A stretch of DNA of 64,000 nucleotides from Halorubrum sp. 48-1-W. Lineage in GTDB: Archaea > Halobacteriota > Halobacteria > Halobacteriales > Haloferacaceae. Where the stretch lies: contig NZ_QMIM01000023.1 of assembly GCF_003287355.1 (NCBI RefSeq), forward strand, positions 1-64,000, in the 5' to 3' direction. Each line of letters begins with the position of its first letter. Within the stretch, counting starts at the first letter, position 1. Under the pieces are notes generated by a model that saw only the letters and a program-made list of their open reading frames with translations, was not told the origin of the DNA and made no database searches. The position numbers and the translations under genes are program-made. Shown here piece after piece: positions 1 through 64,000 of this stretch.

Positions 1-61
1 TGCGAGAGCGTGGGTTGATCGCTTCTTATCTTTTCAAAAATTATGACTACCACTAAAGGTC

Positions 62-165
62 CCTCTGGCAGCCGGCGCGTAGCGCCGGCGACCTCGCGGG
101 CGGTTCGCGGGCTTTCAGCCCGCTCACCGGCGCGCCAGGACACTGGTTTGATCGTTGCTTAGGCT
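62..165 (-). repeat. Partial copy of a dispersed hairpin element (copy 1)
   Basis: On the minus strand this stretch matches the first half of the elements near 22.2, 45.7 and 54.1 kb. The shared parts are the box around the GGCGCGCCGGTGAGCG motif and the GAACCGCCCGCGAG motif, with a hairpin between them. Here that hairpin is stem 107-113 with 117-123 around a 3-nt loop. A second perfect 8-bp hairpin (71-78 with 82-89) follows, as in the other copies. The 3' half of the element is absent. The first 60 bases of the window are A+T-rich and hold no recognisable gene. Confidence 0.7.
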
Positions 166-234
166 GTGTTGACCGATCCGAAACACCACGTATCAGCTAC
201 CGAGGACCTCGACGGAGCCGGTCCGGATCTCCGT

Positions 235-1260
235 TCAGTCGTCCGCGCGGGGCGTCGGCGGCGACCCGGCGAGCCGGTCGCGGCCGTGCGACTCCTCCCA
301 GTCCAGGTCGGGGCCGCGGGCGACGATGCCGGAGGGGGTCACGTCCGGGTGAGTCGTGTAGTAGTGCTCCTTGATGTGGTCCATGTTCACCGTCTTCGCG
401 ACGCCCGGCGTGGTGTACAGGTCGCGGAGGTACGGCCAGAGGTGCTCGTACTGGTGGACGTACTGTCGGTCACACATGAAGTGCGTGTGGTACACCTGGT
501 CGAACCGGACCAGCGTCGTGAACAGACAGAGGTCGGCCTCGGTGAGCCCCTCGCCGACGAGGTAGCGGTTCTCGGCGAGGTGGGCGTCCCAGCGGTCGAG
601 CGCGCCGAAGAGGTCGTCGATCGCCTCGTCGTACGCTGTCTGGGAGGTCGCGAAGCCGGCGCGGTAGACGCCGTTGTTGACGGGCTCGTAGATCTCGGTG
701 ACGACCTCGTCGACGCGGTCGCGCGCCTCGGGGTCGTCGGGAAGCAGCGAGACGTCGTCGCCGAGGCCGTCGAACGCGGTCGTCAACATGCGGAGGATCT
801 CGCGGGACTCGTTGTTGACGACCGTCTCCTCCGCCGTGTCCCAGAGGACCGGAACCGTCACCCGGCAGGTCGCGTCCGGGTCGGCAGCCGCGTACAGTTC
901 GCGGAGGTAGTCGCTTCCGTGGACCCGGTCGGGGGTACAGCCGTCCTTCTCGGGGGAGAACTGCCAGCCGTCCTCGCCGCGCCACGGGTCGACGACGCTG
1001 ACGCCGATGGCGTCCTCCAGCTCGAGCAGCGACCGCGCCAACAGCGTGCGGTGGGCCCACGGACAGGCGTACGAGACGTACAGGTGGTACCGGCCCGCCT
1101 CCGGCTGGAATCGGTCGTCGGGCTCGGCGTCGACGTGGGCCGGGACGTCGCTGCCGGCGATCCAGTCCCGGAAGGTGGTCTCTCCGCGCTGGAACGCGCC
1201 CTCCTCGTCGGTCGATTCGTACGCGTCGGTCCGCCACTCCCCGTCGACGAGTTGGTTCAT
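235..1260 (-). CDS. Glutathionyl-hydroquinone reductase-like protein (GST Xi/omega-like family)
   Basis: The 341-residue protein has the organisation of the YqjG/ECM4 family, which reduces glutathionyl- or other thiol-conjugated hydroquinones. It has an N-terminal thioredoxin-like domain with the diagnostic C-P-W-A-H-R motif (Cys66 is the reactive thiol) and an all-helical GST C-terminal domain. Family length is about 320-350 residues, so it looks intact. Haloarchaea usually carry gamma-glutamylcysteine rather than glutathione, so the in vivo thiol may be that (inference). ATG at 1260 is chosen over a GTG six bases upstream because a TATA-like box (1284-1292) lies 28 nt before it, fitting a leaderless mRNA. 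It is divergent from the next gene. Confidence 0.88.
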   Translation of the reverse strand: MNQLVDGEWRTDAYESTDEEGAFQRGETTFRDWIAGSDVPAHVDAEPDDRFQPEAGRYHLYVSYACPWAHRTLLARSLLELEDAIGVSVVDPWRGEDGWQFSPEKDGCTPDRVHGSDYLRELYAAADPDATCRVTVPVLWDTAEETVVNNESREILRMLTTAFDGLGDDVSLLPDDPEARDRVDEVVTEIYEPVNNGVYRAGFATSQTAYDEAIDDLFGALDRWDAHLAENRYLVGEGLTEADLCLFTTLVRFDQVYHTHFMCDRQYVHQYEHLWPYLRDLYTTPGVAKTVNMDHIKEHYYTTHPDVTPSGIVARGPDLDWEESHGRDRLAGSPPTPRADD

Positions 1261-1430
1261 ACGCACACGACGGTTTCGAGACGGATAACCGGGCCGGGGA
1301 CACGGACGTCACCGGGTGCGGACCGTGTGGGCTGAGGTGCACGTCGCGTGTGGCGGTGACAAGCCGGCTCTCGCGATCGTCGCTGTATGCCGACGGGTTT
1401 AACCCCCCCGACCCGGTATGATGTTTCGTC

Positions 1431-1469
1431 ATGGCCGCACAGGCGATGGATCGCGTTCCGCGATCGTAA
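1431..1469 (+). other. Possible 12-codon leader ORF with hairpin
   Basis: An ATG at 1431 opens a 12-codon frame ending TAA at 1469. It sits about 30 nt after a TATA-like GTTTAACC (1397-1404), the spacing expected for a leaderless start. Its 3' half is a perfect hairpin, GATCGCG/CGCGATC (1449-1455 with 1459-1465, 3-nt loop). The next real gene begins at 1545, so its mRNA would carry this short frame as a leader. No homology can be claimed for so short a peptide. Confidence 0.25.
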
Positions 1470-1544
1470 CGAGGAGTTCTACGTGAGCACGGATAGTGAC
1501 GCGCGAGCGACGGCCGCTCGCCGATCGACGGAGGACGTACAGCG

Positions 1545-2390
1545 ATGTTGACCGGGAACGACGCCGAGGAGACCGAGCCGGGCCACGGGTCCGACGACGC
1601 GAACCCGATGGTCCGCGCCGGGCTCGACGCGGCCGCGTTGAAGCCGGCCGAGTGCGACGTCTCCCGGGCGGTCGACCTGCCGGTGGACCGCGTGGCGATC
1701 GACTACGAGGGGAGAGAGCACTTCCCGGACGCCGCGACCCTCGAGGCGATCGCCGCCGAGAAGTCGCTGTACGTCACCACGCCCGTCCGCGCCGACGGCT
1801 TCGACCCGCTCGGCGACGACTCGCTGCTCGACCGGATCCCCGGCCGGGCGCGCCGACTGCTCGTCGCCGGTCACGGCGCGTACCTCTCCGAGTCGGAGGC
1901 GTCCCGGGCGATCGCCCCGCGGTTCGGGGCTGCCCGGGAGACAGCGCCGGACGCCTGGGTCGGAACCGAGGGCGTCGAGCGGCTCGCGCTCGCGGCCGGC
2001 GGGACGCAGTACGAACTGCTCTCGCGGTCGACTACCCGCGACGCCCGGGCGCTCCGCGCTGCCGGGTTCGACGGCGATATCGCCGTCTACGCGCCGACCG
2101 TGCTGACCGACGACGAGGACGCGGTCCTCGACGGCGTCGGCGCGTACGTCTCCCGGCGGCGGCCGGTCGCCCGCGCGCTCCCCGACGGGGGCGACGCACA
2201 CGGCGGGACCCCGCCGACGGACGCGACCGCCACGGGACGCACTCGCGAGGTGCTCTCGGCGGCCGCGCGCGACTTCGCGCTCGTCGGGTCGCCGGAGACG
2301 GTCCGCGAGCGCGTCGCTGAGCTCCGGGAGGCGGGCGTCGACCGCGTCGTCGGCTACCCCGCCCGCGGGATCGACGAGTTCCTCCCGTAG
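1545..2390 (+). CDS. Conserved haloarchaeal TIM-barrel-like protein, weakly luciferase-like
   Basis: A 281-residue soluble protein that I recognise only as a haloarchaeal conserved family; the biochemical role is unknown. The C-terminus (about residues 245-281, with the core LVGSPETVRERVAELREAGV) resembles the last barrel segment of F420/FMN-dependent luciferase-like monooxygenases. The rest lacks clear cofactor motifs. The alternating hydrophobic strands (VDRVAIDYEG, RLLVAGHGAYL, DIAVYAPTVL) suit a TIM barrel. ATG at 1545 is the first in-frame start. The likely promoter lies at 1397-1404, giving an unusually long leader of about 115 nt. It could be a degenerate flavin oxidoreductase, but nothing shows catalysis. 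Confidence 0.6.
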   Translation: MLTGNDAEETEPGHGSDDANPMVRAGLDAAALKPAECDVSRAVDLPVDRVAIDYEGREHFPDAATLEAIAAEKSLYVTTPVRADGFDPLGDDSLLDRIPGRARRLLVAGHGAYLSESEASRAIAPRFGAARETAPDAWVGTEGVERLALAAGGTQYELLSRSTTRDARALRAAGFDGDIAVYAPTVLTDDEDAVLDGVGAYVSRRRPVARALPDGGDAHGGTPPTDATATGRTREVLSAAARDFALVGSPETVRERVAELREAGVDRVVGYPARGIDEFLP

Positions 2391-2442
2391 GGACCCCCTC
2401 TCCGCCGGACCGTTTTTATCGTCGCTTCGAGAAGGGTCGCCG

Positions 2443-3627
2443 ATGACGGACTCGAACCCTTCGGACGGCGTGGAGCCCTCGGATCCCGCGGTGGCGGTCG
2501 TCGGCGGCGGCGCGGTCGGCGTCACCGCCGCTCACGACCTAGCAGCGCGCGGCGCGACGGTGACGCTCTTCGAGCGCGACGACCTCGCGAGCGGCGCGTC
2601 GGGCCGGGCGGCCGGCGTCCTCTACGACGCGTACGCCGAGGACGTCGACGCGGCGATCGGCGCCCGTGCCATGGAGCGGTTCCGCCGGTTCGACCGGACG
2701 CTACCCGGCTTCGAGTTCACCCCCTGTCCGTACGTCATCGCCGTCCGCGAGGGCGACGAGGACGCCGAGGCGGTGCCGGGGATGGTCGATCGCATGCGCG
2801 AGCACGGCCGGGACGTCTCCGTCGTCGACCCCGACGACCTCGGCGAGCGGTTCCCGCTCTCGACGTCCGACCTCGCGGCCGCCGCCGTCGGCGAAGGCGC
2901 CGGCTGGGCCGACCCGGGGAGCTACGTCGTCGCGCTCGGCGAGCGCGCCGTGCGCGAGGGCGTGACCGTCGAGACCGACACGGAGGTGGAACTCGTCGCG
3001 GACGCGGGCGCGACGCTCCGCGTCGACGGGACGGAGCAGGCCTTCGACGCGGTCGTGGTCGCCGTCGGCGCACACACCGAGCGCTTCCTCGAGGCCGGCG
3101 GGATCGCGGTGCCGGTGAAGCCGTACCGCGTCCAGGCGCTGACGAGCCGTGTCCCCTACGACGGCCCGATGACGTACGACGCGACCGCCGGCGTCTACTT
3201 CCGCCCGCACCCGACCGGGCTGTTGGCGGGCGACGGCACCGAGCCGTTCGAGGCCGACCCCGACGCGTACGACTCCGAGGGCGACGACTGGTTCGTCGAG
3301 AACGTCTCGACGGCGCTCCGCGAGCGCGCCGACTACGACCCCGAGGTGGAGCGCGCGTGGGCCGGCGTGTGTACGGCCACGCCCGACAAGGACCCGCTTC
3401 TCGGCCCCGTCGCCGACGACGTCTTCGTCGCTGCCGGTTGGCAGGGCCACGGGTTCATGCGCGCGCCCGCGACCGGGGAGATCCTCGCCGAGGGCGTCCT
3501 CGCGTCGCTTTCGGGCACGGCGATCGGCGACGACGACTCGCCGTGGGTCGAGGCGTTCGACCCGGGCCGGTTCGAGGGCGACGAGGAGTTCGAGATCGAG
3601 GAGGGGATGTCGGTTCGGAACCGCTGA
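2443..3627 (+). CDS. FAD-dependent oxidoreductase, DAO / glycine oxidase family
   Basis: A 394-residue flavoprotein of the D-amino-acid oxidase family. The Rossmann dinucleotide motif G-G-G-A-V-G lies at residues 21-26, followed by the strand-end acid E44 and the family sequence S-G-A-S-G-R-A-A-G, where the FAD isoalloxazine sits. A C-terminal segment, GWQGHGFMRAPATGEILAEG, is the second FAD-binding signature. Such enzymes oxidise secondary or primary amines (sarcosine, glycine, D-amino acids) to imine plus H2O2 or reduced carrier; the substrate cannot be told here. A TATA-like box at 2413-2420 is about 27 nt before the ATG, giving a leaderless monocistronic unit. It is convergent with the Hsp20 gene 30 bp downstream. 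Confidence 0.85.
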   Translation: MTDSNPSDGVEPSDPAVAVVGGGAVGVTAAHDLAARGATVTLFERDDLASGASGRAAGVLYDAYAEDVDAAIGARAMERFRRFDRTLPGFEFTPCPYVIAVREGDEDAEAVPGMVDRMREHGRDVSVVDPDDLGERFPLSTSDLAAAAVGEGAGWADPGSYVVALGERAVREGVTVETDTEVELVADAGATLRVDGTEQAFDAVVVAVGAHTERFLEAGGIAVPVKPYRVQALTSRVPYDGPMTYDATAGVYFRPHPTGLLAGDGTEPFEADPDAYDSEGDDWFVENVSTALRERADYDPEVERAWAGVCTATPDKDPLLGPVADDVFVAAGWQGHGFMRAPATGEILAEGVLASLSGTAIGDDDSPWVEAFDPGRFEGDEEFEIEEGMSVRNR

Positions 3628-3657
3628 CGACGGCGGAGCGGACCGAACACGACCGAA

Positions 3658-4095
3658 CTATCCGTCGTCTTCGACCGGTTCCTCGCCCTCCTCGACGACG
3701 TCGACCGCCTCGGCCGCGCCGTCCTTCGGGATCTCGACCTGGAGCGTGCCGTTCCGGGTGAGCGTCGCGTTCGCGCCGTGGGGCGTCACGTCGGCGTCCG
3801 CGGGTAGCTCGGCGCTCCCCGAGAGGCTGAGCCCGCGGCCGGGGAACACCACGTCGAACCCGTCGTAGAAGTCGCGGAAGCGGTCGAGCCGGACCTCGAC
3901 GGTGTGATCGAGGAACGTCACGTCGACGTCCTCGCCGTGGACGCCGGGCGCGTCGAAGACGACGAGGTAGGCGTCGTCGCTCTCGAGGAGGTCCGAGGAG
4001 AGCGGGCGGCGCTCCTGCATCTTGCTCCAGCCGCGGCCGACGCGCTCGAGGGTGCGGCGGACGACCGAGCGGCCGGTCTCCACGATGCGCGTCAC
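3658..4095 (-). CDS. Hsp20/alpha-crystallin family small heat shock protein
   Basis: A 145-residue small heat shock protein that holds unfolding proteins in a soluble, refoldable state. The alpha-crystallin domain covers about residues 45-130 and begins with DDAYLVVFDAPGV. The strand ending in a basic-residue repeat and the sequence LTRNGTLQVEIPK give the conserved L-x-x-x-G-x-L motif. A short acidic tail follows and the usual C-terminal I-x-I motif is not evident. The GTG at 4095 is preferred because the upstream neighbour stops at 4100, leaving a 4-bp gap and so an operon with the zinc-ribbon gene. A longer reading from an upstream ATG would overlap that gene. Confidence 0.85.
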   Translation of the reverse strand: MTRIVETGRSVVRRTLERVGRGWSKMQERRPLSSDLLESDDAYLVVFDAPGVHGEDVDVTFLDHTVEVRLDRFRDFYDGFDVVFPGRGLSLSGSAELPADADVTPHGANATLTRNGTLQVEIPKDGAAEAVDVVEEGEEPVEDDG

Positions 4096-4099
4096 GGGA

Positions 4100-4255
4100 C
4101 TACACCTCGATCTCGGACAGTTCACTCCCGCCGCAGTACGGGCACGTCAGGTCCGTGACGGCGTGGTCGTCGGGGACGTCGTAGGTGTAGTGGTTCTCGA
4201 ACATGTCGAGTTCGCAGTCGGCGCTCTCGCATTTGACCTCCATCGTGGATGGCAT
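4100..4255 (-). CDS. Small zinc-ribbon protein, haloarchaeal conserved
   Basis: A 51-residue protein with two cysteine pairs, C9/C14 and C38/C41 (the latter as C-P-Y-C-G-G), forming a likely zinc ribbon, and an acidic C-terminus. This kind of very small zinc-finger protein is typical of haloarchaea and usually has no assigned function. It lies 4 bp upstream of the Hsp20 gene on the same strand, so the two are probably cotranscribed and it may act in the same stress context (inference). ATG at 4255 is chosen; a second ATG at 4243 is possible. Longer upstream readings add low-complexity Pro/Arg sequence and are unlikely. Confidence 0.7.
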   Translation of the reverse strand: MPSTMEVKCESADCELDMFENHYTYDVPDDHAVTDLTCPYCGGSELSEIEV

Positions 4256-4340
4256 TACCGGTACTTTGTGTCGGCGAGGGCTTAAACGACGTGGCGGCGG
4301 CGGGGCGGTCCGAGCGGACACGTCGAGTCGGCGGGGTCGA

Positions 4341-4817
4341 TCAGACCCTGGTCCCGCGGAGCCGTTCGGGAACGACCGTACGCTCGGCGAGGAACACGAC
4401 GAGCGTCCCGATCGCCACGCCGGCGAGGAAGCCGGGGCCGTACGGGCGAGACGGGGCCTCGAACGTGATCGCGACTCCCAGCCCGACGACGATGGCGAGG
4501 ACCGCGACGCCGAAGGCGACGTACGTCAGCGTCTCCAGTCGGTCCGGCGGGAGCCGGTCCCGGGCGAGCCACGTGGTCGGCCCGAGGGCGACGGCGGTGG
4601 CCGCGGCCCACCCAGCGGCGAGCCCCCACGGCCGCGGGTCGGTGCCGAGGAACTGTACCGCGGCGAGCGCGCACAGCGCGGCGAGCGAGACGTAATTTCC
4701 GACTCGCTGCCAGCGAGGGGACTCGTCGGCGGCGGGTGACGAACCGTCGCCCGAGCGCGTCTCATCGGTCGGGGGCGTCTGGGAGGGCATAATCGGCGCT
4801 TTCGCGCGTTCCGACAT
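4341..4817 (-). CDS. Four-helix membrane protein of unknown function
   Basis: A 158-residue protein with a polar, Ser/Pro-rich N-terminus of about 35 residues and four hydrophobic helices: near YVSLAALCALAAVQFL, GLAAGWAAATAVALG, YVAFGVAVLAIVVGLGVAI and FLAGVAIGTLVVFLAE. No catalytic motif or family is recognised. The start could be ATG 4817 or ATG 4790, the second removing nine residues. It is divergent from the radical SAM gene, whose start is 66 bp away. Confidence 0.6.
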   Translation of the reverse strand: MSERAKAPIMPSQTPPTDETRSGDGSSPAADESPRWQRVGNYVSLAALCALAAVQFLGTDPRPWGLAAGWAAATAVALGPTTWLARDRLPPDRLETLTYVAFGVAVLAIVVGLGVAITFEAPSRPYGPGFLAGVAIGTLVVFLAERTVVPERLRGTRV

Positions 4818-4883
4818 AAGCGATCGGCCTGCTCCCCGCGTTCCGCACGCGTTTTCCGTCTCGGCCGTCTACGACGGGCCAAT

Positions 4884-6716
4884 ATGACCGACCCGGCCGA
4901 CCTCTCCGTCACCATCGTCGACGGCTACGTCGACGAGCCGGCGCACTTCGGAGTGCCGCCGTACGTCTCGACGTACCCGCGGTACACGGCCGGCGCGCTC
5001 GTCGACGCGGGCGTCCCCGAGGAGTCGATCACCTACCACACCATCGACGAACTGCGAGACGACCGGAACAACCACGCCGACGTCGCCGACGCGGACCTCT
5101 TCGTCTACGTCGGCGGGATGACCGTCCCCGGCAACTACGTCGGCGGGACGCCCGCGGAACCCGACGAGGTGCGCGAGTTGGAGTGGACCGCCGACGGCGT
5201 CACGCTCCTCGGCGGCCCCGTCCGCTTCGGCGTCGGCGAGGAGAACGCGGGCGCACAGGACATGGAGCGCGACGACCTCGACTACGACTTCGTCGCCAAG
5301 GGGGACGTCGAGGCCGCCGCCCACGACCTGGTCGCGAACGGGTTGGAGGGGTTCGGGAACCGGATGCGCGACAACGCCGAGGTCGATCGCTGGGCTGCGA
5401 AGGGGGCGTTCGTCGTCGAACAGCACCCCAACCACCCCGACTACCTCATCTGCGAGATGGAGACCTCCCGCGGCTGTGCCTACCGGTGTTCGTTCTGTAC
5501 GGAGCCGCTCTACGGGAACCCGGCGTTCCGCGAGGCGCGTTCCGTCGTCGACGAGGTGGACGCGCTCTCGGACAGGGGGGTCAAACACTTCCGGCTCGGC
5601 CGCCAGGCGGACATCCTCGCGTTCGGCGGCGACGGCGAGGCCCCGAACCCGGACGCGCTCCGGGAGCTGTACGGGGGGATCCGCGAGGTCGCACCCGACC
5701 TGGAGACGCTCCACCTCGACAACATGAACCCCGTGACGATCGTGGAGTACCCCGAGGCGTCCCGCGAGGCGATCCGGGTCATCGCCGAGCACAACACGCC
5801 CGGCGACACGGCCGCGTTCGGCCTGGAGTCCGCGGACCCCGTCGTTCAGGAGGAGAACAACCTGCTCGTCACCGCCGAGGAGTGTCTGGAGGCGGTCCGC
5901 GTCGTCAACGAGGAGGGCGGCTGGCGGCCGGGGGACCCGCCCGCCGGCGAGCCCGGGGGCGTTCCGGGACCGGACGACGCCCTGAGATACGGCCCCTCGA
6001 CCGGCCCGGACGCGAGCCCGCGGCTCCCGAAGCTCCTGCCCGGGATCAACCTCGTTCACGGGTTGAAAGGCGAGCGGCCGGAGACGTACGAGCACAACAA
6101 GCGGTTCCTCGGGTCCGTCTACGACGAGGGGCTCATGCTTCGGCGGATCAACGTCCGGCAGGTGATGGCGTTCGCCGGCACGGAGATGGCCGAGACCGGC
6201 GCGGAGATCGCCCAGGAGCACACGGACCGCTTTCAGGCGTACAAACGCGAGGTGCGCGAGACGATCGACAACCCGATGCTCGACCGGGTGGTCCCGCCCG
6301 GAACGGTCCTCCCGGACGTCCACCTCGAGTACCACCAGGACGGGAAGACGTTCGGCCGCCAGCTCGGCACGTACGCCCTGCTCGTCGCGGTCCCGGGCGA
6401 GCGCGAGCTGGGCACCGCGATCGACGTGGCGGTCACGGACCACGGCTACCGCTCCGTCACGGGCGTGCCCTACCCGCTCGACGTCAACACGGCCTCGATG
6501 GACGAGCTGACCGCGATCCCGGGGATCACCCGGAACACGGCGGGCGACGTCGTCGTGGGGAGGCCGTACGCGGCCGTCGACGAGGTCGACGCCGGCGTCG
6601 CCGACCTCTCGCGGTTCGCGGTCGCCGGCGACACGGGGGTCCCGATCCCCGGCAGGGAGCGGCCCGGATCCGGGCCCGGCGCGGACGCCCGGTCGCCGCT
6701 CGGTCGGGGGGACTGA
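4884..6716 (+). CDS. Radical SAM protein with C-terminal helix-hairpin-helix
   Basis: A 610-residue radical SAM enzyme. Residues 1-170 form a Rossmann-like domain resembling the cobalamin-binding/UPF0313-type N-terminal domains. The [4Fe-4S] site is C198-x3-C202-x2-C205 (C-A-Y-R-C-S-F-C), followed by a TIM-barrel core to about residue 460. A Gly/Pro-rich insert covers about 345-385. Residues about 533-560 (core DVNTASMDELTAIPGIT) are a helix-hairpin-helix, a DNA- or nucleic-acid-binding fold. Archaeal homologues are common but unassigned; the HhH suggests a nucleic acid or ribonucleoprotein substrate (inference). The stop codon overlaps the ATG of the next gene, so the two are translationally coupled. 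Confidence 0.82.
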   Translation: MTDPADLSVTIVDGYVDEPAHFGVPPYVSTYPRYTAGALVDAGVPEESITYHTIDELRDDRNNHADVADADLFVYVGGMTVPGNYVGGTPAEPDEVRELEWTADGVTLLGGPVRFGVGEENAGAQDMERDDLDYDFVAKGDVEAAAHDLVANGLEGFGNRMRDNAEVDRWAAKGAFVVEQHPNHPDYLICEMETSRGCAYRCSFCTEPLYGNPAFREARSVVDEVDALSDRGVKHFRLGRQADILAFGGDGEAPNPDALRELYGGIREVAPDLETLHLDNMNPVTIVEYPEASREAIRVIAEHNTPGDTAAFGLESADPVVQEENNLLVTAEECLEAVRVVNEEGGWRPGDPPAGEPGGVPGPDDALRYGPSTGPDASPRLPKLLPGINLVHGLKGERPETYEHNKRFLGSVYDEGLMLRRINVRQVMAFAGTEMAETGAEIAQEHTDRFQAYKREVRETIDNPMLDRVVPPGTVLPDVHLEYHQDGKTFGRQLGTYALLVAVPGERELGTAIDVAVTDHGYRSVTGVPYPLDVNTASMDELTAIPGITRNTAGDVVVGRPYAAVDEVDAGVADLSRFAVAGDTGVPIPGRERPGSGPGADARSPLGRGD

Positions 6717-7594
6717 TGGCGCCCGAGGAAGGCGGGTCGCCGGGGGCGTCCGGATCACCGGGAGAGCCCGTGGGGGGCTCGCCGGTCACGCGCGTCGAAC
6801 TCCCGGTCGACACCCGCGCGACGACGGGGACGACGAACGCCCACCTCGCGGACGGCCTCCTCGTCGACCCCGCAGCCCGAACGGACGCCCTCGACGAGGC
6901 CGTGGCGTCGCACACGCCCGGGGTGGAGGCGATCGCCGTCACGCACGCCCACCCGGACCACGTCGGCGCGGTCGCCGACTACGCCGACGCGACGGGCGCG
7001 ACCGTGTACGCGCACGCGGACCACGTCGATCGGTTCCGGACCGCGACCGGGATCGCCCCCGACGGGACCTTCCGCGACGGCGACACGCTCGGGACGACGG
7101 GCGTCCGCGCGCTCGACACGCCGGGACACGCGCCCGACCACGTCGCGTTCGTGGTCGAACGTGGGGCGGGCGGAGACGGCGGCACCGACGTCGGTGTCGG
7201 GGACGAGGACGCCGCTGCCGCGGCCCTCGTCGGCGACCTCGTCGTCGCCGAGGGGAGCGTCGTCGTCGGGGCACCCGAGGGCGACCTCCGCGCGTACCTC
7301 GCGAGCCTCGAACGGGTGCGCGACGCCGGCTTCGACCGGCTGTATCCCGGCCACGGTCCGGTGGTCGACGACCCGACCACAGCCTGCGAGCGCCTGATCG
7401 ACCACCGGCTCGAACGCGAGCTGCGGGTGCTCGCGGCGGTGGAGGCAGGCGCGGACGACGTCGACGCGGTCCTCGAGTCGGCCTATGACACGGACCTGAC
7501 CGGGGTCGAAGACCTCGCACGGGCGACGGTCCGTGCCCACCTGACGAAACTCGTCGACGAGGGACGGGTCGACGCGGCGTGGACCCACGCGTAA
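6716..7594 (+). CDS. MBL-fold metallo-hydrolase (LACTB2/glyoxalase II-like)
   Basis: A 292-residue metallo-beta-lactamase-fold hydrolase. The metal site is H77-x-H79-x-D81-H82 (T-H-A-H-P-D-H), followed by D-T-P-G-H-A-P-D-H, a GDLVVAEG strand and the P-G-H-G-P-V metal ligand. The last 60 residues form a winged-helix-like tail, as in LACTB2 relatives, which act on RNA or thioesters. An Asp/Gly-rich loop of about 20 residues sits before the third ligand. The ATG at 6716-6718 shares bases with the TGA of the radical SAM gene (ATGA), so coexpression is very likely. Longer open reading upstream in this frame is antisense-type noise inside the radical SAM gene. Confidence 0.85.
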   Translation: MAPEEGGSPGASGSPGEPVGGSPVTRVELPVDTRATTGTTNAHLADGLLVDPAARTDALDEAVASHTPGVEAIAVTHAHPDHVGAVADYADATGATVYAHADHVDRFRTATGIAPDGTFRDGDTLGTTGVRALDTPGHAPDHVAFVVERGAGGDGGTDVGVGDEDAAAAALVGDLVVAEGSVVVGAPEGDLRAYLASLERVRDAGFDRLYPGHGPVVDDPTTACERLIDHRLERELRVLAAVEAGADDVDAVLESAYDTDLTGVEDLARATVRAHLTKLVDEGRVDAAWTHA

Positions 7595-7673
7595 CCGGCG
7601 GACCGTTCCCGATCTCACGCGAGGGACCGTCTGCGACGCTGTACTTATACTGCCCTGACGGAACGGATCGATA

Positions 7674-7718
7674 ATGAGCGAGGAGACCGACGCCGACCTT
7701 GACGACGCCGATCCCTGA
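7674..7718 (+). pseudogene. 14-codon ORF behind an intact promoter; possible gene remnant
   Basis: ATG at 7674 opens an acidic 14-residue frame (MSEETDADLDDADP) that ends TGA at 7718. A good TATA-like box, GTACTTATAC (7641-7650), lies about 29 nt upstream. The start therefore has every sign of a leaderless gene, yet it stops just before the convergent cbiZ gene (ends 7731). It may be the surviving 5' end of a deleted gene or a very small peptide gene. Confidence 0.3.
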
Positions 7719-7730
7719 TTGCCGGTCGCG

Positions 7731-8600
7731 TCACTCCCGATCGGGTCGTTCCCGCCGGACCACGGCTCCCGGAGCCGACACCGTCGCCGAGCGGTCGGTC
7801 ACGACGCCGTACTCGGCGGTCGCGACCGACCCCGGAACCCCGTCGAGTTCCGGGCCGTACCGCGAGGTGAGCGAGCCGTGGACCGCGTCGCGGACGCAAG
7901 CCCTGACCGCTGTTCCGATCGGGGTGGCGGAGCCGGAGAACGCTGTGTTCGCGGCCGTGTCGTCCCCTGCGGGACAGCCGACCACGACCGCGTCGCTCGT
8001 CGTCCCGGGGAACCCGACCGTCGCGAGCAGGGTCGCCGCCTTCGCCTCGGCGGCGACCGCGACGAGGTTCGCGAGCGCGCCGGGTGCCAGGGGGCGGTCA
8101 GCGCCGACGAGGAGGTTGACGGTGCCGGCGGGCGGTCCGGCGTCGTTTCCGTCGTTTTCGACGCTGTTTTCGGCGGATCCGGCGTCGTCACGGTCGACGT
8201 CCGCGTCGCCGACGCGGTCGACCTCGTCCGCCGGCATCGGGAGCGCTGCGGGGTTCGACACCCCGGCGGTGGCGAGCACGGTCGCCTCCTCGAGCCGTGC
8301 GACCCGGGCGTGTCGCTGGTCGACGCCGGTGAGGAGCGCGGGCGCGACGCCATCGGCGGCGCCGTCGCCCGCGACGTCCGCGAACCCCGCTGTGCCGACC
8401 CGCGTGTCGACGTACGCGCGGAGGTCCCGGCGTCCCCCCTCGTCCCACCCCTCCGGCACCGTCACGTTGTAGGCGGCGTCCGCGACCCGGACCCCGCCGT
8501 CGAACCCGGTCGAGAGGAACCGGGTCGGGCCGTCCGTCCGTCGGAACCGACAGACGCCGTCTTCGACGTCGGCGTGGAACGCCGGAGGTCGGCCGCTCAT
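7731..8600 (-). CDS. cbiZ: Adenosylcobinamide amidohydrolase CbiZ
   Basis: A 289-residue protein of the archaeal CbiZ family, which removes the aminopropanol side chain from (adenosyl)cobinamide to give (adenosyl)cobyric acid. This lets salvaged corrinoids re-enter the pathway at cobyric acid. Family sequence features are LLTGVDQRHARVA, ATLLATVGFPGTTSDAVVVGC and a C-terminal AVHGSLTSRY region. An Asp/Glu-rich insert of about 35 residues near residue 140 is typical of halophile loops. ATG at 8600 overlaps the end of cobD by 4 bp (ATGA). It is the last gene of a six-gene minus-strand operon and works with CbiB and CobD to rebuild cobinamide phosphate. Confidence 0.87.
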   Translation of the reverse strand: MSGRPPAFHADVEDGVCRFRRTDGPTRFLSTGFDGGVRVADAAYNVTVPEGWDEGGRRDLRAYVDTRVGTAGFADVAGDGAADGVAPALLTGVDQRHARVARLEEATVLATAGVSNPAALPMPADEVDRVGDADVDRDDAGSAENSVENDGNDAGPPAGTVNLLVGADRPLAPGALANLVAVAAEAKAATLLATVGFPGTTSDAVVVGCPAGDDTAANTAFSGSATPIGTAVRACVRDAVHGSLTSRYGPELDGVPGSVATAEYGVVTDRSATVSAPGAVVRRERPDRE

Positions 8601-9604
8601 ACCCCGAGCGCGTCGAGGAGCCGGTCGTTCTCGTTCGGCCTTCGGATCGCCGTCCGGAGGTGGCTGTCGAGCCGCGGGAACGACCGCGCGTCCCGGAGCA
8701 CGATCCCCTCCGCCCGGGCCGTCCCGAGCACGTCGTCGGGGTCGGCCTCGCCAGTGTGAAAGAGGAGGAACGGCGCGTCCGACGGGTACACCTCGAAGCG
8801 TGCCGTGAGCCGTTCCCGCATCCGCTCGCGCTCGACGGCGACGCGCTCGCGCGTTCGCTCGACGAACGCCGTCCGTCGGAGACAGTGCGTGCCGACCTCG
8901 ACTGCGGGCGTCGACAGCTCCCAGGGGAGCCGGCCGCGGTCGAGCCGGTCGCGGAGCCTCCCTCCCGTGGCGAGGAACCCCGCGCGGAGCCCCGGGAGGC
9001 CGAACACCTTGGTGAGCGAGCGCGCGACGACGACGTCGGGCTCGCCGGCGAGCGACGGCTGGGGCGTGAAATCGAGGAACGCCTCGTCGACGAACAGGAC
9101 GGCTCCGGCCTCCCGGCAACGCGCGGCGAGCTCGAGGAGCCCGTCCCGATCGGTCAGCTCGCCGGTCGGGTTGTTCGGGTTACAGACGACGACGAGCGCG
9201 TGGCCGTCGGGGTCGACGTCGAGGACCGCGTCGTGGGCGACGGGGACCGGTTCGCCGCCCTGGAGGCGCACCTCGCGGTCGTACTCGCCGAAGGAGGGTT
9301 CGGGGACGACGACCGACTCGCCCGGGTCGACGACGAGCGAGAAGAGCAGCCGCATCCCCGCCATCGCGCCCGCCGTCGGGATCACTTCGGCGGGGGCACA
9401 GTCGACGTAGTCGGCGGCTGTGGCGCGGAAGGCGGTGTAGTCGTCGCCGGGGTACCGCGTGGACGAACAGAGCGCCGAGTCGTACACCGACGTCACTCCT
9501 GAGGGGGTCTCCGGGTTCGTGTTCGCGCTGAAGTCCACCACGCCGGGGTCCGTGGCTCCGCCGTGGAGCACGCGCGGCAGGTCGTCCAGCGCTTCCGCGT
9601 CCAT
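8597..9604 (-). CDS. cobD: L-threonine-O-3-phosphate decarboxylase CobD (PLP, class I/II aminotransferase fold)
   Basis: A 335-residue fold-type I PLP enzyme. Key residues are the N-P-N-N-P-T-G motif (142-148), D173 in the V-D-E-A-F strand that contacts the pyridine nitrogen, and the Schiff-base lysine K199 in S-L-T-K-V-F-G-L-P-G. CobD makes (R)-1-amino-2-propanol phosphate for attachment to cobyric acid by CbiB. HisC-type histidinol-phosphate aminotransferase is the close paralogue, but the setting between cobY and cbiZ decides for CobD. ATG at 9604 gives the first residues MDAEALDDLPRVLHGG, a normal start; upstream in-frame codons are Ser/Arg-rich noise. It lies 22 bp after cobY. Confidence 0.87.
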   Translation of the reverse strand: MDAEALDDLPRVLHGGATDPGVVDFSANTNPETPSGVTSVYDSALCSSTRYPGDDYTAFRATAADYVDCAPAEVIPTAGAMAGMRLLFSLVVDPGESVVVPEPSFGEYDREVRLQGGEPVPVAHDAVLDVDPDGHALVVVCNPNNPTGELTDRDGLLELAARCREAGAVLFVDEAFLDFTPQPSLAGEPDVVVARSLTKVFGLPGLRAGFLATGGRLRDRLDRGRLPWELSTPAVEVGTHCLRRTAFVERTRERVAVERERMRERLTARFEVYPSDAPFLLFHTGEADPDDVLGTARAEGIVLRDARSFPRLDSHLRTAIRRPNENDRLLDALGV

Positions 9605-9626
9605 GCCATCGATCCCGGCCCGAAGT

Positions 9627-10316
9627 TCAAAAACCCATCTCCGAACGAGTTGCGAGCCGCCGCGCCAGCTCCAGGTCACCCGGCCGGTTGACGTTGACCG
9701 CGATCGAGTCCCGCTCCCGGACGACGACACGGTCCGGGCCGTCGCCGACCACGTTCAGCCCCGTCGGCGCGACGGGCGTACCGGCGTGTTCGAACGACGC
9801 GTCCACGCTCGCGCCGAGGGCGCGTTTGTACGCGACCGGCACGCAGCCCGTCACCGATCCGACGGTACCGTCGGGGGTCGCTTCCGGGACCGCGTCGCGG
9901 TCGTCGGCGGGTCCGGCGTGTGCCGCGTCGATCGCGGTGTCGGCGTCACGGCCGCGGAGCAGCGGGAGGTCGGCTGTGACGGTGACGGCCGGTCCGTCGA
10001 CCGCCGAGAGGCCCACCTCGAGGTCCGCGACGTAGCCGTCGCCGCTCCCGTCGAGGACGGTACACGGGACCGCCGACCCGGCCGAGAGCCCGGACCGGAG
10101 CGCGCGCCGGGTGTCGGGCGCGTCCGGCGACGTGACGGCGAGGACGCGGGTGACGTCCGCGTCCGCCAGCGCGTCGAGGACGCACGCGACCATCGGGCGA
10201 CCCCCTACCTCCACCAGGGGCTTTTCGACGTCGGCGCCGAGCCGCGTTCCCTCCCCGCCACAGAGGAGTACGGCCGGGAGCTCCCGGGTCGAGCGATCCG
10301 ACGCCTCGCCCGTCAC
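9627..10316 (-). CDS. cobY: Adenosylcobinamide-phosphate guanylyltransferase CobY
   Basis: A 229-residue nucleotidyltransferase. The signature L-L-C-G-G-E-G-T-R-L-G (about residues 17-27) with K32-P is the nucleotide-binding start shared with MobA and GlmU enzymes; TVTADLPLL supplies the metal-binding Asp. The archaeal CobY is the non-orthologous replacement of bacterial CobU and makes AdoCbi-GDP from GTP and AdoCbi-phosphate. The last residues (NVNRPGDLELARRL) match the usual family C-terminus. The GTG at 10316 overlaps the cobS stop by 3 bp (GTGA), showing translational coupling. MobA is the alternative, excluded by context. Confidence 0.85.
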   Translation of the reverse strand: MTGEASDRSTRELPAVLLCGGEGTRLGADVEKPLVEVGGRPMVACVLDALADADVTRVLAVTSPDAPDTRRALRSGLSAGSAVPCTVLDGSGDGYVADLEVGLSAVDGPAVTVTADLPLLRGRDADTAIDAAHAGPADDRDAVPEATPDGTVGSVTGCVPVAYKRALGASVDASFEHAGTPVAPTGLNVVGDGPDRVVVRERDSIAVNVNRPGDLELARRLATRSEMGF

Positions 10317-11206
10317 GCGATCGCCCACGCGATCACCCCCGCGTGGAGCGCGACCGCCCGGCCGAGCTCGTTCGCTGCGCCGAACACGTCGCCGCTCACT
10401 CCCCCGAGCCACGGGCGGACGCGGACCAGGAGGAGGAGGGAGACGGCGGGTCCCGCGAGCAGGGCCGCAGCGACCGCCGGGAGCACGCCGGAGGGGACGG
10501 CGAGCAGGGCCGGAACCGAGACGACTGCGACGGAGACGGCCGCGACCGCCACCAGCGACCGCGGGCCGACCTCGCCGACCACCGCGGACCCGAGCCCCTC
10601 GTGTGTGGGCGTCCCGAGGCAGGCGAGGAGCGCCATCCCGGCCTTCGCGCCGACCTCCGCCGCGAGGACGACCACGATCGCTACGGATCCGACGAGCGCG
10701 CCGTCCGTACTGCCGTCGACGACTCCACCGCCCGCGTCGCCGGCGGGCCCGGTCGCGAGCGCGAGCGCGCCGAGCGTCGTGGCGAGCAGCGTGACCCCGA
10801 GCGCGAGCGCGCCGCCCACGCCGAGGTCGGCGTCCTTCAGGACCGACAGCCGGCGGTCGGGGTCGTGTACAGCGACCGCGTCGCCGAGGTCCGCGAGCCC
10901 GTCGGCGTGGGTGACGCCGGTGAGGAGGTACAACGCGACGAGGTAGCCGGCCGTGGCGGTCCACGGCGAGGGCGCGAGAAAGGCGAGCCCCGCGACCGCG
11001 CCGACGACTGTGCCGACGACCGGGAACGTCCAGGGGGACCGCCGGAACGCGTGCCAATCGGCCGGATCGGCACCCGGCACCGGCACCCGCGTCAGGAACG
11101 TGAACGCGCCCCGAAGTGCGAGGATCGGGGCGATCGACGACACCGCCGCATCGCCGTCGCTCCCGTCGTCATCGCCGTCGGCCCCGCCGTCATCGCCGTC
11201 CGTCAC
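10313..11206 (-). CDS. cobS: Cobalamin-5'-phosphate synthase CobS
   Basis: A 297-residue integral membrane enzyme with about seven hydrophobic helices. The conserved family motif T-H-A-D-G-L-A-D-L-G-D-A lies after the third helix, followed by V-L-K-D-A-D-L-G. It joins AdoCbi-GDP to alpha-ribazole or its 5'-phosphate to complete the nucleotide loop. The N-terminal 20 residues are Asp/Gly-rich and likely cytosolic. The GTG at 11206 overlaps the cbiB stop by GTGA; an alternative start would be a GTG nearer VSSIAPILAL. It forms a membrane complex with CbiB in known systems. Confidence 0.87.
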   Translation of the reverse strand: MTDGDDGGADGDDDGSDGDAAVSSIAPILALRGAFTFLTRVPVPGADPADWHAFRRSPWTFPVVGTVVGAVAGLAFLAPSPWTATAGYLVALYLLTGVTHADGLADLGDAVAVHDPDRRLSVLKDADLGVGGALALGVTLLATTLGALALATGPAGDAGGGVVDGSTDGALVGSVAIVVVLAAEVGAKAGMALLACLGTPTHEGLGSAVVGEVGPRSLVAVAAVSVAVVSVPALLAVPSGVLPAVAAALLAGPAVSLLLLVRVRPWLGGVSGDVFGAANELGRAVALHAGVIAWAIA

Positions 11207-12162
11207 AGCGCCAGCGACACCCCCGCGACGCCGAGTCCGAGCCAGCCGGCCCGGGAGACGATCCGGACGCCCCGCCGTGCCTCCGGGGTCGTCGGGAGCG
11301 CGCTCCCGGGCAACAGCGTGTACGCACCCGGCTTCGTCAGTCGGACGTCGAGCACGGCCGCGAGCGACCCCATCGGCCAGCCGGCGTTCGGCGAGTCGGG
11401 GACGAGCGCCGCCGACCGGGTGCGCCCGAGCCCCGCGAGCGGGCCGGTCGCGGTCGCCCCCCAGCCAGCCACGAGGATCAAGAGTGCGGTCGCCCGCGCC
11501 GGGAGCCACATGACGCCGTCGTCGAGCCGGGCGGGCGCCCAGCCGGCCCGCCGGTCGCGGTACCCGAGCATCGAGTCCAGCGTGTTGACGCCCTTGACCC
11601 AGGCGGTCGCGCCCGCGGCGAAAGCGAGCCCGCCGGTCGTCGACAGGCCGGCGATCGGGGCGACGGTCGCGGTCAGGACGAACGCGGAGAGCGGCGCGAT
11701 CAGGCCGTCGGCGAGGTTCTCAGCCGCGCTCTCGACGGCCGCGGACCGGACGTGGGCAGGCGACAGGTCCCCGGCGTCCCGGCCCGCGAGCGCGCGCAAC
11801 TCGTGGCGTGCCGTCTCGAGGTCGCCGTCGGCGAGGTCGATCACGTCGCGGGCGACGGCCACCAGCATCCGCCGGCTCGAGCAGACGAAGAGGACGACCC
11901 CCGCGGTCGCGGCGGCCGGGACCGCGGAGGCGGGAACACGCGACCCGACGACGACCACGGGTGTTGCCAGGAGCGCGGCGAAGGCGAGGGGAGCGACGAA
12001 CGCGAGCGCGACGCCGACTGACCGCGAGTCCGGTAGCCGGCCGTCGAGACCCGCGACGCCGCGGCCGAGCCACGCGACGGGATGGAGGCCGGCCGGCGGC
12101 TCCGAGAAGGTCCGGTCGAGGGCGGCGGCGAGCGCGAGCGCGCCGGCCGCCGCGACGCTCAC
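11203..12162 (-). CDS. cbiB: Adenosylcobinamide-phosphate synthase CbiB
   Basis: A 319-residue membrane protein of the CbiB/CobD(Pseudomonas) family, which condenses adenosylcobyric acid with aminopropanol phosphate. Family signatures visible are HPVAWLGR near the N-terminus, S-A-A-E-N-L-A-D-G-L-I-A-P-L, WVKGVNTLDSMLGYRD and S-P-N-A-G-W-P-M. About five hydrophobic helices are present. The GTG at 12162 overlaps the HAD gene stop (GTGA). The substrate aminopropanol phosphate is supplied by cobD of the same operon, so the enzyme set from cobyric acid onward is nearly complete here. Confidence 0.9.
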   Translation of the reverse strand: MSVAAAGALALAAALDRTFSEPPAGLHPVAWLGRGVAGLDGRLPDSRSVGVALAFVAPLAFAALLATPVVVVGSRVPASAVPAAATAGVVLFVCSSRRMLVAVARDVIDLADGDLETARHELRALAGRDAGDLSPAHVRSAAVESAAENLADGLIAPLSAFVLTATVAPIAGLSTTGGLAFAAGATAWVKGVNTLDSMLGYRDRRAGWAPARLDDGVMWLPARATALLILVAGWGATATGPLAGLGRTRSAALVPDSPNAGWPMGSLAAVLDVRLTKPGAYTLLPGSALPTTPEARRGVRIVSRAGWLGLGVAGVSLAL

Positions 12163-12779
12163 GGTTCGGCCTCCAACTCGCCGCCGATCTCGCCGAGGGG
12201 GATCTCCGTCACGTCGAGGAACCGGCCGCCGACGTCGACGATCCCGCCGTCGGTGGCCGGGTCGTCGCCGACGTGGACGAGGGCCGACGGGGCGACGCCG
12301 AGCGCCTCGGCGACGGCTTCGAACGCCTTCGCGTGCGGCTTCCGCCAGCCACAGCCGACGCTCGCCGTGACCGCGTCGAACTCCCCGCGGAGCCCCGCAC
12401 GGATCAGCGTCCGGGGAACCAGCTCCGGGACCGCGCAGTTCGAGCAGATCCCGACCGGGCCGCGGTCGGCCGCCGTCCGGACCGCCTCGAGTGCGCCCTC
12501 GCGGCGCGTGACCTCGGGGTCGAACGCGGCGACGACCGCGTGACGGACGACGTTGTCGGGGGCGTCGACCCCGCGGGAACGGAGCGCGGCGGCGGCGTGT
12601 GCCGGGAGGGGGACTTCCGCGCCGGTCGGCGCGTCGACGTGCCGTTCGCCGTACGCGACGTGCCAGTCGTCGGGGACGGCCACGTCCCGCGACTCGAGCT
12701 CGCGGGCGACGACCTCGGCCGGGTCGGTCGGGTACTCGACGTCGACGAGCGTGCCGAAGAGATCGAACGTTACTGCCAC
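12159..12779 (-). CDS. HAD-superfamily hydrolase heading the cobalamin operon
   Basis: A 206-residue HAD phosphatase. The four motifs are visible: D6 in F-D-L-F-G-T-L-V-D (motif I, with Phe at the usual second Asp), I-C-S-N-C (motif II), K in G-W-R-K-P-H-A (motif III) and V-G-D-D-P-A-T-D (motif IV). The cap is helical, as in haloacid-dehalogenase and phosphoglycolate phosphatase relatives. It is the first gene of the cobalamin operon and overlaps cbiB by GTGA. No cobC or cobZ phosphatase is seen, so it is a candidate for the missing alpha-ribazole-phosphate phosphatase (inference from context). The start is GTG at 12779. Confidence 0.8.
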   Translation of the reverse strand: MAVTFDLFGTLVDVEYPTDPAEVVARELESRDVAVPDDWHVAYGERHVDAPTGAEVPLPAHAAAALRSRGVDAPDNVVRHAVVAAFDPEVTRREGALEAVRTAADRGPVGICSNCAVPELVPRTLIRAGLRGEFDAVTASVGCGWRKPHAKAFEAVAEALGVAPSALVHVGDDPATDGGIVDVGGRFLDVTEIPLGEIGGELEAEP

Positions 12780-12876
12780 GATACCCCTTGTAGGGACAAA
12801 CCGGGATTGAAGCTGTCGGTCGGGTCACGACTCGCGGAACGACGTGGGGCCGTTTCTCGGGTCGTCGACATCGGGC

Positions 12877-13362
12877 CTACAGCACTAGTTGTCCGAGGTG
12901 GAGGTTGTAGAACCGGTAGAGCCCGGAGACCCACGCACAGAGCCAGAGGATCATGAACCCCGCGACGCCCACTCGGAGACGACCGCGCCACTTCCCCATG
13001 TCCTCGTGGAGCTCGTCGATGTCGACGTCGGGGTCGTCGTAGGCGTCGGCGTCCCGCTTGGCCTGGAAGATCCGGACGATCCCGGTGAGCGCGAACGTCA
13101 ACAGCGCGTACGCCTGAAGCCCGAGGAAGGCGTGAACCACGGCCCCACCGGAGAGCTGTCCGGGGAGCCGCGGTATCATCCATGCCACGACGGGTACGGT
13201 CGTCAACAGGAGGCCGACGAGGATGTACCGCAAGTGGCGAGTCAACACCTTCCACGTCACCACTTCGGCGTCGATCATGATCCACGCGCCGTACAGGAGG
13301 AACGGGAGGCTCGCCGTCACGGACAGCCCCGCGACCGCCGCGACCACCGACTCGTCGACCAT
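12877..13362 (-). CDS. Four-helix membrane protein next to the cytochrome b cluster
   Basis: A 161-residue membrane protein with four hydrophobic helices (near SVTASLPFLLYGAWIMI, YILVGLLLTTVPVVAW, AFLGLQAYALLTFALTG and VGVAGFMILWLCAWVSG). Histidines occur at helix edges (TRHLRY, VVHAFLG, YNLHLG), which could ligate haem or a metal, but no family pattern proves this. A charged loop rich in Asp lies between helices 3 and 4. A TATA-like element at 13388-13394 sits 27 nt before the ATG. It is divergent from the gene at 13517 and flanks the respiratory cluster, so an accessory role there is inferred only. Confidence 0.6.
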   Translation of the reverse strand: MVDESVVAAVAGLSVTASLPFLLYGAWIMIDAEVVTWKVLTRHLRYILVGLLLTTVPVVAWMIPRLPGQLSGGAVVHAFLGLQAYALLTFALTGIVRIFQAKRDADAYDDPDVDIDELHEDMGKWRGRLRVGVAGFMILWLCAWVSGLYRFYNLHLGQLVL

Positions 13363-13516
13363 GCCTCACGTTCGGCCTCGCGTGCGTAAAACTCCCCGAT
13401 CCGTGGACGACTCCCCGCAATCCGTGGACGACACCCTGCGCTCCGTGGACGGGCCGTTCTCGGGGGTCGGCATCGGACGAAAAAGAGTTACCCTCCCGAG
13501 CGCGTACGTCGGGGCA

Positions 13517-14413
13517 ATGGAGGACACCTCGACGCAGTCGGAGGCGGACGGTCCCGACCGGGAGACCGTCGAGGAGGGGCCGGACGGTCCGGACGCCCCG
13601 GTCGACGCGGATGCCCCGGTCGACGCGGACGTCGCGAACGACGCGAACGCCGCGGACGACGGCGGGTCCGTGGACGGACCGTCGGCGTCCGACGACGACG
13701 ACCTCGCCGAGCTCCGCGAGCGCGTCGACGCCGAGTACGACTTCGACGACTTCGGCCCCGCGGACATGGCCCGGATGAGCGCCGAGGAGTGGGACGCCGC
13801 CTTCGACCCTGACACGTGGATCACCGGGCCGCGCCTGCTCGACCGCGTCGAGGCCGAACTGAAGTCCCGGATCGCCCGTCGCGAGGTGTTCGGACTCCTC
13901 GAGCGCGTGCGCGAGGACGGCGAGGAGCGCGTGCTCGTCTACTCCGACGAGGGGTACGCGATCGTCCGTCCGAGCGGCGAGGTGAGCGGTCGGGGGACGG
14001 TGCTCCGGGACGTGGAACCGCTCGTCGCGCTCGCAGCGATGGAGGAGTACGACGTGGCCGACCCGCCCGACGACTGGTCGCTTCCCCACCCGGACACGGT
14101 TCCGGAGGGCTCCGGCGAGTTCGGCAACCTGATCATCCAGGTCGTCGCTGCGGTCCAGGTGATCGCGGGTCTCGCCCTGCTCGGCGCGTCGTTCCTCACC
14201 GACCTCGACAGCATCGTCGGCCCCGCGATGGGGGCCATCTTTCTCCTCGTCGGGCTCTTCCTGTTCGCGATAGTCGCCAACGCCAGGCTCTCCGATCGGT
14301 TCCGCTCCGAGGAGTACCGCGACCGGCTGCGCGCGCTCCGGGAAGCGAAGGAGCGGCCGGAGTTCGTCCCGGTCGACGGGGAGGTCCTGAGCGAGGAAAC
14401 CGAAGATCGGTGA
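13517..14413 (+). CDS. Conserved haloarchaeal membrane protein, first gene of the respiratory cluster
   Basis: A 298-residue protein. Residues 1-65 are disordered and acidic with the repeated pattern DAPVDADAPVDADV. Residues 70-195 form a soluble domain without recognised motifs or cysteines (notable phrase EEWDAAFDPDTWITGPRLLDR). Two transmembrane helices follow (about 205-225 and 232-255), then a basic/acidic tail. It carries no Rieske motif. The position just before halocyanin and cytochrome b suggests an assembly or accessory subunit, which is inference. ATG 13517 is the first start after a plausible promoter; the longer upstream reading is Arg/Ser-rich noise. Confidence 0.65.
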   Translation: MEDTSTQSEADGPDRETVEEGPDGPDAPVDADAPVDADVANDANAADDGGSVDGPSASDDDDLAELRERVDAEYDFDDFGPADMARMSAEEWDAAFDPDTWITGPRLLDRVEAELKSRIARREVFGLLERVREDGEERVLVYSDEGYAIVRPSGEVSGRGTVLRDVEPLVALAAMEEYDVADPPDDWSLPHPDTVPEGSGEFGNLIIQVVAAVQVIAGLALLGASFLTDLDSIVGPAMGAIFLLVGLFLFAIVANARLSDRFRSEEYRDRLRALREAKERPEFVPVDGEVLSEETEDR

Positions 14414-14510
14414 AACAGCCGAATTCGGGGGTTTCAACCCACCTTACTATCCGCCCACCGATCGAGGATAGTCGGTGGGTTTAAGCGCACCCCGTCCTGA
14501 GTGAACCTGT

Positions 14511-15152
14511 ATGAAAAGGCGGGAATTCGTGCGAACGGCCGGCGGCACGACCGCCGTGGTCGCGGCCTCGGCCGGGGCGACCGGGACGGCCGCCGCACAG
14601 GAGGTGCAACCGGACTGGCCGAGCGGTGCGGCGGACGGGAACGGTGGATCCTACGAGGACCTCCGCGGCGAGAGTGAGGTAACCATCTCGGTGGGGGCGG
14701 GCGACGACGGGCTCGCGTTCGACCCCACCCTCGCGTGGGTCGACACGGGGACGACCATCACCTGGGAGTGGACCGGCTCCGGCGGCGCACACAACGTCGT
14801 CACCGTCGACGGTGAAGCCGACCTCGACAGCGGCGACGCGGTCGACGAGGAAGGGTACACCTACGAGTACGAGACGAGCGAGGACGACGCCGGAATCACC
14901 CACTACCACTGTGTTCCCCACGACGCCGTCGGCATGCACGGCGGCATCGCCGTCGGCGAGGACGTCGCCACGGTCGAGACGGGCGGGGCGAACACCGGCT
15001 GGCCCGAGGACATCGCCGACGTCGGGATGCCGCTTCACGCCCACTGGGTCGGCGTCTCCGCCGGCCTCGGCGTCGTGCTCACGATGATATTCACGTTCTA
15101 CATGCTGAAGTACGGCGAGTCCGCACACACCGGTCAGGGGGGGAGCCGATGA
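14511..15152 (+). CDS. Halocyanin-like blue copper protein, membrane anchored
   Basis: A 213-residue cupredoxin that carries electrons at the outer face of the membrane. It begins with a twin-arginine signal (K-R-R-E-F-V, cleavage near A29). The plastocyanin fold has all four copper ligands: H94, C134, H137 and M142 (in G-G-A-H-N and H-C-V-P-H-D-A-V-G-M). A transmembrane helix at about 178-199 anchors the C-terminus. It lies directly upstream of the cytochrome b genes, so it is the probable electron acceptor of this quinol-oxidising complex. TATA-like GTTTAAGC at 14480-14487 lies about 28 nt before the ATG. Its stop overlaps the next ATG (ATGA). Confidence 0.9.
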   Translation: MKRREFVRTAGGTTAVVAASAGATGTAAAQEVQPDWPSGAADGNGGSYEDLRGESEVTISVGAGDDGLAFDPTLAWVDTGTTITWEWTGSGGAHNVVTVDGEADLDSGDAVDEEGYTYEYETSEDDAGITHYHCVPHDAVGMHGGIAVGEDVATVETGGANTGWPEDIADVGMPLHAHWVGVSAGLGVVLTMIFTFYMLKYGESAHTGQGGSR

Positions 15153-15538
15153 GTTCGAGCGGCTCCTCGTACGGCGACATCCACCGGTACGAGCCCGCCA
15201 GGGAGAGCACCGCCGCCGCCATCGCGATCGTGCTCCTCACGATCATCGAGGTCGTGTTCGTCTTCCTGTTCGTCTACGGGCTCATGTTCTCCTGGGCGTC
15301 GACGGAACCCGGGAACATGTTCATGGGCGCCCTGCTCGCACTGATCTTTTTGGATCTGGCGTTCATACTGTTGTTGTACCGGAAGGAGTTCCTCCCCGAC
15401 GTGATGATCGTCAAGAAGCGGCGTCGGAAGTGGGAGGACCTCTACGTCCGCGAGGAAGAAAAAGACGGCGTGGAACTGGACGCCGGCGACGCCTGGGATA
15501 CCGTCAAGCGGGCGGTGTACCCCTACTACAAGAAGTGA
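15149..15538 (+). CDS. Two-helix subunit of the halocyanin/cytochrome b complex
   Basis: A 129-residue protein with two transmembrane helices (about 22-47 and 57-75) and a basic K-K-R-R-R-K stretch followed by a charged cytosolic tail ending AVYPYYKK. It has no cofactor motif. Overlap with halocyanin (ATGA) and a 7-bp gap to cytochrome b show it belongs to this operon, probably as a small structural subunit. Homologues are known only as uncharacterised haloarchaeal proteins. Confidence 0.7.
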   Translation: MSSSGSSYGDIHRYEPARESTAAAIAIVLLTIIEVVFVFLFVYGLMFSWASTEPGNMFMGALLALIFLDLAFILLLYRKEFLPDVMIVKKRRRKWEDLYVREEEKDGVELDAGDAWDTVKRAVYPYYKK

Positions 15539-15545
15539 TCAACCA

Positions 15546-16355
15546 ATGAGTCTTAAAAAGAACGACGAGATGGACCACAACGCGTGGCTCAAAACGCAGG
15601 ATTTGACGGTCATCGAGACCGCGTTCCTCACCACGCTCATCTGGGTCGACAAGCGGCTCCGCATCGTCGACTACCTCGAGCTCCTGGAGACGATGTACTA
15701 CCGCGCGAACCTCCAGATGCCGAAGAGCCACACCGAACAGTACGACCTCGACAACAAGTTCTGGTACTGGTATCCGCTGTACTCGCTCGGGTCGCTTTCG
15801 GTTCTCGCCTACCTCGTCGCGGCGGTCTCCGGCGCGATGTTGGGCTTCTACTACTCCCCGTCGACGGCGGGAGCCGCCGCACAGGGCGACCCCACCGCCG
15901 CGTACGACTCGGTCGTCCTGATCCTCCAGGACGTCCAGTTCGGATACATGCTCCGGTCGATCCACAGCTGGGCGGCCCAGTTCATGGTCGCAGCGGTGTT
16001 CCTCCACATGCTGCGCGTCTACTTTACCGGCGCGTACAAGGAACCCCGCGAAGTCAACTGGATCCTCGGCGTCGTGTTGATCGGGTTGACCCTCTTCTTC
16101 GGGTTCTCCGGGTACGTCCTCCCGTGGAAGCAGCTGTCCTTCTGGGCGGCACAGATCGGCGTCGAGATGGCGCTCGCGACCCCGATCGTCGGGGAGTGGG
16201 CGGCACAACTCCTGTTCGGGGGGTTCACGCTCGGGCAGGCGACGCTCGTGAGAATGTACATCCTGCACGTGTTCGTACTGCCGTTCGTGGTGACGTCGCT
16301 CATCGCGCTCCACATCGGCATCGTCTGGGTGCAGGGGATCGCGGAGCCGCACTAA
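15546..16355 (+). CDS. Cytochrome b, N-terminal (b6-like) subunit
   Basis: A 269-residue haem protein of the cytochrome b/b6 family, the quinol-oxidising core of a bc/b6f-type complex. Two haem b groups are ligated by H140/H154 and H241/H256. The spacings of 14 and 15 residues match cytochrome b6 rather than mitochondrial cytochrome b (14 and 14). The quinone-site sequence F-S-G-Y-V-L-P-W is present at about 187-194. Four core helices are preceded by an N-terminal amphipathic part of about 70 residues. The second half of cytochrome b is encoded separately next door (5-bp gap), as in the b6/subunit IV split. Confidence 0.93.
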   Translation: MSLKKNDEMDHNAWLKTQDLTVIETAFLTTLIWVDKRLRIVDYLELLETMYYRANLQMPKSHTEQYDLDNKFWYWYPLYSLGSLSVLAYLVAAVSGAMLGFYYSPSTAGAAAQGDPTAAYDSVVLILQDVQFGYMLRSIHSWAAQFMVAAVFLHMLRVYFTGAYKEPREVNWILGVVLIGLTLFFGFSGYVLPWKQLSFWAAQIGVEMALATPIVGEWAAQLLFGGFTLGQATLVRMYILHVFVLPFVVTSLIALHIGIVWVQGIAEPH

Positions 16356-16359
16356 GTCA

Positions 16360-17148
16360 ATGACCGACGACAACGACCCCATGACGGACGGTGGAACCGA
16401 CGAGGAAGCGCGCACCGACGGCGGCCCGCCGGCGACGGTGCCGCCGGACGACGAGACCCCGACCTGGAGCGAGCGCAAGGAGCACTCCCAGGGGCTCGCC
16501 CAACTGACGTACCAGTACTTCGAGCGATCCCGCCGCGAGGACGAGGACCTGCGCGCGGAGTCGACGTACGTCGAGCGCGACGTGTTGGGGTTCCCCGCGT
16601 GGCCCCACGAGACGATCCGCAACCTCGCGATCGCGAGCTTCTTCGTCGGCATGCTGATCTTCATCTCGGCGCTGATGCCGCCGCACTTCGGCCACCCGGC
16701 CAACCCCGGCTCGACGCCGGCGATCATCCTGCCCGACTGGTATCTCTACTGGTCGTTCGGGCTGTTGAAGCTCAACCCGCTGAATCCCTCGCTCGCGGTG
16801 CTCGACGGCAACATCCTGCTCGGAAACGAGTTCCTCGGGATCATCGCTCACGGGATCGTCTTCGGCGCGATCGCGCTCGTTCCGTTCCTCAACAAGGGGA
16901 GCGCGCGGCGGCCGGTGGAGGAGCCGTTCTGGGCAGCCGTCGGGATGACGGGCGTCGTGCTGTCGCTCACGCTCGCCGCGCTCGCGATCCAGAACTTCTT
17001 CCCGTTCGAGCTCGACCTGCTCGTCACGCTGACGTTCCTGTTGCCGGTGCTCTGTGGGATCATCACCTACGCCGTCCTGAAGACGATGCGGGAGGGGTAC
17101 ATGTACGACCTCAACCGTCGGTACTACATGCTCCGCCCGCCGAAGTAA
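16360..17148 (+). CDS. Cytochrome b, C-terminal (subunit IV-like) subunit
   Basis: A 262-residue protein equivalent to the C-terminal half of cytochrome b (PetD/subunit IV). After a 75-residue acidic cytosolic extension come three or four transmembrane helices. The quinol-site motif P-[ED]-W-Y appears as P-D-W-Y in L-P-D-W-Y-L-Y-W-S-F, with Asp in place of the common Glu. It starts 4 bp after the b6-like subunit and pairs with it to form the Qo site. The N-terminal extension rich in Asp/Glu/Pro is a halophile addition. Confidence 0.9.
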   Translation: MTDDNDPMTDGGTDEEARTDGGPPATVPPDDETPTWSERKEHSQGLAQLTYQYFERSRREDEDLRAESTYVERDVLGFPAWPHETIRNLAIASFFVGMLIFISALMPPHFGHPANPGSTPAIILPDWYLYWSFGLLKLNPLNPSLAVLDGNILLGNEFLGIIAHGIVFGAIALVPFLNKGSARRPVEEPFWAAVGMTGVVLSLTLAALAIQNFFPFELDLLVTLTFLLPVLCGIITYAVLKTMREGYMYDLNRRYYMLRPPK

Positions 17149-17181
17149 CGCCCGACCACCCCCATCCGTCCCGTTCTTTCC

Positions 17182-17748
17182 ATGCCTGATACCGACGACT
17201 CCGTCGACCGTGACGACTCCATCGACCGCGACGACTCCATCGACCGCGACGACTCTATTGACCGCGACGACTCGGTCGGCCGGGACGACTCGGTCGGCCG
17301 GGACGACTCGGTCGGCCGGGACGAGTTCGACCGCCGGGCCGAACACCAGGCGGTCGACGCGACCGGCGACCCGATCGCCGTCGACGACGAGGCGGACCCG
17401 CGGAACGAGCCCGTCGGCCCGCGGGTGGGGCCGAACGGGCGGGAGGTCGTCGTTCCGCTCCGACTGTACAAGACCGTCACCGCGCTCTCGACGCTGGCGG
17501 CCGTGGTGACGTACCTCGTCGGGTTCGTTCTCGTCGACGCCGCGACGCTTCAGGTGAGTATCGTCCGCCGGCTCGTCCTCCTCGCGCTCGACAGTCTCGG
17601 GATCGGGCTCGCCGAGGACACGTTGACGGCGTTGCTCGCCGTCGCCGGGGTCGGCTCCATACTGCTCGGAACGGCGGTGTACGTCCTCGGGACGCGGTTC
17701 CGCGCCCAGGGAATGGGAAAGCCTCAAGAGGACTCCAACGAAGGGTGA
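17182..17748 (+). CDS. Membrane protein with N-terminal DDS[IV]xR repeats
   Basis: A 188-residue protein. The first 50 residues are a perfect-looking tandem repeat of five residues (D-D-S-I-D-R, later D-D-S-V-G-R), encoded by 15-bp units from about 17200 to 17325. A polar linker follows, then two transmembrane helices (about 100-120 and 150-170). It lies 33 bp after cytochrome b subunit IV and 4 bp before the next small gene, so it is part of the respiratory operon. Function is unknown; repeat number may vary between strains. Confidence 0.65.
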   Translation: MPDTDDSVDRDDSIDRDDSIDRDDSIDRDDSVGRDDSVGRDDSVGRDEFDRRAEHQAVDATGDPIAVDDEADPRNEPVGPRVGPNGREVVVPLRLYKTVTALSTLAAVVTYLVGFVLVDAATLQVSIVRRLVLLALDSLGIGLAEDTLTALLAVAGVGSILLGTAVYVLGTRFRAQGMGKPQEDSNEG

Positions 17749-17752
17749 TACA

Positions 17753-18025
17753 ATGGCAGACGAGTTCATGAAAGGGCTGGTCCTGTTCAGCCTCGGGGCC
17801 CTCGGCTGGATCACCTTCGGCGCGTGGTACCGGACCCCCTCGTACTACGAGGTCGTTCAGCTGGTGAACGCGCCGGAGGGCGTCGAGACGGTGTACGGCA
17901 CGATCGGGGTCCTCACCGGTGACGTGTTCTACTGGTTGATGATCCTCGGCCCGCTGACCTTCTGGGTGCTCATCCCGATCAGCCGGGAGCTACGGAGCAG
18001 CGTCGACGGCGAGGCCGCCAACTGA
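17753..18025 (+). CDS. Small two-helix membrane subunit, end of the respiratory operon
   Basis: A 90-residue protein with two hydrophobic helices (FMKGLVLFSLGALGWITFG and VFYWLMILGPLTFWVLIPI) linked by an extracytoplasmic loop. No cofactor ligands are seen. The 4-bp spacing from its upstream neighbour places it as the last gene of the halocyanin/cytochrome b operon. It is probably a small complex subunit. Confidence 0.65.
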   Translation: MADEFMKGLVLFSLGALGWITFGAWYRTPSYYEVVQLVNAPEGVETVYGTIGVLTGDVFYWLMILGPLTFWVLIPISRELRSSVDGEAAN

Positions 18026-18093
18026 CCCGTCGGCTGTTCAACTGACCCGTCGACCCCTCGCGTCTTCGAGAGCGAACCGGAGGCTGTCGCCTA

Positions 18094-18303
18094 TCACGAT
18101 CCGAGATCGTGGTCCGGGTCGGTCACAGTGAACGTTACGTAGATCTGGTGGTCATCCGGACAGCTGACTTTTCGCGTCTTCGTGCCGTCGTGTACGTCCG
18201 TGCTCACCGATCGGTTCGCATCGGTCGTGACGTCCTCAAGCGATGCGTCGCGCGGGATCCCGAGTAGCGCCGTCTCGCCACATCTTGGACAGTCTATTTT
18301 CAT
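18094..18303 (-). CDS. Small zinc-ribbon protein
   Basis: A 69-residue protein beginning M-K-I-D-C-P-R-C-G-E; with the later single Cys and His (S-C-P-D-D-H) this gives a likely metal-binding knuckle. The middle is Ser/Thr/Asp-rich and the C-terminus is a short beta strand pattern. It is tail-to-tail with the respiratory operon. A stretch ACTTTTTTCG just past 18325, on the minus strand, lies 25-30 nt before the start and can serve as TATA box. The function is unknown. Confidence 0.55.
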   Translation of the reverse strand: MKIDCPRCGETALLGIPRDASLEDVTTDANRSVSTDVHDGTKTRKVSCPDDHQIYVTFTVTDPDHDLGS

Positions 18304-18480
18304 AGTCGGGATATCCAGTCACGGCACGAAAAAAGTACAGTAGGATTACTTATTCTACTGACCCGGAGTTCATCGACGATAAATCACGGTTTGTCTGACA
18401 CGATAGGCGGTCGAGCCGCTGGATCCGTCGCAATAGTTGGCGGTACCGAGAACTCGACGGTGAAACGGGGAACCCGCTTT

Positions 18481-18924
18481 TCAGGCCACGATCGCCTGGT
18501 TCCAGAACCCCTCGACGAGGAAGAAAAGCGAGTAGTACGACGCGTACAGCAACACGAGCCCGGAGGTGACGATGGCGCTTTTCGGCGCTTCCACGCTCAT
18601 GTCGTTGCGGGCCTCGACGTTGCGGGCCTCGAACTCGAACAGGTCGGCGATGATCATCGTCACCACGAGGAACGAGAGGATGGACCCCCCGGTCGGCTGG
18701 TGGACCGCGAACAGGAAACTCAACAGCGCGAGTCCGAAGTTCGTGACGGTGTGCGGACCGTACTGTTCGACGGCGTCCCGCTCTTCGGCCTGTTCGACGT
18801 GCTGTCTGTGCGCGAGGTGCCGAGTCCCCATGTTTGCGACCGCCATCACGAGGATCGCGTACGGCAACGCCGGACCGACGGCCGACAGCCAGCCGAACGG
18901 AACGAGGAACTGCAGTGGATCCAT
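18481..18924 (-). CDS. Haloarchaeal membrane protein near the cytochrome b operon
   Basis: A 147-residue protein with four hydrophobic segments (near FGWLSAVGPALPYAILVMAV, FGLALLSFLFAVHQPTGG, ILSFLVVTMIIADLF and IVTSGLVLLYASYYSLFFL). Between helices 1 and 2 lies a charged loop with several His (RHLAHRQHVEQ). No family known to me. The ATG at 18924 is preferred to one six codons upstream because TATA-like CTAATAAC (about 18945-18954) is 27 nt away. The promoter lies inside the 3' end of the NAD kinase-like gene. Convergent to the respiratory operon, it may still belong functionally with it (inference). Confidence 0.6.
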   Translation of the reverse strand: MDPLQFLVPFGWLSAVGPALPYAILVMAVANMGTRHLAHRQHVEQAEERDAVEQYGPHTVTNFGLALLSFLFAVHQPTGGSILSFLVVTMIIADLFEFEARNVEARNDMSVEAPKSAIVTSGLVLLYASYYSLFFLVEGFWNQAIVA

Positions 18925-18938
18925 ACCGATCCCTCCGT

Positions 18939-19697
18939 TCACGAGTTATTAGAACCTTTCCGATCGGTGCTCGGATCCGGCGGGGACCGATCGGGGATCC
19001 GGAGCGTCCGAACCCGGTCGACGACCTCGACCCGGACCGGCCGTCCGGGGGTCACGATCCCCCGTCGGTCGCCGTCGACGAGGAGCGAGACGGGTTCGGC
19101 GTCCCGCCGAACCGAGACGGTCACGCCCTCGGGGACGACCCACGCGTTGCTGCGGGTCGTGAAGGGCGCGATCGGGACGACCGCGATCCCGCTTCCGGCC
19201 GTAAGTAACGGTCCGCCCGCCGCGTTGGCGTAGTGATCGCTCCCGAGCGGCGTCGCGACGACGACGCCGTCGGCCCGGAAGTCGGCCTCCCGACGGTCGC
19301 CGAGATCGACCGCGTACTCGGAGATGCGCGCCGGCTCGTCCGTGACGAACCCGACGTCGAAGGCGGCTCGGTGGGCCGTCCCGTCGCTCCCGACCGAGAG
19401 GACGGGCTGTTCGACCCGCAGTGCGTTCCCCCGTATCACCTCGTGGACCGCCTCCCGGAGGCTCGCCGACCCGACCGCGTCTCCCCTCTCGCGAACGGGA
19501 AGGATCGGGGCGTCGGCGCCTCCCGGCGAGGAACCGACGATGGCGTCCCGAACCGCCTCGTCGCCCACGGCGAGGACGGCCTCCGCGGTTGCGGGGTCGT
19601 CCGTCCGTCCGCCGGCTGACCGGACGGCACGCCGGACGCGGTCGACGACGGACTCGTCCGCGCCGACGACGGCGACACGGGACACCGGATCTCCCAT
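18939..19697 (-). CDS. NAD kinase-like protein lacking the GGDGT and NE motifs
   Basis: A 252-residue protein with the C-terminal beta-sandwich of NAD(H) kinases: R-A-D-G-V-V-V-A-T-P-L-G-S-D-H-Y-A-N-A-A-G-G (about 141-162) corresponds to the family's DG-x5-TPTGSTAY-x4-GGP. The N-terminal ATP-binding motif G-G-D-G-T is replaced by V-G-D-E-A (44-48), and the N-E pair of the substrate loop by F-D near residue 114. An active kinase is therefore doubtful; it may be a regulator or NAD(P)-binding relative. It lies upstream of the small membrane protein gene on the same strand and divergent from the M28 peptidase gene. Confidence 0.75.
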   Translation of the reverse strand: MGDPVSRVAVVGADESVVDRVRRAVRSAGGRTDDPATAEAVLAVGDEAVRDAIVGSSPGGADAPILPVRERGDAVGSASLREAVHEVIRGNALRVEQPVLSVGSDGTAHRAAFDVGFVTDEPARISEYAVDLGDRREADFRADGVVVATPLGSDHYANAAGGPLLTAGSGIAVVPIAPFTTRSNAWVVPEGVTVSVRRDAEPVSLLVDGDRRGIVTPGRPVRVEVVDRVRTLRIPDRSPPDPSTDRKGSNNS

Positions 19698-19844
19698 ACG
19701 CGGAGGCTCCGCACGGGACGATGGAAAAACCCCCGGTTCCGGTCGAGATCGTGACCGCCCTCGAAGACGCCGCGAACCGACGGACGACGGACCGGATTCT
19801 CCGCTTCCCGAACCCTCAAGCGGCGGCGCTCACATCGGTGACCC

Positions 19845-21149
19845 ATGACAACGTGGATCGGTGAGACGTTCACGAGCGACGCGGGATGGTCACACCTCGA
19901 GACGCTCGTCGACATCGGGAACCGAATGGCCGGCAGCGACGGCGAGCGTCGCGCCGCGGAGGCGACGCGCGACGCGCTGGCCGAGGTCGGCGCGCGTGAC
20001 GCGCGGTTGGAGTCGTTCGACATCCAGGGGTGGACGCGGGGGTCGTCGGCGATTCACGCCGGCGACACGGCCCAGGACGCCATCGCGCTCCCGCGGAGCC
20101 CCTCGGGCGACGTCACGGGCGAGTTGGTCGACCTCGGCTACGGCCTGCCGGCGGACTTCGAGCGGGCGGACATCGAGGGTAAGGTCGTGATGGCCGCCTC
20201 GAACGTTCCCGACTACTACGACCGGTTCATCCACCGGCGGGAGAAGTACTACTACGCCGTCGAGGGTGGCGCGGCCGCGTTCGTCTTCCGGAACCACGTC
20301 GAGGGGTGTCTCCCGCCGACGGGGAGCGTTGGAACCGCGGAGGCGCCGATCGGCGACGTCCCCGCCGTGGGCGTTTCCAAGGAGGTGGGCTCGCGTCTCA
20401 CCCGGCGGTTCGACGGCGAGGACGTGACCGTCGAGGTCGACGCGGAGGCCCACGACGCGACCAGCCACAACGTCCACGCCGACCTCGGCCCGGACACCGA
20501 CGAGGCGATACTCCTGACGAGCCACGTCGACGCCCACGACATCGCCGAGGGCGCGGGCGACAACGGGGCCGGAACCGCGGTCGTCCTCGAGGTCGCGAAG
20601 GCGCTCGCCGCACGCGAGGCGGAACTGGACACGCGCGTCCACTGTCTGGTGTACGGGGCCGAGGAGGTCGGCCTGGTGGGATCGAGCCACGACGCGGCCG
20701 AACGCGACCACGACGAAATCAAGGCGATCGTGAACAACGACGGCGTGGGCCGCGGCCGGACGCTGAAGTTCTACACGCACGGTTTCGACGAACTGGACGA
20801 CGCCGCCGAGGCCGTCGCCGACCGCTTCGACCACCCCGCGGGAACCGTCCCGCGGCTGGGCCCCCACAGCGATCACTGGCCGTACGTCCAGTGGGGTGTC
20901 CCGGGCTACCACGTCATGAGCGAGACGGGGACCGAGGGGCGGGGATGGGGCCACACCTTCGCGGACACGCTCGACAAGCTGGAGGTCCGGAACCTCCGCG
21001 AGCAGGCGATCCTGCTGACGGAGCTCGTCGTCGACCTGGCGGACGACGGCACCGAGATCGACCCGCGCGAGCCCGAGGAGATCGCGGCACAGCTGGAGGA
21101 CGAGGACCTCGCTGCGGGGATGAAGATCATCGGCGACTGGCCGTACTGA
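19845..21149 (+). CDS. M28-family zinc aminopeptidase
   Basis: A 434-residue metallopeptidase. A PA-type insert lies around residues 85-190, and the catalytic domain starts near residue 205. Zinc ligands and catalytic residues of M28 are visible: S-H-V-D-A-H (His, with catalytic Asp), G-D-N-G-A-G (bridging Asp), Y-G-A-E-E-V-G (catalytic Glu and ligand), N-N-D-G (Asp) and the C-terminal G-W-G-H-T-F-A-D-T (His). There is no signal peptide, so it acts inside the cell, probably in peptide turnover. It is monocistronic and convergent with the DUF420-like gene 20 bp away. Confidence 0.88.
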   Translation: MTTWIGETFTSDAGWSHLETLVDIGNRMAGSDGERRAAEATRDALAEVGARDARLESFDIQGWTRGSSAIHAGDTAQDAIALPRSPSGDVTGELVDLGYGLPADFERADIEGKVVMAASNVPDYYDRFIHRREKYYYAVEGGAAAFVFRNHVEGCLPPTGSVGTAEAPIGDVPAVGVSKEVGSRLTRRFDGEDVTVEVDAEAHDATSHNVHADLGPDTDEAILLTSHVDAHDIAEGAGDNGAGTAVVLEVAKALAAREAELDTRVHCLVYGAEEVGLVGSSHDAAERDHDEIKAIVNNDGVGRGRTLKFYTHGFDELDDAAEAVADRFDHPAGTVPRLGPHSDHWPYVQWGVPGYHVMSETGTEGRGWGHTFADTLDKLEVRNLREQAILLTELVVDLADDGTEIDPREPEEIAAQLEDEDLAAGMKIIGDWPY

Positions 21150-21169
21150 CGGCGGACGGGAACGCCGCG

Positions 21170-21841
21170 TCAGACGACCGGAGCGAGCGTGGCAACGAAC
21201 GAGAGGACGGGCGGGAGGAGGACCGAGGCGGTCTCGGTCGCCGTTTCGGCCGCCTCGAACGTCGAACCGTAGACGTGGTTCAAGAGGAGGTAGGTGACGA
21301 CGCCCAACACGAGCGAGAGGAGCCACGCGCTCGCCGCGATCCGGCCGACCCGCGCGTGGGGCGTCTCGTTCCTGAGTTCGCGTTCGGTGTGGGTGAGCCC
21401 GAGCAGGATCGCGTAGAGGACGACCGGGACGGAGACGACCGAGAGCACGATGTGGACCGCGAGCATGACCAGGTACGCGTAGTAGGCCGGGTCGGGGCCG
21501 ACGAAGTACTTCGTCCCGCCGCCGGCGACCTTCGGGAGGTACATCCCGAGGAAGACGAGGATGAGCACGAAGGAGGTCGTCATCGCGGCCGCGTGTTTTC
21601 TCATCTCGTCGTTGCGGATCCAGTACCATCCCAGCGAGAGCGTGACGATCGTGACGGTGTTGACGACAGCGATCGTGTGGGCGAGGAGGTCGACCGTTCC
21701 GCGGGTCAACTCGGGAAACAGCGCCTGGAACTCCGGAACGAGGAAGACGCCGCCGACCGCTCCGTAGCCGACGATCGTGAGGAGCACGGTGAGCGCGCCC
21801 GCCCGGTCTTTGAGGCGGGTGCGCACGCTGGAGGTTGCCAT
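21170..21841 (-). CDS. DUF420-family membrane protein
   Basis: A 223-residue protein with about six transmembrane helices. The family pattern is visible: paired His at helix ends (AHTIAVVNT, RKHAAAM, VHIVLSV, LTHTER). DUF420 proteins (CtaM/YozB-like) are associated with haem-copper oxidase biogenesis in bacteria, which suggests an oxidase assembly or haem-binding role here (known for family, inferred for this gene). An Ala-rich C-terminal helix ends the protein. It is the nearest functional relative to the respiratory cluster 3 kb away, but transcribed separately. Confidence 0.75.
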   Translation of the reverse strand: MATSSVRTRLKDRAGALTVLLTIVGYGAVGGVFLVPEFQALFPELTRGTVDLLAHTIAVVNTVTIVTLSLGWYWIRNDEMRKHAAAMTTSFVLILVFLGMYLPKVAGGGTKYFVGPDPAYYAYLVMLAVHIVLSVVSVPVVLYAILLGLTHTERELRNETPHARVGRIAASAWLLSLVLGVVTYLLLNHVYGSTFEAAETATETASVLLPPVLSFVATLAPVV

Positions 21842-22055
21842 GTGATCCGATCGGTCCGGGACGCTAATCCGTCTTCGGGTTCCGGGCCGGGATCGTGCGA
21901 TGGGTGTCGGGGTCGACTGCGGGATGGGGGCCGGGTCGGCGGAACTGGCGGAGGTGCCAATGGGACCTCACTCGAGGGGTCGACGTCCTTCACGCGTTCC
22001 GTTCGCGAAGACCGGATCGACACGGCCGGTCGACGAGAGCTACTTATAAAACAGG

Positions 22056-22455
22056 TCATGTGATCGAGGATACGTCGTTGCTGGCGCGGTGAAGGCGACC
22101 GTGGAGACCACCTCCAAATCCCAAGCTGTTCGGTTCTACAGAGCAACGAGCGCGACTTCGGAGACCACCTCCAAAGCCCCAGCCACGAGGAGCGCGCACG
22201 TTCGTTGCGGTCCTCGGTCGTTCGCGATGCTCACTCCCTGCGGTCCTTACGTCACCTGCGCGCTCCTCGCGACTGCCCCTTTGAGCCCCACCCCGCACAG
22301 CCCCGCAACCGCACCTCACGCCTCCCCAGCCTCGTCGGTGGTCCTTCGCTTCGCGTCGGACCACCGACTCCCTCGCGCGGGCTCCTCGCGGCCACCGGCC
22401 GCTCGGAGGCACGCGCCACCGCAGAATCGTTCGTTCCTTCACCTGTACTGACCGA
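22056..22455 (-). repeat. Dispersed hairpin element (copy 2, full length, inverted)
   Basis: A roughly 400-bp non-coding element read on the minus strand. Its order is a 5' box (CAGTACAGGTGAAGGAACGA), hairpin 1 (22388-22393 with 22397-22402), hairpin 2 with a perfect 11-bp stem (22334-22344 with 22358-22368), the GAGGCTGGGGAGG core, a variable middle, and two 31-bp direct repeats 57 bp apart (TTTGGAGGTGGTCTCC-type, about 22103 and 22160). It ends at TCCTCGATCA near 22066. It shares this order with the copy at 54.1 kb. Open frames inside have no protein character. The flank 21842-22055 shows nothing recognisable. Confidence 0.75.
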
Positions 22456-22488
22456 GCCGCAACCACGAACCGACTCGTCGGTCTCTCC

Positions 22489-23535
22489 TCAGATCACGTC
22501 GGTCGCGGTCGCGACCTCGATGGCGGCCTCCTCGTTGATCCCGCCCTGGAGGATGGTGTAGCGGTCGCGGATCTCGTGGGCGCTGGTCAGCGCGGCGATC
22601 AGCTCCTCGTCGTCGACGCCGAGGTCCGCCGCGGTCGTCGGCGCGTCGAGCTCGCCGAGGGCCTCGCGTATCGCGGCCCACTCGCCGTTCTCGCCGCCGT
22701 GGAGGTACTCGGTCAAGATCGAGGCGACGCCGACCTGGTGGCCGTGGAGCGCCTTGCCGGGCGCGATCCGGTCGAGCTGGTGTGAGATGAGGTGTTCCGC
22801 GCCCGAAGCGGGCCGCGAGGAGCCCGCGATGGACATCGCCACGCCCGAGGAGACGAGCGCTTTCACGACCACCCACGACGACTCCTCCAGTCCGGGCCGG
22901 ATCATGTCGGCGTTCTCGACGAGTAGCTCGGCGGTCATCTCCGAGAGCGCGCCCGCGTACTCGCTGTACTCCACGTTCCGGAGCCGCCGGGCGAGCCGCC
23001 AGTCCTTCACGGCGGTGTAGTTCGAGATGATGTCCGCACAGCCCGCGGTGGTGAGCCGCCACGGCGCGTTCGCGAGCAGTTCGGTGTCGGCGACGACCGC
23101 GAGCGGCGGGTCGGCGGCCACCGAGTGGCGCGTGTCGCCCTCGGGGATCGACGACCGCCCCGAGACGATGCCGTCGTGGGAGGCGACGGTCGGGACGGAG
23201 ACGAAGCCGACGCCGAGGTGGTCGGCCGCCATCTTCGCGATGTCGATCGGCTTGCCGCCGCCGAGCGCGATCAGGTACCCGGGATCGACTTCCTCCGCGG
23301 TCGAGGTAAGCTCCTCGACGGCGTCGAAGGAAGCGTCCTTGACGATGGCGGTCGCGGGGTCGTCGAACTGCGCTCGAACCCGGTCGCCGGCGATCGCGTT
23401 CGGCGTCGGGCTGGTCACGATCAGGGCCCGCCCCGTGAGGTAGAGCTCGCCGACCGCGGCCCCGAGGTCGTCGAGGACGCCGTGGCCCACGAGTACGTTC
23501 CGGGGGAGCTTGATCCACGTGGACTTCTCGAACAT
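22489..23535 (-). CDS. egsA: sn-Glycerol-1-phosphate dehydrogenase
   Basis: A 348-residue NAD(P)H-dependent enzyme that reduces dihydroxyacetone phosphate to sn-glycerol-1-phosphate, fixing the stereochemistry of archaeal lipids. The iron-alcohol/dehydroquinate-synthase fold is clear: the nucleotide motif G-G-G-K-P-I-D (92-98) and the SHDGIVSGR region. The metal ligands are D168, H248 and H264 or H266 (in G-C-A-D, A-E-H-L and L-H-G-H). Length fits the family (about 350). Start ATG 23535 is the natural N-terminus. The gene stands alone beside the hairpin element, with LysE-type exporter gene 74 bp upstream. Confidence 0.94.
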   Translation of the reverse strand: MFEKSTWIKLPRNVLVGHGVLDDLGAAVGELYLTGRALIVTSPTPNAIAGDRVRAQFDDPATAIVKDASFDAVEELTSTAEEVDPGYLIALGGGKPIDIAKMAADHLGVGFVSVPTVASHDGIVSGRSSIPEGDTRHSVAADPPLAVVADTELLANAPWRLTTAGCADIISNYTAVKDWRLARRLRNVEYSEYAGALSEMTAELLVENADMIRPGLEESSWVVVKALVSSGVAMSIAGSSRPASGAEHLISHQLDRIAPGKALHGHQVGVASILTEYLHGGENGEWAAIREALGELDAPTTAADLGVDDEELIAALTSAHEIRDRYTILQGGINEEAAIEVATATDVI

Positions 23536-23609
23536 ACGGATCGCTCACGCCGGCGGGTCAAAGCCGTTGTCCATGCGGACGCCGGTCCCGAGGCCCAGCC
23601 GTCGACCCG

Positions 23610-24302
23610 TCACCACGCGAGCACCGCCGTCGTCGCGTCGTACAGGAAGTAGACGCCGAAGCCGCCGAGCACGAGCGCCGAGCCGACGGCGACGACCGGC
23701 CCGACCGCCTGGATCCGCTTCTCGGCCGCGGCGAGGCTCATCGGGAAGAGCGTCACCCAGCTCAACACGCCGAGGAAGAACCCGCCGAGGAGCGCCGGCG
23801 AGCCGGTCGACACGACCAGCGCGCCAGAGAGTTCGTCGCCGACGAACGGGAGCGGTGCGAGGACGTCGAGTTCGCCGGGACGCAACATCCCGACGCCCAC
23901 CGTGAGCCAGAACAGCACCTGGAACGGGTTCGTCAGCGCCAGCGCGAGCGCCTTCTGAAACCCCTTCCCGTCCTCGACCATGGGGGTCTCGCCGGCGGTC
24001 GGCCGGAAGGAGGCCCGCGCGTCGCGTGCCGTGCCGACCGCGAAGTAACACATCAGGCAGCCGCCGACGCCGACCATGGCGGTCTGGAGCTGCGGGACGG
24101 ACTGGACGAACGAGACCACGCCGAGGTACGCGAGGACGAAAAAGAGGAAGTCGGCGGTCGCCGCGCCGAGGCCCGCACGGGTGCCGGCCGGCCACCCGCG
24201 CAGGACCGCCTCCTCGGCGATAACCGCGTTCATCGGCCCCGGCGGGGCCGCGAGCGCGAGCCCGAAGACCGCGCCGACGGCGAGGGTGGCGACCGTGTTC
24301 AC
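23610..24302 (-). CDS. LysE/RhtB-family amino acid or metabolite exporter
   Basis: A 230-residue membrane protein with six predicted helices. The family signature P-P-G-P-M-N lies at residues 20-25, and a second conserved region N-P-F-Q-V-L-F-W at about residue 130. LysE-family members export amino acids or cations outward. A polar loop after helix 3 contains the acidic stretch ETPMVEDGKG. It starts 57 bp downstream of the DtxR-type regulator on the same strand, so cotranscription and a cation (for example manganese) substrate are possible (inference only). Confidence 0.82.
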   Translation of the reverse strand: MNTVATLAVGAVFGLALAAPPGPMNAVIAEEAVLRGWPAGTRAGLGAATADFLFFVLAYLGVVSFVQSVPQLQTAMVGVGGCLMCYFAVGTARDARASFRPTAGETPMVEDGKGFQKALALALTNPFQVLFWLTVGVGMLRPGELDVLAPLPFVGDELSGALVVSTGSPALLGGFFLGVLSWVTLFPMSLAAAEKRIQAVGPVVAVGSALVLGGFGVYFLYDATTAVLAW

Positions 24303-24358
24303 GTCAACTCACTGGCGGGATCGCGTGAAAAACCTCACGGACCGCGGGTCCTCGCCGA

Positions 24359-25018
24359 CTACTCGGCGTCCTCGACGCGGATCGATCGGGCGACCTCGGC
24401 CGGGAGGCTCTGTTCGCCCGCGGGCGTGCGGACGGTCACCATCCCGAACGGCGCGACGTCGACCACCTCGACCGTGGTTCCGGGCGTGATCCCCGCGTCG
24501 GCGAGGTAGTCGAGCTCCTCCTCGTCGCGGTCGGAAACTCGGGTGACGACCACGTGGTCGCCCTCGGGGTGGTCCGAGAGCCGCGGGCCGCTCCCCTCGT
24601 CGATGGGTTCGAGGTCCGCGCCGGGGATCGGGTCGCCGTGGGGGTCGACCTCGGGGTCGTTGAGGGCCTCCGCGACGCGCCGTTCGAACTCCTCGGAGAT
24701 GTGGTGTTCCAGCGCGTCGGCCTCCGCGTGGACGTCGCTCCAATCGTAGTCCAGCTGGTCGGCGAGGAACGCCTCGAGCAGGCGGTGATGTCGGACGATC
24801 TCGAGGGCGACCGCCTCCCCCTCCGAGGTGAGCTCGACGCCCTGGTACGGCTCGCGCTCGACGAGCCCCCGATCGACCAGCTTGCCGAGCATGTCCGTCA
24901 CCGACGGCGGCGTCTTTCCGAGGTACTCGGCGATGGCGGACGTCGAGACGGGGGGACCCTCCTCCGCTTGGAGGACGTAGATCGCCTTGAGGTAGTCCTC
25001 CATCACGTCGCTGAGCAT
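24359..25018 (-). CDS. DtxR/MntR-family metal-dependent transcription regulator (SirR/TroR-like)
   Basis: A 219-residue regulator. Residues 1-65 form the winged helix (M-E-D-Y-L-K-A-I-Y start, TPPSVTDMLGKL recognition helix). Residues 66-140 form the dimer and metal domain with the E/H ligands of the DtxR family (R-H-H-R-L-L-E, E-A-D-A-L-E-H-H-I-S). Residues 145-219 are a FeoA/SH3-like domain. It senses Fe or Mn and represses metal uptake genes in characterised haloarchaeal relatives. The A+T-rich box CGTATATAA directly abuts the ATG, which may be an autoregulatory site. It is the only recognised DNA-binding regulator in the window. Confidence 0.88.
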   Translation of the reverse strand: MLSDVMEDYLKAIYVLQAEEGPPVSTSAIAEYLGKTPPSVTDMLGKLVDRGLVEREPYQGVELTSEGEAVALEIVRHHRLLEAFLADQLDYDWSDVHAEADALEHHISEEFERRVAEALNDPEVDPHGDPIPGADLEPIDEGSGPRLSDHPEGDHVVVTRVSDRDEEELDYLADAGITPGTTVEVVDVAPFGMVTVRTPAGEQSLPAEVARSIRVEDAE

Positions 25019-25029
25019 TTATATACGTT
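25019..25029 (-). promoter_or_regulatory. TATA-like box abutting the regulator start
   Basis: On the minus strand the sequence ACGTATATAA ends directly at the ATG (25018). That is too close for a promoter using that ATG. If it is the TATA box, transcription would begin near 24997, inside the annotated gene. Alternatively it is an operator for the metal regulator, with the promoter farther up (TATTTGGG near 25045). Confidence 0.35.
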
Positions 25030-25050
25030 TGCGCGAGACGGCCCAAATAC

Positions 25051-26877
25051 CTACCGGGAACGAGCCCGCGCCGGAGCGTTCGTCGGTAGCCCCAGCGCGT
25101 CGAGGTCGACGTGTTCCCGGAGCAGGTCGGCCGCCCGGTCGTAGGGGTCACGAGGGGCGCCGGGGCCGTCACGGGAGTCTTCGGGGCCGTCACGGGAGTC
25201 TTCGGGGCCGTCCCCGGAGCCGGCCGGTCGGTCGCGGACGCGGTCGACGTCGGGGTCCAGACCCGCGGTCTCGCGAACGCGCGCGACGAACCCCCTCCGG
25301 ACGGCGTCGTTCTCGAAGAGCCCGTGGAGGTACGTCCCGAGGACGTCGCCCCGGGCTGTGCCGAGTTCGACGCCGGCCCGGCCGCCGGCGGGCTCCGAGA
25401 AGGGCGTCGTGAGCGCTGCGGTCGCCGCCTCCGTCCCGGCCACCCGACCCGTCTCGCCCATGTGGATCTCGTAGCCCGCGACGTCGAGGACGGTCCCGTC
25501 ACCGGTACTCGACGTCGCGGTCGCCGCCACGAGATCGGTCCGGTCGGCATCCAGCCGTAAGTCGCCAGCGACGACGCGTTTCTCGGCCGAGAACGTGGTC
25601 TCGACCGGGAGCAGCCCGAACCCCTCGACGACGCGGGACACGTCGTCGTCGGCGCTCTCGACGCCCGCGTTCGTGATCCGCTCGCCGAGCAGTTGGTACC
25701 CCCCACAGAGGCCGACGACGGGGCCGTCGAACGCGCGGAGGGCGTCGTCGAACCCGGCCTCACAGCAGGCGTGGAGGTCGTCGACGGTGTTCTTCGTGCC
25801 CGGGATCACGACCGCGTCGGCGTCCGCGAGGTCGTCCTCGAGCGGCACGTACGCGACCCTGACGCCCGGCTCGGCTGCGAGTGGCTCGACGTCAGTCGCG
25901 TTCGAGATCCGCGGAAGTCGGGGAACCGCGACCGTCACCGCGTCGGCGTCGGCGACCCCGTCGTCCGCGCCGCGGACCCCGCGCTCGCCCCGGTCGGGGA
26001 GCCCGACGCTGTCCTCCTCCGGGAGCCCCGGGTCGTCGTAGGGGACGACGCCGAGGACCGTGACGTCGGTCCGTTCCTCGAACGTGTCGATCCCTGGCTC
26101 GAGGAGGTCGCGGTCGCCCCGGAACTTGGTGATGACCGCGCCGACGACGCGATCTCGAAGGTCCGCTGGGAGCAACTCGAGCGTTCCGACGAGCGACGCG
26201 AAGACGCCGCCGCGCTCGATGTCGGCGACGACGAGGACTTCCGCGCCCCCCGACGGCCCCGTCGCCGCGGACCGATCCGCGTCCTCGAACAGCCGCGCCG
26301 TCTCCACGTTCGCGAGGTCGCGGTCGTGGAGGTTGATCTCGGCTATCGAGCCCGCGCCCTCCGCGACCACCACGTCGTTGTCGGCGGCGAGCCGCCGGTG
26401 GGCGGCCGCCGCGGCCGCGCGCGCCTCCTCCCATCGCCCGCCGTAGTAGTCCGCGGCGGTGGCGTGGGTGACCGCCCGCCCGTTCACGACGAGCTGGCTC
26501 TCGCCCGCGCCGCGGGGTTTGAGCAGAACCGGGTTGTGGTCCGTCTCCGGCGGGACGCGGGCGGCGCGCGCCTGAGCGTACTGGGAGACGCCCACCTCGC
26601 CGAACGCCGCGTCGACGCCGGCGCCGGGCGAGACGGGGACCGCTCGGGCGTTGTTCGACATGTTCTGGGCCTTGTAGGGGGCGACGGAGACGCCGGCGTC
26701 CGCGAGGTGCCGACAGAGCCCGGCGGCGACCGTCGACTTGCCGACGTGGGAGGCGGTGCCCGCGACGAGGAGCGTCCGGGCGGCGGCGTGTGGGTCGTCG
26801 ACTGTATCCGGGTCGTCGCCAACGCGCGCCTCGTCGACCGCGTCCGGATCCTCCCCGTCCGCCGACCCGGGTCCCAT
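25051..26877 (-). CDS. cbiP: Cobyric acid synthase CbiP/CobQ
   Basis: A 608-residue glutamine-dependent amidotransferase that amidates four carboxylates of adenosylcobyrinic a,c-diamide. The N-terminal ATPase domain has [10 protein letters not shown] (40-49) and [10 protein letters not shown]; the C-terminal glutaminase has the Cys nucleophile in V-G-L-C-G-G-Y-Q and the His in G-T-Y-L-H-G-L-F. Family length is about 490-510; the excess is an acidic N-terminus and a C-terminal low-complexity part with the exact repeat D-G-P-E-D-S-R twice (21-bp units, about 25160-25205). Its ATG overlaps the stop of the adenosyltransferase gene by one base, so the two form an operon. Confidence 0.92.
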
Positions 26878-27614
26878 CAGTACTCCGTGCCCTTCCGGGC
26901 GCGCTGGCCCGCGTCGATCGGGTGTTTCTCCTTGCCGACCCGGGTGATCAGGTCGGCAGTGTCCGCGAGGTACGATGGACGCTCGTGGCTCCCCGTGAGG
27001 ACGAGTTCGAGCCCGTCCGGCTTGTCCTCGATCAACCCGAGCACCTCCTCGGGGGAGACCAGCCCGCGGTCGACAGCGTAGAGTATCTCGTCGAGGATCA
27101 GCATGTGGACGCCGGCCTCCGGCTCGGCGTCGAGCGGGATCGGCGCTCCGAGGTCGGCGTCCGCGGCGGCGTCGACCAGCTCGCGTGCGCGGTCCAGGCC
27201 GGCCCGGGCGTTCCGCTCGTGTTCGTCGTCCGCGGAGCCGTCGGCCAGCCCGTGCCAGCCGTAGTGGCCGGTGTTCTCGAAGGAGTAGCCGGGTATCGCG
27301 CGGATCGCGTTGTACTCGCCGCGGACGGCCTCCACGGAGTCCGCGCCGCCCTTCATGAACTGGAGCATGTGGACGCGGTAGCCGTGTCCCACAGCGCGGG
27401 CGCCCATCCCGAGCGCGGCGGTCGTCTTTCCCTTCCCGTCGCCCCACCACGCCTGGACGAGCCCGAACTCCTCGGGCGCGCTCGCCTCGATCGGGTCCGC
27501 GTCCGGGGTGACCCCACGCCCCGGCGTGTTCGCCCGGACCGCGTCACGGTCGTCCGTCTTCCCGCCGTCCGTCCGTCGGCCGTCCACGTCCCGCTCGGGT
27601 CTTTCGTCGTTCAT
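26877..27614 (-). CDS. cobA: Corrinoid adenosyltransferase, CobA/CobO (BtuR) family
   Basis: A 245-residue ATP:corrinoid adenosyltransferase that adds the 5'-deoxyadenosyl ligand to cobalt. The P-loop G-D-G-K-G-K-T-T lies at residues 58-65, and [16 protein letters not shown] is the conserved Walker B region. About 45 acidic and polar residues precede the core. It is upstream of cbiP with a one-base overlap (TGATG). The product feeds cobyric acid synthase and the CbiB-CobS pathway encoded at 7.7-12.8 kb. ATG 27614 (MNDERPERD) is chosen over a Lys/Arg-rich upstream extension. Confidence 0.92.
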
Positions 27615-27679
27615 ACGGGTCCGTCGGTGCCGACGCCCTTGAATCGGTGCGGTCCGCGTCGACGCGGACCCTCGGTCGA

Positions 27680-27952
27680 TCACTCGTCGTGAATGAACAC
27701 CAGCCGGCGGTCTTCGGTGTTACAGATACACAGCTCGATCCCGTCGCGGGTCGCGCCGATCCGTTGCCAGCCGTGGTCGCTGACGAAGAGCGTCTGGAAC
27801 ACGCCGAGGTCACACTCCGGGTTCGGACAGCCGACGCCGGCCGCGTTCTTGTACACCGTCGTGCCGCCGCCGGAGCCCTGTCGAACCAGCCCGTCGGTCA
27901 GCGAACGGAACTCCTCGGCCGACATCGCTCCCGTCGTGTCATCCTCGCTCAT
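27680..27952 (-). CDS. Small cysteine-containing haloarchaeal protein
   Basis: A 90-residue protein with C-P-N-P-E-C-D in the middle and C-I-C near the end, giving a probable metal site. The start is acidic (MSEDDTTGAMSAEEFRS). It resembles small haloarchaeal proteins annotated near archaellum clusters, but that label is weak and I do not assign it. A strong TATA-like TTTTTATATCG (27974-27984) lies 27 nt before the ATG, indicating a leaderless, probably well expressed gene. It is followed by the corrinoid adenosyltransferase gene after 65 bp. Confidence 0.6.
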   Translation of the reverse strand: MSEDDTTGAMSAEEFRSLTDGLVRQGSGGGTTVYKNAAGVGCPNPECDLGVFQTLFVSDHGWQRIGATRDGIELCICNTEDRRLVFIHDE

Positions 27953-28022
27953 GCTCTCGCGTTCGCAGTCCACGATATAAAAACGACCCGCCGGTCGGAC
28001 CCGCGTCGACCGCTCGTGTCGA

Positions 28023-29039
28023 TCAGTGCCCCCACCGGCGACCGTCCTCGTCGTACCGCGCGTCCGTGATCCGGTCGTGCTGGTCGGCGGTGATCGACAC
28101 GTCCACAGCGCCGAGGTTCTCCTCCAGTTGGTCGACCGTCCGCGCGCCGACGATGGGCACGCAGGTGAACGCGTCCTGGTCCATGAGCCACCGCAACGCC
28201 ACCTGTGCGGGGGTGGCGTCGACCTCGTCGGCGACCGCCCGGACCGCGTCGAGCACCTTCCAGCCGCGCTCCGACAGATAGAACCGTTCGAACCGCTCGT
28301 CGAAGCTCCCGCGGGAGCCGTCCGGGGCCCGCACCGACTTCGGGTCGTCCGGGTCCGCGCGGGTGTACTTGCCCGTGAGGAAGCCGCCCGCGAGCGGCGA
28401 GTACGGACAGACCGCCAGGTCCTGATCGGCGGCGACCGCGAGGTACTCCTCGACGTCCTCGTAGTAGCCGGCGTGAAACAGCGGCTGGGTCACCTCGAAG
28501 CGCTCGTAGTCGTTCACGTCGGACGTCCAGAGCGCCTTCGTGAGCTGCCAGGCCGCCATCGTCGACGCGCCGAGGTAGTTCACCGTTCCGTCCGCGACGA
28601 GCCCGTCGAGCGCCGACAGCGTCTCCTCGATGGGCGTCCCCTCGTCCCACCGGTGGATGTAGTACAGATCGAGGTAGTCGGTGCCGAGCCGGTCGAGCGT
28701 CCCCTCGATCTGGTTCCGGACGTGGGTCCGGGAGAGCCCCGACCCGTTCGGGTGGGAATCGTCGAACCCGAAGTACACCTTCGAGGCGAGTACGTACTTC
28801 TCGCGGTCGCGGTCGGCGAGCCAGTTGCCGACGTACTCCTCGCTCGTCCCGTTCGGGTCGCCGTAGACGTTGGCGGTGTCGATGAAGTTGCCTCCGCGGT
28901 CGGCGAACGCGTCGAGCAGGTCGTGGGCCCGCTCCTCGTCCGTTTCGAGCACGCCCCCGGTCCTCCGCCCGAAACGCCACGTGCCGAAACAGAGGTCGGA
29001 GACGCGGGTTCCCGTCGATCCCAGCCGGCTGTAGTCCAT
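28023..29039 (-). CDS. Aldo/keto reductase
   Basis: A 338-residue NADPH-dependent oxidoreductase with a TIM barrel. The catalytic tetrad is visible: Asp and Tyr in F-I-D-T-A-N-V-Y-G-D, Lys in Y-V-L-A-S-K-V and His in Y-Y-I-H-R-W-D. The C-terminal nucleotide-binding part contains V-P-I-V-G-A-R-T-V-D-Q-L-E-E-N. It groups with the YhdN/Kv-beta-like branch (AKR11/12 type) that reduces small aldehydes and sugars; the substrate is unknown. ATG 29039 has a TATA-like box (29062-29070) 27 nt upstream. Confidence 0.87.
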   Translation of the reverse strand: MDYSRLGSTGTRVSDLCFGTWRFGRRTGGVLETDEERAHDLLDAFADRGGNFIDTANVYGDPNGTSEEYVGNWLADRDREKYVLASKVYFGFDDSHPNGSGLSRTHVRNQIEGTLDRLGTDYLDLYYIHRWDEGTPIEETLSALDGLVADGTVNYLGASTMAAWQLTKALWTSDVNDYERFEVTQPLFHAGYYEDVEEYLAVAADQDLAVCPYSPLAGGFLTGKYTRADPDDPKSVRAPDGSRGSFDERFERFYLSERGWKVLDAVRAVADEVDATPAQVALRWLMDQDAFTCVPIVGARTVDQLEENLGAVDVSITADQHDRITDARYDEDGRRWGH

Positions 29040-29137
29040 ACGGACGGGTCCACGGCCCGGCGTAAAAACGTGGTCTCCCGGGCCAAACGCGCGTGGTCCG
29101 GTCGCGATCCCGTGGTTCGGATCGGACGACGGGTCGT

Positions 29138-29686
29138 TCACTCTTCGTCGCTCGACTCGTTCAACCGGAGCGCCATCTCCAACTCGAAGCTCTCGGCGTT
29201 GGACGTCTCGAAGCCGATCTTCTCGTATAACGACACCGCCGCGCGGTTCCACCGCTCGACGGTGAGCCACACCTTCTCTACCCCCTCGGCCTGTCCGTGG
29301 CCGAGCAGGCCGCGGATGAGGCGCGTTCCGATCCCGGCCTCCTGGTACGTCTGGTGGACGAATATCGCGAGCTCGTAGGCGTCGCCGTCGGGGACGAGCG
29401 TCGCGTGGCCCGCCACCTCGTCGTCACACCAGGCGATCACGTTCAGACAGTCGTCGGCGAGGATCGCCTCGAGCCACGTGCGGACCCGCGATTCCCCGCC
29501 CGGCGGGATCCCCTGTGCGCGGTCCGACGGGTCGAAGGCGGTGTACATCGACACCAGCGCCTCCTCGGCCTCCGCCGACCCGTCGTAGGCGCGTATCTCG
29601 ACCTCGCGGCCCGTCCGGTCGGTGAACGCGATCGGCGGCGACTCGAACCGGTCGGCCGTCGTCTCCGGGTACCGTCGGTCGTTCAT
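29138..29686 (-). CDS. GNAT-family N-acetyltransferase
   Basis: A 182-residue acetyltransferase. The acetyl-CoA pyrophosphate motif (Q/R-x-x-G-x-G/A) is seen as Y-Q-E-A-G-I-G-T-R-L, followed by the WLTVERWNRAAVSLYEKIGF region of motif B. An N-terminal strand-helix part (about 50 residues) carries the substrate site. The start codon overlaps the stop of the upstream Usp gene (ATGA), so the two are coupled; together they look like a stress-response pair (inference). Substrate unknown. Confidence 0.82.
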   Translation of the reverse strand: MNDRRYPETTADRFESPPIAFTDRTGREVEIRAYDGSAEAEEALVSMYTAFDPSDRAQGIPPGGESRVRTWLEAILADDCLNVIAWCDDEVAGHATLVPDGDAYELAIFVHQTYQEAGIGTRLIRGLLGHGQAEGVEKVWLTVERWNRAAVSLYEKIGFETSNAESFELEMALRLNESSDEE

Positions 29687-30051
29687 CTGACCAGCGTAAC
29701 CGACGTCATACTGTTCAACAGGACGAACTCGGCGATCGGGCCGATGGTGATCTTCCCCATCGGGCTGGTCCGTCCGCCGCCGAGGACGATCTCGTCGAAC
29801 CCCTCCCGTTCGGCGATGTCGACGAGCCGGCTCCCGGGGTCGCCCTCGACGCGTCGGACCTCGGCGTCGATCCCGGCCTCGTCGATCGCCTCTTCGGCCC
29901 GCTTCGCCACCTCCTCGACGGCGACGTCGGAGTCCGGGTTCTCCACGACCGCCACGGTGAGCTCGTCGCCGGCGACCGCGGCGCGGTCGACCGTCCGCTC
30001 GAGCGCCCGGAGCGAGTCGTCGCTTCCGCCGATCCCACAGAGCACCTTCAT
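29683..30051 (-). CDS. UspA-family universal stress protein
   Basis: A 122-residue protein with the Usp alpha/beta fold: first strand M-K-V-L-C-G-I-G-G-S, and the C-terminal nucleotide-binding loop as V-L-G-G-G-R-T-S-P-M-G-K-I-T-I-G-P-I. It is slightly shorter than the usual 140 residues, and the first-strand Asp (V-D-G-S) is replaced by Gly. ATG 30051 is preferred to the GTG-like start three codons up; a TATA-like CTTTTTAG (30074-30081) is 26 nt upstream. It overlaps the acetyltransferase gene by 4 bp. Confidence 0.82.
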   Translation of the reverse strand: MKVLCGIGGSDDSLRALERTVDRAAVAGDELTVAVVENPDSDVAVEEVAKRAEEAIDEAGIDAEVRRVEGDPGSRLVDIAEREGFDEIVLGGGRTSPMGKITIGPIAEFVLLNSMTSVTLVR

Positions 30052-30168
30052 GTCTCCCACCTCGCGTGCCGGTCTAAAAAGGGTTCGCCGTGCGGGACGG
30101 AGACCGGCTCCACGGGGGTCCCGACGCCACCCACAACCCTTTCATCCGCCCGTCGAGTGTGGTGGAAC

Positions 30169-30924
30169 ATGACCGATCCTTCCGGCTCCCCCGCCGACCC
30201 CGCCGACTCCGGAGCCGATACTGCCGATGCTGCGCCGGCCGACGCGGACCTCGATGGCGACGGCGGCGACACCACGGATTCCGACGCCGACACCGCCGCC
30301 GGCGACACGGATTCCGCCGACGCCGAGGACGTCGCCGCCGGCGACACGGATTCCGCCGACGCCGAGGACGTCGACGCCGCCGACGCCGAGGACGTCCCCC
30401 GCGACGTGCGCAAGTACGAGCGGTTCAAGAAGATGGACGGCGCGCGGTACGAGCGAGTCAACGAGTTCCTCCGCGACCGGACGTACATCACGGCCCGCGA
30501 GTGGGCGATCGCCCGGCTCTGTGCGGACTTCCGGACGGAGACCGGCGTCGAGATGACGAAGATCGGAGAGAACCTCCCCGAACTCGTCCCGTTCATGACC
30601 GACACCTACACGCCACAGGCGGTCAACCAGGCGCGGTACTCCTTCGAGGAGAAGGTGACGAAGGCGGGCGCGACGTTCCTCTACGGCGCGATGTCCGGCT
30701 TCTTCACCGCGGAGGACTTAGACGAGATGATGTACGAGGTGACGGAGGTCGCGAAGTTCCTCCTGGAGGTCGAGGGGGTCGACCTCGCGGTCGCCGACGA
30801 GCTGGAGGCCGAAGACAGGATCAGCGAGGTGATGCGCGAGGTCCGAACCTCCTCGGCCGACCTCCGCGGCGAGGAGGTCCGCTGTCCGGAGTGCGGCCAC
30901 GTTCACGAACCGTCGGAGCAGTAG
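30169..30924 (+). CDS. Conserved haloarchaeal protein with acidic repeats and C-terminal zinc knuckle
   Basis: A 251-residue protein. The first 85 residues are disordered and contain the repeated unit A-G-D-T-D-S-A-D-A-E-D-V twice in tandem. Residues 88-230 form a conserved helical domain (signature FLRDRTYITAREWAIARLC) that I know only as a haloarchaeal domain of unknown function, possibly DUF5806. The C-terminus has C-P-E-C-G-H-V-H, half of a zinc ribbon. It starts at ATG 30169 with a weak TATA-like CTTTCATC about 30 nt upstream. Nothing in the context predicts a role. Confidence 0.7.
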   Translation: MTDPSGSPADPADSGADTADAAPADADLDGDGGDTTDSDADTAAGDTDSADAEDVAAGDTDSADAEDVDAADAEDVPRDVRKYERFKKMDGARYERVNEFLRDRTYITAREWAIARLCADFRTETGVEMTKIGENLPELVPFMTDTYTPQAVNQARYSFEEKVTKAGATFLYGAMSGFFTAEDLDEMMYEVTEVAKFLLEVEGVDLAVADELEAEDRISEVMREVRTSSADLRGEEVRCPECGHVHEPSEQ

Positions 30925-31165
30925 CCCTGGACCGGTTCCCGGAGGCGCTCGACGGGCTCCGGTCGTGATCGTCGACACCGACGGCGTGGTCCGCGCCGCC
31001 AACGCCCGCGTCGAGGTCGGCGCGCTCGCCGACGGCTCGGGGTCCGACGTCGCCGACGACGGGGGTAGCGCGCGCTTCGAGAACCACAGCGTCGACTCCG
31101 CGACCGTCGTGGGGATCGTCCGTGATCGGACCACGGGCCGTCCGTGATCGGGTCGCGGACCCCGT

Positions 31166-32887
31166 TCAGTCGTCGGCGGTCCCGGCGGACCGTCCGACGA
31201 CGCCGTCGTCGTATCCGGGAACCGTCCCGTCGTCGTTCCAGCCGCGGATCTCGTAGTACTCCGAGAGCCCCTCGTCGAAGCCCTCGATCTGGTCGACGTA
31301 CGGGAGCGTGTCGTCGGCCCGGTCGAAGCCGCGGGCGTTGTTGAACGCGCGCTCGAGTTCGACGATCCGACCGCCGAGATCGACGAGGTCCTCGTAGTCG
31401 GCGTCGAGGAGTGCCCCGAGTCGGTCGTCGGTCACGATTCCCCGCGAGAACTTACAGATGACCGCGGAGTCGAGCACCGCGTTGCGGTTCTCCTTTTTGA
31501 CGAGCTTCGGCGGTTTCCCCTCCAACCCGCTCGGGTCGAGCGCCTCCTCCTTGCTCACGAGGGGGTACTCGTACGGGTAGAACTCGCCGTACATGTGGTC
31601 GGCACCGCGGTTCGCGGTCGCGAACGCGAGCCCCTGGCCGTTGAGTTTGCGTCCGTCGTGGCCCGAGAACGCCATTCCCTTGACCGTCCAGTCCTCCGCG
31701 CCGAACTCCTCGTGTGCGCGGTGGACCCCCTCGGCGAGCTTGTCCCCCACGCCCTCGCGGTAGGCGATCTGCTCGACCACGGAGCGGACGAGTTCGGCGT
31801 TCCCGAACTCGTCTTCGCTCTCGAGGAACATCGACACCACGTCCCCACACGAGATGGTGTCCATCCCGAGTTCGTCACACAGCTCGTTGGCCGCCATCAC
31901 GTCGACGACGTCGTCGACGCCGGCGTTGCTCCCGAACGCCATCACGGTCTCGAACTCCGGCCCCTCGGTTTCGATCCCGCGGTCCTCGTCGCGGGTCGGG
32001 AGCTTGCAGGCGAACGCGCAGTTCGAGCAGGTGCCCTTCTTGTACTTCTTCTCCTCGACGCGGTCCCCGGAGATCCCCGACGCGCCCTCGAAGGACCGCT
32101 CGGAGAAGTAATACGAGGGGAGGGCGTCGACCTCGTTGGCCAGCTCCGTCACGCTCGCGGTCCCCTGTCGTTTCATGATCGAGTCGGAGGTCGCCGCCTC
32201 CCGGTGGACGTCGCCGGCGTCGTCGGGCCAGTCGAGGTCGATCTCGGCGTCGGCGTCGCCGTCGAACGTGAGCGCCTTCACGCCCTTCGACCCGAGCACG
32301 GCCCCGAGCCCGCCGCGGCCGAACGCCCGCGTGTCCGAGGTCATGATCGACGCGAACCGGACCGCGTTCTCGCCGGCGGGGCCGACACACGCGACGTGTT
32401 CTGCCCCCACCCCGTGGTCCGCCTCGAACCGGTCCGACACCGCCGACACCTCGGCTTCGGCGAGGTCGGGGACCTCCTCGAACTCGACGGCCGGCGTCCC
32501 GTCTTCGTCCGCTTCGCGGACGTGGACCGCGAGTAACTCGTCGCTCGCGCCGACGAGTTCGACGGCGGCGTAGCCCGCTCCGGTGAAGTTCCGCGAGAGG
32601 AACCCGCCGGCGTTCGAGGAGCAGAGTCCGTTCGTGAGCGGCGAGACGGCCGTCGCCGACATGCGCCCCGTGTACGAGGTCGTCGAGTACTGCATCGGTC
32701 CCGTCGAGAAGAACAACCGGTTCTCCGGGCCGAGCGGGTCGGCGTCGAACGGGATCCGCTCGTAGGCGAGTCGGGTGTTGAGTCCCCGTCCTCCGATGAA
32801 CTCCGAGAGTACGTCGTCGATCGGTTCCGTCGTAACCGTCCTGTCCGTCAGGTCGATCGAGAGGAGTTCCCCCTGGGCGTGTTTCAT
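31166..32887 (-). CDS. Aldehyde:ferredoxin oxidoreductase family (tungstopterin enzyme)
   Basis: A 573-residue protein of the AOR family, which oxidises aldehydes to acids with ferredoxin, using a tungsten or molybdenum bis-pterin. The N-terminal domain has G-G-R-G-L-N-T-R and STGPMQYSTT. The [4Fe-4S] cluster ligands are C287, C290, C294 and C478 (C-S-N-C-A-F-A-C and V-I-C-K-F-S). The A-F-G-R-G-G-L-G-A-V-L-G-S-K-G motif binds the pterin. Length is a little under the usual 600. A TATA-like TTTTATCG box (32910-32918) is 27 nt before ATG 32887. The physiological aldehyde is unknown. Confidence 0.9.
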   Translation of the reverse strand: MKHAQGELLSIDLTDRTVTTEPIDDVLSEFIGGRGLNTRLAYERIPFDADPLGPENRLFFSTGPMQYSTTSYTGRMSATAVSPLTNGLCSSNAGGFLSRNFTGAGYAAVELVGASDELLAVHVREADEDGTPAVEFEEVPDLAEAEVSAVSDRFEADHGVGAEHVACVGPAGENAVRFASIMTSDTRAFGRGGLGAVLGSKGVKALTFDGDADAEIDLDWPDDAGDVHREAATSDSIMKRQGTASVTELANEVDALPSYYFSERSFEGASGISGDRVEEKKYKKGTCSNCAFACKLPTRDEDRGIETEGPEFETVMAFGSNAGVDDVVDVMAANELCDELGMDTISCGDVVSMFLESEDEFGNAELVRSVVEQIAYREGVGDKLAEGVHRAHEEFGAEDWTVKGMAFSGHDGRKLNGQGLAFATANRGADHMYGEFYPYEYPLVSKEEALDPSGLEGKPPKLVKKENRNAVLDSAVICKFSRGIVTDDRLGALLDADYEDLVDLGGRIVELERAFNNARGFDRADDTLPYVDQIEGFDEGLSEYYEIRGWNDDGTVPGYDDGVVGRSAGTADD

Positions 32888-32999
32888 ACCGATCCCTACG
32901 ACGGCCAAGCGATAAAACTTCAGGTGACTCGCGTCCTCGCGGGTCGCGAAGGGGGAGAGAAGGCGTCGACGGTGGAGGTCCCGACCCCGGTGTCCGTCC

Positions 33000-33659
33000 T
33001 CAGCGCCGGTCGCCCGTCGTCAGCTCCTCGACGGTCCGGTCGCGCCGGTCCTCGCTCTCGCGGATCTCCGAGACGAACTCGTCGACGCGCGATTTGATCC
33101 CGTCGCGGACGTCGTCGGGCGCGAACTCGTCGGACATCGACAGCAACCGGACGAACGCCCGGAGTTCCTCGTCGGTTATCCGCTCGAACTCGTCGGCTTC
33201 GATCTTCGCTATCACCTCGTCGACGTCGATCTGGCCGACCGGGTCGACGTTGAACTCCACCCGGACCATGCGGTAGTCGGAGCCCGCGAGCCGCTGTTCG
33301 GACTTGGCGACGCCCTCCGAGAGCATGTCCTTGAACGGGGTCACGTACCCCATCGTCCCCAGGTGGAGGAACGCGAGCATGTCGGTGATCCCTCGCGTGT
33401 ACGCCTCGTGGTCCTCGTCGTCGGGGTCGAAGACTGTCTTTCGGTCGCGGTCCTCGAGACACTCGTACAGGATGCTAAAATCGAGTATCGCGTTGCGAAC
33501 CCGGCGGCGGATCCGGTTGCGCTTCTGTTTTCTGGAGTGTTCGGTGTAGTCGGTCTTGCGACCGAGGAGGAAATCGCGGTCCGAGGGGGTCAAGATCCCG
33601 CGGGGTCGGTCGGCGTCCGCCGCCGTTTCGAGCGACGGGGGTAGCTCGTCTTCGGACAT
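33000..33659 (-). CDS. Conserved haloarchaeal protein of unknown function
   Basis: A 219-residue soluble protein. After 20 polar residues comes a conserved R-G-I-L-T-P-S-D-R-D-F-L-L-G, then a basic segment (EHSRKQKRNRIRRRVRN) and helices. This layout is known from several haloarchaeal paralogues, but no function is known to me. The basic patch might bind nucleic acid or membrane (inference). ATG 33659 is used; a TATA-like ATTAATCC near 33683-33691 is 27 nt upstream and lies at the 3' end of the neighbouring peptidase gene. Confidence 0.6.
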   Translation of the reverse strand: MSEDELPPSLETAADADRPRGILTPSDRDFLLGRKTDYTEHSRKQKRNRIRRRVRNAILDFSILYECLEDRDRKTVFDPDDEDHEAYTRGITDMLAFLHLGTMGYVTPFKDMLSEGVAKSEQRLAGSDYRMVRVEFNVDPVGQIDVDEVIAKIEADEFERITDEELRAFVRLLSMSDEFAPDDVRDGIKSRVDEFVSEIRESEDRRDRTVEELTTGDRR

Positions 33660-33684
33660 ACCCGAAAACCGGAGACTCAGCGGA

Positions 33685-34995
33685 TTAATGGTTGTGGTCG
33701 GAACAGTCCCCGTCCTCCGACCGATCGGCACCCAGAGCCGAGACCACCTCGGTCAGGAGTTCGACCCCGACGTCGAGCGCTCGCTCGTCGAGGTCGAACG
33801 TCGGCGTGTGGTGGCTGGTCGGGTGGTCCGCGCCGACGACGAGGTACAGCGCCCGCCCGCCGTTCCCGTGGACGCGGTCCATGAGGAACGTCGCGTCCTC
33901 GCTCGCCTCCAGCGGGGCCTCGGGAACCACCTCCTCGATCGACGGTACCGTTCGAGCCACGTCCGCGACGAGTTTCGCGAGCGTCGGATCGCCGTCCACA
34001 CGGATCGACTCGCTGATCCGGCGGATCACCACGTCACACTCGTGAAGCTCCGCGGCAGCGTACAACACCCGCTCGAGTTCCGTCCGCATGTACTCCATCA
34101 GCGCGGTGGTCTCGCCGCGGACCTCGCCGTCGAGGGTGATCTCCTCGGCTATCACGTTGCTCGCGCTCCCGCCCTCGACGCGGCCGAAGTTCACCCGCGT
34201 GAGCCCGTCGCCGTGGCGGGCGATCCCGTAGGCGTTCTGGACCGCCGTCGTCATCGCCTGCATCGCGTTCGTCCCGCCGCTCGGCTCCTTGCCGGCGTGC
34301 GCGCTCGCCCCCTCGAAGGTCGCGTTGATGTGCGCCATCGCGAGCGGACGGGTGGCGTTCGCGACGACCGTGCCCGTCGGCCGTCCGAGTCCGAGGTGGA
34401 ACGCGAGCAGTTCGTCCACGTCGTCGACGAGCCCGCCCTCGGCCAGTGGTTTACCCCCGCCGGCGATCTCCTCGGCCGGCTGGAAGAACACCTTGAACGT
34501 GCCTCGGAAGTCGCTCGCTTTCACCGCCTCGAGCGTTCCGAGCGCGATCGTGGGGTGCGCGTCGTGGCCGCAGGCGTGCATGTACCCCTCGTGTTCCGAT
34601 CGGAACCCCTCGTCCGCCGGTCGGTGACCCGCTGTATCCGACTCCGGGATCGAGACGCCGTCCATGTCGACCCGCAGCCCGACCGTCGGTCCCTCGCCGT
34701 TCCGGACGGTCGCGACCGCGCCCGTGTGACCGCCCGCGGTCGACTCGAGCAGGGCGGGGTCGACGCCCGCCGCAACCGCCCGGTCGCGCCACTCGTCCAG
34801 GGTTTCCTCCGATGGGACGGCCATCCGGTGGTCCGAGGAGAGCGCCTCCCGCCCGATCGCCAGCTCGTCGACGCCGATCCGCTCCAGTTCCTCGACGATC
34901 CGGGCCGTCGTGCGAAACTCACACCAGCCGGGTTCCGGGTGTCTGTGGAACGCCCGCCGGATCGACGAGAGTCTGTTCCGCACGTCGTGGGACAT
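33685..34995 (-). CDS. M20-family amidohydrolase, AbgA-like
   Basis: A 436-residue zinc amidohydrolase. Metal-site motifs are M-H-A-C-G-H-D-A-H (His/Asp), the catalytic P-A-E-E-I-A-G-G-G and a C-terminal S-H-H-T-P-T-F-D. The opening I-R-R-A-F-H-R-H-P-E-P-G-W resembles p-aminobenzoyl-glutamate hydrolase subunit A and IAA-amino-acid hydrolases. Such enzymes cleave N-acyl amino acids; the exact substrate is not deducible. The dimerisation domain (about residues 205-320) is complete. A TATA-like TTAAATAC box near 35019-35029 lies 27 nt before the start. It is a single-gene unit. Confidence 0.87.
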   Translation of the reverse strand: MSHDVRNRLSSIRRAFHRHPEPGWCEFRTTARIVEELERIGVDELAIGREALSSDHRMAVPSEETLDEWRDRAVAAGVDPALLESTAGGHTGAVATVRNGEGPTVGLRVDMDGVSIPESDTAGHRPADEGFRSEHEGYMHACGHDAHPTIALGTLEAVKASDFRGTFKVFFQPAEEIAGGGKPLAEGGLVDDVDELLAFHLGLGRPTGTVVANATRPLAMAHINATFEGASAHAGKEPSGGTNAMQAMTTAVQNAYGIARHGDGLTRVNFGRVEGGSASNVIAEEITLDGEVRGETTALMEYMRTELERVLYAAAELHECDVVIRRISESIRVDGDPTLAKLVADVARTVPSIEEVVPEAPLEASEDATFLMDRVHGNGGRALYLVVGADHPTSHHTPTFDLDERALDVGVELLTEVVSALGADRSEDGDCSDHNH

Positions 34996-35157
34996 CGTTT
35001 CACAGGCGGTATGCCGTGAACGTATTTAAGAGAATCAGTCGGCGATTACGCTCGGTCGGCGATTACGGCTCGGTCGGCGGGTGCCCGCCCCCGACTCGGA
35101 CCGCTCGATCCCGCCGGACCGCCCGATCTCGGCCGATCGGCCCCGGCAGTTTCGGGA

Positions 35158-36588
35158 CTACCGCGACGCGGCCGTCTCCGCGGTGACGCTCTCGATCGCC
35201 TCCTCGATCACGTCCAACGCGGCGTCGGCCAGATCGCGGGTCAACACGAGCGGCGGCAGGAGCCGGAGGACGTTGCCGTGGCGTCCGGCCGTCCACACGA
35301 GGACGCCGTGCTCGAAGCAGTACTGCTGGATCGCCTCGACCGCGTCGCCGTCGGGGTCGCCGTTCGCGTCGACGAACTCCGCGCCGATGAACAGCCCGCG
35401 GCCGCGGACCTCACCCAGGCGGTCGTTGCCCTCGCCCGCGGTCCGCAGGCGGTCGCGGATGTGTTCGCCGAGGTCGCGAGCGTGTGCCAGCAGGTCGTGT
35501 TCCTGAACGTACTCGATCGCGCGGGTGCCGGCGCGCATCGCGACGACGTGCCCGCGGTAGGTGCCGGCGTGGCCGCCGGCGTCCCACGTGTCGAGGTCCT
35601 CGTGGTAGATCGTCGCCGAGAGCGGGAAGCCGACGCCGCCGAGCGCCTTCGCGGTCGTCATGATGTCGGGCGTGACGCCGTGCCACTCGCTCGCCCACCA
35701 CTGGCCCGCGCGGCCCATGCCGCTCTGGATCTCGTCGAACATGAGCGGGATGTCGTTCTCGGTAGCGATCTCGCGGAGCCCCTTCAGGAACCCCTCGGGC
35801 GGGACGATGACGCCGCCCTCGCCCTGGATCGGCTCGACGAAGATCCCGGCGGGGTTCGCGAGTCCGCCGTAGGGGTCCTCGATGATTTCCTCGACCTCCT
35901 TGAGTGCGCGGGCACACGAGAAGGACTCACAGCACTCGCCGTCGGCGACCGGACAGACCGAGCCGGCGTTGCCCGACTCCTCGCGGTCGATGAACGGCGA
36001 GGGGTACTTCGCGTGGACCACGTCGGGTAGAAGCGGCGTGTAGTCGTCCTTGAACCCCTTGTTCGAGGTGAGCGACATCGCGCCGGAGGTCGCACCGTGG
36101 TAGCTCCCGCGGAAGGCGATCAGGCCGTCGCCGCCGGTGTTGTACTTCGCGAGCTTGATCGCGGCCTCGACCGCGTCGCTGCCGGTCGGACCGCCGAAGA
36201 CGACCCGGTTCTGGCCGCGGAGCCCGGGCGGCGCGATCTCGTCGAGCTTCTCGATGAGGTCGAGACGCGCCTCCGTCGGGAAGTCGACGGTGTGGACGAG
36301 CTTCTCGGTCTGCTCTCTGACCGCCTCCAGCACGTACGGGTTCGAGTGGCCGACGTTCAACACGCCGATGCCGGCGAACATGTCGATGTAGGTGTTGCCG
36401 TCCGCGTCGCGGATCGTCGCGCCCTTCCCCGACTCGAACGCGACGGGGATGTCCTCGGGGTACGCGACCGCGCTGCTGTCGATGCGCTCCTGTTTGTCCA
36501 GCAGTTCCCGGCTCTTCGGGCCCGGAACCGAGTCGACGTTCGGCGCGTCATCGAAGTGGATCTCCTCGATCGGTGGTCCTGCCGTCAT
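35158..36588 (-). CDS. Class III aminotransferase (4-aminobutyrate/diaminobutyrate type)
   Basis: A 476-residue PLP enzyme of fold type I, class III. Markers are [18 protein letters not shown], the PLP-phosphate loop [12 protein letters not shown], the Y-H-G aromatic stack residue, D in L-M-F-D-E-I-Q-S-G and the Schiff-base Lys in [10 protein letters not shown] segment after residue 205 carries four clustered cysteines ([14 protein letters not shown]), as in some archaeal relatives. It could act on 4-aminobutyrate, ornithine or diaminobutyrate; sequence alone does not decide. ATG 36588 is set by the promoter at 36611-36620. Confidence 0.87.
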
Positions 36589-36610
36589 ACGTACATCCAC
36601 GGCGGTGGCC

Positions 36611-36620
36611 GTTATATAAG
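36611..36620 (-). promoter_or_regulatory. TATA box of the aminotransferase gene
   Basis: CTTATATAAC on the minus strand, centred 28 nt before the ATG at 36588. It is a near-ideal haloarchaeal TATA element giving a leaderless transcript. It also decides the start against an in-frame ATG four codons upstream. Confidence 0.7.
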
Positions 36621-36624
36621 TTAT

Positions 36625-37379
36625 CCACGGATACGGAAACCACCATATACGAAAATCGATATCAAGGTAACCGGTCGGTTCGTCGCTCGCCTCGTCGTTT
36701 CCGGGCGTTCCTTCGTCCCGTCCAGGACGGAGCGTTCTACGGAGTTAGATACTCACAAAAATTATAATAACACAAAATTATCAGTTACAATATATTTTAA
36801 TACGTTACTCGTCGTCGATCTCGTGACGTCGTCCAACGGCTCCCTGAAAAGAGATCGATCGACGCTACCGCCTGATAACCTTCTGAAAGTAACAACATCG
36901 CGAAAGGAAGCCCTCCGAACATGGGACGCGAGCTGGTGAAGGGACGTGCTTCTCTGTGTTCACGCCGTCAATGACGTTTCGTTTACCATCGGAAACGCTC
37001 CGGTCGGTCTCAAAGGGTAATCTACATTTCCAAGTATTTATCTAATTCTTACACTTATCAGTCGATTATATCTTTATATTAAACTTTTATTTAATATGTT
37101 TGAAATGAACATCACCGTCTACTAGCACCGTGTTACCGACGACTTCCCGTCATCGACGGGGCTCGACGGCCCGCTTTCGATCGTTTTCCGTCAATAATAT
37201 CAGTTCCCAGTATTATATATTATCTTGGGTATTGGCTAACCCGAGACGATCCAGCGTCGTCACACCTGCGGGCACCCCCTCGTCGACGGTCGGGTGAACA
37301 GCCTCCCGTCGTCGGGCGGGTGAACGTCTTCCCGTCGCCGGGGACGATCCGATCGGAAAGGTGACCTGTGGCACGACGT
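36625..37379. other. A+T-rich intergenic region, 755 bp, no gene found
   Basis: This gap lies upstream of the aminotransferase and downstream of the aldehyde dehydrogenase. Stretches near 36760-36815 and 37020-37110 are strongly A+T-rich, in sharp contrast to the rest of the window, and hold many TATA-like words on both strands. Other structure: a perfect hairpin CCCGTC/GACGGG near 37147-37161, a near-palindrome around 37212-37236, and two imperfect 26-bp direct repeats near 37280-37335. The longest frames are short and lack coding character. It could hold a small RNA or be recently acquired DNA; nothing is proven. Confidence 0.5.
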
Positions 37380-38828
37380 TCAGTAGTTGTCGTACACGGT
37401 TCGTTCGATGGTGTAGAACTCGAGACCTTCGTCGCCCTGCTCGCGCCACGTCTCGGAGGAGGACCGTTTGACGCCGCCGAACGGGACGTGGAGTTCGACG
37501 CCCGTCGTCTTCTCGTTTATTTTCACGACGCCGGCCTCGATCTCGTCGACGAACCGGTTGGCCTCGCCGTGATCGTCGGTGACCACGCTCGCGGAGAGGC
37601 CGTACTCGACGTCGTTCGCGACGGCGATAGCCTCGTCGAAGTCACCGACCTCGATGACCGCGATGACCGGGCCGAACACCTCCTCCTGGGCGATCCGCAT
37701 GTCGGAGGAGACGTCGGCGAAGACGGTGGGTTCCACGAAGTGGCCGGTCCCGACCGCGTCGCCGTCGGGAGTGCCTCCACCGGCGACGAGCGTCGCGCCC
37801 TCGTCTACGGCGACGTCGACGTACTCCAGCGTGGACTCCAACTCCTCGGCGCTGACCTGCGGACCCATCTCGTGGTCGTCGCCCGGCCCGACGTCGATCG
37901 ATTCGGCCCGCTTCACCAACTCGTCGACGAAGGCGTCCGCGACGTCCTCGTGGACGATCGCGCGCGAGCAGGCCGTACACGACTGCCCGGTCGTGCCGAA
38001 CCCGCCGGCGGCGACGATCTCGGCGGCCTCCGCCGGGTCGGCGGACGCCGTCACGACCGTCGGGTTCTTCCCGCCGAGTTCGGTCTGGACCCGCTTGCCG
38101 GCCGCCGTCGCCTGGCGATACACCGCCTCGCCGACCCGTCCGCTGCCGGTGAAGGAGACGGCGTCCACCGCGTCGTGCTCGACGAGTTCGTCCCCGAGCA
38201 CGCTCCCGGGCCCGGTGACGACGTTCAACACGCCGTCTGGAAGCCCCGCCTCGTCGAGCGCCTCGGTGACGGCGAGCGCGACGCCGGGCGCGAGCGACGC
38301 CGGCTTGAGGACGACCGCGTTGCCCGTCGCGAGAGCGGGGGCGAGCTTCCACGCCGGGATCGCGATCGGGTAGTTCCACGGCGTGATCAGCGTCGCGACG
38401 CCGACGGGGTCGACCCGCGTGTACAGGTTCACGTCGCGGCCGCTCGACGCCTTCCGTGTCCCGCCCAGATCGGCCGCCTTCGAGCCGAAGTAGTGGAACA
38501 CGTCGATCGCCCGCCGTACCTCCCCGGCCGCCTCCGGGCGCGCCTTCCCCTCCTCGGCGATGAGCCGGTCGGTGAGGGATTCCTCGCGTCGCTCGAGGGT
38601 CATCGCGGTCTCCCGGAGGATCCGCCCGCGTTCGGGAGCCGGCGTGTCCGCCCACTCGCTCCGTGCGGCGGCTGCCGCCTCGACCGCCTCCACGGCGTCC
38701 GCGGCGCCGGACTGCTGGTACTTGGCGACGACCTCGTCGGGCTCCGCCGGGTTCCGGACCGCGACCGTCTCGCCGGTCGACGCCGTGATCCACTCCCCGT
38801 CGACGTAGTTTCGGTTGGGATCCGCCAT
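37380..38828 (-). CDS. Aldehyde dehydrogenase, 2,5-dioxopentanoate/succinate-semialdehyde type
   Basis: A 482-residue NAD(P)-dependent aldehyde dehydrogenase. Motifs are TLITPWNYPIAIPAWKLAPA, the Rossmann S-F-T-G-S-G-R-V-G, the general base Glu in T-E-L-G-G-K-N and the nucleophilic Cys in G-T-T-G-Q-S-C-T-A. The closest known haloarchaeal relatives are the 2-oxoglutarate-semialdehyde dehydrogenases of oxidative pentose degradation, so a role in sugar-acid breakdown with the cluster downstream is plausible (inference). ATG 38828 is chosen; ATG 38834 two codons earlier is possible. The ORF extends farther upstream only in low-quality sequence. Confidence 0.88.
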   Translation of the reverse strand: MADPNRNYVDGEWITASTGETVAVRNPAEPDEVVAKYQQSGAADAVEAVEAAAAARSEWADTPAPERGRILRETAMTLERREESLTDRLIAEEGKARPEAAGEVRRAIDVFHYFGSKAADLGGTRKASSGRDVNLYTRVDPVGVATLITPWNYPIAIPAWKLAPALATGNAVVLKPASLAPGVALAVTEALDEAGLPDGVLNVVTGPGSVLGDELVEHDAVDAVSFTGSGRVGEAVYRQATAAGKRVQTELGGKNPTVVTASADPAEAAEIVAAGGFGTTGQSCTACSRAIVHEDVADAFVDELVKRAESIDVGPGDDHEMGPQVSAEELESTLEYVDVAVDEGATLVAGGGTPDGDAVGTGHFVEPTVFADVSSDMRIAQEEVFGPVIAVIEVGDFDEAIAVANDVEYGLSASVVTDDHGEANRFVDEIEAGVVKINEKTTGVELHVPFGGVKRSSSETWREQGDEGLEFYTIERTVYDNY

Positions 38829-38997
38829 CGTCATCAACACTCCCGACGTTCGTATCATTCTTTCGGTGATCCTCCCGACGGTCGATACGGGGGCCATGGC
38901 TTCCCACGGGAGGGTCAACGGGTCGACCGATCGCCGCCGGGACCGGCGGATCGCCGGGCCGTTGTTTTAAGAGACCGAGCGCCGATCCCGTAGACGC

Positions 38998-39957
38998 ATG
39001 GAAGTCGCTTTCATCGGAGGTGCGGGAACCGTCGGTGCGACCGCCGCGTACACGCTCGCAGTCGAACGACCGTCCGTCGACGTCACGCTCGTCGACGTCG
39101 CGGAGGACGCCGCGGAGGGACACGGCATCGGTATCCGCCACGCGCGGACGCTCGGGTCGCTCCCGGCGTTCGGCGACGCGACCGATCTCGGCAGCGTGTC
39201 GGCGAAGCCGTCCTCGACGGCGGGGCTCGCGACCGCGGACGTCGCCGTCGTGACCGCGAGCGTGCCACGGCCGTCGTCGTCGGCGAGACGCGGCGGCCGC
39301 CTCGAGTTCCTCGACCGTAACCTCGAGCTCGCTGAATCGATCGCGGCGACGTTACGCGAACGGGAGCCGCTTCCCGTCATCGTCGCCACCAACCCCATGG
39401 ACCGCATCACCCAACGGATCTGGCGCGAGACCGGCTGGGACCGCGACTGGTTCCTGGGGTACTCGCTCTCGGAGACCGCCCGGACCGCGGACCGGATCGC
39501 GAGCATCCGCGACGTGCCCGCGGATGACGTCTACTGTCCCGTCGGCGGGGAGCACGGTGAGAACGTGGTGCCCTTCTTCTCTCGGCTGACCGTCGACGGC
39601 GAGCCGACGACGCTGACCGAGGCGGAGAAACGCGACGTGCGCGAGTACGTCCGCGACGTCCCGTACGACGTCATCCAGCTCCGCGGGGCCGGGGAGACCT
39701 CGCGCTGGGTGACCGGCCAGGGTGTCGTCCGCCTCGTTTGTGCCGTCCTCGACGACGGGCTCGACGACGCCGACCACCCGATAGCCGCCTCGGTCCCGCT
39801 CGACGGCGAGTACGGGATCGAGGGGGCGTGCCTGAGCGTCCCTGTCGAGATCGGGCGCTCCGGGGTTCGTCGCGTCATCGAGTGGGATCTCCCCGAGGAG
39901 GAGCGCGAGGGGCTCCGCGCGGCGGCCGACTCCGTCACGTCGGACCCCGGTCAGTAG
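38998..39957 (+). CDS. Malate/lactate dehydrogenase-family oxidoreductase
   Basis: A 319-residue NAD(P)-dependent 2-hydroxyacid dehydrogenase of the LDH/MDH fold. The dinucleotide motif G-G-A-G-T-V-G is at residues 7-13, with Asp at the end of strand 2. Active-site elements are the mobile-loop Arg (S-V-P-R-P-S), N-P-M-D-R and the catalytic pair G-E-H-G-E. The loop Ser/Pro-rich sequence differs from standard haloarchaeal malate dehydrogenase, so a different 2-oxoacid substrate is possible. TATA-like GTTTTAA near 38963 lies about 30 nt before the ATG. Its 3' end overlaps that of the MFS gene by 7 bp, tail to tail. Confidence 0.83.
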   Translation: MEVAFIGGAGTVGATAAYTLAVERPSVDVTLVDVAEDAAEGHGIGIRHARTLGSLPAFGDATDLGSVSAKPSSTAGLATADVAVVTASVPRPSSSARRGGRLEFLDRNLELAESIAATLREREPLPVIVATNPMDRITQRIWRETGWDRDWFLGYSLSETARTADRIASIRDVPADDVYCPVGGEHGENVVPFFSRLTVDGEPTTLTEAEKRDVREYVRDVPYDVIQLRGAGETSRWVTGQGVVRLVCAVLDDGLDDADHPIAASVPLDGEYGIEGACLSVPVEIGRSGVRRVIEWDLPEEEREGLRAAADSVTSDPGQ

Positions 39958-41123
39958 CCCAGATCCAGCGCGTAGTTCACGACCACCGCGGCCAGGATGA
40001 CCGCCAGCAACGACGCGAGCACGAGGAACGCGGCGGCCCACCCGAGGGTGTCGGCGAGGAACCCGGTGATCACCGAGCCGAGCGCGCTGACCACCAGGTA
40101 GACGGTCCGCACGAGGCCGAAGCCGACCCCCTGTTCGCGCTCTGACAGCTCGTCCATGAACCGCGGTTCGACGGTCACGGCCATGCCGAGCCCGACGCCG
40201 ACGAGGACGAGGGCGGTCACGATACCGAACAGTCCGGGGCCGACGACGAAAAGCGCCATGCCGGCGACGCTCGTAGCGAGGCTGACGGCGACGCCGACGT
40301 CCCGTGGATACCGGTCCGAGACCGCGCCGAGCCCGGGTTTCGCGGCCGCCTGGACGACGAAGTACGAGGAGAAGACGATCCCGGCGGACGTGGAGGACAG
40401 CCCGCGGTAGTCGATGAGGAACGTCGGCAGGAACGAGGCCGTCCCCTGCCAGACGAACGCCCCGGCGGACGCGATGACGGCCGTGAACACGATCGGCGGG
40501 CGCGAGAGCAGTTCGACCACGGGGCCGGCCCGGAAACGGTCGCGCATCGGCTCGTCCGGACGCTGGGGTTCGGTCGGCTTCACCTGCCACGCGAACAGCA
40601 CGAAGACGGGGAGGGTGACTGCCGTTCCGATCGCGACGGCGGGCCGCCAGCCGTATCGCGTCCCGATCCACGCCGCGACGACCGGCGCGATCAACCCTCC
40701 GGCGGGCGCGCCGATCGTGTGGATACCGATCGCGGTGCCGATGTTGTCGTACGTCCGCGACAGTAGCGTCGTCGCGGTGCTGTAGTGGAGCCCCGCGAAC
40801 GCGCCGAGGAGGACCACGCTGCCGACGAAGACGACGTACACCGGTGAGACCGCGACGAGGAAGCTCATCACGCCCGTTCCGCCGATGGCGAGCAGGATGA
40901 TCCGGCGCTCCCCGAAACGGTCCCCGAGGATCCCGCTGGGGAACTGCGACAGGGCGTACGACGTCCACATGCCGGTGAGCGCGAGGCCGATGACGGTGTT
41001 CGAGATGGCGAAACTCTCGGTGATCTGCGGGACCACGGGACTGATCGCCAGCCGGCCGACCATCGTCGCGAAGAACGCGAAGGTACAGAGCGTCAGGACG
41101 GTGTGCCTGTATCGCCAGGCCAT
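39951..41123 (-). CDS. MFS transporter
   Basis: A 390-residue transporter with twelve predicted helices in two halves. The MFS loop 2-3 motif is visible as G-I-L-G-D-R-F-G-E-R-R, and the equivalent in the second half as G-A-V-S-D-R-Y-P-R-D. It belongs to the general sugar/organic-acid or drug-efflux type families; the substrate cannot be deduced. It is convergent with the malate-dehydrogenase-like gene, with a 7-bp overlap, which may suggest a link in hydroxyacid use, but there is no firm evidence. Confidence 0.85.
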   Translation of the reverse strand: MAWRYRHTVLTLCTFAFFATMVGRLAISPVVPQITESFAISNTVIGLALTGMWTSYALSQFPSGILGDRFGERRIILLAIGGTGVMSFLVAVSPVYVVFVGSVVLLGAFAGLHYSTATTLLSRTYDNIGTAIGIHTIGAPAGGLIAPVVAAWIGTRYGWRPAVAIGTAVTLPVFVLFAWQVKPTEPQRPDEPMRDRFRAGPVVELLSRPPIVFTAVIASAGAFVWQGTASFLPTFLIDYRGLSSTSAGIVFSSYFVVQAAAKPGLGAVSDRYPRDVGVAVSLATSVAGMALFVVGPGLFGIVTALVLVGVGLGMAVTVEPRFMDELSEREQGVGFGLVRTVYLVVSALGSVITGFLADTLGWAAAFLVLASLLAVILAAVVVNYALDLGY

Positions 41124-41213
41124 GTTACGTGGAACTCGTCCGCGGACGCTCCGGGCCGACCGTCGGCCGGTCCACGCGGTCGGCGTCGGGATGTGACCGC
41201 ATCGACGATGAGG

Positions 41214-41645
41214 TCAGTCGGTTTGGACGTACATCACGGGGCGGTCGATCTCCAACAGCACCGACTGTGCGACGCTCCCGAACATCGCTTTGCCGACCGG
41301 ACTCCGCTTCCGCCCGCCGATGACGACGAGGTCGGCGTCCATCTCGCCGGCCTCGGCGAGGATCTCGTCGGTCGTGTCGCCGTGGCGTCGGACCGTGCTC
41401 ACGGAGACGCCCGCCTCCGCGAGGTGTTCGCGTACGATGCCGACGGTCTCGGGGAAGTCGTCGGCGTCGTACACGTCGTCCGAATCGACCGTGCCGCTCT
41501 CGGGACCGGTCACGTTGAACTCCTCGAAGACGTTGAGGAGCGTGACCTCGACGTCCGAGTCGGCGGCCGGAAGGGACGTCACCGCCTCCGCGATCCGTTC
41601 CGGCGCTTCCATCTCCGTGTCGACAGCGACCAAGACACGATACAT
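41214..41645 (-). CDS. UspA-family universal stress protein
   Basis: A 143-residue protein with the complete Usp fold. The first strand is Y-R-V-L-V-A-V-D-T and the ATP-binding loop is G-G-R-K-R-S-P-V-G-K-A-M-F-G-S-V-A-Q-S-V, matching the G-x2-G-x9-G-S/T pattern. It is therefore likely ATP-binding, unlike the shorter Usp at 29.7 kb. A TATA-like ATTAAAGT box (41669-41676) lies 27 nt before the ATG. It stands alone between the MFS gene and a short tandem repeat. Confidence 0.86.
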   Translation of the reverse strand: MYRVLVAVDTEMEAPERIAEAVTSLPAADSDVEVTLLNVFEEFNVTGPESGTVDSDDVYDADDFPETVGIVREHLAEAGVSVSTVRRHGDTTDEILAEAGEMDADLVVIGGRKRSPVGKAMFGSVAQSVLLEIDRPVMYVQTD

Positions 41646-41680
41646 ATCCGTGTTTCCACCGTACGTCTACTTTAATCTGT

Positions 41681-41756
41681 GTGTCGCGGTCGCCGGACGG
41701 GTGCGTCGCCGTCGCCGGACGGGTGCGTCGCCGTCGCCGGACGGATGCGTCGCCGT
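41681..41756. repeat. 22-bp tandem repeat, about 3.5 copies
   Basis: Units of GTCGCCGTCGCCGGACGGGTGC repeat at 22-bp spacing (22 is not a multiple of three, so the array is not coding). The array lies between the divergent Usp gene and the glutaredoxin fusion gene. The last unit decays into the TATA-like sequence used by the fusion gene. Confidence 0.75.
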
Positions 41757-41855
41757 CACCTGTCGGGTTTTTGTTCCCGCCGCCCCAACGGTCGTGGGAT
41801 GCCAACGCCACCGATGCCCGACGGCGGACGACCCGGGGGGGAGACCCCCCGACCG

Positions 41856-42629
41856 ATGACGCTGTATAGACTCCACGGCTGTCCGTTCTGTGAGCGGATC
41901 GTTCGATGGCTCGACAATCACGACATCGAGTACCGGTCGACGTTCGTGGCGGGCGAGCACAGCCGTCGCGACGAGGTCAAGCGGATCGCGGGGACGCGGG
42001 CGGTCCCGCTGCTCGTCGACCCCGCGACCGGCGTCACGATGCCGGAGAGCGGGAACATCCTCGAGTACCTCGTCCGAACCTACGGCGAGGAGGGCGACAC
42101 CGCGGCGTTCGGCGAGCTCGCGGTCATGGAGTTCGACGACTCGGACCACCCGACCGTCGGGGAGACGGCACCGGCGTTCACCCGGCCGCTCGTCACCGAC
42201 GAGTCGTGGTCGAACGTTCCCCTGTCGGAGCTCGCGACCGGCGCAGGGTCGGTGCTCCTGGTGTTTTACCCCTTGAACTGGGGCGGGAAGTCGATGTACT
42301 GGTGGAAGGAGATCCAGCGCCGGGGGTGGGGCGGTGACGACCTGACGGTCGCCGGGGTCGGGATCGGCCAGCCGTTCGACCACCAGCGGTTCATCGAACG
42401 GCGGGACCTCCAGTATCCCCTGTACGCCGACCCGGGCAACGGAGTCGCCGAGGCGTACGACCTCGTTCACGAACTCGACGGGATGGAAGGGATCGCGGAG
42501 CCGCGACCCGCGACGTTCCTTCTCGGGGAGGATCGAACGATCGAGCACGTCTGGGTCGCCGACGAGTGGCCCGAGACGCCGCCGTACGACGAGATCGAGG
42601 CCCAGCTCCCGGACGGCTCGGCCGAGTAG
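41856..42629 (+). CDS. Glutaredoxin-peroxiredoxin-like fusion lacking the peroxidatic cysteine
   Basis: A 257-residue two-domain protein. Residues 1-80 are a glutaredoxin/GST-N thioredoxin fold with the active site C9-P-F-C12. Residues about 97-250 are an AhpC/TSA-like fold, V-G-E-T-A-P-A-F and L-L-V-F-Y-P-L-N-W. At the position of the peroxidatic Cys (seventh residue after the Pro of F-Y-P) there is Ser146, and the domain contains no cysteine at all. It therefore cannot work as a normal peroxiredoxin; the second domain may be a binding or scaffold module. An in-frame ATG at 41799 lies 30 nt after GTTTTTG and is an alternative start adding 19 residues. Confidence 0.82.
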   Translation: MTLYRLHGCPFCERIVRWLDNHDIEYRSTFVAGEHSRRDEVKRIAGTRAVPLLVDPATGVTMPESGNILEYLVRTYGEEGDTAAFGELAVMEFDDSDHPTVGETAPAFTRPLVTDESWSNVPLSELATGAGSVLLVFYPLNWGGKSMYWWKEIQRRGWGGDDLTVAGVGIGQPFDHQRFIERRDLQYPLYADPGNGVAEAYDLVHELDGMEGIAEPRPATFLLGEDRTIEHVWVADEWPETPPYDEIEAQLPDGSAE

Positions 42630-42708
42630 CGCGCGGTCTCCCGGCGTCCGACCGGCGATTCCGTCTCCCGGCGTCCGACGGGGCGGTTCCGTCCCGGACA
42701 GCGCGGGG

Positions 42709-43512
42709 TCACTCCTCCGTCGTCGACTTCCCCGTCTTCGCTTCTCCCGTCGCCTCGTCGTATATCGAGAGGGCGCGCTCGTTCCGTTCCAGCAGGTAAC
42801 TGGTGTCCTTCCCGAGGATCTGGAAGTCGAACCCCTGCTCGACCCGCTCGGGTGCGTCGTCCGGGTCGACGGTGAGCGTCCCGACGGGGATCCCGGCGGC
42901 GTGTGCCGCGTCGACGATGCGGTCCATCGCCTCGAGGAACCGCTCGTTCTCCCACTGTCCGAACACGTCCAGCGCGCCGGAGAGGTCCGCGGGGCCGGCG
43001 AACAGCGCGTCTATGCCGTCCACGTCGGCTATCTCCTCGACGTTCTCGAGACCCTCCACCGTCTCGATCTGGGCGATCGTCACGAACGTCTCCCCCGCGT
43101 TCTCGACGTACGACCGGAAGTCGGCCCCGTAGTCGGACGCGCGCCCGGACGCGATCCCCCGTTTCCCCTCGGGCGGGTATCGAAGGGACTCCACCAGCGA
43201 CTCGGCCTGCTCGGCGGTGTCGATCATCGGCACCATCACGCCCGAGACCCCGACGTCGAGGACGCGTTTGAGGTACACCGGGTCGTTCCAGGGGACGCGG
43301 ATCACGGTTCCGCTCTCGCCGGGGGCCGCCTCGACGGCCCGGTGCATGTCCTCGACCGTCTCGAGGGTCGTCGTCGTGTGTTCGGTGTCGATCAGGACGA
43401 AGTCGAACGCGTTCGCCGCGCTCACCTCCGCGACGGTCGGGCTCCCGATCGAGACCCACGTCGCCGAGAGGAACGACTGCTCTTCGAACGCCGTCTTCAG
43501 GTTCTGGCTCAT
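42709..43512 (-). CDS. HpcH/HpaI-family class II aldolase
   Basis: A 267-residue TIM-barrel aldolase of the HpcH/HpaI (2-keto-3-deoxy-sugar-acid / 2,4-dihydroxyhept-2-ene-dioate aldolase) family. Visible: F-V-L-I-D-T-E-H (metal and base region), V-I-R-V-P-W-N-D (catalytic Arg), G-V-S-G-V-M-V-P-M-I and L-F-A-G-P-A-D-L-S-G (Asp metal ligand). Such enzymes cleave 2-keto-3-deoxy acids to pyruvate and an aldehyde. It opens the catabolic island with enolase-type dehydratases that would make such substrates. The gap 43513-43802 upstream holds TATA-like sequences near 43650 and little else. Confidence 0.87.
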   Translation of the reverse strand: MSQNLKTAFEEQSFLSATWVSIGSPTVAEVSAANAFDFVLIDTEHTTTTLETVEDMHRAVEAAPGESGTVIRVPWNDPVYLKRVLDVGVSGVMVPMIDTAEQAESLVESLRYPPEGKRGIASGRASDYGADFRSYVENAGETFVTIAQIETVEGLENVEEIADVDGIDALFAGPADLSGALDVFGQWENERFLEAMDRIVDAAHAAGIPVGTLTVDPDDAPERVEQGFDFQILGKDTSYLLERNERALSIYDEATGEAKTGKSTTEE

Positions 43513-43802
43513 CTGTCCACCACCGAACGGACGTCGGTCGGCTCCCGGAGGGATCCTCCGAGTGGTCTCCGTGGCGAAACCGGGCCGGCGTGGATCCGTG
43601 AGATCGCTTTCTGTGTGTACATCGCTTCAGTACCGGATCCGCCGAAACGCGTATATATCTTTGTGGTCGTCGGATCGGATCTGCTCTCCCTCCACACGGA
43701 TCGCTTTCCCTCCGTGTGGACCGGTCGGCGGAGGGCGGTCGACCCTCCATCTCGCGGGGATCGACACGAACGTTTATGATACGGAAGGGAATAACTCGAG
43801 GT

Positions 43803-44039
43803 ATGGGAACGGACGCAAGCGGCGATACGGCGAGTCCCTCCGAGGAGGATCCGGGTGGGATCGCGGGGGCGTTGGCTCGAACGAGCGAGAGGATCCGGGA
43901 ACTGACCGACGCGGTGAAACCGGAGGACCCGGACCGCGTCGGACGGGTCGTGAAGTTCCTTCTCAGCGTGCTCTTCACCGCGATGTTCGTCTACTGGATC
44001 CTCGCGTACCAGTTCGACGTCGTCTGGTTCGAGTTCTGA
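43803..44039 (+). CDS. Small single-helix membrane protein
   Basis: A 78-residue protein: a polar N-terminus of about 45 residues, including the helix ARTSERIRELTDAV, and one transmembrane helix (about 50-70, FLLSVLFTAMFVYWILAY) near the C-terminus. No family recognised. TATA-like GTTTATGAT (43772-43780) is about 27 nt before the ATG. It lies 130 bp upstream of the TAXI binding protein on the same strand and might be an accessory part of that transporter, but TAXI-type systems do not require one. Confidence 0.6.
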   Translation: MGTDASGDTASPSEEDPGGIAGALARTSERIRELTDAVKPEDPDRVGRVVKFLLSVLFTAMFVYWILAYQFDVVWFEF

Positions 44040-44134
44040 GCAGGTCGGCGGGCGACGCCGGGACCGGTACGGAGGTGGTCTCGGAAACCGCCCGAACGGA
44101 GTACGAGGAATTCACATAACAGGGGTTCCCACAT

Positions 44135-44144
44135 CTTTATTATA
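44135..44144 (+). promoter_or_regulatory. TATA box of the TAXI binding-protein gene
   Basis: CTTTATTATA, centred about 29 nt before ATG 44169. The in-frame ATG at 44157 is only 17 nt away and would lie upstream of the predicted transcript start, so 44169 is the better start. Confidence 0.6.
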
Positions 44145-44168
44145 CCCCGAACGATAATGATAGATGGG

Positions 44169-45326
44169 ATGCCAGACGAATTACCATCCAGACGGCGGTT
44201 CCTCGAAGGTACAGTGGGGGCAGGTATGATCGGATTAGCCGGATGCGCCGGCGGTGGCGGCGACGACGGGAGCGGCGACGATGGAAGCGGAGACGACGGG
44301 AGCGGCGACGATGGAAGCGGAGACGACGGGAGCGGAGACGACGGAAGCGGCGACGACGGGAGCGACGACGACGGGAGCGGAGACGACGTCGTCAACATGC
44401 GCGTCGGGTCCTCCACGCAGGGGTCGACGGTCTTCCAGACCTCCCAGGCGATCCAGCGCGTGCTCCGGAACGAGTCGGACATCGTCCGCTGGGACACGCA
44501 GGCGAGCGGTGGTGACCCCGCCAGCATCCGCATCTACAACGACGGCGGGCTGGACGCGTACGGGCTCACCAACTTCACCCAGAAGCAGGCGATGAACTCG
44601 GAGGGCCCGTTCGAGGGCGAAGACCTCGAAGCCCCCTATCAGGGGTTCACCTACTTCGTCCGCGACGACTTCTTCTATGCGGTCGACGGCTCCGGCATCG
44701 AGACCACCGACGACATGCTCGGGGAGCCGTTCCACATGCTCCAGCCCGGCTGGGGGACCCGCGCCATGTTCGAGGAGATCATGCGGACCGGCGGCGGCGA
44801 GGACTTACTCGAGCAGCTGAAGGAGAACGTCGTCAACGTCGACGTCGGCGACGTGGCCGGCGGCGTCGAGGAGGGCAACATCACGTGTGGTATCGGGTAC
44901 GGTGCCAACGAGGTGAACCTGCCGTCCTGGTTCGCCGAGGTCGACGCCCGGTCCGACGTCCACCTGGTCGAGATGTCCGATCAGTTCAAGGAAGTGTTCG
45001 AGTCCTCGCCGCTCGCGCCGTACTTCGAGAAGGACCCGTACGGGTTCGAACAGGATATCGAAGGGCCGCTCCAGGGATGGCAGTTGCTGTTCCAGTACTT
45101 CTTCGACCCCGAGCTCCCGGCCGACGCGGTGTACGACGTGCTCCAGGTCGCTCACGACCACTACGAGAGCGTTCAGGAGGGACAGCCGGCGTTCTTCCCC
45201 TACGGCGAGAACCCTGACCACTTCATCACCGCCATCGAGTCCGACTTCACCCCCGTCCACCCCGGTGCGGCGGACTTCTACGAGGACAACGACCTCTGGA
45301 ACGACGACTGGACCCGCGGCGAATAG
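44169..45326 (+). CDS. TAXI-family TRAP transporter solute-binding lipoprotein
   Basis: A 385-residue secreted binding protein. The N-terminus combines a twin-arginine signal (S-R-R-R-F-L-E-G) with a lipobox L-A-G-C (Cys26 lipidated). Residues about 31-73 are a flexible linker of repeated D-D-G-S-G encoded by 15-bp units. The TAXI domain follows (VVNMRVGSSTQGSTVFQTSQAI). It captures organic acids at the cell surface and delivers them to the TRAP permease encoded convergently at 45974-47971. Neighbouring enzymes suggest a hydroxy- or sugar-acid ligand (inference). A TATA box at 44135-44144 fits ATG 44169. The convergent layout with its permease is unusual. Confidence 0.88.
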   Translation: MPDELPSRRRFLEGTVGAGMIGLAGCAGGGGDDGSGDDGSGDDGSGDDGSGDDGSGDDGSGDDGSDDDGSGDDVVNMRVGSSTQGSTVFQTSQAIQRVLRNESDIVRWDTQASGGDPASIRIYNDGGLDAYGLTNFTQKQAMNSEGPFEGEDLEAPYQGFTYFVRDDFFYAVDGSGIETTDDMLGEPFHMLQPGWGTRAMFEEIMRTGGGEDLLEQLKENVVNVDVGDVAGGVEEGNITCGIGYGANEVNLPSWFAEVDARSDVHLVEMSDQFKEVFESSPLAPYFEKDPYGFEQDIEGPLQGWQLLFQYFFDPELPADAVYDVLQVAHDHYESVQEGQPAFFPYGENPDHFITAIESDFTPVHPGAADFYEDNDLWNDDWTRGE

Positions 45327-45342
45327 CGCGACCGTACGATAG

Positions 45343-45368
45343 CCGTTTTTTCGAGACGATTTTTCACG
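45343..45368 (+). terminator. T-rich terminator after the TAXI gene
   Basis: Two runs of T (45346-45351 and 45361-45365) begin 19 bp after the stop codon, the usual archaeal form of terminator without a strong hairpin. Confidence 0.5.
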
Positions 45369-45639
45369 ACGCCGTTCGAGGGTAGCGACGCGCTCACACT
45401 GTCGATCCGAGTGAACGGTCGTCAATACCGGACGGACGGTCGAGACACGTCTCCGGCGAGATGCGATTCGGTCGCTTCACGGAACGAGACCGTGGAAGCC
45501 GACGAGGCCGGTTGCGAGTACCTGACTCGGGCGAGCGTCGCGGGTCCGCGTGAGGATCGTGGCGGTCGTCGCGGATTGACCTCGTGATGAACGACCCAAC
45601 GGCTCTGTTGGAATCCTCAGCAAGTGTGACGCTTTGACT

Positions 45640-45872
45640 TGCTGTGGTCAGTACAGCCGAAGGAGCGAGCGATCCAGTGTGGTGGCGCGCCGGTGAGCGG
45701 GTGCGATAGCACCCGCGAACCGCCCGCGAGGGAGTCGGCCGGTCGGAGCGAAGCGGAGGCCGGTCGACGAGGCTGGGGAGGTGTGAGGTGCGATGCTGTG
45801 TGGGGCGGGGTGGGATTCAAAGCCCCAGTCATCTCCCCCGCAACGAGGCGTCCTCGATCATCCGATCTATAC
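45640..45872 (+). repeat. Dispersed hairpin element (copy 3, shortened)
   Basis: Plus-strand copy of the element, about 230 bp. It has the 5' box GGTCAGTACAGCCGAAGGAG, hairpin 1 with an 8-bp stem (45697-45704 with 45709-45716), a weaker second hairpin (45736-45740 with 45758-45762), the GAGGCTGGGGAGG core and the 3' end TCCTCGATCA. The middle part and one of the two 31-bp direct repeats are missing. It fills the gap between the convergent TAXI and TRAP permease genes; the remainder (45369-45639) shows nothing recognisable. Confidence 0.75.
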
Positions 45873-45973
45873 TACTAGCAGTCTTTACCGAACAGCCGTT
45901 TCGGACGATACTGCGCCCGAAGAACAGGATTTCAACGGAGCCGAAACGAAGGACCGTCAGCGACCGGGACGGC

Positions 45974-47971
45974 TCAGAACCGGCGAGCGAGGACGGCCGG
46001 GAGCGTCGAGAGCGCCATCCCCCTGACCGCCATAACCTGCCAGGTGAAGAGCACCGCCGCGATGACGAAGCTCCCGAACCGGATGTACTCGTTCGGGGCC
46101 GCCATGATCACGACCCCGAGGACGACGAACACGAGCCTGATCCCGTAGTTGGCGGCCCGGAGGGAGAGCGCCTTCCGGTGGTAGTTCAGCCCGTGTACTA
46201 TCGCCGCCGCGCCGAGCAGGAGCAGGACCGACGAGGCGATCTTGATCGCCGAGAGCCCGCCGACGATTATCTCCGGGTTGTAGATGAACGTGAACGGGAG
46301 GATGAAAAGCGGCGCGGCGATCTTGACCGATTCGATCGCGGTCCGCCAGAAGTTGGACTGGGCGATCCCGGTGGTCACGACCACGGCGATCGCGATCGGC
46401 GGGGTGATCCCCGACAGGATGGCCGCGTAGAACACGAAGAAGTGAACGGGCAGCCGGGCCAGCTCGAAGCCCTCGATCAGCGCCGGCGCGACGAGCAACG
46501 CCACGATGGTGTAGGCGGCGACGGTCGGCATCCCCATCCCGAGGATGATGCAGATCAGCATCGCCAAGAGTAGCGCGAAGATCAACACGCCGCCGGACAG
46601 CTCGATCAGCGCCAGCGCGAGCTTGCCCGGCACCCCGGTCGTCACCAGGATGTCGACGATCCCGTTTATCGCCGAGACGATGACCGCGATGGGGGCGAAC
46701 ATCATCGCGCCGTAGCGCATCCCCTCGAGCGTCTGTGGGATGCCGACGAGGTACGACTCGTCGCTGAACCCGAGCAGGCGCTCGAAGACCGGGAAGACGA
46801 TCCCGGTACACACCATCGCGATGGAGGTGTACAGCGCCGCGGTCATCACGGTCCACTGGGCGATCCCGAGCAGGTAGATGAGGACGGCGAACGGGATCAG
46901 GAGCTTGACCGTCTCGAGCGCGAACGCGGGGAGCGACTTCCGCTCGTCGATGCCGGCGTCCGCGCTACTCGTGTCGACCCCGCTACTGATGTTCTGGTTG
47001 AGCGCCGCGTAGTGGACCGCGATCGCGACGGAGATGTAGAACACGAGCGCCGGAACGATGCCGGCGACGACGACCTGGATGTACGTGATCCCGAGGATCG
47101 ACGCCATGATGAACGCCGCCGCGCCCATCACGGGCGGCATGATCTGCCCGCCCGAGGAGGCGACCGCCTCGATCCCGCCCGCGGTGGAGGGTTTCATCCC
47201 CGCCTTCTTCATCAGAGGGATCGTCACGGAGCCGGTCATCGCCGCGTTGGCGACCTGCGCGCCGTTGATCGACCCGATCGCGAGGCTCGCCACGACCGCC
47301 GACTGGGCGATCCCGGAACGGACGTACTCGGAGACCCGGAACGCGATGCGCATCACGTAATCGAAGGCCCCGTAGCCGTTCAACAGTCCCGCGTACAGGA
47401 GGAACAGTGCCACCCACGCAGCGACGATCCCGCTTATCGACCCGAAGAAGCCGTTGAAGTCCGTCACGAACACGACGAGGATGCGGGTGAGCGAGAGGCC
47501 GCCGTGGCCGATGATCCCTGGGAGGGAGGCGCCGAGCCAGGCGTAGAGCGCGCCCCCGCCGATGACCGCCAGGAACGCCATCCCGAACGCGCGGTAGATG
47601 AGGTAGAACATCGCGAACGTGAACAACAGCGACAACACGTACTCGTGATGGAACGCGATCCCGGTCCGCTGGAACAGGAGTTCCTCGAAGTTGAGTATCA
47701 GGTACACCGCGGTCGTGGAGGTCGACAGGAGCACGATCCCCAGGAGGTAGAGGTCGAGGTAGTCGCGGTCCTCGATGGAATCGATCGACTGCTCGATGAC
47801 GTACATTCCGAACGCGAGCCCGAACAGCCCGACGGTGTACAGCGCCCGCGGCATCCGTTGCGTGTAGGCGTAGTATATCGCCAGCCCCCAGAGCACGAGC
47901 GAGAGCACCGTCAGGAGCTTTTCGACGGCGACTGTCGGCATGAAAGAGGAACCGGACCTGTTTTCGGCCAT
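45974..47971 (-). CDS. TRAP transporter fused permease (4TM-12TM), TAXI type
   Basis: A 665-residue membrane protein combining the small DctQ-like and large DctM-like parts in one chain, as is usual in TAXI systems. Conserved DctM features are GSINGAQVANAAMTGSVTIP, GGIEAVASSGGQIMPPVMGAAAFIM and LGMGMPTVAAYTIVAL. About sixteen hydrophobic helices are visible. It moves the acid delivered by the TAXI binding protein using the sodium gradient (family knowledge). ATG 47971 is chosen because TATA-like ACGTTTATC (48000-48008, minus strand) lies about 28 nt before it; ATG 47995 is only 5 nt from that box and thus unlikely. Confidence 0.9.
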   Translation of the reverse strand: MAENRSGSSFMPTVAVEKLLTVLSLVLWGLAIYYAYTQRMPRALYTVGLFGLAFGMYVIEQSIDSIEDRDYLDLYLLGIVLLSTSTTAVYLILNFEELLFQRTGIAFHHEYVLSLLFTFAMFYLIYRAFGMAFLAVIGGGALYAWLGASLPGIIGHGGLSLTRILVVFVTDFNGFFGSISGIVAAWVALFLLYAGLLNGYGAFDYVMRIAFRVSEYVRSGIAQSAVVASLAIGSINGAQVANAAMTGSVTIPLMKKAGMKPSTAGGIEAVASSGGQIMPPVMGAAAFIMASILGITYIQVVVAGIVPALVFYISVAIAVHYAALNQNISSGVDTSSADAGIDERKSLPAFALETVKLLIPFAVLIYLLGIAQWTVMTAALYTSIAMVCTGIVFPVFERLLGFSDESYLVGIPQTLEGMRYGAMMFAPIAVIVSAINGIVDILVTTGVPGKLALALIELSGGVLIFALLLAMLICIILGMGMPTVAAYTIVALLVAPALIEGFELARLPVHFFVFYAAILSGITPPIAIAVVVTTGIAQSNFWRTAIESVKIAAPLFILPFTFIYNPEIIVGGLSAIKIASSVLLLLGAAAIVHGLNYHRKALSLRAANYGIRLVFVVLGVVIMAAPNEYIRFGSFVIAAVLFTWQVMAVRGMALSTLPAVLARRF

Positions 47972-48108
47972 GCGTGAACCATCCATATTGTCCATGATAA
48001 ACGTTGTGTCTGCCGGTGGTCCTGGCACCTCCCTGTGGGCATCCCCGTCGCCGTTCGTCGCGGGGAGCCGTGGCAACGGTTATCCGCACGGTCTCCCAAC
48101 GGCCGACC

Positions 48109-49197
48109 ATGTCGGACGACACCCGAACGGACGAGGTCGACGCTGACGACCACGGAGCGATCGAACGGGCGGGATCCGAGCGGGCCGACCCCGCGCGGAT
48201 CGAACGGATCGCGGTCGTCGGCGCGGGCACGATGGGTCACGGGATCGCGGTGGCGCTGGCCGGCGACGGCCGGTCCGTGACGCTCTACGACGTCGACGAG
48301 GACGCGCTGGAGGCGGCGCGCGAGGCGATCGCGGACGCGGTCGCGACGCTCGCCGAACACGAGGGACACGAACTCGAGGACGCCGAGCGGGTGTTGGGGT
48401 CGATCGCGTACGACTCGACGCTCTCGACCGCGGTCGCCGACGCCGACCTCGTGATCGAGGCCGTCCCGGAGGACGAGTCGATAAAGCTGGACGTCCTCGG
48501 CCGGATCGAACGCGAGGCCCCGTCTCGCGCGGTCGTCGCGACCAACACGTCGTCGTTCTCGATCACACTGCTCGCCGACGCGCTGGACCGTCCCGAGCGG
48601 TTCCTCGGGACCCACTGGTTCCACCCGCCACACATCGTCCCGGTCGTCGAGATCGTCCGCGGGGAGGCGACCGCCGACGGGCCGGTTCGGGCCGTCCGGA
48701 CGCTCCTCGAGGACGCGGGCAAGACCCCGGTCGTCGTCGAGAAGGACGTCCCGGGGTTCATCGGCAACCGCATTCAGTCGGCGATGGCGCGCGAGGCGTG
48801 GGCCCTCCTCGACGAGGGCGTCGCGAGCGCGGAGGACATCGACGCGGCCGTCAAGGGGACGTTCGGGTTCCGCCTGCCCGCCCTCGGCGTCTTCGAGAAG
48901 GGGGACCACTCCGGGCTCGACATCCACGCGAAGGTCCTCGACGAGCTGCTCGGGGAGATCAACCGGGACACGTCGCCTCCAGCCGTCCTGACGGACCTGG
49001 TCGAGGAGGGCCGGTACGGCGTCAAGACCGGTGAGGGCGTCTACGACTGGTCGGAGGTCGATATTCCGACGGCGACCGAGGACCGCGACCGACAGCTCCT
49101 CTCGTTGCTCTCGGTGTACGAGGACCGCGACCGGCCGGCGTCGCGGGCCGGACCGGACCGTGCTGCGAAGGACGACTCGGCGGACCGGGACGAGTGA
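48109..49197 (+). CDS. 3-hydroxyacyl-CoA dehydrogenase family protein (362 aa)
   Basis: An NAD-dependent dehydrogenase of the 3HCDH family. The Rossmann motif G-A-G-T-M-G lies at residues 38-43 after a 35-residue acidic extension. The catalytic His is in T-H-W-F-H-P-P and the acidic partner in V-V-E-I-V-R. The C-terminal domain (G-F-I-G-N-R-I-Q) is complete. Family members oxidise 3-hydroxyacyl-CoA, but L-gulonate and L-carnitine dehydrogenases share the fold, so a free hydroxyacid substrate is possible here. TATA-like GGTTATCC (about 48078-48085) is 28 nt upstream. It is divergent from the TRAP permease gene. Confidence 0.85.
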   Translation: MSDDTRTDEVDADDHGAIERAGSERADPARIERIAVVGAGTMGHGIAVALAGDGRSVTLYDVDEDALEAAREAIADAVATLAEHEGHELEDAERVLGSIAYDSTLSTAVADADLVIEAVPEDESIKLDVLGRIEREAPSRAVVATNTSSFSITLLADALDRPERFLGTHWFHPPHIVPVVEIVRGEATADGPVRAVRTLLEDAGKTPVVVEKDVPGFIGNRIQSAMAREAWALLDEGVASAEDIDAAVKGTFGFRLPALGVFEKGDHSGLDIHAKVLDELLGEINRDTSPPAVLTDLVEEGRYGVKTGEGVYDWSEVDIPTATEDRDRQLLSLLSVYEDRDRPASRAGPDRAAKDDSADRDE

Positions 49198-49246
49198 GCG
49201 GCCCCCGGCGACCCGGTCGAGGCCGGACCGGAGGGCTGTTAGCTGT

Positions 49247-50026
49247 TTAGTAGGTCACCTTCCCGGCGCTGACGTTCAGGCTCTGGCCGGTGACCCGGTC
49301 CGCGGCCGTCGAACAGAGGTACGCGACGGTTTCGGCGACGTCCTCCGGCTGGACGAACTCGTTCCGCGGGCTCTTCGCCCGCTTCTCGTCGGCGACCGTC
49401 TCGGCGGACAGCCCCCGCGCCTCCGCCTCGTGTTCGATCACGCGGTCGATCCGGGGGCCGGCGACCGAGCCCGGACAGACCGCGTTCGCGTTGACGTCGT
49501 GTGGCCCGCCCTCGACGGCGAGCGTCCGCGTGAGCCCCAACAGGCCGCTCTTGGAGGCGGTGTACGGGCTCCGCTGTGGGACCGGTCGCTTCCCCGACGC
49601 CGACGAGATGTTGACGATGCGCCCGTACCCCCGTTCCTTCATTTTCCCCATCAGCTCCCGCGACAGGAGGAACGCCCCGCGGAGGTTGACCCCGAGCGTG
49701 GCGTCCCACTCCTCTACGGTCACGTCCTCGACGTCCTTCGTCGGGCCCGCGATGCCCGCGTTGTTGACCAACACGTCGATCGCGTCGAACTCCGCCTCGG
49801 CGGCCGTGACGGCGTCCCGCACGCTCGCCTCGTCGCTCACGTCCGTGTGAACCGACAGCGTCCGGACGCCGTGCGCTTCGAGCTCGGCCTCCGTCTCCGC
49901 CATGCCGTCGTCGTCGATGTCGGCGACGACGACGTCGAGCCCCCGCGACGCGAGCTTCGTACAGATCGCTCGCCCGATCCCCCGACCGCCGCCCGTCACC
50001 AGTGCCGTGTCTCCGTTGATCTCCAT
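49247..50026 (-). CDS. Short-chain dehydrogenase/reductase (SDR)
   Basis: A 259-residue classical SDR. Cofactor motif T-G-G-G-R-G-I-G near residues 11-18; D in V-A-D-I-D-D suggests NAD(H) preference. N-N-A-G structural motif, catalytic Ser in N-I-S-S-A-S-G and Y-T-A-S-K (Tyr/Lys). It is similar to 3-oxoacyl-ACP or sugar-alcohol dehydrogenases; the island suggests an alcohol or hydroxyacid substrate. ATG 50026 has a TATA-like AACTATACC (50051-50059, minus strand) 28 nt upstream. The gene is divergent from the D-2-hydroxyacid dehydrogenase gene, with the two TATA boxes only about 20 bp apart. Confidence 0.87.
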   Translation of the reverse strand: MEINGDTALVTGGGRGIGRAICTKLASRGLDVVVADIDDDGMAETEAELEAHGVRTLSVHTDVSDEASVRDAVTAAEAEFDAIDVLVNNAGIAGPTKDVEDVTVEEWDATLGVNLRGAFLLSRELMGKMKERGYGRIVNISSASGKRPVPQRSPYTASKSGLLGLTRTLAVEGGPHDVNANAVCPGSVAGPRIDRVIEHEAEARGLSAETVADEKRAKSPRNEFVQPEDVAETVAYLCSTAADRVTGQSLNVSAGKVTY

Positions 50027-50050
50027 GTGACGTCGGGTACGACACCGCCC

Positions 50051-50083
50051 GGTATAGTTGTGCGGCAAGGCAACGCTTTAACC
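50051..50083. promoter_or_regulatory. Back-to-back promoters of the SDR and D-2-hydroxyacid dehydrogenase genes
   Basis: Minus-strand TATA CAACTATACC (50051-50060) serves the SDR gene; plus-strand GCTTTAACC (50075-50083) serves the dehydrogenase. Each is about 28 nt from its start. The 20-bp overlap zone would let one bound regulator control both. Confidence 0.55.
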
Positions 50084-50106
50084 GCCCGGCCGAGGAGAGG
50101 GACCAT

Positions 50107-51054
50107 ATGACCACCGTTGTCGTTCGACACGACCTACCGATCGACGAGGCGCTGGAGGGGACGCGTGACGGGCTCACGGTCCGCACTGCCCACGACACCG
50201 AGGGGACCAAGGAAGCACTGGCCGACGCCGACGCGCTGGTGATCAACCCGGCGAGCTGGGACGACGTCCTCCTCGAGGCCCTCGAGGAGGGCGACTGGGT
50301 CCAGGCGACGAGCACCGGCTACGCCGCGTTCCCCGTCGAGGCGTTCCGCGAGCGCGGGATCACGTTCACGAACGCGACCGGCAACTACGGGTCGCCCGTC
50401 GCCGACCACGTGTTCGCGCTCGCGTTGGGCCTCGCGCGGGGGCTCCCGACGTTCCTCGACGAACAGCGCGAACGGAACTGGGACCGGACGAAGGGCGGCG
50501 AGCTGATCGACCTCGACGGCCGGACGATGACCGTGGTCGGGCTGGGCGACATCGGCGAGTCGGTCGCCCGCCGCGCGCTGGGGTTCGGCATGGACGTGTA
50601 CGGCACGAAGCGGACGCCCGCCGAGTACGACGGCGTGCTCCCGGACAACCGCGTCCTCGAACCCGACGCGCTCGACCGGGTGATCGGCGAGACGGAGGTC
50701 CTCGCGCTCACCGTCCCGCTCACGCCGGAGACCCGGCACCTCGTCGACCGCTCGACGTTCGAGACGCTCCCCGACTCGGCGTTCCTGATCAACGTCGCGC
50801 GCGGCCCGGTCGTCGACCAGGAGGCGCTGATCGAGGCGCTGGAGACGGGGTCGATCGCCGGCGCGGGTCTCGACGTCTTCGACCCGGAACCGCTTCCCGA
50901 GTCGTCGCCGCTCTGGGAGATCGACAACGCTATACTCACGCCGCACGTCGGCGGGCGGTCGCGCGATTTCGTCGACCGGTTCGTCGACCTCTTCCTCCAC
51001 AACTTCGACCGGCGACGCGACGGCGACGGCGAGTTGCGAAACCGGATCGCCTGA
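50107..51054 (+). CDS. D-2-hydroxyacid dehydrogenase (NAD-dependent)
   Basis: A 315-residue enzyme of the glyoxylate/D-3-phosphoglycerate dehydrogenase family. The nucleotide motif V-G-L-G-D-I-G lies near residue 143. The catalytic trio is visible: Arg in N-V-A-R-G-P-V-V-D, Glu in the D-P-E-P-L-P region and His in L-T-P-H-V-G-G. Reduced 2-oxoacids or oxidised D-2-hydroxyacids are the expected substrates. It may feed the same hydroxyacid pool as the LarA-like racemase next door. The promoter is at 50075-50083. Confidence 0.87.
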   Translation: MTTVVVRHDLPIDEALEGTRDGLTVRTAHDTEGTKEALADADALVINPASWDDVLLEALEEGDWVQATSTGYAAFPVEAFRERGITFTNATGNYGSPVADHVFALALGLARGLPTFLDEQRERNWDRTKGGELIDLDGRTMTVVGLGDIGESVARRALGFGMDVYGTKRTPAEYDGVLPDNRVLEPDALDRVIGETEVLALTVPLTPETRHLVDRSTFETLPDSAFLINVARGPVVDQEALIEALETGSIAGAGLDVFDPEPLPESSPLWEIDNAILTPHVGGRSRDFVDRFVDLFLHNFDRRRDGDGELRNRIA

Positions 51055-51146
51055 CGGTCCGGACCGTCCGACTGCGGCGACGGTCCGACGGGACCGATCG
51101 CCCCCCCTGCGGCGTCGGCCACGGCGGTCGGCCCGACGCGAGGGTT

Positions 51147-52508
51147 CTAGTGTGACTCCGGCGACGACGGCGAGGGCGCAGCCAGGTCGCCGTCGTCGAG
51201 TTCGACGGGTTCGGGCTCGGAGACGACCCTGAGGTCGTCCCGGTCGCGGGCGTCCTCGATCAGCGCCTCGGACGCGTACAGCCGTTCGACGTTCATCGTG
51301 TCGGTCGCGCGGAGCAGTCGGATCTCGCCCGGCTCGCGGACGCCGACCGTCGACAGACAGGCGACGATCCCCGCCCAGTCCGTCTCGACGGTCGCCGGGA
51401 TCCGGGCGTTCTCGACGCTCCCGGCGGTCACCGTGTTGATCACCGTGTCCTCGACGTCGAGGTCCGCGAGCAGGTCCCGGTGGATGAAGTCCGCCTGTCC
51501 GACGCCGGTGCCGTTGCCGTGGGAGGCGGGCGTCAGCGACCGGGTGTAGATCCGACGGATGAACGGGGTCTCCGGCGAGGGCTCGTTGAACGGGAGGATC
51601 CGCCCGGTGACGTTCGTGTCCATGCCGGAGCCGCTGACGTCCTTGCCCATGCGGTCGAACACCACCACGTCGAGGTCGTCGAAGGGGAGCTGGGGGAGCC
51701 GCTCGTAGGCGGTCTCCAACAGTTCGGCCTCGCGGTCGAGGAAGCCCGACGCGGGCACCCCCTCGATGACCGTCGTGTCGTCGCGTTCGTCCTCCACGAT
51801 CGCCACGCCGCCCACGACGGGGAGCGCCTCGAGGAGTATCTCGGTGATCTCGGGGATCATGTTCCGGAAGCTCCAGTCGAGGGCCCACTCGTGGGCGGTC
51901 TTCGCGCCCCGCTGTTTCCCCATCCCGATGACGAGCATCTTCGAGAGCCCGCTCTCGACGTCGCCCGCGAACATCGTGTGGGGTTTGACCCGGTTGGCGA
52001 CCAGGATGGCGTCGGCCGCGACCGCGTTGGCGTCGGCGTACACCGGGACGTCGCGGTCCGCGGTGTGTCCGACCACCTCGACGTCCATCGTCGCCCGGAT
52101 CTCACAGCCCACGTTCGCCTCCGTGACCCCGTAGGAGGCCAACACCTCGCGTTGTCCCTCGGCGGTCGCGCCGCCGTGGCTCCCCATCGCGGGGAAGACG
52201 AACGGCTCGTAGCCGCGCGCTTCGACGCCCTCCACCGTCCCGCGGACGATCGCCTCGAGGTTCGCGATCCCGCGGCTCCCGGCCCCGATCGCGACCTCGC
52301 CGCCCTCCGGAACGTCCTCGAACGGGAGCTCGTCCACGGCTGCGGCCGCGCGCGACTCGATCTCGTCTTCCGGGATCGGGTCAGTCTCCCACACCTGCTC
52401 TATCACGCCGAGCGGCGGGATCTCCCGGTCCCCGCAGACGTTCCTGATCGTTTCCTCCGAGACGACCCGTCGCTCGTCGGCGGACTCGACCGTTACATCC
52501 TGTTTCAT
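51147..52508 (-). CDS. LarA-like (DUF2088, lactate racemase-type) protein
   Basis: A 453-residue protein with the DUF2088 N-terminal domain: G-S-R-G-I-A-N-L, A-M-G-S-H-G-G-A-T and the segment R-V-K-P-H-T-M-F-A-G-D-V-E-S-G-L-S-K with the conserved Lys/His. Nickel-pincer LarA relatives epimerise 2-hydroxyacids; whether this one has the pincer cofactor is unknown, and no larBCE genes are in the window. It is thus probably a hydroxyacid epimerase or a non-catalytic relative. TATA-like CTTTAATACC (52530-52539, minus strand) lies 27 nt before the ATG. It is divergent from the enolase-superfamily gene at 52624. Confidence 0.8.
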   Translation of the reverse strand: MKQDVTVESADERRVVSEETIRNVCGDREIPPLGVIEQVWETDPIPEDEIESRAAAAVDELPFEDVPEGGEVAIGAGSRGIANLEAIVRGTVEGVEARGYEPFVFPAMGSHGGATAEGQREVLASYGVTEANVGCEIRATMDVEVVGHTADRDVPVYADANAVAADAILVANRVKPHTMFAGDVESGLSKMLVIGMGKQRGAKTAHEWALDWSFRNMIPEITEILLEALPVVGGVAIVEDERDDTTVIEGVPASGFLDREAELLETAYERLPQLPFDDLDVVVFDRMGKDVSGSGMDTNVTGRILPFNEPSPETPFIRRIYTRSLTPASHGNGTGVGQADFIHRDLLADLDVEDTVINTVTAGSVENARIPATVETDWAGIVACLSTVGVREPGEIRLLRATDTMNVERLYASEALIEDARDRDDLRVVSEPEPVELDDGDLAAPSPSSPESH

Positions 52509-52623
52509 ACCCTATCCTGTCCCAGCCGGGTATTAAAGGCTCTCCCGGCTTCGGGACCGCCCCGATCGGGTACCGGTCGTCGGCACCATCGGTTTTATGT
52601 GACTCTCCGGGGTCGGTTGCGAC

Positions 52624-53862
52624 ATGCGTATCACGGAGGTACGGGGCCACGCGCTGTCCTCGCCGATCGAGCCGCCACAGACCCGCCCGTTCCACGGGGG
52701 GAAACGCCGACTGTTGAAACGGGACGTCGTCCTCGTCGTCGTCGAGACGGCCGACGGCGAGGTCGGGTTCGCGCCCGCGGGAGCGAGCAGCTCCGCGATG
52801 CGCGAGTACTTCGAGGGCGACTCGCAGGCGACCTTCGCCGACCTCGTGGAAGGGCCGATCGCCGACGCCCTGGAGGGCGAGACGGTCGAGGCGGTGACGG
52901 ACGCCCACGACCTGATCGACGCGACCGACCTCCCCGAGCGGGCCCGCCACGAGGCGGCGTCCGCGATCGACGTCGCGCTGTACGACCTGCGGGGGAAGCG
53001 GGCGGGTGCGCCGATATACGAACTGCTGTGTGAGGAGTACGACACCGAGCCGGACGTCCGGCTACCGATGTACGCCAGCGCCGGCATGTACATGGAGCCG
53101 GCGGGGTACGCCGAGCAGGCGCGGACCATCGACGAACTCGGCTTCTTTGGGTACAAGTATCGCCCCGGGATCGGCCCCGAGGGCGACCTCGAGACGATAG
53201 ACCGGATCGTCGACGCGGTCGATCGGACGGAGGTCATGCTCGACTCCCACACGTGGTGGAAGCTCGAAGGCGGTGCGTACGACGCCGAAACGACCGCCGA
53301 CATCGTGGAGTACGCGGGCGAGAAGGGGGCTTACTGGGTGGAGGAGCCGGTCGCCCCCGACGACTACGAGGGGTACGTCGAACTCGCCGAACTGGGCGTT
53401 CCGCTCGCGGGCGGCGAGAGCGAGGAGTCCCCGGCCGGCCTCATCGAGCTCGGGCGGACCGGCGCGGTCGACTTCCTCCAGGGGGACGTGCGCCACCACC
53501 GCGGGTACACCGGCTGTGCGGAGGCGATCGAGTTCTGTCGGGGGCGCGACGTCGAGTTCGTCCCCCACAACTTCGGCACGTGGCTCGGGCTGATCGCGAA
53601 CGCCCACCTGGTCGCCGCCGCGCCGGAGGTCGACCTCCTCGAGTACCCGGTCTTCGAGGACGACCCCGCGCTGGACGCCGAGGAGGACCCGGGAATGTAC
53701 CCCTTCGACCTGGCGTTCGACATCCTCGAGGAGACGATCGACGTCGACGACGGGGAACTAACCGTCCCGGACGGTCCCGGCCTCGGCGTGACCGTCGACC
53801 TCGACGTCATCGAGGAGTATCCCCCGACCGAGGGCGCGTGGACCGAGTTCATCTACGACTAG
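52624..53862 (+). CDS. Enolase-superfamily enzyme (mandelate racemase-like), paralogue 1
   Basis: A 412-residue enolase-superfamily protein: an N-terminal capping domain (1-135) and a TIM barrel. Catalytic pattern: K178-Y-R180 on strand 2, metal ligands D207 (with H209), E240 (W-V-E-E-P) and E265 (G-G-E), and H315 on strand 7 (V-P-H-N-F-G). The Lys and the His suggest racemase or dehydratase chemistry on a hydroxyacid. It differs from the other two paralogues in the island at the strand-2 position, so each should have its own substrate. A TATA-like GTTTTATG (52590-52597) gives a leaderless start. Confidence 0.85.
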   Translation: MRITEVRGHALSSPIEPPQTRPFHGGKRRLLKRDVVLVVVETADGEVGFAPAGASSSAMREYFEGDSQATFADLVEGPIADALEGETVEAVTDAHDLIDATDLPERARHEAASAIDVALYDLRGKRAGAPIYELLCEEYDTEPDVRLPMYASAGMYMEPAGYAEQARTIDELGFFGYKYRPGIGPEGDLETIDRIVDAVDRTEVMLDSHTWWKLEGGAYDAETTADIVEYAGEKGAYWVEEPVAPDDYEGYVELAELGVPLAGGESEESPAGLIELGRTGAVDFLQGDVRHHRGYTGCAEAIEFCRGRDVEFVPHNFGTWLGLIANAHLVAAAPEVDLLEYPVFEDDPALDAEEDPGMYPFDLAFDILEETIDVDDGELTVPDGPGLGVTVDLDVIEEYPPTEGAWTEFIYD

Positions 53863-53884
53863 CGTTCCTCGTGTAGGTGTCATA

Positions 53885-54295
53885 GAAGCGTTCGCACATC
53901 CGGATCGAGAATCGTTCGAGGTAGGTGAGAGAATGAGCGATCTGCGGTGGCGTGCCGGTGAGCGCCCGGAGGGCGCGAACCGCCCGCGAGGGACGCCGCG
54001 AGCGAAAGCGAGCGGCGAGGCTGGGGAGGCGTGAGGTGCGGTCGCGGGACGGTAGGGTGGGACTCAAAGGGGCAGCCGCGAGGACGAAGCACGCCGCAGT
54101 AAGCACCGCTGCGAAGGAGCGGTAGCGACTGAGTGAGGCGCGCAACAAGGCGCGCGAGTCCTCGCGGCTGGGGCTTTGGAGATGTTCCCCGAAGTCGTGC
54201 TCGCTGCGCTGTACTGCCGAACGGCTGGGGCTTTGGAAGTGTTCTCCGAAGTCTCCTTCACCGCGCCAGCAACGAGGCCTTCTCGATCAAACATT
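53885..54295 (+). repeat. Dispersed hairpin element (copy 4, full length)
   Basis: Plus-strand copy of about 400 bp. Hairpin 1 is 53962-53967 with 53971-53976, hairpin 2 is 53994-53999 with 54012-54017, then GAGGCTGGGGAGG. Two direct repeats of 31 bp start at 54166 and 54223 (57 bp apart), and the end is TTCTCGATCA (about 54280). This order is the same as in the 22.2-kb copy. The gap 54296-54417 shows nothing else. Confidence 0.75.
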
Positions 54296-54417
54296 CCGCT
54301 CCAATAGCAGGCGAGTTCTCACGGTCGGTTCGTTTCGAGGCCGTGAAAGACACGCCATCAACCCACTTCCAGGGTCGATTCCGCGCGTACCGCCCCCGTC
54401 ACGACGACGAAGTCCAG

Positions 54418-54621
54418 TCACGACGACTCCCAGCGCTCGGGCGCGATGCCGGCGAACGCGACGAGCCGCGGGTACGCGAGACCGACCGCGACCGCGACGA
54501 GGACGCCGACGTAGATCGGGAGGTCGTACCCGGCCCGTTCGATCCCGTCGACGACGACGAGGATCGCCCCGATCATCACCAGGTAGTGTAACAGGAGGTA
54601 CGGGAAGTTGCCTCGGTCCAT
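54418..54621 (-). CDS. Small two-helix membrane protein
   Basis: A 67-residue protein with two hydrophobic helices (YLLLHYLVMIGAILVVVDGI and YVGVLVAVAVGLAYPRL) and a short hydrophilic tail. The N-terminus MDRGNFPYL is compact. No family known to me; the shape matches many small haloarchaeal membrane proteins. It lies downstream of the mannonate-dehydratase-like gene (which ends 55 bp upstream on the same strand), so readthrough is possible. Confidence 0.6.
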   Translation of the reverse strand: MDRGNFPYLLLHYLVMIGAILVVVDGIERAGYDLPIYVGVLVAVAVGLAYPRLVAFAGIAPERWESS

Positions 54622-54675
54622 GGGCGGGATCGAACCCCCCGGAGCAAAACGGTGTCGGCCGGGCGTTTCCGACCG

Positions 54676-55746
54676 TCACTCGGCGAGCGCGCCCCGCAGG
54701 AGCCCGCGCAGGTACCCCGCCGTGAACCCCCGGGCCCGGTGGCCCCAGTCGGTGTCGTCGCGCATCTCCGGGACGTGGTCGGGGATGACGATCCCGTCGA
54801 ACCCGGTGTCGATCAGGGTCCGCATCACCTCGAACTCGTCGTAGTTGCCGCAGTCGACGAACGTCTCGTTGAACGATTCTGCGGTCCCCTCGACGTCACG
54901 GAAGTGAACGAACACGATGTCGCCGCGCTCGCCGAACTCGCGGACGACGTCGACGACGTCGACCCCCATCTCGGAGAAACAGCCGAGACACAGCTTCAGT
55001 CCGTGGTTGTCGCTGGGGACCGCGTCCATCGCCCGGCGAAAGCTCTCCACGTTCCTGAACAGCCGCGGGATGCCGCCGATCGACTCGATGTTCGGCGGGT
55101 CGATGGGGTGGAGCGCGAGGGTGACGCCCGCCTCCTCGGCGACCGGCAGGACCTCCCGGAGGAACCCCTCGTAGTTCTCCCACAGCTCCGCCTCGGTGTA
55201 CTCGCGGTCGAGCGCGGGGTCGCCCGCGTCCTCGACGTCCGTCAGCTCGAAGCTCGTCCCCTGGGCGTCGCCGCGCAGCGGGACGGTCCCGGTCCGCATC
55301 GGCACGACGCCCCGGGGGTTCCACTGGTAGCCGAGGACCGGTAGGCCGGCCTCGCCCATGTTCCTGACGAGCGTCTTGATGGACTCGAGCTGTTTCTCCG
55401 CGCCCGGCCGGCCGAACTTGATGTCGCCGTAGCAGTTGTACCCGAGCGTGTGGATCCCGGCGAGGCGGACGCCGTGGTCAGCACACGCCGCCTCGAGCGA
55501 CTCGAGGTACTCGACCGAGGGGACGTCGTCGGGCCCGAGGGGCAGCCGCCGGTCGGTCGCCGTGCGGTCGCTCTCGTCGGCGAAGATGTCCCCGCCGGTC
55601 CCGCCGCCGGGCTCGGTCGGGTTGACGAAGACGTCGCTCACGCCCAGCTGGCGGACGTACTGGAGGCGTTCGTCCGAGAGGGTGTTCGTCCGGAAGCCGA
55701 CGCACAGCCCCGACGGTGTCCGGTCTCCGCGGTCTGCGTGCTCCAT
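54676..55746 (-). CDS. Mannonate dehydratase-like TIM-barrel protein (UxuA/xylose isomerase fold)
   Basis: A 356-residue TIM-barrel protein. UxuA-type features are L-A-L-H-P-I-D-P-P (metal His), R-N-V-E-S-F-R-R-A-M, K-L-C-L-G-C-F-S-E-M-G, V-H-F-R-D-V-E and I-P-D-H-V-P (second metal His). D-mannonate dehydratase makes 2-keto-3-deoxygluconate in hexuronate breakdown. Some relatives act as sugar epimerases, so the substrate is inferred. A TATA-like CTATACC (55770-55777, minus strand) is 27 nt before the ATG. Adjacent enolase-type dehydratases and the HpcH aldolase fit a shared sugar-acid route. Confidence 0.83.
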   Translation of the reverse strand: MEHADRGDRTPSGLCVGFRTNTLSDERLQYVRQLGVSDVFVNPTEPGGGTGGDIFADESDRTATDRRLPLGPDDVPSVEYLESLEAACADHGVRLAGIHTLGYNCYGDIKFGRPGAEKQLESIKTLVRNMGEAGLPVLGYQWNPRGVVPMRTGTVPLRGDAQGTSFELTDVEDAGDPALDREYTEAELWENYEGFLREVLPVAEEAGVTLALHPIDPPNIESIGGIPRLFRNVESFRRAMDAVPSDNHGLKLCLGCFSEMGVDVVDVVREFGERGDIVFVHFRDVEGTAESFNETFVDCGNYDEFEVMRTLIDTGFDGIVIPDHVPEMRDDTDWGHRARGFTAGYLRGLLRGALAE

Positions 55747-55816
55747 ACGTCACCGTGCCGAACAGACGGGTATAGACGTTTCGGTGGTCGTTCGACGCGA
55801 CGAGCCGTCGGGTCCC

Positions 55817-55884
55817 GGCGTCGACGACGAGGACATTCGGCGTCGACAACGAGGACATTCGGCGTCGACGACGAGAGCCTTCGA
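55817..55884. repeat. 22-bp tandem repeat, three copies
   Basis: Units of GCGTCGACGACGAGGACATTCG start near 55818, 55840 and 55862, exactly 22 bp apart. The third copy is slightly changed. They lie between the divergent UxuA-like and enolase-superfamily genes, just before the TATA-like GCTTTAATCC (55897-55906). Confidence 0.75.
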
Positions 55885-55944
55885 CAGCGGAGACGACAGC
55901 TTTAATCCCTCCGGTTGAAACGCGTCAACACGAGCCACCCGACC

Positions 55945-57177
55945 ATGTACGAGGACTTTGCCACCAAGCTGGCGACGACGATGTGGGGCGATTACGATAG
56001 GACCCCCGAACGCGACACGGAGTCGCCCGAGATAACCGACATCGACACGGTCGTCGTCGACGGGAACTTCCCGTGGACGATCGTGACGATCGAGACCGAC
56101 ACCGGCGTGACGGGGATCGGCGAGGCGTACCCCTCGCCCGGCGTCCACGAGATCATCACCGACTACCTCCGGCCGGTGCTGGTCGGCGAGAACCCGCTCG
56201 ACGTCGAGCGGCTCTACCACCTGATGCGCGAGAGCCTCTCGGGCAGGGGGTCCCAGCAGGGGGTCGCGACGATCGCGATAAGCGGCGTCGAACTCGCGCT
56301 GTGGGACACCGCGGGGAAGGCGCTCGACCAGCCCGTCTACCAGCTACTCGGCGGGAAGATGCGCGACGAGGTGCGGATCTACGCCGACTGTCACGCCGGC
56401 GAGTCGATGATCGACGCCGCGATCGAGGGACAGCGTCGGGAGACGTACCGGCCGGAGGCGTACGCCGAGGAAGCCCGCGACGCCGTCGACGAGGGGTTCG
56501 ACCTCATCAAGTTCGACCTCGACGTCCCGTCCGGACACGAGATCGGGACGAAGTCCCGCCACCTCACCGGCCCCGAGGTCGAACACAAGCGACGGCTGGT
56601 CGCCGCCGTCGCGGAGGAGGTCGGCGACGAGGCGGAGTTCGCGTTCGACCTCCACTGGAACTTCAGCCGCGAGTCGGCCAAGCGCGTCTGTGACGCGGTA
56701 GAGGGGTACGACCCCGTCTGGATCGAGGACCCCCTCCCGCCGGAGAACACCGAGGCGATGGCGAACTTCGCTGCGACGGTCGACGTGCCGGTCCTGACCG
56801 GCGAGAACCGCTACGGCCGCCACGGCTTTCGGGACCTCCTCGAGTCGGGCGCGGTCGACTTCGTCGCCCCCGACACCCCGAAGACGGGCGGCATCGCGGA
56901 GACGAAGAAGATCGGCGACCTCGCGGACACCTACTACTGTGCGCTCGCGCCCCACAACATCGGGAGCCCGGTGGCGACGATGGCGGGCGTCCACGTCGGC
57001 GCGACCGTCCCGAACTTCCTCGCGTTGGAGTTCCACGCCCGCGACGTCCCGTGGTGGGAGGACATGGTCGACCGCGCCGAGCCGCTGATCCAGGACGGCC
57101 GGATCCGCGTGCCCGACGCCCCCGGCCTCGGCATCGAACTCGACTGGGACGTCGTCGAGGAGCACCGCAAGCGCTGA
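55945..57177 (+). CDS. Enolase-superfamily sugar-acid dehydratase (gluconate/galactonate dehydratase-like), paralogue 2
   Basis: A 410-residue enolase-superfamily protein closest to haloarchaeal and galactonate/gluconate-type dehydratases. Pattern: K189-F-D191 on strand 2, metal ligands D235 (with H237), E261 (W-I-E-D-P) and E287 (T-G-E-N), H337 on strand 7 (A-P-H-N-I-G) and E362 on strand 8. His at D-x-H and H337 fit acid/base dehydration of an aldonate to a 2-keto-3-deoxy acid. ATG 55945 is favoured (MYEDFATK); the TATA-like box at 55897-55906 gives a leader of about 15 nt. Confidence 0.86.
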   Translation: MYEDFATKLATTMWGDYDRTPERDTESPEITDIDTVVVDGNFPWTIVTIETDTGVTGIGEAYPSPGVHEIITDYLRPVLVGENPLDVERLYHLMRESLSGRGSQQGVATIAISGVELALWDTAGKALDQPVYQLLGGKMRDEVRIYADCHAGESMIDAAIEGQRRETYRPEAYAEEARDAVDEGFDLIKFDLDVPSGHEIGTKSRHLTGPEVEHKRRLVAAVAEEVGDEAEFAFDLHWNFSRESAKRVCDAVEGYDPVWIEDPLPPENTEAMANFAATVDVPVLTGENRYGRHGFRDLLESGAVDFVAPDTPKTGGIAETKKIGDLADTYYCALAPHNIGSPVATMAGVHVGATVPNFLALEFHARDVPWWEDMVDRAEPLIQDGRIRVPDAPGLGIELDWDVVEEHRKR

Positions 57178-57200
57178 GTCCGAGGGTCTGCCTCGTCGAT

Positions 57201-57261
57201 CCCCGTTCCCTGTCGCGCTTCGCGCCCCATTTCTCCCCGTTCCCTGTCGCGCTTCGCGCCC
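57201..57261. repeat. 27-bp direct repeat in a convergent gap
   Basis: CCCCGTTCCCTGTCGCGCTT plus CGCGCCC occurs at 57201-57227 and again exactly at 57235-57261. The repeat lies between the convergent ends of the enolase-superfamily and acyl-CoA dehydrogenase genes and has no coding role. Confidence 0.75.
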
Positions 57262-57299
57262 GTCGCCTCCCCGGTCGTCGACGGCGGGCGCGCGCCCGC

Positions 57300-58433
57300 T
57301 CAGACGTCCGGGACCCCGTCGCGCCGGAGCGCGGCGGCGATCTGGTTCTTCTGTATCTCGTCCGTTCCGGCGGCGATGCGGCGCCCCCGCGCGAGCCGGT
57401 GGAGGTACTCCAGCGGGTGACCCTGCTGGTAGCCGTTCGCGCCGTGGACCTGGAGCGACTCGCTGACGACCGTCTCGACCATCTCGCTGGCGTACAGCTT
57501 CGCGACGGCCGTCTCGAGCCGGTCGGGCGTCCGCCCCGCGTCGATAGCCGACTGGCCGGCCGAGTAGGTGAGCGCCCGGGAGGCCTGGAGCAGTTTCGTC
57601 GCGTCCGCGAGCTTCCACTCGATCCCCTGGAACTCGCCGATCGGCTGGTCGAACTGGACGCGGTCCTCCGAGTACTCCACCGCCTTCTCGAGGGCGTTGC
57701 GGGCGAACGCGTTCGCCAGCGCTGAGCTCCCGAGGCGCTCCCAGTTGAGCGCTTTCAGCTGTTGTTTGAACCCGTCGGCCCCGCGGGTGAGGACGTTCTC
57801 CTCCGGGACGACGACGTCCTCGATGTAGAAGTGCGTCTGCTCGTGGCCCGCCATGTTGGTGAAGTGCTGTTGTACCTCGACGCCGTCCGAATCGAGGTCG
57901 AGGACGACGGTGCCGAGCCCCTCCTCGAAGTGCGTCCAGACGACGGCCGCGTCCGACTCCCGGACCCGGGAGACCCACGTCTTCTCCCCGTTCATCACCA
58001 GCTCGTCGCCCTCCTCGTGGACGGTCGTGTTCATCGATTTCACGTCCGAGCCGGCCTCGGGCTCGGAGATCCCGATCGCGATCGCGCTCTCGCCGGCGGT
58101 CACGGGCTCGAGATACCGCTCCTTGACCGCCTCGGTCCCGAACATCTCGATCGCCCGTGGGCCGACCATCTGTTGTTCGTAGAGGAACTGCGCCGTGTCC
58201 GGACACACCGCGCCGACGACCTCGATGGAGAGGATCGCCTCGAGCTCCGAGAGGCCGCCGCCGCCGTACTCCTCGTCGATGTTGATCCCGAGGAAGCCGC
58301 GGTCGGCCAGCAGCTCGACGTTCCGCCAGGGCGTCTCGCCGTCCCACTCGAAGGCGTCGTCCGCGAACTCCGTCTCCGCAAGCTCCGAGAGCGAGTCGAC
58401 GATCATTCGCTGTTCCGCAGAGAGCGAAAGCAT
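57300..58433 (-). CDS. Acyl-CoA dehydrogenase family protein
   Basis: A 377-residue flavoprotein of the ACAD family. Visible: the FAD-binding I-G-I-S-E-P-E-A-G-S-D, W-V-S-R-V and Q-V-H-G-A-N-G-Y, and the C-terminal helix bundle. The common catalytic-base motif I-Y-E-G-T appears as I-A-A-G-T, with Ala at the Glu position, so the base may sit elsewhere (as in isovaleryl-CoA-type enzymes) or activity is altered. Family length 380 fits. TATA-like TTATTTGACG (about 58457-58464, minus strand) is 27 nt before the ATG. It follows the crotonase gene on the same strand with its own promoter. Confidence 0.85.
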   Translation of the reverse strand: MLSLSAEQRMIVDSLSELAETEFADDAFEWDGETPWRNVELLADRGFLGINIDEEYGGGGLSELEAILSIEVVGAVCPDTAQFLYEQQMVGPRAIEMFGTEAVKERYLEPVTAGESAIAIGISEPEAGSDVKSMNTTVHEEGDELVMNGEKTWVSRVRESDAAVVWTHFEEGLGTVVLDLDSDGVEVQQHFTNMAGHEQTHFYIEDVVVPEENVLTRGADGFKQQLKALNWERLGSSALANAFARNALEKAVEYSEDRVQFDQPIGEFQGIEWKLADATKLLQASRALTYSAGQSAIDAGRTPDRLETAVAKLYASEMVETVVSESLQVHGANGYQQGHPLEYLHRLARGRRIAAGTDEIQKNQIAAALRRDGVPDV

Positions 58434-58507
58434 ACACGATCTGCTCGTCCCGACGTCAAATAACTGCCGACGGGGAACAGCGGACCGCGGCCGATCCCCC
58501 CGACCGC

Positions 58508-59290
58508 TCACTCGGTCGGACGGTCGTAGTCGGGGTCGCGTCGCTCGCGAAACGCCGCGACGGCCTCCTCGTGTTCGGGGTCGGTGACGCACTCCCACTG
58601 GTACGCGATCGCCGACTCGCAGTGGTCCGCGAACGAGCCCTGCTCGGACAGAAGCGCCTTCGTCCGCCGGACCGCCAGCCGTGGCTTGTCCCGGATCTCC
58701 TCGGCGATCGAGTGCGCCTCCGCGAGCGGGTCCGCGACGACCTCGGCGACGAGCCCGAGGTCGGCGGCGCGCTCGGCGTCGACGTCCCTGCCGGTCAGGA
58801 GGAGTTCCCGGGCGGGCCCCTCGCCGATCAGCCGCGGGAGGAGCCACGCGCCGCCGTCGCCCGGAACCAGCCCCACGCTGACGAACCCCTCGCTGAACAG
58901 CGCGTCCGGCCCGGCCGTCCGGACGTCGCAGGCGAGCGCGAAGTCACAGCCGGCACCGACCGCCGGCCCGCCCACCGCGGCGATCGTCGGCGTCGGGTTC
59001 GTCCGCAGCTTCTCGACGACCGCCTGAACCGACGAGAGGAACTCGCCGTAGGCAGTCTCGCCCATCCCGGACCAGTCGGGCATCTCGCCGACGTCGGCGC
59101 CGGCACAGAACCCGCCCTCCGAACCCGTCAGGACGATCGCGTACACGTCGTCGTCGGCGTCCGCGCGGGCGAGGACCTCGTTCAGTTCGGCGACGGTGGC
59201 CTCCCGGAAGGCGTTCCGGACCGCCGGCCGGTCGATCGTCACGGTGGCGATCCCGCCGTCGACGTCGTAGCGCACGTCCTCGCCCGTCAT
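58508..59290 (-). CDS. Enoyl-CoA hydratase/isomerase (crotonase) family protein
   Basis: A 260-residue crotonase. The oxyanion-hole segments are G-F-C-A-G-A-D-V and A-V-G-G-P-A-V-G-A-G-C-D. The second Glu of classical hydratases is present (G-E-G-P-A-R-E-L-L-L-T-G), but the first appears replaced by a Phe/Val-type residue in F-S-E-G-F-V-S-V-G. It may therefore be an isomerase or an unusual hydratase. Its ATG overlaps the stop of the upstream enolase-superfamily gene (ATGA), so the two are coupled. The acyl-CoA dehydrogenase follows 74 bp downstream. Confidence 0.84.
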   Translation of the reverse strand: MTGEDVRYDVDGGIATVTIDRPAVRNAFREATVAELNEVLARADADDDVYAIVLTGSEGGFCAGADVGEMPDWSGMGETAYGEFLSSVQAVVEKLRTNPTPTIAAVGGPAVGAGCDFALACDVRTAGPDALFSEGFVSVGLVPGDGGAWLLPRLIGEGPARELLLTGRDVDAERAADLGLVAEVVADPLAEAHSIAEEIRDKPRLAVRRTKALLSEQGSFADHCESAIAYQWECVTDPEHEEAVAAFRERRDPDYDRPTE

Positions 59291-60453
59291 CGGCCGATGA
59301 CCGTCCGGTCGACGAGTCGGTCGTTCACGAACTCCCAGTCGATCTCCACGCCGAGGCCCGGGCCGTCGGGGACGGCGATCGTTCCCTCCGAGGTCAGCCG
59401 TTCGGGCGACTCGAGGAACCCCTGCTGGTTCATCCAGTCGACGCCCTGCGGGTGAACGAGGGAGTGTTCGAAGTAGTTCGAGTTGCGGATCGCGCTCATA
59501 CAGTGGAGGGTCGCCGGGCCGCCGATGTGGAGCTCGACGTCGAGCCCGAACGCCTCCGCGACGTTCGCGATCTTCATCGCGCCGGTGATCCCGCCGTCCT
59601 GGTGGACGTCCGCCCGGACCAGCTCGACCGCCTCGGCTGTCATGTGGTCCGCCCGTCCGAACGGGCCGGTTCGGACGTGTTCGAGCCCGAGCATGGGCGT
59701 GTCGAGCTTCCGCGTCAGGTTCTTGCTCGCGTTGATGCTCTGTCCGGTGTCCGCCATCGGGTCCTCGTACCAGTAGAAACCGAGCTCGTCGAGCTGTTCG
59801 CCGACCCGTAGCGCCTCGCGATAGGTCCGATAGCCGCTCGCCGGGTCGAGCATGAGGTCCATCTCGTCGCCGACGCGGTCCGCGACCGCGCGGCAGATGG
59901 CGACGTCCGTCTCGACGTCGCCCTCCGGGTAGCCGTGGATCTTGAACCCGGGGTAGCCGCGGGCGAGACACTCCTCGGCGAAGTCGGCGTACGCCTCGGG
60001 CGAGTTCAGCCCGTCCGGTGCGGAGTCCATGAAGAACGTCGAGGCGTACGCGGGCAGCTCCGTCCGCCACCCGCCGAGCAGCTTCGAGACGCTCTCCCCG
60101 TAGTGTCGCCCGGCCAGGTCCCACAGCGCGACGTCGATCGGCCCGAGGCCGAAGTGGTCCGTGTGACGGAAGGTCCGCCAGACGTCCTGCCAGATCGACT
60201 CGCGTTCGAGCGGATCCCGGCCGATGAGCAGGTTCTCGGCGGCGATCTCGACGTGCGTACGTATCAGCTCGCCGTAGGTGATGCTCCGGTAGTGTCCCTC
60301 CGTCCCGTCGGCGGTTCGGACGGTGAGGATCAGCCCCGTCGGTTCGAGCGTGTTCTCCGGGTCGTACACCTGGTGGACCTGGTTGGCGCCCGCGGTACCG
60401 ACCGATTCCAGCTCGTACGTGAACTCGGTGAGTTCGACCTCGCTGATTCGCAT
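59287..60453 (-). CDS. Enolase-superfamily enzyme (mandelate racemase/muconate lactonising-like), paralogue 3
   Basis: A 388-residue enolase-superfamily protein. Pattern: K171-I-H173 on strand 2, metal ligands D203 (L-M-L-D), E230 (W-Y-E-D-P) and E258 (G-L-E-H), and His at H309 (E-L-H-I-G). The K-x-H signature differs from the K-x-R and K-x-D forms of its two paralogues. ATG 60453 (MRISEVELTEF) is the conserved start; a TATA-like box (ATTTATAA, about 60474-60483) is about 28 nt upstream. It overlaps the crotonase gene by 4 bp and is divergent from the RraA-type gene. Confidence 0.85.
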   Translation of the reverse strand: MRISEVELTEFTYELESVGTAGANQVHQVYDPENTLEPTGLILTVRTADGTEGHYRSITYGELIRTHVEIAAENLLIGRDPLERESIWQDVWRTFRHTDHFGLGPIDVALWDLAGRHYGESVSKLLGGWRTELPAYASTFFMDSAPDGLNSPEAYADFAEECLARGYPGFKIHGYPEGDVETDVAICRAVADRVGDEMDLMLDPASGYRTYREALRVGEQLDELGFYWYEDPMADTGQSINASKNLTRKLDTPMLGLEHVRTGPFGRADHMTAEAVELVRADVHQDGGITGAMKIANVAEAFGLDVELHIGGPATLHCMSAIRNSNYFEHSLVHPQGVDWMNQQGFLESPERLTSEGTIAVPDGPGLGVEIDWEFVNDRLVDRTVIGR

Positions 60454-60473
60454 TCTATCCCCGTGTGTCGGAA

Positions 60474-60530
60474 ACGATTTATAATTATGGTTCCACCCCC
60501 TCCGGTCCGTCGGGTCGGGAGTTATATGAC
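60474..60530. promoter_or_regulatory. Divergent promoters of the enolase (paralogue 3) and RraA-type genes
   Basis: Minus-strand TAATTATAAATCG (about 60473-60486) and plus-strand GTTATATGAC (60521-60530) are each about 27-28 nt before a start codon. Confidence 0.55.
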
Positions 60531-60550
60531 GTCCTTCCGAAGGGGAGACC

Positions 60551-61198
60551 ATGTCCCACACGCCAGACCGGCTCGTTCAGCTGTACGGGAACTTCACCGC
60601 GACGATCGTCTCGGACGCGCTCGACGAACACGGGATAGACGGGGTGATAACGGGGCTCGACCCCGCACATCCCGACCACGCGGCCGTCGGGCGGGCCCGG
60701 CCTGTCGCGTTCGAGCCCGCCCCCGAGGACATCGACCGGACGAACTTCCCGTTCGACCTGTTCGCCGAGTTCACGGCCGGCGACGTGCTCGTTCTCGACG
60801 GGATCTCCGCGGAGACGTCCCATTGGGGCGAACTCGCGTGCCGCCTCGCGGGGAACGCCGGGGTTCGCGGAACCGTGATCGACGGCGGGTATCGGGACTA
60901 CAACGGGATCCGAGACGGCGAGTACCCGGTCTTCGGTGCGGGGACGACGCCGCGGTCCGGGCAACCCCGCGTCCGGATCGCGTCGATCGGCGAACCGGTG
61001 ACGGTCGGCCGTGTGGAGATCGCGCGGAACGACGTCGTCGTCGCCGACGCCACCGGGATCGCGGTCGTTCCCGAGGACGCGGCGCCCGCGGTCGCCGAAA
61101 CGGCGAGGGAGATCCTGGGAACGGAGCTCGTGTTGGACCGCCGCGTCGCGAACGGCGCGGACGTGGAGACGCTCATGGCGGAGTACGACGGGTTCTGA
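60551..61198 (+). CDS. RraA-family protein (4-hydroxy-4-methyl-2-oxoglutarate aldolase/oxaloacetate decarboxylase-like)
   Basis: A 215-residue protein with the RraA fold. The motif G112-G-Y-R115-D116 and the D-V-L-V-L-D strand are those of HMG aldolase-type enzymes, which split or decarboxylate 4-hydroxy-4-methyl-2-oxoglutarate or oxaloacetate. Others in this family bind RNase E; archaea lack a standard partner, so catalysis is more likely. The start at ATG 60551 has a TATA box at 60521-60530. In the island it could release pyruvate from a branched or dicarboxylic 2-oxoacid (inference). Confidence 0.85.
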   Translation: MSHTPDRLVQLYGNFTATIVSDALDEHGIDGVITGLDPAHPDHAAVGRARPVAFEPAPEDIDRTNFPFDLFAEFTAGDVLVLDGISAETSHWGELACRLAGNAGVRGTVIDGGYRDYNGIRDGEYPVFGAGTTPRSGQPRVRIASIGEPVTVGRVEIARNDVVVADATGIAVVPEDAAPAVAETAREILGTELVLDRRVANGADVETLMAEYDGF

Positions 61199-61281
61199 CC
61201 GCAGATGTCCAGGGAGATCCGATCCGCCCGGACCCCCGATCCCGGACGAAAGCTTATGCGGGTGCCGCGACAGCACCGCTC

Positions 61282-62286
61282 ATGGGTGAGAAAGCCGACG
61301 CCGACGCGGAGCCGTACGCTGACATCGTCTCGGGGGCCCCCGACAACTGGGGCGTCTGGGGCGACGACGACGAGCTGGGTGCTCTGAACTACCTCGACGC
61401 CGACGCCGTACTGCGCGGCGTCGGGGCCGTCTCCTCGGGGGAGACGTTCACGCTCGGTGCGCCGATCGGGAACCCGGACGGCGACCCGATGTGGCCGACC
61501 CGGGCCGACGCCGACCACCACATGCTCCGGGACAAGGGCCACTTCGAGGCGGGGAAGGTCACCCGGGAGCCGTACGGCGGCTGGGAGAACTCCGACGACT
61601 TGGTGTACCTGTACAACCACGGGACGACCCACGTCGACGGGCTCGCACACGTCTGGTACGGCGACGAACTGTACAACGGGTTCGACGCGGCCACGACGAA
61701 GGGCGGGATCGAACGCTGCGGGATCGAACACGTCGCCGACCGGGGCGTCGTCGGTCGGGGCGTGTTGCTCGACGTCGCTCGCCACCGGGACGTCGAGTAT
61801 CTCGAGGCGGGCGAACGGGTCACGCTGGAGGAACTGCTGGCGTGTGCGTCGGAGCAGGGCGTGGAGGTCCGCGAAGGCGACGTCCTCCTGATCCGAACCG
61901 GGGCGATGGACCTCTTCTACCGGGAGGGCGCCGACGCGTTCTACGAGGAGTTCGAGACGACCCACGGCGGGGAGCCCGCGCTCGACGAGGCGGGGATCAC
62001 CTACACGGAGGCGCTCGTCGAGTGGTTCGACGACCGGGAGATACCGATGCTCGCGACGGACACCGTGACGGCCGAACAGACGATCTCCGAGACGACCGGC
62101 ACGCGCCTGCCGCTTCACCCGATCCTGTTACGGGACCTCGGCGTGCTCATAAGCGAGATGAACCGGCTCGGCGACCTCGCCGCCGCCTGCGCCGATGACG
62201 GGCAGTACGAGTTCCTGTACGTGGCCGCGCCGTTACACGTCGTGGGCGGGAGCGGCGGGCCGGTGAACCCGGTCGCCATCAAGTGA
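61282..62286 (+). CDS. Cyclase/kynurenine-formamidase-like metal hydrolase
   Basis: A 334-residue protein of the putative cyclase (kynurenine formamidase-like) family. The metal signature H-x-G-T-x-H-x-D-x3-H appears as H113-G-T-T-H117-V-D119-G-L-A-H123. An N-terminal 60 residues and a long tail exceed the minimal family (about 210). Members hydrolyse formamides or lactones, or isomerise ring compounds. A TATA-like AGCTTATG (61251-61258) is 27 nt before the ATG. It lies 84 bp after the RraA-type gene on the same strand. Confidence 0.83.
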   Translation: MGEKADADAEPYADIVSGAPDNWGVWGDDDELGALNYLDADAVLRGVGAVSSGETFTLGAPIGNPDGDPMWPTRADADHHMLRDKGHFEAGKVTREPYGGWENSDDLVYLYNHGTTHVDGLAHVWYGDELYNGFDAATTKGGIERCGIEHVADRGVVGRGVLLDVARHRDVEYLEAGERVTLEELLACASEQGVEVREGDVLLIRTGAMDLFYREGADAFYEEFETTHGGEPALDEAGITYTEALVEWFDDREIPMLATDTVTAEQTISETTGTRLPLHPILLRDLGVLISEMNRLGDLAAACADDGQYEFLYVAAPLHVVGGSGGPVNPVAIK

Positions 62287-62351
62287 GCGTCGCTGTCGAG
62301 TGAGCGTCGCTGTCGAGCGAGCGTCGCTGTCGAGTGAGCGTCGTCGTCGTC
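62284..62351. repeat. 17-bp tandem repeat, four copies
   Basis: TGAGCGTCGCTGTCGAG repeats from 62284 (its first TGA is the stop of the cyclase gene) at 62301, 62318 and 62335, with the last copy changed. It fills the gap before the convergent dehydrogenase gene (ends 62355). Confidence 0.8.
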
Positions 62352-62354
62352 TCG

Positions 62355-63293
62355 CTACTCCTCGAACGAGTCGAACACCTGCCCCAGTACGGCGAGCCGC
62401 CGGTCCCGTCGCCGGAGGACCTCGTCGTCCGGCTCGTCGTACGTCAGGAACCCCTCCCCCGACTCGATCCCCGTCCGCCCCGACGCGAGGAGCTCGTCGA
62501 AGGTGTCCTGGGCCGCCTCGTCGTTACACAGGTGCGGGTAGAGGTGTTCGGCGACGGTTCGGAACTGGTCGACGCCGGCGATGTCCATCGTCTCGAACGG
62601 GCCGATGACCGCGGTTCGCCGGGCGTAGCCGTCGCGGACCGCGGCGTTGATGTCCTCCACGGAGGCGACGTCCTCCTCTACGAGGTGGACGCACTCGCGG
62701 ATCACCGCGTTCTGGATCCGGTTCCAGACGAACCCGGGAACGTCCCGCTCCACCGTGATCGGTCGGCGGTCGACGTCCTCGAGGAACGCGCGCGTCCGGT
62801 CCATCGTCCGGTCCGTCGTCCGCTCGCCCCGGACGACCTCGACCGGCTCCAGCAGGTACGGCGGGAACCACCAGTGACAGCCGACGACCCGCTCGGCGGC
62901 GTCGGGGACCGCCTCCGCGATCTCCGTTATCGGGATCCCCGACGTGTTCGACGCGAGGACCGCGTCCGACGGCGCCGCCCCCGCGATCGCCGAGAACACC
63001 TCGCGCTTGATCGCCAGGTCCTCCGGAACCGTCTCGAGCACGAGGTCCGCGTCGGCGACCCCCGCGGAGAGGTCCGTCGTCGTCGAGACGGCCTCGACGA
63101 CCGACTCCGGCGACCGCTCGGTGAGCCCTCCCTCGCGGAGTTCGGCGACCGCGTTCCCCATCCGTTCTCCCGCCCGCTCGAGGTTCCCCTCGCGGTGGTC
63201 GACGAGCGTGACGTCCTGGCCGTGAAGCGTGAAGTGGACGCCGAACCCCTGTCCCATGTTCCCGGCACCGACGACCGTGACGTTCCGTGTCAT
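62355..63293 (-). CDS. 3-hydroxyacyl-CoA dehydrogenase family protein (312 aa)
   Basis: A compact 3HCDH-family enzyme. G-A-G-N-M-G at residues 8-13 binds NAD; the catalytic His is in G-C-H-W-W-F-P-P and the paired Glu in P-V-E-V-V-R. The C-terminal helical domain carries N-R-I-Q-N-A-V. Length matches the L-gulonate/L-carnitine 3-dehydrogenase subgroup as well as standard HAD. It shares only moderate sequence with the 48.1-kb paralogue. A TATA-like TTATTTG (63318-63325, minus strand) is 27 nt before the ATG. It is divergent from the thiamine-diphosphate enzyme gene. Confidence 0.85.
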   Translation of the reverse strand: MTRNVTVVGAGNMGQGFGVHFTLHGQDVTLVDHREGNLERAGERMGNAVAELREGGLTERSPESVVEAVSTTTDLSAGVADADLVLETVPEDLAIKREVFSAIAGAAPSDAVLASNTSGIPITEIAEAVPDAAERVVGCHWWFPPYLLEPVEVVRGERTTDRTMDRTRAFLEDVDRRPITVERDVPGFVWNRIQNAVIRECVHLVEEDVASVEDINAAVRDGYARRTAVIGPFETMDIAGVDQFRTVAEHLYPHLCNDEAAQDTFDELLASGRTGIESGEGFLTYDEPDDEVLRRRDRRLAVLGQVFDSFEE

Positions 63294-63400
63294 ACGCCAC
63301 CCAGGCGGGTGGTCGGCAAATAAGGTTCGGTAGGACGCGTTTCCGACCGCAGCGAGTGGCGCCGACCCGGTCGGCGGGTCGCGCCCACGGGTACCAAAAC

Positions 63401-63410
63401 GTTTTATTAC
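63401..63410 (+). promoter_or_regulatory. TATA box of the thiamine-diphosphate enzyme gene
   Basis: GTTTTATTAC, centred about 29 nt before ATG 63435, fits a leaderless start. Confidence 0.6.
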
Positions 63411-63434
63411 AGTTCCGCCGTCTACCTAGCAGTA

Positions 63435-64000
63435 ATGAAAAACAGCGACGCGATCATCGACTGTCTCACCGCGAACGGGATCGACACGGTGTTCGGAATC
63501 CCGGGCAAACAGACGCTGCCGTTGAACAAGAGCATCAGCGAGCGGGACGACATCGACTTCGTGATGGCCCGACACGAGACGAACGTGTCCCACGAGGCGT
63601 GGGGGTACGCCGAGTCGAGCGGGGGGATGGCGGCGACGGTCGTGATCCCGGGGCCCGGCGACATGAACGCGATGAACGGGCTGAAGAACGCGCTCAACGA
63701 CTGTACACCTCTCCTGCACATGGCCGTCGAGACGGAACCCGAGATCCGGGGCGGCGACGGGATCCACGAAACGCCGCCGGACACGTACGACAACGTCGTC
63801 AAGGAGAACGTCACGGTCGAGACGCCCCAGAGCACGGTCGCCGAGCTGGAACGCGCCATCTCGATCGCGAAGACGGCCCCGAAGGGGCCGGTCCGCGTCG
63901 GCATCCCCAAGAACTTCGTCCCGATGGAGATCGAGCCGGCTGTCACGGGCGACATCGACGTCCCCGACCCGTGGGACGCGCCCGAGGCCGAGGTCCGGGA
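63435..64000 (+). CDS. Thiamine-diphosphate-dependent enzyme (acetolactate synthase-like), 5' part
   Basis: The gene runs off the window end; 188 codons are visible. They form the pyrimidine-binding domain of acetolactate synthase/benzoylformate decarboxylase-type enzymes: M-K-N-S-D-A-I-I-D-C-L start, G-I-P-G, and the catalytic Glu48 in A-R-H-E-T-N that activates the cofactor. The next segment G-G-M-A-A-T-V-V-I-P-G-P-G-D is the family's phosphate/FAD-side loop. It may be a 2-oxoacid decarboxylase or carboligase for the products of the island rather than the biosynthetic acetolactate synthase. The remainder beyond 64000 was not seen. Confidence 0.85.
   Translation, partial: MKNSDAIIDCLTANGIDTVFGIPGKQTLPLNKSISERDDIDFVMARHETNVSHEAWGYAESSGGMAATVVIPGPGDMNAMNGLKNALNDCTPLLHMAVETEPEIRGGDGIHETPPDTYDNVVKENVTVETPQSTVAELERAISIAKTAPKGPVRVGIPKNFVPMEIEPAVTGDIDVPDPWDAPEAEVR

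Follow-up and report, generated by a model that had tools for sequence, protein, structure and literature searches.

A 31 kb gene block in Halorubrum sp. 48-1-W with a predicted role in the uptake and oxidation of an acid sugar

What is degraded by the products of a block of metabolic genes in Halorubrum sp. 48-1-W, and do these genes act together? The window analysed here is a stretch of 64,000 nucleotides, in which a first-pass annotation had proposed, at positions 42709 to 64000, an undescribed island for the catabolism of a hydroxy- or sugar acid. All the enzyme families that it named in these 21 kb lie where it had placed them, as judged by gene calls and Pfam/NCBIfam scans, on which family placement is based (Table 1), and the 2-oxoglutarate-semialdehyde-type dehydrogenase that it reported upstream at 37.4 kb exceeds the cut-off of NF052305, the haloarchaeal 2,5-dioxovalerate dehydrogenase equivalog. 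The content of the island was recovered, but its proposed end at 64000 was not: the gene calls trace a 31 kb block from 37.4 to about 69.1 kb of contig C8, which starts with this dehydrogenase (also called alpha-ketoglutarate semialdehyde, or KGSA, dehydrogenase) and continues beyond 64000 with a ThDP enzyme, one more enolase-superfamily protein (the fourth), a regulator of the IclR type and a Schiff-base enzyme of the DHDPS family. Comparison with relatives places the genes at 37380-42629 among the island members. No published description of the island was found in the literature searched, and it may be called undescribed in that sense.

Table 1. Genes of the island and its surroundings, with the evidence for each assignment.
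Feature	Position	Strand	Evidence
KGSA (2,5-dioxovalerate) dehydrogenase	37380..38834	-	NF052305 846.7 bits, cut-off 750
Lactate/malate dehydrogenase-family protein (MDH)	38998..39957	+	Pfam Ldh_1_N/Ldh_1_C; under NCBIfam cut-offs; 67% in Halorubrum island
MFS transporter	39951..41123	-	PF07690; 78% in Halorubrum island; homologue (75%) adjoins core in G153
Universal stress protein	41214..41645	-	PF00582; 66% in Halorubrum island
Glutaredoxin/GST-like + AhpC/TSA peroxiredoxin fusion	41856..42629	+	Pfam; 69% in Halorubrum island
HpcH/HpaI-family aldolase	42709..43512	-	PF03328; HpaI is top NCBIfam family (183.7 bits, under its cut-off of 368.8); 76% in Halorubrum island
TAXI-type TRAP solute-binding protein	44169..45326 (start approximate)	+	PF16868 54.8 bits over 27
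Fused TRAP membrane protein (permease)	45974..47941	-	TIGR02123 412.9 bits over 320.65
3HCDH-family dehydrogenase a	48109..49197	+	PF02737/PF00725; H169, N220 invariant
SDR oxidoreductase	49247..50026	-	PF13561
D-2-hydroxyacid dehydrogenase (2HADH)	50107..51054	+	PF02826; NF041369 268.4 bits, below cut-off 400
Nickel-pincer-nucleotide (NPN) isomerase, LarA superfamily group 22	51147..52508	-	NF052515 483.6 over 400
Enolase-superfamily protein MR_a (core)	52624..53862	+	Active-site residues; nearest structures 5olc, 3ozm, 3h12, 4ggb
UxuA (mannonate dehydratase)-like metalloenzyme (core)	54676..55746	-	PF03786 152 bits over 23.7
Enolase-superfamily protein MR_b, galactonate-dehydratase-like signature	55945..57177	+	Nearest structure 2qq6
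Acyl-CoA dehydrogenase family (accessory)	57300..58433	-	Pfam; start shifted 27 bases upstream
Crotonase family (accessory)	58508..59290	-	PF00378
Enolase-superfamily protein MR_c (accessory)	59287..60453	-	Active-site residues
RraA-family protein (accessory)	60551..61198	+	PF03737
Cyclase-family hydrolase (accessory)	61282..62286	+	PF04199 65.4 bits
3HCDH-family dehydrogenase b	62355..63293	-	Pfam; 76% in Halorubrum island
ThDP-dependent enzyme	63435..65075 (C8; crosses window end 64000)	+	PF02775/02776/00205
MR_d, fourth enolase-superfamily protein	C8 65181-66362		Gene calls
IclR regulator	C8 66601-67317		Gene calls
DHDPS-family Schiff-base enzyme	C8 67639-68577		Gene calls
VOC protein	C8 68702-69142		Gene calls
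SSS symporter	C8 70326-71822		Gene calls

Whether the genes belong together was judged by their co-location, set against the number expected from random placement, with counts drawn from homologous genomes, which are not independent samples. The DHDPS gene is found no more than 20 kb from the UxuA-like gene in 14 of the 16 genomes that hold both (0.47 expected), often at about 1.1 kb, and equally near to MR_a in 13 of 15 (0.32 expected). Fewer than 0.5 cases were expected for each of the pairs ThDP-UxuA (observed in 8/13), ThDP-MR_a (7/10), NPN-MR_a (7/12), NPN-TAXI (7/13) and TAXI-UxuA (5/6). A close KGSA dehydrogenase (at least 55%) occurs at 10 of 20 DHDPS/UxuA/MR_a places, compared with 3 of 65 control loci. 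The clustering exceeds chance, and the genes for DHDPS, UxuA, MR_a, KGSA dehydrogenase and ThDP proteins recur together. The gene caller was retrained for each locus, and the later comparison tables were made by tblastn; gene calls were poor at loci L056, L064, L069, L073, L086, L089 and L135.

The first-pass annotation would have been refuted by homologues that lie scattered and do not co-occur; for a core of the genes, the comparison went in its favour. The Halorubrum genome used for comparison carries 21 of the 27 island genes in a single run, in which KGSA dehydrogenase, DHDPS and IclR stay close to each other; it has no SSS symporter and none of the genes for MR_c, crotonase, acyl-CoA dehydrogenase, RraA and cyclase. 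The first-pass annotation had treated all the families that it named as one island, which holds for the core; MR_c, acyl-CoA dehydrogenase, crotonase, RraA and cyclase are better regarded as accessory. Genome G073, from another family, has TAXI, MR_a, MR_b, MR_d, UxuA, ThDP, NPN and 2HADH genes inside about 15.5 kb, and Salinadaptatus groups NPN, ThDP, MR_c, IclR and DHDPS, with MR_c beside NPN.

As to what is taken up, the island encodes both parts of a TAXI-TRAP system, a fused permease (TIGR02123) and a TAXI binding protein, which exceeds the cut-off of PF16868 and reaches 51.2 bits on TIGR02122, below the cut-off of 84.35. In-frame sequence upstream of the TAXI gene reads SRRRFLEG, then LAGC, and the binding protein is probably a Tat-exported lipoprotein. 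The NPN isomerase has R79, H111, H177, K190 and H206 invariant among 25 aligned sequences, and its His-His (66) and Lys-His (16) spacings are those of LarA R75/H108/H174/K184/H200. Sequence searches of the PDB returned no match for this protein; its predicted model (pLDDT 90.6) matched the LarA family in all 18 PDB hits at E<=0.001, with TM of 0.40-0.52. Homologues of LarC (PF01969) and LarE (TIGR00268) above cut-off are present in the genome. The residues after the second catalytic His, T178 and M179, match none of the LAR, GntE and HGR codes at that site; gluconate 2-epimerase (GntE), with specificity residues E, V, A and H, was rejected on the first two of these positions.

Among the candidate dehydratases, the five best PDB fold matches of the UxuA-like protein are mannonate dehydratases, and H213, C253, H281, D323 and H324 are invariant (n=12), the metal ligands being retained; it stays under the NCBIfam cut-offs of TIGR00695 (79.2 against 199.55) and NF003027 (123 against 191). 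The distinct active-site signatures claimed for the enolase-superfamily enzymes were borne out by residues invariant in aligned relatives: K178/R180, D207/H209, E240, E265 and H315 in MR_a (n=9), K189/D191, D235/H237, E261, E287 and H337 in MR_b (n=18), and K171/H173, D203, E230, E258 and H309 in MR_c (n=13). MR_b scores 223.2 bits on NF010624, below its cut-off of 311. Assignment of MR_a as a galactarolactone/anhydrogalactonate cycloisomerase was rejected: the metal ligands and H315 are retained, and in our alignment the position of the Lys base, Lys166, is taken by Arg180, invariant in the nine relatives. The nearest structures of MR_b (2qq6), the DHDPS protein (3d0c/3e96) and MR_d (1rvk) carry generic names and gave no substrate.

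The DHDPS-family protein has an invariant Schiff-base Lys166 and Tyr142 (n=12); the Schiff-base Lys and the Tyr of KdgD (5-keto-4-deoxyglucarate dehydratase) are named in the available text of PMC5114784. Its nearest NCBIfam families are KdgD-type and below cut-off. Since its score on KdgD TIGR03249 (119.8 bits) is far below the cut-off of 373.95, and A-N-I-S-E stands where the family has GxxGE, its KGSA-forming reaction is only putative. In the ThDP enzyme, R46, H47 and E48 are invariant (n=34), and its best matches are generic acetolactate-synthase-like proteins; Glu48 presumably argues against glyoxylate carboligase. Sulfonate catabolism was considered, the acyl-CoA dehydrogenase being nearest a desulfinase and the ThDP enzyme scoring on sulfoacetaldehyde acetyltransferase, and was discarded with all scores far under cut-off; hydroxyproline, carnitine and aromatic routes were discarded too, none of their equivalogs having scored above its threshold. 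A search of island intergenic regions for a shared operator gave palindromic words that were GC-rich matches only, with no set clearly above background, and the alignments listed of orthologous upstream regions contained TATA-like stretches and no shared operator. Regarding a mobile-element origin, the window contains a single tRNA, at 10494, and a flanking repeat was not found.

A role of the island in the catabolism of a hydroxy or sugar acid, through uptake, epimerisation and dehydration, is supported at the level of sequence. From gene content, families, catalytic residues and co-location we infer the reactions, their order and the substrate class, and consider it slightly more probable than not that the island serves to take up an acid sugar, either an aldonate or an aldarate, and to oxidise it by a non-phosphorylative route to 2-oxoglutarate. 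The TAXI lipoprotein and the fused permease would bring the acid in, and the group 22 isomerase would invert C2, making both epimers usable. The UxuA-like enzyme, MR_a, MR_b and MR_d would then act as dehydratases on different stereoisomers and yield a 2-keto-3-deoxy acid, which the DHDPS-family enzyme would convert to KGSA and the aldehyde dehydrogenase to 2-oxoglutarate. The SDR, 3HCDH and 2-hydroxyacid dehydrogenases could adjust oxidation states, IclR would be the regulator, and the HpcH/HpaI aldolase, kept in Halorubrum, may act in parallel, perhaps as a branch leading to pyruvate. Several points were counted against this proposed scheme: it leaves no step for the ThDP enzyme, the DHDPS protein departs from KdgD in score and motif, a close KGSA dehydrogenase is missing from half of the 20 places, from Salinadaptatus and from the stretches read of G073, and the promoters compared share no operator.

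A route ending in aldol cleavage, close to the scheme of the first-pass annotation, seems unlikely. It would have the UxuA-like and enolase proteins form KDG-type acids and the DHDPS protein, as a KDG aldolase, cleave them into pyruvate and glyceraldehyde, with KGSA dehydrogenase serving another acid. In its favour are the mannonate-dehydratase fold of the UxuA-like protein, the DHDPS-UxuA adjacency, which would fit a KDG aldolase, and the retention of HpcH in Halorubrum; moreover, a close KGSA dehydrogenase is lacking at half of the 20 places, in the stretches read of G073 (which hold no DHDPS either) and, at E<=1e-100, in the Salinadaptatus genome. However, KGSA dehydrogenase is enriched at the DHDPS places and adjoins DHDPS in Halorubrum, G076 and G153, and the KdgD-type families stand nearest to the DHDPS protein, though below cut-off. 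Of the earlier scheme, uptake, epimerisation and dehydration are retained, and gene association favours KGSA and 2-oxoglutarate over the aldol end point.

The oxidation to 2-oxoglutarate preferred here also overlaps, and is compatible, with a composite locus, in which an acid-sugar core stands beside a separate acyl-CoA/ring-opening module (MR_c, acyl-CoA dehydrogenase, crotonase, RraA, cyclase) and a dehydrogenase set; this is a serious possibility, a little short of an even chance. The five module genes adjoin one another and are missing from the Halorubrum island, 3HCDH_b is rarely near the core (0/3 with UxuA, 0/4 with MR_a, 0/5 with TAXI), and in G057 the acyl-CoA dehydrogenase (68%), crotonase (60%), ThDP (65%) and HpcH (52%) homologues sit with CoA-transferase genes. 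On the other hand, all island genes are retained in H. captivus, at 78-98%, and the acyl-CoA module would miss its entry step, because no CoA ligase or CoA-transferase was found among the island genes scanned. That metabolic genes came together by chance in a variable region, without forming a pathway, would agree with their patchy presence (homologues of MR_a, UxuA or DHDPS, at the thresholds used, in none of the 8 further genomes sampled from the genus), but is highly improbable given co-location far over random placement in many families and the 17 of 20 neighbour pairs preserved in Halorubrum.

If the oxidation to 2-oxoglutarate is correct, the group 22 branch of nickel-pincer isomerases would gain a testable role, and a unit that recurs in haloarchaea (IclR, KGSA dehydrogenase, DHDPS, UxuA-like, MR_a), unnamed by genome annotation, would add an acid-sugar route to organisms in which mostly the use of sugars and amino acids has been studied. 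It would also leave a narrow range of substrates for screening, together with four enolase-superfamily proteins whose signatures are defined. A further proposal, which we hold only tentatively and think doubtful, is that of a new haloarchaeal route in which the products of the group 22 epimerase and the UxuA-like dehydratase pass to a dehydratase of a new DHDPS subfamily, which forms KGSA, while the ThDP protein, as a carboligase or decarboxylase, performs a step new to known acid-sugar pathways.

Among known systems, the oxidative hexuronate/aldarate route (uronate dehydrogenase, the galactarolactone cycloisomerase Gci, KdgD, KGSA dehydrogenase) shares with the island an enolase-superfamily step, a DHDPS-family step and KGSA dehydrogenase, and the nearest solved structure to MR_a is DauB (5olc), with Gci (4ggb) also matched. 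It differs in that the island DHDPS protein is below the KdgD cut-off, MR_a aligns Arg180 where Gci and DauB have the Lys base, UxuA-like, NPN and ThDP genes are added, and no uronate dehydrogenase was found among the genes scanned. In Haloferax volcanii, the second-dehydration enzyme of xylose degradation belongs to a family other than DHDPS, whereas the island would use a DHDPS-family enzyme; the island also has TRAP acid uptake and no identified xylose dehydrogenase. The xylose pathway to 2-oxoglutarate, as given in the available part of PMC3102087, has in common with the proposed route two dehydratase steps to 2-oxoglutarate semialdehyde followed by oxidation, and the island aldehyde dehydrogenase is of the haloarchaeal 2,5-dioxovalerate dehydrogenase family. 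The glucuronate route of the E. coli type (UxaC, UxuB, UxuA), which that part of PMC3102087 proposes for H. utahensis and H. turkmenica, likewise uses a UxuA-family dehydratase, but the island shows no glucuronate isomerase and ends in KGSA dehydrogenase, and its UxuA-like protein falls below the UxuA NCBIfam cut-offs. Finally, the LarA superfamily racemases and epimerases described in the available portions of PMC7583248 and PMC11770544 share with the island isomerase the fold and the five catalytic/cofactor residues, and of their cofactor genes LarC and LarE have homologues in the genome; group 22 is absent from the assay table in those portions, and T178/M179 set the protein apart from the known codes.

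The island is a conserved haloarchaeal gene unit, predicted to act on an acid sugar; the ending with which it is most associated is the predicted step from alpha-ketoglutarate semialdehyde (KGSA) to 2-oxoglutarate. In this genome it is enlarged by a nickel-pincer-nucleotide (NPN) isomerase, a TRAP uptake system, additional dehydratases and dehydrogenases, and an accessory module of five genes. All the enzyme families listed by the first-pass annotation, which had proposed a catabolic island for a hydroxy- or sugar acid, are present in codon-usage gene calls and NCBIfam and Pfam scans, and gene calls on contig C8 (78468 bases, in a 3.58 Mb genome; the window covers bases 1-64000) carry the island beyond position 64000.

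Features of the island and its flanks on contig C8 (genes past 64000 by codon-usage gene calls)
Feature	Start	End	Remark
M20-type amidohydrolase, class III aminotransferase	33685	36588	left of island
KGSA dehydrogenase	37380	38834	
MDH (lactate/malate dehydrogenase family)	38998	39957	
15-base repeats	44249	44401	in TAXI gene
2HADH (D-2-hydroxyacid dehydrogenase)	50107	51054	
NPN isomerase, LarA-like	51147	52508	
MR_a (enolase superfamily)	52624		KxR/DxH
UxuA-like	54676	55746	
MR_b (enolase superfamily)	55945		KxD/DxH
MR_c (enolase superfamily)	59287		KxH
3HCDH_b	62355	63293	
ThDP enzyme		65075	ends past window end
MR_d (fourth enolase-superfamily gene)	65181	66362	KxH; after ThDP gene
IclR regulator	66601	67317	
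DHDPS family	67639	68577	
VOC protein	68702	69142	
SSS symporter	70326	71822	

The repeats encode an Asp/Gly/Ser linker behind the lipobox of the TAXI protein. The amidohydrolase and aminotransferase occur at 95-96% in Halobellus captivus and were not found in the stretch read of Halorubrum sp. JWXQ-INN 858.

The NPN, ThDP, MR_d, 3HCDH_b, TRAP permease, UxuA, MR_a and DHDPS proteins were searched in 155 genomes of the order, including the own genome, which was excluded from the counts; co-location means lying within 20 kb, and the expected counts are those for genes placed at random in 3.5 Mb. DHDPS lies near UxuA in 14 of the 16 genomes having both (0.47 expected) and near MR_a in 13 of 15 (0.32), followed by ThDP-UxuA (8/13; 0.24), ThDP-MR_a (7/10; 0.13), UxuA-MR_a (7/12; 0.25), NPN-MR_a (7/12; 0.33), NPN-TRAP (7/13; 0.42) and TRAP-UxuA (5/6; 0.14), counts that are not probabilities because the genomes are related. 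NPN is near ThDP in only 4/32 genomes (0.68) and near MR_d in 7/37 (1.23); apart from the DHDPS pairs, 21 pairs were counted in all. The heart of the unit is therefore DHDPS, UxuA and MR_a, joined less tightly by ThDP, NPN and TRAP. By the same test 3HCDH_b is outside the core, being within 20 kb of UxuA in 0/3, of MR_a in 0/4 and of TRAP in 0/5 genomes. The distribution of the unit is patchy: of 8 further genomes from the genus, none carries MR_a, UxuA or DHDPS at the thresholds used.

Looked for within fetched stretches around the loci, the KGSA dehydrogenase occurs at no less than 55% identity in 10/20 of the places with DHDPS, UxuA or MR_a as anchor vs 3 of 65 controls (Fisher p = 1.1e-5). 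One genome supplies three of the 20 places and another supplies two, and the stretches merged for genomes G076, G153 and G108 exceed the control stretches in length. The controls were 46 named NPN loci without DHDPS, UxuA or MR_a and 19 other stretches (18 ThDP-anchored, one 3HCDH_b-anchored); six further named NPN loci with one of these three genes, counted in neither group, gave 1/6.

Scanning genome contigs at the protein level with the LarA-like protein as query gave 80 loci. H. captivus has the complete gene set at 78-98% identity, and its KGSA dehydrogenase and MDH genes, which adjoin each other in the window, flank a segment of about 14 kb (G155:C2:104354-118421; L160, L161) with extra DHDPS (68%), IclR-like, enolase-superfamily and UxuA-like (56%) genes and four genes (about 285-380 aa) that by layout only look like an ABC transporter. 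In Halorubrum sp. JWXQ-INN 858, 21 of the 27 genes compared form a single run (61-90% identity; contig positions 42979 to about 71000), and MR_c, crotonase, acyl-CoA dehydrogenase, RraA, cyclase and the SSS symporter are missing; once these six are removed, 17/20 neighbour pairs are conserved, with gene orders entered by hand and small ORFs, M20 hydrolase and aminotransferase left out. Its KGSA dehydrogenase, DHDPS and IclR genes are grouped, whereas on contig C8 these genes are at opposite ends of the island. In Salinadaptatus halalkaliphilus DHDPS, IclR, ThDP, NPN and MR_c lie close to one another, and the genome has no KGSA dehydrogenase at E<=1e-100. A minimal version of about 15.5 kb in another family (G073) comprises TAXI_P, MR_d, ThDP, MR_b, an EamA-family transporter, UxuA, TRAP permease, 2HADH, NPN and MR_a, with neither DHDPS nor KGSA dehydrogenase in the 32-kb stretch covered, and in G076 and G153, of the window's family, DHDPS (47-49%), an Ldh2-type dehydrogenase, MR_a, UxuA, MR_b (80-84%) and ThDP (72-73%) are followed by KGSA dehydrogenase, another DHDPS gene (72-74%) and IclR.

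The UxuA-like protein scores under both NCBIfam UxuA cut-offs; it keeps H213, C253, H281, D323 and H324 (12 sequences aligned), and the best five PDB matches of its model are mannonate dehydratases. All four enolase-superfamily proteins have complete metal ligands and signatures invariant in the relatives aligned. The nearest PDB match of MR_a is DauB (5olc), and Gci (4ggb) also matches; their chemistry cannot be assumed for MR_a, because Arg180 aligns to Lys166, the base of DauB/Gci according to PMC5698469. The DHDPS protein conserves the Schiff-base Lys and Tyr and has A-N-I-S-E at the GxxGE position, as do the close relatives (9 of 12 sequences); the other 3 have G-N-T-G-E. ThDP homologues (57-65%) at L127, L128, L138/L139 and L149-L154 often lie a few genes from a CaiB-type CoA-transferase gene (K1), sometimes with TAXI-TRAP, which by gene content points to a CoA-linked neighbourhood as another context of this family.

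The LarA-like protein exceeds the NCBIfam group 22 cut-off (483.6 bits; 400), and R79, H111, H177, K190 and H206 do not vary among 25 aligned sequences; the His-His (66) and Lys-His (16) spacings equal those of LarA (residues from PMC11770544). PDB sequence searches gave no match; all 18 PDB matches of its model (pLDDT 90.6) at E<=0.001 are LarA-family structures, and LarC and LarE homologues are present in the own genome. T178 and M179 match none of the published LAR, GntE and HGR codes at these two positions, and to judge from its residues the protein may still be a malate racemase. A second NPN and TAXI cluster of the own genome (C2:34000-53999, 4548-14943; L120), arranged likewise in G107 and G110, has acyl-CoA dehydrogenase-like, two enolase-superfamily, NPN isomerase, cupin, FAH-family hydrolase, Usp and TAXI-TRAP genes; NPN-TAXI pairs were found in 7 genomes. 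At L134 and L093 D-threonate-kinase-like genes adjoin NPN isomerase genes, a context that suggests possible tetronate use.

No published description of the island was found in the literature searched, a weak absence because most subscription journals lie outside the coverage. Group 22 is not among the entries in the covered portion of the PMC7583248 assay table, nor among the eight characterised groups named in the part covered of PMC11851776. The parts are familiar; the combination and the group 22 isomerase are new.
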